From Phycisphaerae bacterium (GTDB taxonomy: Bacteria > Planctomycetota > Phycisphaerae > Phycisphaerales > SM1A02): a stretch of DNA of 17,700 nt. The position numbers and the translations under genes were made by a program. This document shows, one piece after another, positions 1 through 17,700 of this stretch; within the stretch, counting starts at the first letter, position 1; every line of letters begins with the position of its first letter. The notes beneath the pieces were generated by a model. The model ran no database searches. It was not told the origin of the DNA and saw only the letters and a list, made by a program, of their open reading frames with translations. The stretch spans positions 66,891-84,590 of the forward strand of contig NYSW01000010.1 in assembly GCA_002683195.1 (NCBI GenBank). Direction: 5' to 3'.

Positions 1-479
1 TTGGCATCGATCGGCACGGAATTCCGCATCAGACTCTGAAGACCGAGGCTGCGTTCGAAGACGATGATCGCGCCGAACTGGCTCTTGGCAAGGAAGTCAA
101 CGGCATCCGACACGGCATCGACCACGACGTTTCGTGAAGACGGCCCGCGTCGAAAGAGCTTTGCCTGGCCGAGGCTGATCATCGCCTGGCGGAGTTCGGG
201 CTGGAAGACCACCACCAGCATGATCGCCACCAGACTCACCACGCGGTCGCTGAGGAATCGGATCCGAGCAAGGGTGTCGCTGCCATCTTCGGTCAGTCGG
301 AGGACGACCGCGAAGACGATGACCAGGACTGCGAACCCGCGGATCACGCCGGCGCCGCTGGAACGACGCAAGAACCTCAGGATCGTCCAGATGACGATCC
401 AGATCAGCGAGAGCTCGATGACGAGTTCCAGCGGGCCGTAGCCACGAAACGCGTCGAGAAGAAAGCGGAGGCTGTCCAT
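1..479 (-). CDS. cdaA: Diadenylate cyclase CdaA (N-terminal part, cut by window edge)
   Basis: Membrane-bound diadenylate cyclase, which condenses two ATP into c-di-AMP at the inner face of the membrane. Reading leftwards from the ATG at 479-477, 159 codons are present. Three hydrophobic helices are seen (about residues 18-37, 45-61 and 79-92), followed by the family hallmark FQPELRQA (92-99) and the start of the DAC domain with GAIIVFERSLGL (136-147). The window ends at VPIDA (155-159), so the catalytic DGA and RHR motifs lie outside and could not be checked. CdaA proteins are usually about 270-290 residues, so roughly the last 40% is missing. No Shine-Dalgarno precedes the ATG; a TATACT box 12 bases upstream suggests a nearly leaderless message. 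It is divergent from the gene at 550. The family call is strong; activity is inferred. Confidence 0.9.
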   Translation of the reverse strand, partial: MDSLRFLLDAFRGYGPLELVIELSLIWIVIWTILRFLRRSSGAGVIRGFAVLVIVFAVVLRLTEDGSDTLARIRFLSDRVVSLVAIMLVVVFQPELRQAMISLGQAKLFRRGPSSRNVVVDAVSDAVDFLAKSQFGAIIVFERSLGLQSLMRNSVPIDA

Positions 480-491
480 GTCCAGTGGTGA

Positions 492-497
492 AGTATA
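492..497 (-). promoter_or_regulatory. Candidate -10 box of the cdaA promoter
   Basis: On the minus strand the bases read TATACT, one change from TATAAT, 12 bases before the cdaA ATG. A start point about 6-7 bases further on would leave a leader of only about 5 bases, which fits the absence of a Shine-Dalgarno. No good -35 box is seen at 17 bases' spacing, so the promoter may need an activator or use another sigma factor. Confidence 0.35.
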
Positions 498-500
498 TCG

Positions 501-517
501 AGGTCGGCGGCCGACCT
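501..517. repeat. Palindrome in the divergent intergenic region (operator candidate)
   Basis: AGGTCGG (501-507) and CCGACCT (511-517) are perfect inverted arms around CGG. The element lies between the two divergent genes, directly upstream of the cdaA -10 box, where a bound protein could block or recruit polymerase. It could equally be a chance GC-rich palindrome. Confidence 0.4.
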
Positions 518-549
518 TGCCCGAGGGGTCGCTTGGTTAGAATGTTCGG

Positions 550-1113
550 ATGTCCACGCCACTGAAAGGGCTCGTGATCGGCCGAACAACCGGTCGATGT
601 GCCGCCACCGATCGAGAACTCGTCCCCGGCGAACCATGCTTCACGGCATTGGTCCGCCCGATCGTCGACCCGGAGGCCCCGGCGGGCCGGGGTGACCGGC
701 CCATGGTCGATCGCCTCGATTACGACCCGGAGGCCTGGGAGGGCGTTCGGAGCTCCGGGGCGTTGGAGGAGCGTTTGCTCTGCTGGTGGCGGACGGAAGT
801 TCCGGAAGCCGGTGGCCGGCGGAACCTCTTCGTGGACGATGAGACCCTCGTCGACCTCTTTGCGCGACTCGAAGAGGAGTCGGATCCGGGTCGCCAGGCC
901 TTCCGATTCGTGCTCGGGCTCATTCTTCTCCGCCGCCGTCGTCTTCGGATGATCGGCCGCGATCGGGAAGGTGACGATGACATCTGGCGCTTCAAGCGAG
1001 TCGGCGGTGGCGAGGATGCTCCAATCTGGTCGGTGACCGACCCCCGCCTCGCCGAAGAGGACGCGGAAGCGATCGCCGACCAACTTTCGACCATTCTCTC
1101 GGACGAGGGATGA
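550..1113 (+). CDS. Conserved-looking hypothetical protein with an N-terminal Cys pair
   Basis: 187 residues, not recognised. The N-terminus contains GRCAATDRELVPGEPCFTAL (residues 15-34), with cysteines at 17 and 30 spaced by turn-forming residues, like a degraded or half zinc ribbon. The remainder is acidic with two tryptophans (WEGV, CWWRTEV), a helical stretch and an Arg cluster LLRRRRLRMIGRDRE near residue 125-140. There is no signal peptide or membrane segment, so it is probably cytoplasmic. No Shine-Dalgarno lies before the ATG at 550, but TAGAAT at 538-543 would place transcription start almost on the ATG, so it may be leaderless; a GTG at 574 behind AAAGGG is an alternative start. 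It overlaps the lipoprotein gene by ATGA, so the two are probably translated together. Codon use matches its neighbours, so it is a real gene of unknown function. Confidence 0.75.
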   Translation: MSTPLKGLVIGRTTGRCAATDRELVPGEPCFTALVRPIVDPEAPAGRGDRPMVDRLDYDPEAWEGVRSSGALEERLLCWWRTEVPEAGGRRNLFVDDETLVDLFARLEEESDPGRQAFRFVLGLILLRRRRLRMIGRDREGDDDIWRFKRVGGGEDAPIWSVTDPRLAEEDAEAIADQLSTILSDEG

Positions 1114-2090
1114 AGCAGTCCGTACCCGCTGGTTCCGCCGAATCCGGCCGTCTGAACCACCGCATCAATCTCCTGCGAGAACATCGGTTCCGGGCCGGGA
1201 TGCCGTTTCTGCTGCTGGCACTCGCCGCTTTTCTGGGGGCTTGCAACCCCGGCGGGAGCGTCGTCGAGGGTGACTGGACCCGAGGGAAGCCGCCGGTTCC
1301 GGGAAGCAAGGAAAACTGGGATCTGATCAACCGGGCGCAGTCGGAGCGACTGGAAGCCTTGTCGGTTTTTTCCAGTGCCGGCACCGTCACCCTTCGGTGG
1401 ACGGATGACGATGGAAGCCACGTAGAGCAGGCGGATCATCGAATTTGGAGATCTTCGGCGGATCGGGCGGCGATCCGGCTTTCCAAGGTCGGCTCGAGTC
1501 TTCTCCTGGCCGGTTGGAACGGTGACCGCTGGTGGGTCTTCGATGAAACGGGCGAGGAATCCGTTCTGCGAATTCGGCGACTGAATGCCGAGGAAGGCCT
1601 GGGGGGACCGGGTGGCCTGTTGTCGCCGCCGGCTCTTCTGGCGATGATCGGTTTTCTCCCCTGGCCGGCCGAGCCTCCGGTCGATTTTCAGACCGCGGGT
1701 GCACGGGCGAGGTTCACCGTCGACCCGATTCGGTGGGAAGTCGGCGATCGAGTCCTGGAGTTGCCGGGCAGCCTGGTGGTGGAACTTCTGGACCCGTATT
1801 ACGGCCCGACGCGTCTGCAGCTTCTGGATGCTGAAGGCGGACTCGTCGCGACCGCAACCCATGAAGGCCTCATTTCAGTGGAAACCATGGGGCGGCCGCC
1901 GGGAGCCTGGCCGGATCTTCCTCGTCGGGTGCGAATCGTTCGGTCACCCGAAGATCAAGTGGTCATCAGTTTCGACGGCCCGCTGGCCCAGGGTCGGGTT
2001 TCAGAACGACTTTTCGACGTGGAATCGCTCATTGAACGATCGCGTCCAGACGTGATCGAACGATCGGCTGGGGTGGAGGACGAAGAATGA
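1110..2090 (+). CDS. Outer-membrane-type lipoprotein, LolA/LolB-like fold suspected
   Basis: Up to 326 residues. A hydrophobic segment MPFLLLALAAFLGAC (residues 31-45) ends in the lipobox LGAC, with Cys45 the likely lipidated residue. Counting from the first ATG puts 30 residues before the signal core; the ATG at 1200 would give a textbook signal peptide, so the true start is unsettled. The ATG at 1110 overlaps the previous stop as ATGA, which favours coupling. After the lipobox come alternating strand-like segments (AGTVTLRW, ADHRIWR, AAIRLSK, WNGDRWWVFDE), a pattern also found in LolA/LolB and DUF4292-type envelope proteins that form a half-barrel around lipid. This assignment is by pattern only. 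It overlaps the following RDD gene by ATGA at 2087, making a three-gene envelope operon. Confidence 0.7.
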   Translation: MKQSVPAGSAESGRLNHRINLLREHRFRAGMPFLLLALAAFLGACNPGGSVVEGDWTRGKPPVPGSKENWDLINRAQSERLEALSVFSSAGTVTLRWTDDDGSHVEQADHRIWRSSADRAAIRLSKVGSSLLLAGWNGDRWWVFDETGEESVLRIRRLNAEEGLGGPGGLLSPPALLAMIGFLPWPAEPPVDFQTAGARARFTVDPIRWEVGDRVLELPGSLVVELLDPYYGPTRLQLLDAEGGLVATATHEGLISVETMGRPPGAWPDLPRRVRIVRSPEDQVVISFDGPLAQGRVSERLFDVESLIERSRPDVIERSAGVEDEE

Positions 2091-3805
2091 GACTGCTGAT
2101 TCAACCGTTGCTGGCCATGCTCGTTCTGGTGGGACTCTCTGGATTCTCCTCGCGAGCGGTGGCCGGTGATTCGGTCCTCGTCGCATCTTCGGGGAGGCAT
2201 GTCTTCGTGGTTCGTCCCGCGACCGAAGGCCAGGGGTGGGAACTCGCTCATCTGGACGTGGAAGTCGGTGCCGCCGGAATTCGGACGATCCATCGTCTTT
2301 CCAGTCGACCGGAGGCGATCGCTGCGGATGGAGAACGATGTTGGCTGGTGCTCCCGCCGCGAGATGCGGACCGCATCACCCGGCTGGTCATTTCGATCGG
2401 GGTCGCCAAGCATCCGATCAACGGGGTCTGGTACGCCACGCCCCCGGGGAATCCGCGGGTTCTTCCGCCCGTCCCGACCGAGCCCGAGGTCGCGGGAATC
2501 ACGGCCGGGAGAGATGAAGTCCTCCTCGTCTTTCGCCCCAGTCAACGTGGGGTACGTGGTGTGTCCCGTCCCGATCGCCCGGCCCCGGCAGCGGAGAAAT
2601 CCGAGTCGGTACCGGCGGAGAAGGCAACCCCGAAGAAGCGACGGCCGTCGGTCATTCCTCAGATCGACGTCGACCAGGGGGGGGTGATTCGTTTCGCCCG
2701 CCCCGGGGGCCGAGTCTGGGAGTCCATGGCATCCCCGGACGGTTTCGAGAACGCTTCCGAGGTGCTGACCGGCCGGGTTGATCATCGTTCGGAGCGTTCG
2801 CCGGCCATCGTGTGGCGGACCGCGGACGGATTGTGGCAGGAGTCCCGATTCGATTCCGAGGAGCCCACTTCCGAGGGGTCCACTTGGCAATCGATGGAAA
2901 TCATCGGGGTGACCGGGATGCCATTCGCCCTGGAGGCGATTCCTGGAAGAACGATGCTCGCCACCCGCGCTGATGATGGGTTGGTGGTCTCCGATCTCAT
3001 TCCCGAGGTCCCTGGTTCACCGGCCGGGACCGCGGGGCGGGGGGATCTGGAATCCGGAGCGACCCTCCGGACGCTCGCAAGGATTCCCAAGGGGAAGCCG
3101 GCCGGGCTCCGAGGGGCGGGGATGGTGTTGACCAGCAGCGGTCCATGGTTGGTCGGCGTCGCGGGCAACGCGGTTGAAATCGTGAGTATCGATCGTGCGG
3201 ACGGTCGGGTCGCCGATCCGGTCGTCGCGGTCGAAGTCGAGGCCGAGGGCTCGCTGGTTCAGTATCCGATCATCGGCATCGTGATGATGTCCGCTTTCTT
3301 TGCGGCCTTCCTGCTCCGCCCCGGCATCGAGAAGGCTCCAGTGGTTCCCGATCCGGGACTCATTCCCCTCGGGTTCGCTCGCCGGGCTGCGGGGCTCTGT
3401 ATTGATCTCGCTCCCGGGGCCATGGCGGCGGTCGTCATCTACGGGCTCGAGCCGGCGGTCTTCCTCTCGGATGTCCTGGACGGCCGACTTTCCACCGCTT
3501 CGCCGCTGCTGGCGATGGTATTGATCGCCACCGGCCTATCCGGCGTGCTTGAGATCCTGACCGGTCGCTCGATCGGCAAATGGTTGGTCGGTGGTCGGAT
3601 CCTTGCCCTTGATGGTTCCCCCGCGACCCGGCTGCAGCGGGGGCTTCGAGCGGTGCTGAAGTTGGCGGTCCTGCTCTTCTGGCCCCTGGCGATATTCGGG
3701 CTTTTTGAGCCCCTCGGGCGGGGAATCCCGGAATTGCTCACCCGAACCGTCATCGCTTCGGGCCACCAGGTCCCGAACGAGTCCGAGGATTCGGACGCGA
3801 AATAA
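2087..3805 (+). CDS. Secreted-domain/RDD membrane protein
   Basis: 572 residues. The N-terminus is a signal peptide (basic start, hydrophobic core LLAMLVLVGLSG, likely cleavage after AVA at residue 27). Residues about 30-385 look like an exported beta-rich domain of repeated strand units, interrupted by a Pro/Lys/Ala-rich linker near 160-190. A membrane helix follows (YPIIGIVMMSAFFAAFLL, about 391-408). The C-terminus is an RDD domain (about 428-552): FARRAAGLCID with its Arg and Asp, hydrophobic helices, then GRSIGKWLVGGRILALDGSPATR and a final hydrophobic helix pair. RDD domains are thought to be transport-related, but the substrate is unknown. The gene is translationally coupled to the lipoprotein upstream, so the two may act together in the envelope. 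The stop codon is followed at once by a strong palindrome. RDD assignment is good; the function of the exported part is unknown. Confidence 0.82.
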   Translation: MRLLIQPLLAMLVLVGLSGFSSRAVAGDSVLVASSGRHVFVVRPATEGQGWELAHLDVEVGAAGIRTIHRLSSRPEAIAADGERCWLVLPPRDADRITRLVISIGVAKHPINGVWYATPPGNPRVLPPVPTEPEVAGITAGRDEVLLVFRPSQRGVRGVSRPDRPAPAAEKSESVPAEKATPKKRRPSVIPQIDVDQGGVIRFARPGGRVWESMASPDGFENASEVLTGRVDHRSERSPAIVWRTADGLWQESRFDSEEPTSEGSTWQSMEIIGVTGMPFALEAIPGRTMLATRADDGLVVSDLIPEVPGSPAGTAGRGDLESGATLRTLARIPKGKPAGLRGAGMVLTSSGPWLVGVAGNAVEIVSIDRADGRVADPVVAVEVEAEGSLVQYPIIGIVMMSAFFAAFLLRPGIEKAPVVPDPGLIPLGFARRAAGLCIDLAPGAMAAVVIYGLEPAVFLSDVLDGRLSTASPLLAMVLIATGLSGVLEILTGRSIGKWLVGGRILALDGSPATRLQRGLRAVLKLAVLLFWPLAIFGLFEPLGRGIPELLTRTVIASGHQVPNESEDSDAK

Positions 3806-3811
3806 ATTTAA

Positions 3812-3832
3812 TTCGCGCACCTGGTGCGCGAA
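3812..3832 (+). terminator. Strong hairpin after the RDD gene, probable transcript end
   Basis: Arms TTCGCGCACC (3812-3821) and GGTGCGCGAA (3823-3832) are perfect inverted repeats around a single T, beginning 7 bases after the stop codon. In RNA it would fold as an 8-9 bp GC-rich stem. An A/T-rich run (3799-3811) precedes it, but no T-run follows on the plus strand, so it is not a classic intrinsic terminator in this direction. It could also be an operator or a 3'-end stabiliser. Confidence 0.45.
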
Positions 3833-3882
3833 CGATCGGCAGAAGTGGAGGATTCTCGATCCTGCAACCGATGAATGTTGCG

Positions 3883-3902
3883 CCGGCGAATGGATTTGCC
3901 GG
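3883..3902 (+). promoter_or_regulatory. Leader hairpin with (A)TGGA(T) loop upstream of the TPR gene
   Basis: CCGGCGAA (3883-3890) pairs with TTTGCCGG (3895-3902) with one G-U pair, leaving the tetraloop TGGA; with the top pair open the loop reads ATGGAT. A GGA in the loop of an isolated stem is the CsrA/RsmA site form. It is not at a ribosome binding site, so the GGA is not explained by translation initiation. The CsrA role is inferred. Confidence 0.45.
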
Positions 3903-3948
3903 GATCGTCACGCCCCAGCGGTCGGATTTCCTCGGAAACCGATCCCGG
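3899..3948 (+). repeat. Long-range inverted repeat with nested hairpin in the TPR gene leader
   Basis: CCGGGATCG (3899-3907) and CGATCCCGG (3940-3948) are perfect 9-base inverted arms. Between them, TCGG-A-TTTC (3922-3930) pairs with GAAA-CCGA (3935-3942) around CTCG. The nested stem shares 3940-3942 with the outer arm, and the outer arm shares 3899-3902 with the hairpin at 3883-3902, so these structures compete. Such mutually exclusive pairings are typical of a regulated leader, but no known riboswitch class is recognised. Confidence 0.4.
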
Positions 3949-3960
3949 TCAGGGCGGGTT

Positions 3961-3971
3961 GAGAGGATCTC
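3961..3971 (+). promoter_or_regulatory. Ribosome binding site of the TPR gene in an AGGAT-loop mini-hairpin
   Basis: GAG (3961-3963) pairs with CTC (3969-3971) around the loop AGGAT, directly before the GTG start at 3972. The Shine-Dalgarno AGAGGA (3962-3967) lies in the loop and 5' arm. The short stem alone is weak evidence; it counts because similar AGGAT loops recur at flgB and fliF. Confidence 0.4.
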
Positions 3972-6647
3972 GTGTTGGACGGTCTGCCTGAAAACGAGCC
4001 TGAGGCTCCCGTGAACCCCGATTCGGCCGTGGACTCTACGGTCGACGAGGCTGTCGCTGAAGATTCCAAATCCACGGGTCGTGGCTTGGGATCGGCATGG
4101 CAGTTCCCGCTGATCGGGATCTCTGTTCTGGCCATCCTTGCCGCCCTCGTCCAGCGAGGTGTCGATTCGACGCCGCCGCCCGATCCGGCCGCCGAGCTCG
4201 CCTTCGCTCGACAAGCAGTCGATGCGGGGGATTTGGAGCGGGCGGCGGGTCATCTGCTGGCGGCCGAGCCTCATCTGTCGGAAAACGCCTCGCTCCTTGG
4301 CGAGTATCACCTACTGGTGGCGGATCATCGGGCCAATTCCGTGGCCCCGGTGGTGACCGCGCCGGCCAATCAGGCCGCTCAGGTGTTCGAGGCGTACGAG
4401 CGGGCGGAACAGGATGGCGTCTCGCTTGATCTTCCTCGCCGCTTCGTGATGGCCAAGGCCTTGATGGCTGCGGGCGAGGATGTTTCGGCATTGAGGCGAC
4501 TCGATGCGGTTTCGGTCGAATTCGAAGCGAATCAGGACGCCGTCGGCCTGTCCGCCGTCAATCGGCTGCGGCATGATCTTCGGCGTCGGGCGATCGAGAC
4601 TGCGCTGGCCGCCGGGACGCCGGTGGCCGAGGTTCGGCGTGATGTCGATCTTCTGCTGGCGGAATCCCCGGGTCTGGAAATCGACGCCTGGGCCGTTCTG
4701 CTTGATGCTCGCCTGCGTCTCGCGGAAGGTTCGGCCGAGGGCCTCGTTCGAGATCTCGGCCTCGCGATGCATCGTCTTGAAGGCCGGGTCAGCGACCGTG
4801 AAGATCCGATGGCCTCCATCGACTGGCCCGGGCTCTGGGTCGTGCTCGGCCATGCCTATCGCGAAGAACTCGGGTTGCCCGATCGGTCCGCGGAGTGCTA
4901 CCGCATCGCGTTGGATCGATTGCGTGCAGTGGGACGAATCGCCGCGGAGGCATCGCTCGCCCTTGGTGATCTTGAAGTCGAACACGCGATTGGTGAAATG
5001 GGCGGAGGTATCTACGCCACCGACCTCGCCGAGGCGACGTCTCGTTTCGAAGCGGTTCTGGGGATCGGCGACGCGACGCTCGAACAGAAGATTCTCGCCG
5101 AGGCGGGCTTGATGTACGTGGATGTTCTGCGTCACGATCACCTCGCCGCGATCAAGGTCATGTCCAGGCTGGCGGCTCTGGTGGAGGCCACCGGCACCGC
5201 GGCGGGGCGGGCTCGCGACCGAGCGATTGAAATCGTCCTGAAGGGCGCGGATCGATCGGCGAAGTCCGCGTTCGAAGCGGAGCCCTTCGATGCCGTCGCG
5301 TTGCATGATGCCACTGCCGACTATGCGGTGTTCATTCGCCGTCACGGCGGAACGGCGGCCGATCGCCGGCGTGGCCTGGAGTTTCTTGCGACCGCCCGCG
5401 AGCGGGCTGCAGGCTTGATCCTCCGCCCTTATCTGGGCGGCGACGACCCGCGGGTCGAAAAAGCGGTGGAATTGGTGCCGGTCGAGGTCCGATTGGAGGC
5501 TGCGCGGCGATTTGCGGCGGCGGCCGAGGCCATGGATGAAGTCGAGCGAGAGCTCGATGGCGATGACCGGGATCGTTTTCTGGTGCTCTGGCGGGCGGCC
5601 ACGTTGCACGACAAGGCCGGGGCGGTTCAGCCGGCGCTCGCCAGGTACGTTCGGTTCGTCGAGAGCCAGTCGCCGGAGGCGAGGCTCTGGCCGGAGGCGG
5701 TCTATCGGGTGGCCGCGGCGCATCACTCGCTGCGATCGCTGCTTGATGCGGAAAACTGGTACCGAAGATTGATCGAGCAGATGGGATCCGCCCGCGACGA
5801 AGTCAGTGAATTCACGACTCGAGCCAAGGTCGGACTGGCTCGGGTCCTGATGGAGCTCGGCGGTGAATCGGCCGTCCCCGAAGCGGAGTCGCTCCTGAAT
5901 CACGTGCTCTCCGGCACGGCGCGGGATGCGATCGAACCTCGGGTGCCTGAATATCGACTCGCCTTGCTCCAGTTGGTCCGGTTGCTCGGGGAAAACGCAC
6001 GCTGGCAGGAGCAGGCCGGGCGAGGCGACGAGTGGCTCGAACGGTATCCCGGTGATCCTCGCTGGGGCGAATTGGCGGCTCGGACCGGGGCCGCCTTGCT
6101 GAGGCATGCCGATGAAATCCGACGGCTGGCGAACACCGAGGCTGCGGTCAACCCCTCGTTGACTTCGGCGGTCGAAGAGGAGCGGTTGCGTGCCCTCTCG
6201 CTGGCCGGATTCCGGCTTGAAGATGCCATTCGAGATCTTGGCGGCCGGACGGCGGCGGGTCTCGATCCGCTGGAATCGCGACTTCTGCGGTCCGCCTACC
6301 TGCATCGTGGAATCGTGGCGGATGATCGCGGCGATCATGCCGCGGCCGTCCGATTGCATCGGGATACCGAGCAGCGATTCGCGGGAGAGCCGGTGGCCAT
6401 CGCCGCCCTCATCTGCATGGCGGACGTCGCGGACCGGGCCGGTGACCGCAAGGTCGCGGCCGAAGCGACCCGACGTGCTCGAAAACGTCTGCAACATCTC
6501 CATCGTGAATCACCGGGGCTGGCCTCGCCGATCGAATCGTTGGGACCGGAATTGTTCATCGGTGCGGGCGAAGAGACCTTGAGCCGCTGGCTTTCGGCCT
6601 TCCCCCCCGGGGTCGGCATCGCGGTGGGCGTGGAGGATCAGCCATGA
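3972..6647 (+). CDS. Large membrane-anchored TPR-type helical-repeat protein
   Basis: 891 residues from a GTG start with AGAGGA just upstream; no ATG lies before the membrane helix. The acidic N-terminus (1-40) is followed by one transmembrane segment (about 43-61, FPLIGISVLAILAALV), then about 830 residues of soluble alpha-helical sequence rich in Ala, Leu, Glu and Arg. TPR-like units recur: AELAFARQAVDAGDLERAAGHLLAAEP (near 74-100), YREELGLPDRSAECYRIALDRL (near 297-318), VYRVAAAHHSLRSLLDAENWYRRLIE (near 577-602) and YLHRGIVADDRGDHAAAVRLHRDTEQRF near the C-terminus. With few Lys N-terminal to the helix, the repeats are probably periplasmic, though topology is uncertain. TPR proteins act as scaffolds. 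Its stop overlaps the FlgN-like start (ATGA at 6644) and that gene overlaps the kinase, tying it to the flagellar regulon. Specific function unknown. Confidence 0.8.
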   Translation: MLDGLPENEPEAPVNPDSAVDSTVDEAVAEDSKSTGRGLGSAWQFPLIGISVLAILAALVQRGVDSTPPPDPAAELAFARQAVDAGDLERAAGHLLAAEPHLSENASLLGEYHLLVADHRANSVAPVVTAPANQAAQVFEAYERAEQDGVSLDLPRRFVMAKALMAAGEDVSALRRLDAVSVEFEANQDAVGLSAVNRLRHDLRRRAIETALAAGTPVAEVRRDVDLLLAESPGLEIDAWAVLLDARLRLAEGSAEGLVRDLGLAMHRLEGRVSDREDPMASIDWPGLWVVLGHAYREELGLPDRSAECYRIALDRLRAVGRIAAEASLALGDLEVEHAIGEMGGGIYATDLAEATSRFEAVLGIGDATLEQKILAEAGLMYVDVLRHDHLAAIKVMSRLAALVEATGTAAGRARDRAIEIVLKGADRSAKSAFEAEPFDAVALHDATADYAVFIRRHGGTAADRRRGLEFLATARERAAGLILRPYLGGDDPRVEKAVELVPVEVRLEAARRFAAAAEAMDEVERELDGDDRDRFLVLWRAATLHDKAGAVQPALARYVRFVESQSPEARLWPEAVYRVAAAHHSLRSLLDAENWYRRLIEQMGSARDEVSEFTTRAKVGLARVLMELGGESAVPEAESLLNHVLSGTARDAIEPRVPEYRLALLQLVRLLGENARWQEQAGRGDEWLERYPGDPRWGELAARTGAALLRHADEIRRLANTEAAVNPSLTSAVEEERLRALSLAGFRLEDAIRDLGGRTAAGLDPLESRLLRSAYLHRGIVADDRGDHAAAVRLHRDTEQRFAGEPVAIAALICMADVADRAGDRKVAAEATRRARKRLQHLHRESPGLASPIESLGPELFIGAGEETLSRWLSAFPPGVGIAVGVEDQP

Positions 6648-7132
6648 GTGACCCTGTCCGGAACACGTCGGCATCCGACGAAGCGGTCGACCGGGTGATC
6701 TCCCGGCTTCGGACCCGGGTCGCATTGCTGGGCGAGCTCGACGCGGTGACCCGACGTCGGAGCGCGGCGATTTCGGATGACCGCCTCGATGCGATCGCCC
6801 GGCTGGGTGAGGCTCGCCAGGGGATCGTGGAGCGACTGCTCGCCACCTCGATCGATCTCGAATTCGCCGCACGCGAAGCGGCGGGCTCCGCCTCGCCGGA
6901 AGCCATGCGGCTGGTGGGAGAGGCGACGACCTTGCTCGCCGGCATCGAAGAAGCGGATCGGCAGGACGAGGCTCGGCTGCGGGCGACCGGTGAACGGGTC
7001 CGGCGTGAAATCGAGCAGGTCTCTCGGGCCGACCGGGCCGGTCGCGCCTATCGAGGATCGACCGGAGCCGGATTCAGCGGCCCGACGACCAGAACGAGCC
7101 TCGACGGCTCGAGAACGGAGCGCACCGGATGA
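6644..7132 (+). CDS. flgN: FlgN-like flagellar export chaperone (probable)
   Basis: 162 residues. Residues 12-130 form long amphipathic helices with regularly spaced Leu/Ile/Val and charged residues (VDRVISRLRTRVALLGELDA, then IARLGEARQGIVERLLATSI), the organisation of FlgN, which keeps hook-associated proteins unfolded for export. The disordered tail (AYRGS, then FSGPTTRTS) recalls the Gly/Arg-rich tails of FlgN-like proteins. Family members are typically 130-160 residues. The start overlaps the TPR gene stop as ATGA with GGAGGA 6 bases upstream, and the stop overlaps the kinase start the same way, so the three proteins are co-translated. FlgN sequences diverge strongly and a generic coiled-coil protein is possible; the flagellar context supports the call. 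Confidence 0.55.
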   Translation: MSDPVRNTSASDEAVDRVISRLRTRVALLGELDAVTRRRSAAISDDRLDAIARLGEARQGIVERLLATSIDLEFAAREAAGSASPEAMRLVGEATTLLAGIEEADRQDEARLRATGERVRREIEQVSRADRAGRAYRGSTGAGFSGPTTRTSLDGSRTERTG

Positions 7133-8163
7133 GTGTTCTTCCTTCCATCGATCCCGCGACCCTCACCGCGGGACGCGGCCCGAGCATCGACGCGGCTGAA
7201 TTCGCGGAGCTCGTCCGAGCCTTCAATGAAGTCACGGCGAGACTCGAGTCGACCCATGGCTCGCTCCAGCGAGAGGTCGGCTCCCTCAAGAAGGAGCTCG
7301 CCGATGCGCAGGCTCGACTTCGCCGCTCCCGTCAACTCGCGGCCCTGGGCGAGATGGCCGCCGGCATCGCGCATGAGATTCGAAATCCTCTGGGGGCGAT
7401 CGGCCTCACGCTTGAAGCCCTGACCGAGGATCTTCAAGGGCGTCCCGAGCAGCTGGAGCTTTGCGGCCGGGTCTCGCGGGCGGTTGGGCGACTTGACGGA
7501 ATCGTCGGAGACGTGCTGGCATTCGCCCGGGACACCCGGGTGCGTCCGGAGGCGACTTCCGTGCAGAGCCCGGTGCTGGCGGCGCTCGCCGCCACCGAGG
7601 ATCTCATCGAGCGCCACGACATCGATGTGGATCTGGAACTGGATGAAGCGGCCTTCGCGGAGATCGATGCCTCGTTGCTCGAGCAGGCGTTGTTGAATCT
7701 CATGCGGAACGCCTGTGAAGCGATGTGCTCGACCTCGGCCCCTCATCGTCTGGTGGTCCGGCTTTCGTCGGGTGAACTTCGTGACCCCGAGGCCGGTCGC
7801 ATCGAGCATGCGATGATCGAGATCGTGGATACGGGGCCCGGGATTCCGAGCGACGTGCGGCAGAGAATGTTCAATCCATTCTTCACCACCAGAGCGGAAG
7901 GCACCGGGCTGGGGCTGGCCATCGTGCATCGGATCGTCGATGCCCATGGTGGTCGGCTCGACGTGGAATCCGGCGGTTCAGGTACCTCGATCCGAGTCTC
8001 GCTCCCGGTGGTTTTCCGGGGAGAGGGAGTCGAAGCGGGTGAAGAGGCCGGCCAGGGACTCGGAGACGTCGTACGTCGTCGGGTTCGGGACAACGCCGGT
8101 ACGCGGAATGAAGCCGGAGCCGATTTGGGCTCCGGGGAGGAAGGCGATCGCGGAGCGGCTTGA
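7129..8163 (+). CDS. Cytoplasmic sensor histidine kinase (FlgS/FlrB/FleS type)
   Basis: 344 residues. The N-terminal 65 residues are coiled coil (FAELVRAFNEVTARLE, VGSLKKELADAQARL). The HisKA domain carries LAALGEMAAGIAHEIRNPLGAI with phospho-acceptor His82. The HATPase domain has the N box (LNLMRNACEA, Asn194), G1 DTGPGIP (234-240), F box FNPFFTTR (248-255) and G2 GTGLGLAI (258-265), so all catalytic motifs are intact. There is no membrane segment and no PAS domain, so it probably senses an internal cue, perhaps assembly of the export gate as proposed for FlgS of epsilonproteobacteria. A 48-residue Gly/Glu/Arg-rich tail (297-344) follows the usual end of the fold and looks disordered. It starts at an ATGA overlap with the FlgN-like gene, and its partner regulator follows after 64 bases. 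Confidence 0.88.
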   Translation: MSVLPSIDPATLTAGRGPSIDAAEFAELVRAFNEVTARLESTHGSLQREVGSLKKELADAQARLRRSRQLAALGEMAAGIAHEIRNPLGAIGLTLEALTEDLQGRPEQLELCGRVSRAVGRLDGIVGDVLAFARDTRVRPEATSVQSPVLAALAATEDLIERHDIDVDLELDEAAFAEIDASLLEQALLNLMRNACEAMCSTSAPHRLVVRLSSGELRDPEAGRIEHAMIEIVDTGPGIPSDVRQRMFNPFFTTRAEGTGLGLAIVHRIVDAHGGRLDVESGGSGTSIRVSLPVVFRGEGVEAGEEAGQGLGDVVRRRVRDNAGTRNEAGADLGSGEEGDRGAA

Positions 8164-8200
8164 GCCGGCTTCGCGGGTGGATTCATTGATTCGAAACGAG

Positions 8201-8214
8201 CGGCATGGATGCCG
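8201..8214 (+). promoter_or_regulatory. ATGGAT-loop hairpin before the response regulator gene
   Basis: CGGC (8201-8204) pairs with GCCG (8211-8214) around the loop ATGGAT; the arms can extend to six bases if the loop tightens to two. It sits 2-3 bases before the Shine-Dalgarno GGAG (8217-8220) of the regulator in the 64-base gap after the kinase. A(N)GGA in a loop beside a ribosome binding site is the CsrA-type arrangement. The stem is short, so this is suggestive only. Confidence 0.38.
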
Positions 8215-8227
8215 ATGGAGCTCAGCT

Positions 8228-9721
<1,494 letters not shown>

Positions 9722-9743
9722 TTCGGTCGGGATGATCGTGATG

Positions 9744-9779
9744 GGCAGAAACGGCGCGGAGGATCGCGTCATTTCTGCC
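9744..9779 (+). promoter_or_regulatory. Long GAGGAT-loop hairpin in the flgB leader
   Basis: GGCAGAAA (9744-9751) pairs with TTTCTGCC (9772-9779). Inside, CGCG (9755-9758) pairs with CGCG (9765-9768), and G9753-C9770 plus G9754-T9769 bridge them, so only one C/A mismatch breaks a 14-pair stem. The loop is GAGGAT. No T-run follows, which argues against an intrinsic terminator of the regulator gene, though an attenuator is possible. The loop GGA lies 58 bases from the equivalent GGA in the flgB ribosome-site hairpin, and both share CGGAGGATC. This fits a first CsrA site paired with a second at the ribosome binding site. Confidence 0.6.
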
Positions 9780-9793
9780 TCGAATTCAAACCA

Positions 9794-9810
9794 GGCGCCG
9801 ATTCGGCGCC
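9794..9810 (+). repeat. GC-rich palindrome between the two flgB leader hairpins
   Basis: GGCGCCGA (9794-9801) and TCGGCGCC (9803-9810) are perfect inverted arms around a single T, giving a 6-7 bp stem in RNA or a symmetric DNA operator. It sits exactly between the GAGGAT hairpin and the ribosome-site hairpin, so the flgB leader can hold three consecutive stems with almost no unpaired sequence. Confidence 0.5.
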
Positions 9811-9812
9811 CT

Positions 9813-9827
9813 TCCGGAGGATCCGGA
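9813..9827 (+). promoter_or_regulatory. flgB ribosome binding site presented in an AGGAT-loop hairpin
   Basis: TCCGG (9813-9817) pairs with CCGGA (9823-9827) around the loop AGGAT, one base before the flgB ATG. The Shine-Dalgarno GGAGGA (9816-9821) is partly in the 5' arm and partly in the loop. The form matches CsrA/RsmA sites that repress translation by covering the ribosome site; the stem itself could also limit initiation. Confidence 0.55.
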
Positions 9828-9828
9828 C

Positions 9829-10281
9829 ATGCAGGATGGTGGCGTCTCCAATTCAGGAGCCCTTCCTTATCTCCAGCGGATGATGCAGTTCTCGTGGCAG
9901 CGGAACACGTTGCTTTCGGATGCCGCCGCCAATCTCGACACCCCCGGATATCAGCCGGTCGATGTCTCGGTTTCCGAATTCCAGGGGGCCATGAAGGCCG
10001 CTCAGGTTCGAGAACAGGGGATCGGGGCCGGAATCATCACGCCGGTGGTTCGAGGTCACGGGGCGTTCGGGGACACGGATGGGATTCGCTTCGAAGCCGA
10101 TGGGATCCGGCTCGCGCCGGATCCGGCTCGCCAGAATCTCACCTTCCATGACGGAAATGACCGCAATTTGGAACGGATCATGCAGAACCTGGCAGAGAAC
10201 GCCTTGGCGTTCAGGCTCGCCAGCGAACTCTTCCGCAAGGAACATGACATCCTTCGGTCGGCAATTCGTGAACGACCTTGA
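9829..10281 (+). CDS. flgB: Flagellar proximal rod protein FlgB
   Basis: 150 residues, close to the usual 130-150. Proximal rod subunit exported by the flagellar type III apparatus and assembled above the MS ring with FliE, FlgC, FlgF and FlgG. The family motif near the N-terminus reads NLDTPGYQ (consensus NIANxDTPGYK), preceded by the helix LPYLQRMMQFSWQRNTLLSDAA. The C-terminal helix (NLERIMQNLAENALAFRLASELF, then LRSAIRERP) is the expected partner in the axial coiled coil. The ATG at 9829 has GGAGGA 7 bases upstream. It heads the flgB-flgC-fliE order seen in many bacteria, and its leader is unusually structured, suggesting control of the whole cluster here. Confidence 0.93.
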   Translation: MQDGGVSNSGALPYLQRMMQFSWQRNTLLSDAAANLDTPGYQPVDVSVSEFQGAMKAAQVREQGIGAGIITPVVRGHGAFGDTDGIRFEADGIRLAPDPARQNLTFHDGNDRNLERIMQNLAENALAFRLASELFRKEHDILRSAIRERP

Positions 10282-10315
10282 CACCTCGGGACTTCTCCGG
10301 GACGGAATCTGACTC

Positions 10316-10720
10316 ATGGCCATCTACGGCGCTTTCGACATCTCGGGCAGCGGACTTCAGGCCCAGCGGGTCCGGATGGATGCGATCAGTGCGAACCTCG
10401 CCAATCGCAATACCCCCGGCTTTCAGGTCAAGACGGTCGAATTCGCCCCTGGCGACCCGGCCACCGGCAATCCTCTCGGAGTCCATGTGTCGGCGATCGA
10501 AGCCGATCTCAATGCGGCGTTCATCGAGACCGCCACGACGTTTGGTTCCTCCGCCGATCTCGCCGACGGCAAGAAGGACGGCCTGGCTCAGATGCCCGAT
10601 TACAGCGATGTGCGGGCGATGGCCGACGGAATCGAGGCTCTTCGGGCTTATCAAGCCAACATTCAGGCGATCGATACGACTCGGTCGATGATTGACTCGG
10701 CGATACGCGTACTTGCTTGA
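10316..10720 (+). CDS. flgC: Flagellar proximal rod protein FlgC
   Basis: 134 residues, normal length. Second proximal rod subunit, exported and assembled next to FlgB. The N-terminal family signature is clear: FDISGSGLQAQRVRMDAIS followed by ANLANRNTPGFQ (consensus NiANanTtG). The C-terminal segment YSDVRAMADGIEALRAYQAN with the terminal helix IQAIDTTRSMIDSAIRVLA matches the conserved axial-protein end (consensus NVNvveEMvnmisAsRsYqaNv). It lies 34 bases after flgB with GGACGGA 9 bases before the ATG, and 23 bases before fliE, so the three are one transcript. A weak TCCG-GGA-CGGA hairpin at 10296-10306 overlaps its ribosome site. Confidence 0.94.
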   Translation: MAIYGAFDISGSGLQAQRVRMDAISANLANRNTPGFQVKTVEFAPGDPATGNPLGVHVSAIEADLNAAFIETATTFGSSADLADGKKDGLAQMPDYSDVRAMADGIEALRAYQANIQAIDTTRSMIDSAIRVLA

Positions 10721-10721
10721 C

Positions 10722-10737
10722 CACCTGACGGACGGTG
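10722..10737 (+). promoter_or_regulatory. ACGGA-loop hairpin over the fliE ribosome site (weak)
   Basis: CACC (10722-10725) pairs with GGTG (10734-10737) around TGACGGAC, which contains ACGGA. It covers the only Shine-Dalgarno-like bases before the fliE ATG at 10744. Four pairs with an eight-base loop are not stable alone; it is listed because of the same loop motif at neighbouring genes. Confidence 0.3.
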
Positions 10738-10743
10738 TACCCC

Positions 10744-11079
10744 ATGAGCGATCCACTCGGCCCACTCAATCAACTCGGCTCCCAGGGCCTTGGTCGCATC
10801 CAAGGCATCAAGGGTGGCCAGCTCGGTGCCCCCGGGACCGGCTCTTCCACGGGCGCCGGGGAGGGTGATTTCAAGTCGTCCCTCATGAAGCAGATCGAGC
10901 AGGTCAACCAGCTCCAGCAGGATGCGGAGCAGGCCAAGATCGGGGCCGCCACCGGCGACGCCTCGCTCGAACAGGTGATCACCGCGACCGAGACCGCCGA
11001 CACCGCGTTCCGCATGCTTCTTGCGGTTCGCAACAAACTCGTCGATGCATACGACGAGGTGAAGAACATCCGCGTCTGA
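10744..11079 (+). CDS. fliE: Flagellar hook-basal body protein FliE
   Basis: 111 residues from the ATG at 10744; a GTG at 10735 in frame is possible, but it would use up the only ribosome-site-like bases. FliE links the MS ring to the rod and is among the first exported axial proteins. The conserved C-terminal half is clear: FKSSLMKQIEQVNQLQQDAE (about residues 43-62), the ATGDASLEQVITATETADTAF core and the ending LLAVRNKLVDAYDEVKNIRV, matching the family end (consensus vrNKlveAYqEImrMqv). The N-terminal 40 residues are Gly/Ser-rich and probably unstructured. It follows flgC by 23 bases and precedes fliF by 131 bases that fold into hairpins. Confidence 0.92.
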   Translation: MSDPLGPLNQLGSQGLGRIQGIKGGQLGAPGTGSSTGAGEGDFKSSLMKQIEQVNQLQQDAEQAKIGAATGDASLEQVITATETADTAFRMLLAVRNKLVDAYDEVKNIRV

Positions 11080-11088
11080 TCTTCGAAT

Positions 11089-11111
11089 CGCCTTCGGACG
11101 GACCGAAGGCG
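11089..11111 (+). promoter_or_regulatory. ACGGA-loop hairpin, first element of the fliF leader
   Basis: CGCCTTCGG (11089-11097) pairs perfectly over nine bases with CCGAAGGCG (11103-11111), leaving the five-base loop ACGGA. It begins 9 bases after the fliE stop. Without a following T-run it is a poor terminator. The loop is exactly A-N-GGA, the CsrA/RsmA core, on a perfect stem. Confidence 0.6.
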
Positions 11112-11129
11112 TGAGAAGGACGAGGCGTT

Positions 11130-11155
11130 CCCGCAAAGTCAGGATGACTCGCGGG
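11130..11155 (+). promoter_or_regulatory. AGGAT-loop hairpin, second element of the fliF leader
   Basis: CCCGC (11130-11134) pairs with GCGGG (11151-11155), and AGTC (11137-11140) pairs with GACT (11146-11149), with an AA/C internal loop. The apical loop is AGGAT; the local sequence TCAGGATGA is close to the known CsrA consensus CARGGAUG. The GGA lies 42 bases after the one in the preceding hairpin, a distance that one CsrA dimer could bridge. Confidence 0.6.
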
Positions 11156-11188
11156 GGCATCAAAGCCTCGGAACGCTCATCGCACGAT

Positions 11189-11208
11189 GGACGGCATGGA
11201 GGCCATCC
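11189..11208 (+). promoter_or_regulatory. fliF ribosome binding site in an ATGGAG-loop hairpin
   Basis: GGC (11193-11195) pairs with GCC (11202-11204) around ATGGAG, and GGA (11189-11191) pairs with TCC (11206-11208) across a single C/A mismatch. The Shine-Dalgarno GGAGG (11198-11202) sits mostly in the loop, 8 bases before the GTG at 11211. It is the third A(N)GGA loop in this leader. Confidence 0.42.
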
Positions 11209-11210
11209 CC

Positions 11211-12884
11211 GTGACAGAACGAATTCGTCAATCCCTGCAGGATGTCCAACGCCGTCTTTCGGCCATGGACTCGTCGGCTCGACTTCTGGTCGGGGCGATC
11301 GCGATCATCCTGGTGATGGGGCTGTTTCTCGTCTCCCAGTACGCGGTCTCGCCGGCGATGGCCACCATCAAGGTGGAGTCCGACAAGGTTCTGCTGGCCA
11401 TGCAGAGCATCCGGACCGAGGGGTACGCGGTGGAAGATGCCGGGAGCGGCATGCTCCGGGTACCCGCCGTCAAGAAGCGTGCGATCCTCGCCCTGCTCGA
11501 GCAGGATGGCTACACCGAGGCTCCGGCCGGCCAGGAACCGCTGTCCACCGAGTCTGGGGGGTGGTCGTCGGCCGCGGAAATCGCGATCCAACAGCGAGCA
11601 TTCCGGATTCGAACCGCGGAAAACTCCATCCGCATGATGGCCGGAGTCGAGAACGTCCGGATCAGCCTTTCCGGGGGCGCCGGCCGATTGCTGGCGATCC
11701 GTGGGGTGCAGAAGCCCACCGCGACCGTGAGTGTCGGCATGAAGTCGGGGCCGGTGGGCTCCGAACTCGCGGAGTCGTTCGCGATCGTCGCGGTCTCGGC
11801 GGAAACCGGGTTGGACATCGAGAACGTGACCGTCATCGACACCGGGACCGGTGTCAATCATCGTTTCGACGAAGCAGGGTCCGGTGGCGGGCGTGATTAT
11901 CTTTCCTCGGTCAAGAGCTGGGAACGCAAGCTGACCGCGGAATTCGCAAGGTTGGTTCGAGTGTCCTTCCCGCGGGCCGAGGTCGTGGTCAATGCTCAGT
12001 GTCTGGTCGCCGAAGTCGCCCAGGTTGAAAGCAACCCCGGGAAGCCGGTCAAGACGGACACGTTCGTGGAGACCGACGAGACCTCGACTCCCCTGGCCGC
12101 CGGGCGAGGTGGCCAGCCGGGATTCAACTCCAACAGTGGGGTGGGGTCCGCCTCGGTCAATGCCGTTCGCGGTGGTGATCGGGCGACGCGTGAGTCCGAG
12201 CGGGTGGTCAGTGACGCGAAGTTCCCACTCACCGAGCGACGTACGGATGAAATCGCGAACTATCCGGTCAAGGTGGCGGCATCCCTGGTCATCCCGACGC
12301 AGGAAGTGGAAGCGCTGCTGCGGGCGGAACTGGGAGAAGAGGCGGAGATCGGCCTCGAGCAGATCAACGCCCGGATCCTGATCATCAAGTCGGACATTCG
12401 AAAGATCCTCGTTCCTTTGGTGGACAGTTCCGAATTCCGCAATGGAACCACGGGTGAAGTCGAGATCGCGGTCATGCCGTTCGCGTCCTGGACGCCGCCG
12501 GTCGCCTTCAGCGATGGTGGGGGGCTGGCAGACTCGATCGGCGAGTTGACGGGTACCGATCTGGCTTCATCGATCAAGAACGCGGGGCTGGTCGGGCTGG
12601 CCCTGTTCTCCCTCGCCATGATGTTCATGATGGTGCGTCGGACCGGCGGGACCGAAGTCATGCCCACGGCCGAGGAACTGGCCGGTGTGCCGCCGGTTCT
12701 TGATGATGACGATGTCAACCTGGTCGGCGAGGCGGAAGAGGCCGTTCCGGCGATGGAAGGTCTCGAGCTCGATGATGAGGACCTTCGTCGCAAGCAGATG
12801 CTTGATCAATTGAACCAGTTGATCAAGAAGGAACCCTCGGAGGTCGCCTCCCTGCTTCGTCGCTGGATGCGCACCGAGTCGTAA
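11211..12884 (+). CDS. fliF: Flagellar MS-ring protein FliF
   Basis: 557 residues from the GTG at 11211, chosen because GGAGG lies 8 bases upstream; ATGs at 11187 and 11196 would add up to 8 residues with no ribosome site. FliF forms the MS ring in the inner membrane, the base for rod, export gate and FliG. Seen: first transmembrane helix at about 24-43 (LLVGAIAIILVMGLFLVS), the YscJ/FliF ring-building domain with MMAGVENVRISLS, a second domain with WERKLTAEFARLV, a Gly/Ser/Thr-rich loop (NSNSGVGSASVNAVRGGDR), a second helix at about 458-474 and the C-terminal FliG-binding tail ending KEPSEVASLLRRWMRTES. Overall length is in the normal 520-580 range. A 108-base gap separates it from fliG. Confidence 0.94.
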   Translation: MTERIRQSLQDVQRRLSAMDSSARLLVGAIAIILVMGLFLVSQYAVSPAMATIKVESDKVLLAMQSIRTEGYAVEDAGSGMLRVPAVKKRAILALLEQDGYTEAPAGQEPLSTESGGWSSAAEIAIQQRAFRIRTAENSIRMMAGVENVRISLSGGAGRLLAIRGVQKPTATVSVGMKSGPVGSELAESFAIVAVSAETGLDIENVTVIDTGTGVNHRFDEAGSGGGRDYLSSVKSWERKLTAEFARLVRVSFPRAEVVVNAQCLVAEVAQVESNPGKPVKTDTFVETDETSTPLAAGRGGQPGFNSNSGVGSASVNAVRGGDRATRESERVVSDAKFPLTERRTDEIANYPVKVAASLVIPTQEVEALLRAELGEEAEIGLEQINARILIIKSDIRKILVPLVDSSEFRNGTTGEVEIAVMPFASWTPPVAFSDGGGLADSIGELTGTDLASSIKNAGLVGLALFSLAMMFMMVRRTGGTEVMPTAEELAGVPPVLDDDDVNLVGEAEEAVPAMEGLELDDEDLRRKQMLDQLNQLIKKEPSEVASLLRRWMRTES

Positions 12885-12894
12885 TCGATCTTTG

Positions 12895-12930
12895 GAGGAG
12901 TCGGATGGCGATCGGCCTGACCGACTCCTC
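12895..12930 (+). repeat. Inverted repeat in the fliF-fliG gap
   Basis: GAGGAGTCGG (12895-12904) and CCGACTCCTC (12921-12930) pair perfectly over ten bases, with GGC/GCC (12907-12909, 12915-12917) pairing inside around GATCG. It starts 11 bases after the fliF stop. There is no T-run, so it is more likely an mRNA processing or stability element, or a partial attenuator, than a full terminator. The rest of the gap is pyrimidine-rich and holds CGAGTTTC twice (12944-12951, 12965-12972). Confidence 0.5.
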
Positions 12931-12992
12931 ACTGGTGTCCTTCCGAGTTTCGTTCCCTTCGTTTCGAGTTTCATCCGGAGTTCCGACCGACC

Positions 12993-14033
12993 ATGAGCAT
13001 CCGTCCCGGCCAGAAACTCCCCGACACGATCGAAGAACTCGACGGCGTGGCTCGCAGTGCGGTGCTTCTGCTGCTGCTTGAACCCGAGGCCGCAGGGGCC
13101 ATCCTCCGGGAACTCCCGACCGAAGCGGTCGAAGAGGTCACTCGGGCGTTGGCATCGCTGGGAGACGTTCCGCAGAATCTGGGCGAGGGCATCGTCTCCG
13201 AGTTCTACAACCTGACCATGGCCCAGGGTTGGGCTCGAGAGGGCGGGCTCGACTACGCCACTCGCCTCCTCAAGGATTCGCTCGAGGGTGGAGTGGCGGA
13301 CCGGGTGATCGCGCAGATCCAGACTCAGGTTCAGCGAACACCGTTCTCCTTTCTCCAGAAGGCTGAAACCGACAACCTGCTCACCTTCATCCAGGATGAA
13401 CACCCGCAGACCATCGCCTTGATCGTCAGTCACCTGCCGCATCACAAGGCATCGGAGGTTCTCGGGGGACTTCCGGAAGAACGACAGATCGAAGTCGTCC
13501 GACGAGTGGCCAACATGGAGCAGACCAACCCCGAGGTCATCCGTGAAGTCGAAATGGGGCTCGAGGCCCGACTCAGTTCCATGATCATGCATTCCTCGGA
13601 GAAGGTCGGCGGCGTCAACACCGTCGCGGAGATCCTCAATCTCTGCGATCGAAACACCGAGAAATCGATCATGGAGGGAGTGGAAGGTGAAGACCCCGAA
13701 CTGGTCGAGGAGATTCGACGACTGATGTTCGTCTTCGAAGACATTCGCATGGTCGACGACAAGGCCATTCAGCGTCTGATGAAGGAACTCGACAACGGTG
13801 AAGTGGCCCTCGCCTTGAAGATGGCCTCGGACGAGCTCAAGGAGAAGTTCCTCTCCAACGTCTCCTCCCGGGGCGCGGAAGTCATTCGCGAAGACATGGA
13901 ATTCATGGGTCCCGTCCGAGTGAGCGACGTCGAAGCGGCGCAGCAGCGGATCGTGGACATCGTCCGTCGGCTCGAGGATTCCGGCGAGATCGTGATCAAC
14001 GGCCGCGGCGGCGGCGGTGATGTCGTGGTCTGA
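12993..14033 (+). CDS. fliG: Flagellar motor switch protein FliG
   Basis: 346 residues, slightly longer than the usual 330-340. FliG binds FliF and carries the torque helix facing the MotAB stator. Seen: N-terminal domain (VARSAVLLLLLEPEAAGAIL), the EHPQ motif (136-139) and GGVNTVAEILN (206-216), then the MFVFEDI hinge (245-251) and the torque region. Charged positions matching E. coli K264, R281, D288, D289 and R297 are Lys276, Arg293, Glu300, Asp301 and Arg309, so torque chemistry looks intact. The extra C-terminal end is Gly-rich (NGRGGGGDVVV). The closest ribosome-site bases GGAG (12977-12980) are 12 from the ATG, a rather long spacing. The fliH start follows the stop by 17 bases. Confidence 0.96.
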   Translation: MSIRPGQKLPDTIEELDGVARSAVLLLLLEPEAAGAILRELPTEAVEEVTRALASLGDVPQNLGEGIVSEFYNLTMAQGWAREGGLDYATRLLKDSLEGGVADRVIAQIQTQVQRTPFSFLQKAETDNLLTFIQDEHPQTIALIVSHLPHHKASEVLGGLPEERQIEVVRRVANMEQTNPEVIREVEMGLEARLSSMIMHSSEKVGGVNTVAEILNLCDRNTEKSIMEGVEGEDPELVEEIRRLMFVFEDIRMVDDKAIQRLMKELDNGEVALALKMASDELKEKFLSNVSSRGAEVIREDMEFMGPVRVSDVEAAQQRIVDIVRRLEDSGEIVINGRGGGGDVVV

Positions 14034-14050
14034 GCCCAACGGAGATCGTC

Positions 14051-15010
14051 GTGCCTCTCATCAAGAACAATCGAGCCCGCGAACTGGTCAACGGTGCCGT
14101 GGTCATGAACCTCGGTGACGTCCGCAAGGAAGCGGATGGCATTCTCGACGCCGCCCGGCGGGAGGCCGCGGGGATCGTGGAAGCCGCCCGGATCGAAGCG
14201 GAACGGCTTTCCTCGGGTGCGGCCGAGCGCGGATACCAGGAAGGCCGGACACTCGGTGAGGATGAAGGTCGGGTCGCGGGGCGCGAGGAAGGCACTCTTC
14301 AAGGGGCTCGGGTCGCGGAAGCCGCGATCGCCGAGAGGCTTGGTGGGATCGCGGATGGTTGGAACCAGGCGCTCGATGCGTATCTCGCCGGACGAGAAGT
14401 CCTCCGTGAGGAGAGTCGTCGAGATCTCCTTCGGCTTTCCATCGCGATTGCAGAGCGAATTCTGGGCCGATTGCCGGACCATGATCCGACGCTGGTGATC
14501 GACCAGGTCGAAGGTGCCGTGGAGATGCTCGCGGGTGCCACCCGGCTGCGAATCCAGGTTCATCCCGACGACCTTCCGATCATCGAACAGCATTTCCGCG
14601 AGGCGAGTTCGAACATCCTCTCGGCCCGGGACTCGGACATCGAGTTTGGCACCGACGAAGACATCGTTCGCGGTGGTTGCGTGGTTTCGGCCGGCGACGG
14701 CGAGGTCGACGCCCGGCTCGATGGCCAGATCTCACGAATCGTGCAGGGGCTCTTCCCCGAGTTGTCCGAGACTCCCGAGCCGCCGACCGTCACGGAGGTT
14801 TCCGACGCGGTCGGCCTCGACTCCGACGCGGTGCCCGTGGTCGATGCTCCGGATCATCCGATGCCCGTTCCGCCTTCGGTCCCGACTCCGGCCGCGGGGG
14901 GGGAGTCCACGGCCACGGCGGGTGGTGATCCTGCGGTCGACTCCTGGGACGACATCGTTCCCGCCGAAGAAAATCGTTCCCTCGAAGACCCGGAGGCAGC
15001 TTCGGAATGA
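14051..15010 (+). CDS. fliH: Flagellar export ATPase regulator FliH
   Basis: 319 residues from a GTG at 14051 (GGAG-like bases about 7 upstream), longer than the usual 220-250. FliH dimers tether FliI to the C-ring and export gate. The Ala/Glu-rich helical region contains an exact glycine-every-fourth-residue run at 61, 65, 69, 73, 77, 81 and 85, the GxxxG repeat known from FliH. The C-terminal domain (about 115-235) has SIAIAERIL, the strand LRIQVHPDDL and the signature GGCVVSAGDGEVDARLDGQI (208-227). Beyond it, about 80 residues form an acidic, Pro/Ala-rich tail (ETPEPPTVTEV through LEDPEAASE) that is not part of the normal fold and explains the extra length. Its stop overlaps fliI (ATGA at 15007). 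Confidence 0.9.
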   Translation: MPLIKNNRARELVNGAVVMNLGDVRKEADGILDAARREAAGIVEAARIEAERLSSGAAERGYQEGRTLGEDEGRVAGREEGTLQGARVAEAAIAERLGGIADGWNQALDAYLAGREVLREESRRDLLRLSIAIAERILGRLPDHDPTLVIDQVEGAVEMLAGATRLRIQVHPDDLPIIEQHFREASSNILSARDSDIEFGTDEDIVRGGCVVSAGDGEVDARLDGQISRIVQGLFPELSETPEPPTVTEVSDAVGLDSDAVPVVDAPDHPMPVPPSVPTPAAGGESTATAGGDPAVDSWDDIVPAEENRSLEDPEAASE

Positions 15011-16365
15011 CCACCTTCGCCCGAACGATCGACGCGTTGGACGGTTTTGAAGCCCGTTCCATCGTTGGAACCGTGGATGCGGTGCGCGGCATGACGGTGC
15101 TGGTCCGCCGGCTCCGAGTCCCCATCGGTTCGGTGGTTCGCATCGAAGGGACTTCGCGAACCCGGCAGGTCGTCCGGGGCGAGGTGATCGGTTTCGATGC
15201 CGCTCGCGCCATCGTCATGTTGCTGGGAGGTTCCAACGGGACCGGTCCCGGCGATCGGGTCTTTCTGGAGCGGGTCAGCGATTCGATCATGGTGGGTGAT
15301 TCCTGGCTCGGCCGGGTGCTCGATGGACTCGGTCGACCGATCGACGGGGGGCCGGTACCAACCGGGCTGGAAGCCCGGCCTCTCTTCCCGCCGGTGGTCA
15401 ATCCGATGACCCGCGGCATCATTGATGAACCGCTCGCGACCGGAGTCCGGGCCATCGACGGCATCACCACGCTCGGCAAGGGACAGCGGATCGGAATCTT
15501 TGCGGGGCCCGGGGTCGGCAAGAGCACGTTGATGGCCTCGGTCGCCCGCGGCACCAGCGCCGATGTGAATGTGATCGCCCTGGTCGGTGAACGCGGGCGC
15601 GAGGTGAAGGAGTTCATCGTCGACGCATTGGGAAGTGAAGGCCTGGCTCGTTCCGTGGTGGTGGTCGCGACCGGCGATGAAAGTCCGCTGCTTCGAGTCC
15701 GGGCGATGGCGGCGGCGATCACGGCCGCCGAACACTTTCGAGATTCCGGGCGCAATGTGATGTTGATGGTCGACTCCATCACCCGTTTCGCCCAGGCCCA
15801 GAGGCAGATCGGTCTGGCGGCGGGTGAACAGCCTGCCACCAAGGGGTACACCCCGAGTGTCTTCGCCCTGCTTCCTCAATTGCTGGAACGAGCGGGAAGC
15901 ATCGAGGGCGGGGGATCGATCACCGGCATCTACACCGTGCTGGTCGAAGGCGATGATCTGACCGAACCGATCGCCGATGCCGCCAAGGGCATTCTCGACG
16001 GGCACGTGGTGCTCAGCCGAAAGTTCGCGAATCGGGGGCACTTCCCCGCGATCGATCCGCTGGATTCGATTTCGCGGGTGGCGGATCAGGTCTCCGATCC
16101 CAATCACGTGGTGGCTCGACGAAGACTTCTGGAACTGCTGGCGGCTCATCGTGAGAGCGAGGAGTTGATCAACATCGGCGCTTACGCCCCCGGTTCCAAT
16201 CCGATGACCGATGTCGCGATCGCACTCAAGCCGGCGATCGACACCTATCTGCGGCAGGAGCGAGATGAACGAGCGGAATTTCCCGTGACCTGCCGCGCTC
16301 TCTGTGAGATCGCGGCCGAGAGTGAACGACTGCGGGTCGCCGCGGTGGCCGCCAAGGGCGGCTGA
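15007..16365 (+). CDS. fliI: Flagellum-specific ATPase FliI
   Basis: 452 residues, normal length. Hexameric ATPase, related to F1 beta, that unloads chaperone-substrate complexes and powers export together with the proton motive force. Seen: Walker A GPGVGKST (167-174), catalytic glutamate region GERGREV (194-200, Glu195), Walker B VMLMVDS (251-257, Asp256), SITRFAQAQRQIGLAAGEQP, then YTVLVEGDD and LSRKFANRGHFPAIDPLDSISR, all typical of FliI/YscN rather than F-type subunits. The N-terminal beta-barrel is present (GTVDAVRGMTVLVRRL). The ATG overlaps the fliH stop, and GGAGG lies 10 bases upstream. The fliJ start follows by 37 bases. Confidence 0.96.
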   Translation: MTTFARTIDALDGFEARSIVGTVDAVRGMTVLVRRLRVPIGSVVRIEGTSRTRQVVRGEVIGFDAARAIVMLLGGSNGTGPGDRVFLERVSDSIMVGDSWLGRVLDGLGRPIDGGPVPTGLEARPLFPPVVNPMTRGIIDEPLATGVRAIDGITTLGKGQRIGIFAGPGVGKSTLMASVARGTSADVNVIALVGERGREVKEFIVDALGSEGLARSVVVVATGDESPLLRVRAMAAAITAAEHFRDSGRNVMLMVDSITRFAQAQRQIGLAAGEQPATKGYTPSVFALLPQLLERAGSIEGGGSITGIYTVLVEGDDLTEPIADAAKGILDGHVVLSRKFANRGHFPAIDPLDSISRVADQVSDPNHVVARRRLLELLAAHRESEELINIGAYAPGSNPMTDVAIALKPAIDTYLRQERDERAEFPVTCRALCEIAAESERLRVAAVAAKGG

Positions 16366-16402
16366 GGCCGACCTCCGTCCGGATTGATCGAGAGACCGAA
16401 CC

Positions 16403-16888
16403 ATGCCCCGATTCCGATTCGAACTCCAGGCCGTGCTTGACGCCCGTAAACGGGCGGAGGATCTCCGTCGACGTGAGGTCGCGACTCTGGAGATGGAACG
16501 TCGCGACCTGGAGGCCGGAATTCGTGGGCGACAGCAGTCGATCGTCGACTCGCGCGAAGAGACCCGCGAAGGCCTGGTCGGGGCGATCCATCCTGATCGA
16601 CTACGCGCGTCGGCCAACGCATCCCTGGCGATGATGCGCGATGCCCAGAGATCGGTGCTCGAACTTGCGGGCATCCATCGTCGGCTGGAGACCGCTCGCG
16701 GCACGTTGAAGGAAGCCTCCCGTGATCGACGGGCGATCGAACTGGTCCGAGAACGACGATTTGAAACCTGGAAAAGCGAGATCGAACGGCGAGAACAATC
16801 CGCCCTCGATGAGATCGCCACGATTCGAGGGGCTCGTCGAGTCCGAGAGAGGGACGCCTTTGCGGGCGGAACCGAGGAAAACCACTGA
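16403..16888 (+). CDS. fliJ: Flagellar export protein FliJ
   Basis: 161 residues, within the family's 145-160 range. FliJ is a coiled-coil stalk, similar to the F1 gamma subunit, that sits in the FliI ring and contacts FlhA. The start FRFELQAVLDARKRAEDLRRREVA is the conserved N-terminus, where FliJ proteins usually begin with F-F/L-L-V-L-R/K patterns. Nearly all residues are predicted long helix, rich in Arg, Glu and Ala, with one break near LVGAIHPDRL (about 58-67). No strong ribosome site is seen (GAGAGA about 9 upstream). The stop shares one base with the next ATG (TGATG at 16886-16890), so the pair is coupled. Identification rests on the coiled coil, length and position after fliI. Confidence 0.85.
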   Translation: MPRFRFELQAVLDARKRAEDLRRREVATLEMERRDLEAGIRGRQQSIVDSREETREGLVGAIHPDRLRASANASLAMMRDAQRSVLELAGIHRRLETARGTLKEASRDRRAIELVRERRFETWKSEIERREQSALDEIATIRGARRVRERDAFAGGTEENH

Positions 16889-17682
16889 TGCGCACCATCT
16901 GGAGCACCGTCGCGTTCTTCGCGGTCGTCAATCTTCTGGCCTTGTTGCTGGCTGCCGGGTGGCTGTACCAGACGGACCGGATCGATCGTGCTCGCGTCGA
17001 GCAGGTTCGAACGTTGTTCCGACTGCCGATCGCCGAGGAAAAAGCGATCCTGCAGGCGAGTCTGGACGCCGAGGCAGCGGCTTCGATCGCGGCGGCGGAT
17101 GATTCTGCGGTTCGCTGGTCGGCGATTCCCGTGACCAACCTGGCCACCGCGGATGCCGCCGAGCGAACTCGGGATCTCGGACGCGAGACGAGTGCGGCCC
17201 TCCAGTTGGAGGCCGAAGCGATCGTGGCCCGTATCGAAGCCGATCATGCGGCCCGCATGGCGGAAGTCGCCGCCGAACGACGGTCGCTGGAAGCCGATCA
17301 GCAGCGATTCCGCGAGTTGACCGAACGAACCCGGGACGCGGATTTCGCAAAGACCGTGACGGATCTCGAAGAGATGAAGATGGACACGGCGTTCAGCATC
17401 ATTCAGACCTGGTGGGCGAACGATGAGCATCGCACGCTGGTGATCGACGTGCTGGCCTCCATGGATACGGCACGCCGAAATTCGCTGCTCGGCGAGTTCG
17501 TGGATGTCGGGCGGCAGGATGTGGCAGCGGAATTGCAGTTGGCACTCCGTGACCGGACCGCGATGGCCGGATCCAGAACGGAGTCTGCCGATGCCCAGCT
17601 CGACGACAAACAAGCTTCCCGTGGTGGGAATCGACCTGTTCAAGGCCCCGGCGGGTCGCGGAACGGGGTCGGCACCTCCTGA
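16888..17682 (+). CDS. MotE-like protein (flagellar stator-chaperone family, probable)
   Basis: 264 residues. One N-terminal membrane helix (about 7-27, VAFFAVVNLLALLLAAGWLY), a periplasmic-type Ala/Glu-rich linker, a coiled coil (about 100-148) and a compact helical segment, DFAKTVTDLEEMKMDTAFSI through ARRNSLLGEFV (about 152-205). That layout and the pattern of EM-K-M-DTA, LVIDVL-SMD-ARR resemble MotE/MgtE-N-like proteins, which lie between fliJ and fliK in many flagellar operons and act as chaperones for MotC. Here the name rests on layout and position, not on strong identity. GAGGAAAA precedes the ATG. The last about 35 residues are low-complexity Gly/Ser/Arg and overlap the next gene by 92 bases, so the true end of folded protein is near residue 228. 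Confidence 0.65.
   Translation: MRTIWSTVAFFAVVNLLALLLAAGWLYQTDRIDRARVEQVRTLFRLPIAEEKAILQASLDAEAAASIAAADDSAVRWSAIPVTNLATADAAERTRDLGRETSAALQLEAEAIVARIEADHAARMAEVAAERRSLEADQQRFRELTERTRDADFAKTVTDLEEMKMDTAFSIIQTWWANDEHRTLVIDVLASMDTARRNSLLGEFVDVGRQDVAAELQLALRDRTAMAGSRTESADAQLDDKQASRGGNRPVQGPGGSRNGVGTS
17574..17587 (+). promoter_or_regulatory. ACGGAG-loop hairpin over the probable fliK ribosome site
   Basis: CAGA (17574-17577) pairs with TCTG (17584-17587) around ACGGAG, which contains the Shine-Dalgarno GGAG (17580-17583) 7 bases before the ATG at 17591. It lies inside the 3' end of the MotE-like gene, so it must satisfy coding as well. The stem is short; the loop motif matches the fliF and flgB leaders. 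Confidence 0.35.
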
Positions 17683-17700
17683 CGGACCCCCGTTCGAGGA
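17591..17700 (+). CDS. fliK: Probable fliK start (hook-length control), cut by window edge
   Basis: Thirty-six codons plus two bases are open from the ATG at 17591 to the window end, beginning MPSSTTNKLPVVGIDLFKAP and turning Gly/Pro-rich. GGAG lies 7 bases upstream. This is low-complexity sequence with no diagnostic motif; FliK N-termini are poorly conserved. The name comes from position after fliI, fliJ and the MotE-like gene, where fliK is usual. It overlaps the preceding gene by 92 bases in another frame, so the true start could also lie further downstream. Confidence 0.45.
   Translation, partial: MPSSTTNKLPVVGIDLFKAPAGRGTGSAPPDGPPFE

Follow-up and report, generated by a model that had tools for sequence, protein, structure and literature searches.

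Paired A(N)GGA hairpins before fliF and a TPR gene mark the core of a candidate CsrA regulon in a planctomycete flagellar block

The DNA analysed here (the window) is a stretch of 17,700 nucleotides on contig NYSW01000010.1 and spans a block of flagellar genes from a planctomycete of the class Phycisphaerae. Ten hairpins with A(N)GGA-type loops had been proposed in the leaders of this block; all ten are present at the positions proposed, and each folds as described when folded in isolation. The genes and leader features on which the analysis centres are listed below.

3868..3873, + strand: CCGATG, a sigma28-like -10 box, 15 nt 5' of the TPR upstream hairpin
3883..3902, + strand: TPR leader upstream site, CCGGCGAA[UGGA]UUUGCCGG
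3961..3971, + strand: TPR ribosome-site hairpin GAGA[GGA]UCUC, directly 5' of GTG 3972
3972..6647, + strand: TPR gene, 891 aa, GTG start, named as in the original prediction
8201..8214, + strand: regulator leader hairpin CGGCA[UGGA]UGCCG, its GGA 21 nt 5' of the start at 8228
8228..9721, + strand: sigma54-type response regulator (NtrC/FlbD/FlgR-like), assigned by Pfam, the NCBIfam matches shown all being below the curated cut-off
9744..9779, + strand: flgB leader upstream hairpin, AGGA loop
9813..9827, + strand: flgB ribosome-site hairpin UCCGGA[GGA]UCCGGA
11089..11111, + strand: hairpin 3' of fliE, ACGGA loop
11130..11155, + strand: upstream site of the fliF leader, AGUCA[GGA]UGACU enclosed by a CCCGC/GCGGG stem, with CAGGAUG at 11140-11146 as its core
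11189..11208, + strand: fliF ribosome-site hairpin GGC[AUGGAG]GCC (11193-11204)
11211..12884, + strand: fliF, likely true start GTG 11211

The TPR gene heads a chain of TPR, flgN-like and kinase genes joined by 4-nt overlaps; its protein gave no Pfam match at E <= 0.001 and no NCBIfam match at E <= 0.01. For fliE the most probable start is ATG 10744, in agreement with relatives. The most likely start of fliF is GTG 11211, preceded by the Shine-Dalgarno sequence GGAGG (11198-11202), both of which are conserved in close relatives; the 11189-11208 hairpin therefore overlies the ribosome site. An Rfam scan of the window returned no match at E <= 1.

Comparison with close relatives separated the ten hairpins clearly. 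Four are well conserved, namely the TPR pair (3883 and 3961, each in 7/7 loci) and the fliF pair (11130 and 11189, each in 11/11), so that two or more sites, one of them overlapping the ribosome site, are found in every close TPR and fliF leader; flgB has this layout in the window. The hairpins at 8201 (3/7 loci) and 9813 (an A(N)GGA hairpin in 4/8) are partially conserved. As judged by eye, those at 9744, 10722, 11089 and 17574 are not kept as A(N)GGA hairpins: the relatives of 9744 offer only a 4-bp hairpin at -47 in locus L002, no A(N)GGA loop occurs at the position of 11089, the fliE hairpin (10722-10737), whose GTG start is doubtful, has no match in nine close loci, and the fliK hairpin (17574-17587) reads CCGGAG, lacking the A, in 7/8 close relatives and ACGGAG only in L073. 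Conservation of the stems thus extends to the TPR and fliF pairs, whose upstream helices covary, in part to the regulator and flgB, and not to fliE, fliK, 9744 or 11089. The hairpins at 3961, 8201, 10722 and 17574 are weak, because they are lost from the minimum-energy fold once 20 nt of flanking sequence is added at either end. Of the four core hairpins in the window, three have the A of the motif engaged in the A-U pair that closes the loop, a pair that must open for the known CsrA contact.

The enrichment of such hairpins over chance was measured with a mechanical scan (stem of at least 5 bp including G-U, loop of 3-8 containing A(N)GGA, at least two G-C pairs). The nine intergenic leaders of the window contained 7 matches against 0.83 in dinucleotide shuffles, with 7 or more in 0/1000 shuffles. 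Five other settings gave 9 vs 1.69, 4 vs 0.19, 4 vs 0.40, 9 vs 1.78 and 3 vs 0.15, with shuffles as high in 0, 0, 1, 0 and 1 of 1000, respectively. GGA was the top loop trinucleotide of the 64 in these leaders, and a looser scan (stem of at least 4, loop 3-10) found 16.8 matches per kb in leaders, against 2.9 per kb elsewhere in the window. Enrichment over shuffled leaders was confirmed, moreover, in the orthologous leaders of related loci. Across 52 such loci the excess lies in the TPR, fliF and regulator leaders, and for flgB in close relatives only. In the close group 15 matches were observed against 1.1 in shuffles for TPR, 10 against 1.6 for fliF and 5 against 0.55 for flgB (0/100 shuffles as high in each case), and 3 against 0.56 for the regulator (2/100); the far group gave 29 vs 3.6 for TPR, 30 vs 4.75 for fliF and 10 vs 1.1 for the regulator (0/100 each). 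The leaders of fliG, fliH, fliI, fliJ and the kinase, said at the outset to lack the pattern, are indeed at or near chance in the 52 loci, and so are those of flgC and fliE. Leaders of other genes gave the background: in the nearest relative, with genes called by a simple script of our own, 48 of 420 control leaders have some match, 5 have two or more and one has an upstream and ribosome-site pair, and these leaders themselves exceed a single shuffle (53 vs 33 matches). A script rule assigned the start codons of the relatives, some of which seem misplaced (for TPR, those of L009, L083 and L103, for example).

The two fliF elements can be recognized by sequence. CAGGAUG occurs in 33/53 fliF leaders and 11/502 leaders of other genes, with 0.011 per leader expected from coding sequence; the exact heptamer is absent from the other 20 fliF leaders. 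The form GGC[A(N)GGA(G/A)]GCC lies near the fliF start in 52/53 loci and near 4/502 starts of eleven other genes. Its loops across the 53 loci are AUGGAG (45), ACGGAG (2), AAGGAG (1), AUGGAA (1) and AGGAG (3), so that the A and the GGA are fixed and the N is free or absent; as a sequence pattern this matches the CsrA/RsmE rule, for which the high-affinity form is described as an ANGGAX hexaloop on a stem (PMC4005645). The upstream GGA lies 69 nt 5' of the start codon in the window, and the two GGAs are 56-57 nt apart in 11/11 close loci. Of 154 genomes across the phylum that have a FliF match, 40 were sampled; the strict ribosome-site hairpin was found in 9 of the 13 loci with the highest FliF scores among those taken (at least 355 bits) and in none of the other 27, and CAGGAUG in none of the 40; the strict element therefore fails to reach more distant FliF loci. 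A(N)GGA hairpins with stems of at least 5 bp numbered 24 in the 40 loci, against 3.6 in shuffles.

At the TPR start the exact GAGAGGAUCUC is present in the searched stretch in 19/33 loci. The upstream GGA of the window is 80 nt 5' of the start codon, and the two GGAs are separated by 73 nt in the window and by 60-65 nt in six close relatives. The bridging range between sites quoted for E. coli CsrA in PMC7652899 is 10-63 nt, which the 73 nt of the window exceeds.

Next, the family set of relatives was searched for the predicted partners. csrA was found in 177/181 genomes and fliW in 131/181, and the window's own genome presumably carries csrA, judging from these relatives. fliW is present in 69/77 genomes with a fliF match below 1e-20 and in 62 of the other 104; no co-occurrence of fliF and fliW is claimed, because a single fliF query may miss divergent genes in those 104. 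The order fliW-csrA-flagellin is seen in 8/10 close genomes. CsrA1 of the relatives aligns without gaps to the solved E. coli CsrA 1y00, with R44 kept, and VHRKE is retained in all ten copies read; as for the C-terminal extension expected of a CsrA under FliW control, the protein has 100-101 aa in eight copies and 115 aa in two, where the first residue is lost to a later start codon set by the script. The second flagellin gene, fliC2, has an upstream and ribosome-site layout like that of TPR and fliF in 8/8 readable loci, a count that leaves out L130, misplaced by the script. The fliC1 leader was also considered; CACGGAGGAU is conserved there in relatives but has no clear GGA loop, and for this reason fliC1 is not counted as a target.

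Together, these data point to a real and conserved candidate CsrA regulon that is smaller than first proposed: the idea that one RNA-binding protein serves every listed gene holds, as predicted binding, for the TPR and fliF core and fails for the list as a whole. The TPR and fliF leaders would each offer two CsrA sites, an upstream A(N)GGA hairpin and a second over the Shine-Dalgarno sequence. Held at the upstream hairpin, a CsrA dimer would extend to the ribosome site and keep both FliF, the MS-ring protein, and the product of the TPR gene, at the head of the flgN-like and kinase chain, from being translated. Once flagellin has been exported, CsrA would be released by FliW, whose gene lies next to csrA and the flagellin genes in relatives. 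Binding by a CsrA-type protein with translational control of fliF and TPR is probable, a judgement that applies to these two steps and not to the FliW step; CsrA binding, repression and FliW control are all things that we infer. A wider scheme, in which a CsrA-FliW switch sits atop flagellar assembly, gating FliF, the TPR-kinase chain and one flagellin so that unexported flagellin decides whether a new basal body is made, is put forward tentatively.

The alternative that survives best, itself somewhat unlikely, is that the sites serve another RNA-binding factor, or mainly a second CsrA paralogue independent of FliW; the paralogue part is compatible with the preferred reading. Such a paralogue, of 72-74 aa, occurs in 11 of the first 12 relatives and has VHRRE at the place of R44 in all 11 copies read, and some genomes in which neither fliF nor fliW turned up, G019-G035 among them, likewise have a csrA with a comparable score. 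Set against this, it is the fliW-linked CsrA that adjoins the flagellin genes, and no result here separates the paralogues.

Another reading, that the hairpins only sequester the Shine-Dalgarno sequence through intrinsic structure (thermosensing, for example) and that the loop GGA is a plain ribosome site, has a low probability. The hairpins at 3961, 9813 and 11189 do sit on Shine-Dalgarno sequences, and paired arms are in excess in the Shine-Dalgarno zones of TPR (14/27) and the regulator (10/26). However, the strongest structural signal comes from upstream sites in TPR and fliF. In an arm-swap test that took every A(N)GGA at least 25 nt upstream of the start, chosen without regard to structure, stems of at least 5 bp formed in 19/39 far-group TPR sites (4.8 when swapped) and 24/65 far-group fliF sites (8.5), with 0/2000 swaps as high in either case; the close group gave 7/14 for TPR (2/2000) and 9/24 for fliF (0/2000), and coding sites were slightly above their swapped counterparts (184/2782 vs 152). 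Against the CsrA reading itself, the ribosome-site hairpins are short, and the Shine-Dalgarno zone of fliF showed no excess of such stems (5/51, swapped 5.35, 1328/2000 as high), so that this site rests on conserved sequence; its GGC/GCC pairs are invariant, and the helices over the Shine-Dalgarno sequences vary too little for compensatory change to be judged. As to sequestration, the need for a ribosome site accounts for GGAG but not for the preceding A(N) nor for the GGC/GCC flanks that distinguish fliF starts from those of other genes, and the loops leave the GGA unpaired rather than hidden.

Very unlikely, too, is the view that the inverted repeats act in the DNA, as operators or enhancer sites of the sigma54-type regulator. 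The block does encode a regulator of this type, and the sites of this class are usually palindromic. Palindromes would have no strand preference, yet the close-group A(N)GGA hairpins occur in the sense orientation only (TPR 15 vs 0 antisense, fliF 10 vs 0), and a DNA-palindrome reading is accordingly rejected for these two leaders; antisense matches in the far group number 3 for TPR and 6 for fliF (2.4 and 2.6 in shuffles), and far-group flgB has 4 sense and 5 antisense. In addition, the arms differ between genes and species with compensating changes around a constant loop core. For fliF, with sites picked by CAGGAUG alone and L003 dropped as too near a contig end, the upstream helix scored 0.622 for covariation vs 0.256 (0/500 shuffles as high, all slid versions lower) and had 76% vs 56% of cells paired (0/500); the upstream TPR helix scored 0.295 vs 0.186 (0/500), in an alignment that keeps L081, whose site at -191 is probably not the true one, and for all these scores the caveat holds that relatedness can lift sequences above shuffles even where no structure exists. 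For fliF the number of pairs with both partners altered was not in excess (5 vs 4.3, 193/500 shuffles as high), and pair tallies from sites chosen by structure were left out of the evidence. Chance enrichment in GC-rich, GGA-rich leaders is the least credible explanation: single matches are not rare, as the control leaders show, and conservation fails for four of the ten, but shuffles, arm swaps, leaders of other genes and covariation controls largely refute it for TPR and fliF.

Beyond the core, candidate sites that are weaker or confined to a lineage lie before the regulator gene and flgB; the same regulator hairpin occurs only in the window, L073 and L002.

The predicted arrangement resembles the CsrA-FliW-Hag system of Bacillus subtilis, where the hag leader carries a pair of CsrA sites, one covering the Shine-Dalgarno sequence (PMC7652899). 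As in B. subtilis, fliW-csrA adjoins flagellin genes in the relatives and a flagellin leader, that of fliC2, shares the two-site layout; unlike there, conserved sites are found before the MS-ring gene fliF and before the TPR gene, not only before flagellin, and two csrA paralogues occur. In Campylobacter jejuni many flagellar mRNAs bind CsrA, with AAGGA in a hairpin loop; the report on this regulon gives two sites 21 nt apart for flaA, places flaA, flaG and flgI among the strongest targets, and for fliF gives 6.1- and 7.8-fold enrichment in the ORF and lists no 5'UTR value (PMC4894983). Among the candidate targets described here, in contrast, the leader of fliF shows the strongest conservation. 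The fliF core CAGGAUG is one form of the repeat CAGGA(U/A/C)G of gammaproteobacterial CsrB, as given in PMC7652899, with the difference that the present sites lie within mRNA leaders. For Planctomycetes, one paper suggests that FliW may be used on CsrA (PMC4682653) and another reports sigma54-dependent promoters for csrA of Pirellula (PMC12316311); among open-licence PMC papers none was found that describes CsrA sites in planctomycete flagellar genes.

Exact RNA sites kept among many relatives can now be named before fliF and the TPR gene, and their sequences suggest that flagellum building in this little-studied planctomycete group is under RNA-level control from the first ring on. If this is true, the known flagellin switch extends to the first ring of the motor, and a CsrA-FliW switch at the top of assembly would amount to translational control of flagellar number in Phycisphaerae.

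Finally, CCGATG at 3868..3873, which resembles the consensus of a sigma28 -10 box, is a possible promoter of the TPR leader. Of the 25 TPR leaders with an upstream hairpin, 17 have CCGATR at a distance of 11-18 nt on its 5' side, whereas about 0.05 copies are expected in 60 nt. Also in this leader, the GGA at 3850 may belong to a promoter rather than to an RNA element.

All ten hairpins with A(N)GGA loops originally predicted in the leaders, as candidate CsrA sites, are present in the window, whose flagellar block has its genes in the order RDD protein, TPR protein, flgN-like, histidine kinase, sigma54-type regulator, flgB, flgC, fliE, fliF, fliG, fliH, fliI, fliJ, an unnamed gene and fliK. 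Two of the genes concerned are:

3972-6647, TPR protein gene
8228-9721, sigma54-type regulator gene

The names TPR, flgN and fliK are those of the original prediction and found no match in this analysis, and flgB was identified by NCBIfam matches below the cut-off. At E <= 0.001 for Pfam and E <= 0.01 for NCBIfam, the 891-aa TPR protein gave no match; it is found at the same place in many relatives. For fliF the most likely start codon is GTG 11211 rather than ATG 11187, because a conserved GGAGG lies 8 nt ahead of this GTG, and fliE most likely starts at ATG 10744, not GTG 10735. The hairpins beginning at 3961, 8201, 10722 and 17574 (before the TPR gene, the regulator, fliE and fliK) are lost from the minimum-energy fold once 20 nt of context is added. 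The proposed comparison with shuffled leaders showed enrichment: by a mechanical definition the nine window leaders hold 7 matches against 0.83 in shuffles, and 7 was reached by 0/1000. Under five other scan settings, 0 or 1 of 1000 shuffles was as high.

Orthologous leaders were compared in 52 loci of relatives (12 loci plus stretches fetched from 40 of the 97 genomes, out of 181, that had a FliF match); the 10 whose FliF is 45-55% identical form the close group and the other 42, more distant, the far group; start codons were assigned by simple rules. FliF of the eight nearest records is 45-52% identical to that of the window, and gene order in the block is the same in the 52 loci as far as contig reach and gene detection allow. 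A scan for A(N)GGA loops (stem of at least 5, loop 3-8) revealed an excess of hairpins in the TPR, fliF and regulator leaders of both groups, and in the flgB leaders of the close group only. Leaders of flgC, fliE, fliG, fliH, fliI, fliJ and the kinase gave 0 matches in the close group and were at or near chance in the far group, where fliH was highest (3 versus 1.1; 9/100 shuffles as high). The original statement that the pattern is not universal, made for fliG, fliH, fliI, fliJ and the kinase among others, agrees with these counts. In coding sequence the same scan gave 115 matches in the close group (119 in one shuffle) and 355 in the far group (260 when shuffled). Sense/antisense counts were 15/0 for TPR, 10/0 for fliF, 3/0 for the regulator and 5/1 for flgB in the close group, and 29/3, 30/6, 10/0 and 4/5, respectively, in the far group.

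The TPR and fliF leaders each carry an upstream hairpin and a second over the ribosome site:

TPR upstream site, window, at -80: CCGGCGAA[UGGA]UUUGCCGG
TPR ribosome-site hairpin, window, at -7: GAGA[GGA]UCUC
fliF upstream site: GUCA[GGA]UGAC
fliF ribosome-site hairpin: GGC[AUGGAG]GCC

Both TPR sites occur in 7/7 close loci, 60-73 nt apart; the spacing in the window, 73 nt, is above the bridging range of 10-63 nt quoted in PMC7652899. In fliF the GGA-to-GGA spacing is 56-57 nt in 11/11 close loci. The stems of the ribosome-site hairpins are short. By eye, the fliF leader of several relatives has a further hairpin of ACGGAG type between these two, at which place the window has AUCAAA. A CCGATR box, which resembles the sigma28 -10 element, precedes the upstream hairpin by 11-18 nt in 17/25 TPR leaders (window copy 3868-3873) and by 7-43 nt in 18/47 fliF leaders. 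Its position ahead of the TPR hairpin suggests, from sequence, that the TPR transcript may begin near that hairpin.

Pairing was assessed at every A(N)GGA at least 25 nt 5' of a start, not selected on structure, with arms swapped between sites as the control. Arms pairing over at least 5 bp flank about half of the upstream TPR sites and over a third of the fliF ones, well above swapped arms; upstream sites of flgB, flgC, fliE, fliH and the kinase were not clearly above them, and 7% of coding sites were paired (184/2782; swapped 152). Covariation was scored against shuffles that leave sequence relatedness in place. For the fliF upstream helix, whose sites were chosen solely for containing CAGGAUG (32 of 33 used), the share of paired cells is 76% versus 56% in shuffles, and the score of 0.622 versus 0.256 exceeds every one of the 500 shuffles and every slid version; changes on both sides occur in 5/5 pairs, a figure by itself not above shuffles (4.3). 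The TPR helix (sites picked by GAANGGA, 21/33 loci) is weaker, with 87.4% versus 82.6% paired, a score of 0.295 versus 0.186 (0/500 shuffles as high) and both-side changes in 3/7 pairs.

The CsrA/RsmE loop rule, as given in PMC4005645 and PMC7652899, fixes A and GGA and leaves N free or missing. The fliF ribosome-site loop fits it in 52/53 loci (AUGGAG 45, AGGAG 3, ACGGAG 2, AAGGAG 1, AUGGAA 1), and the fliF pattern occurs at 4/502 other starts in the same loci (eleven other genes). Similarly, CAGGAUG is found in 33/53 fliF leaders versus 11/502 others, with 0.011 per leader expected from coding sequence. Coding need is an unlikely cause of the loop AUGGA, since of the 35 far loci having it, 30 carry it in a different frame from the assigned fliF start. 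Control leaders were drawn from 39 stretches of the nearest relative, 769 kb in total: of 420, 48 have a match, 5 have two or more and 1 has an upstream plus ribosome-site pair, with 53 matches in all versus 33 in one shuffle. That sole paired leader belongs to L145:3911-7853 (-), a gene that from its N-terminus is presumably SMC-like; of the leader's two A(N)GGA hairpins, one is at the ribosome site. A wider sample took 40 of 154 genomes in which FliF had a match. Among the loci taken, the strict fliF ribosome-site hairpin is present in 9 of the 13 that score highest for FliF and in 0/27 of the rest, and CAGGAUG in 0/40. In three more distant loci (L199, L200 and L201) the fliF start codon lies inside a hairpin of type UCCA(C/G)GGAUGGA.

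Matches to csrA were found in 177/181 and to fliW in 131/181 genomes of the relatives' family set (completeness unstated), and both together in 9 of the first 12 relatives. In one genome, G002, fliW was not found; there 194 nt separate csrA1, the fliW-linked gene, from the end of its contig. In 8/10 close genomes fliW, csrA1 and two flagellin genes are consecutive. Among solved structures, 5dmb chain D is the nearest to CsrA1 by sequence, and CsrA1 aligns without gaps to 1y00. At the candidate sites, CsrA dimers would bind the upstream hairpin as an anchor and then cover the ribosome site, an arrangement known for glgC and hag according to PMC7652899. Overlaps of 4 nt link the TPR, flgN-like and kinase genes, so that a block of TPR translation could lower the kinase too, by coupling. 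FliW is described as reporting flagellin export in Bacillus, and we infer that it would do so here.

The leader of the second flagellin gene in relatives carries GCGGA[GGA]UCCG(C/U) and a ribosome-site hairpin of type (U/G)GUUC[ACGGA(A)]GGA(C/U) in 8/8 readable loci, a count that leaves out a ninth, L130, misplaced by script. Of the first 12 relatives, 11 encode a second, shorter CsrA. By eye, its leaders in L024, L026, L027 and L029-L032 have a CAGG-CAGGAGG-CCUG-like sequence around their own ribosome site, which could possibly be an autoregulatory site.
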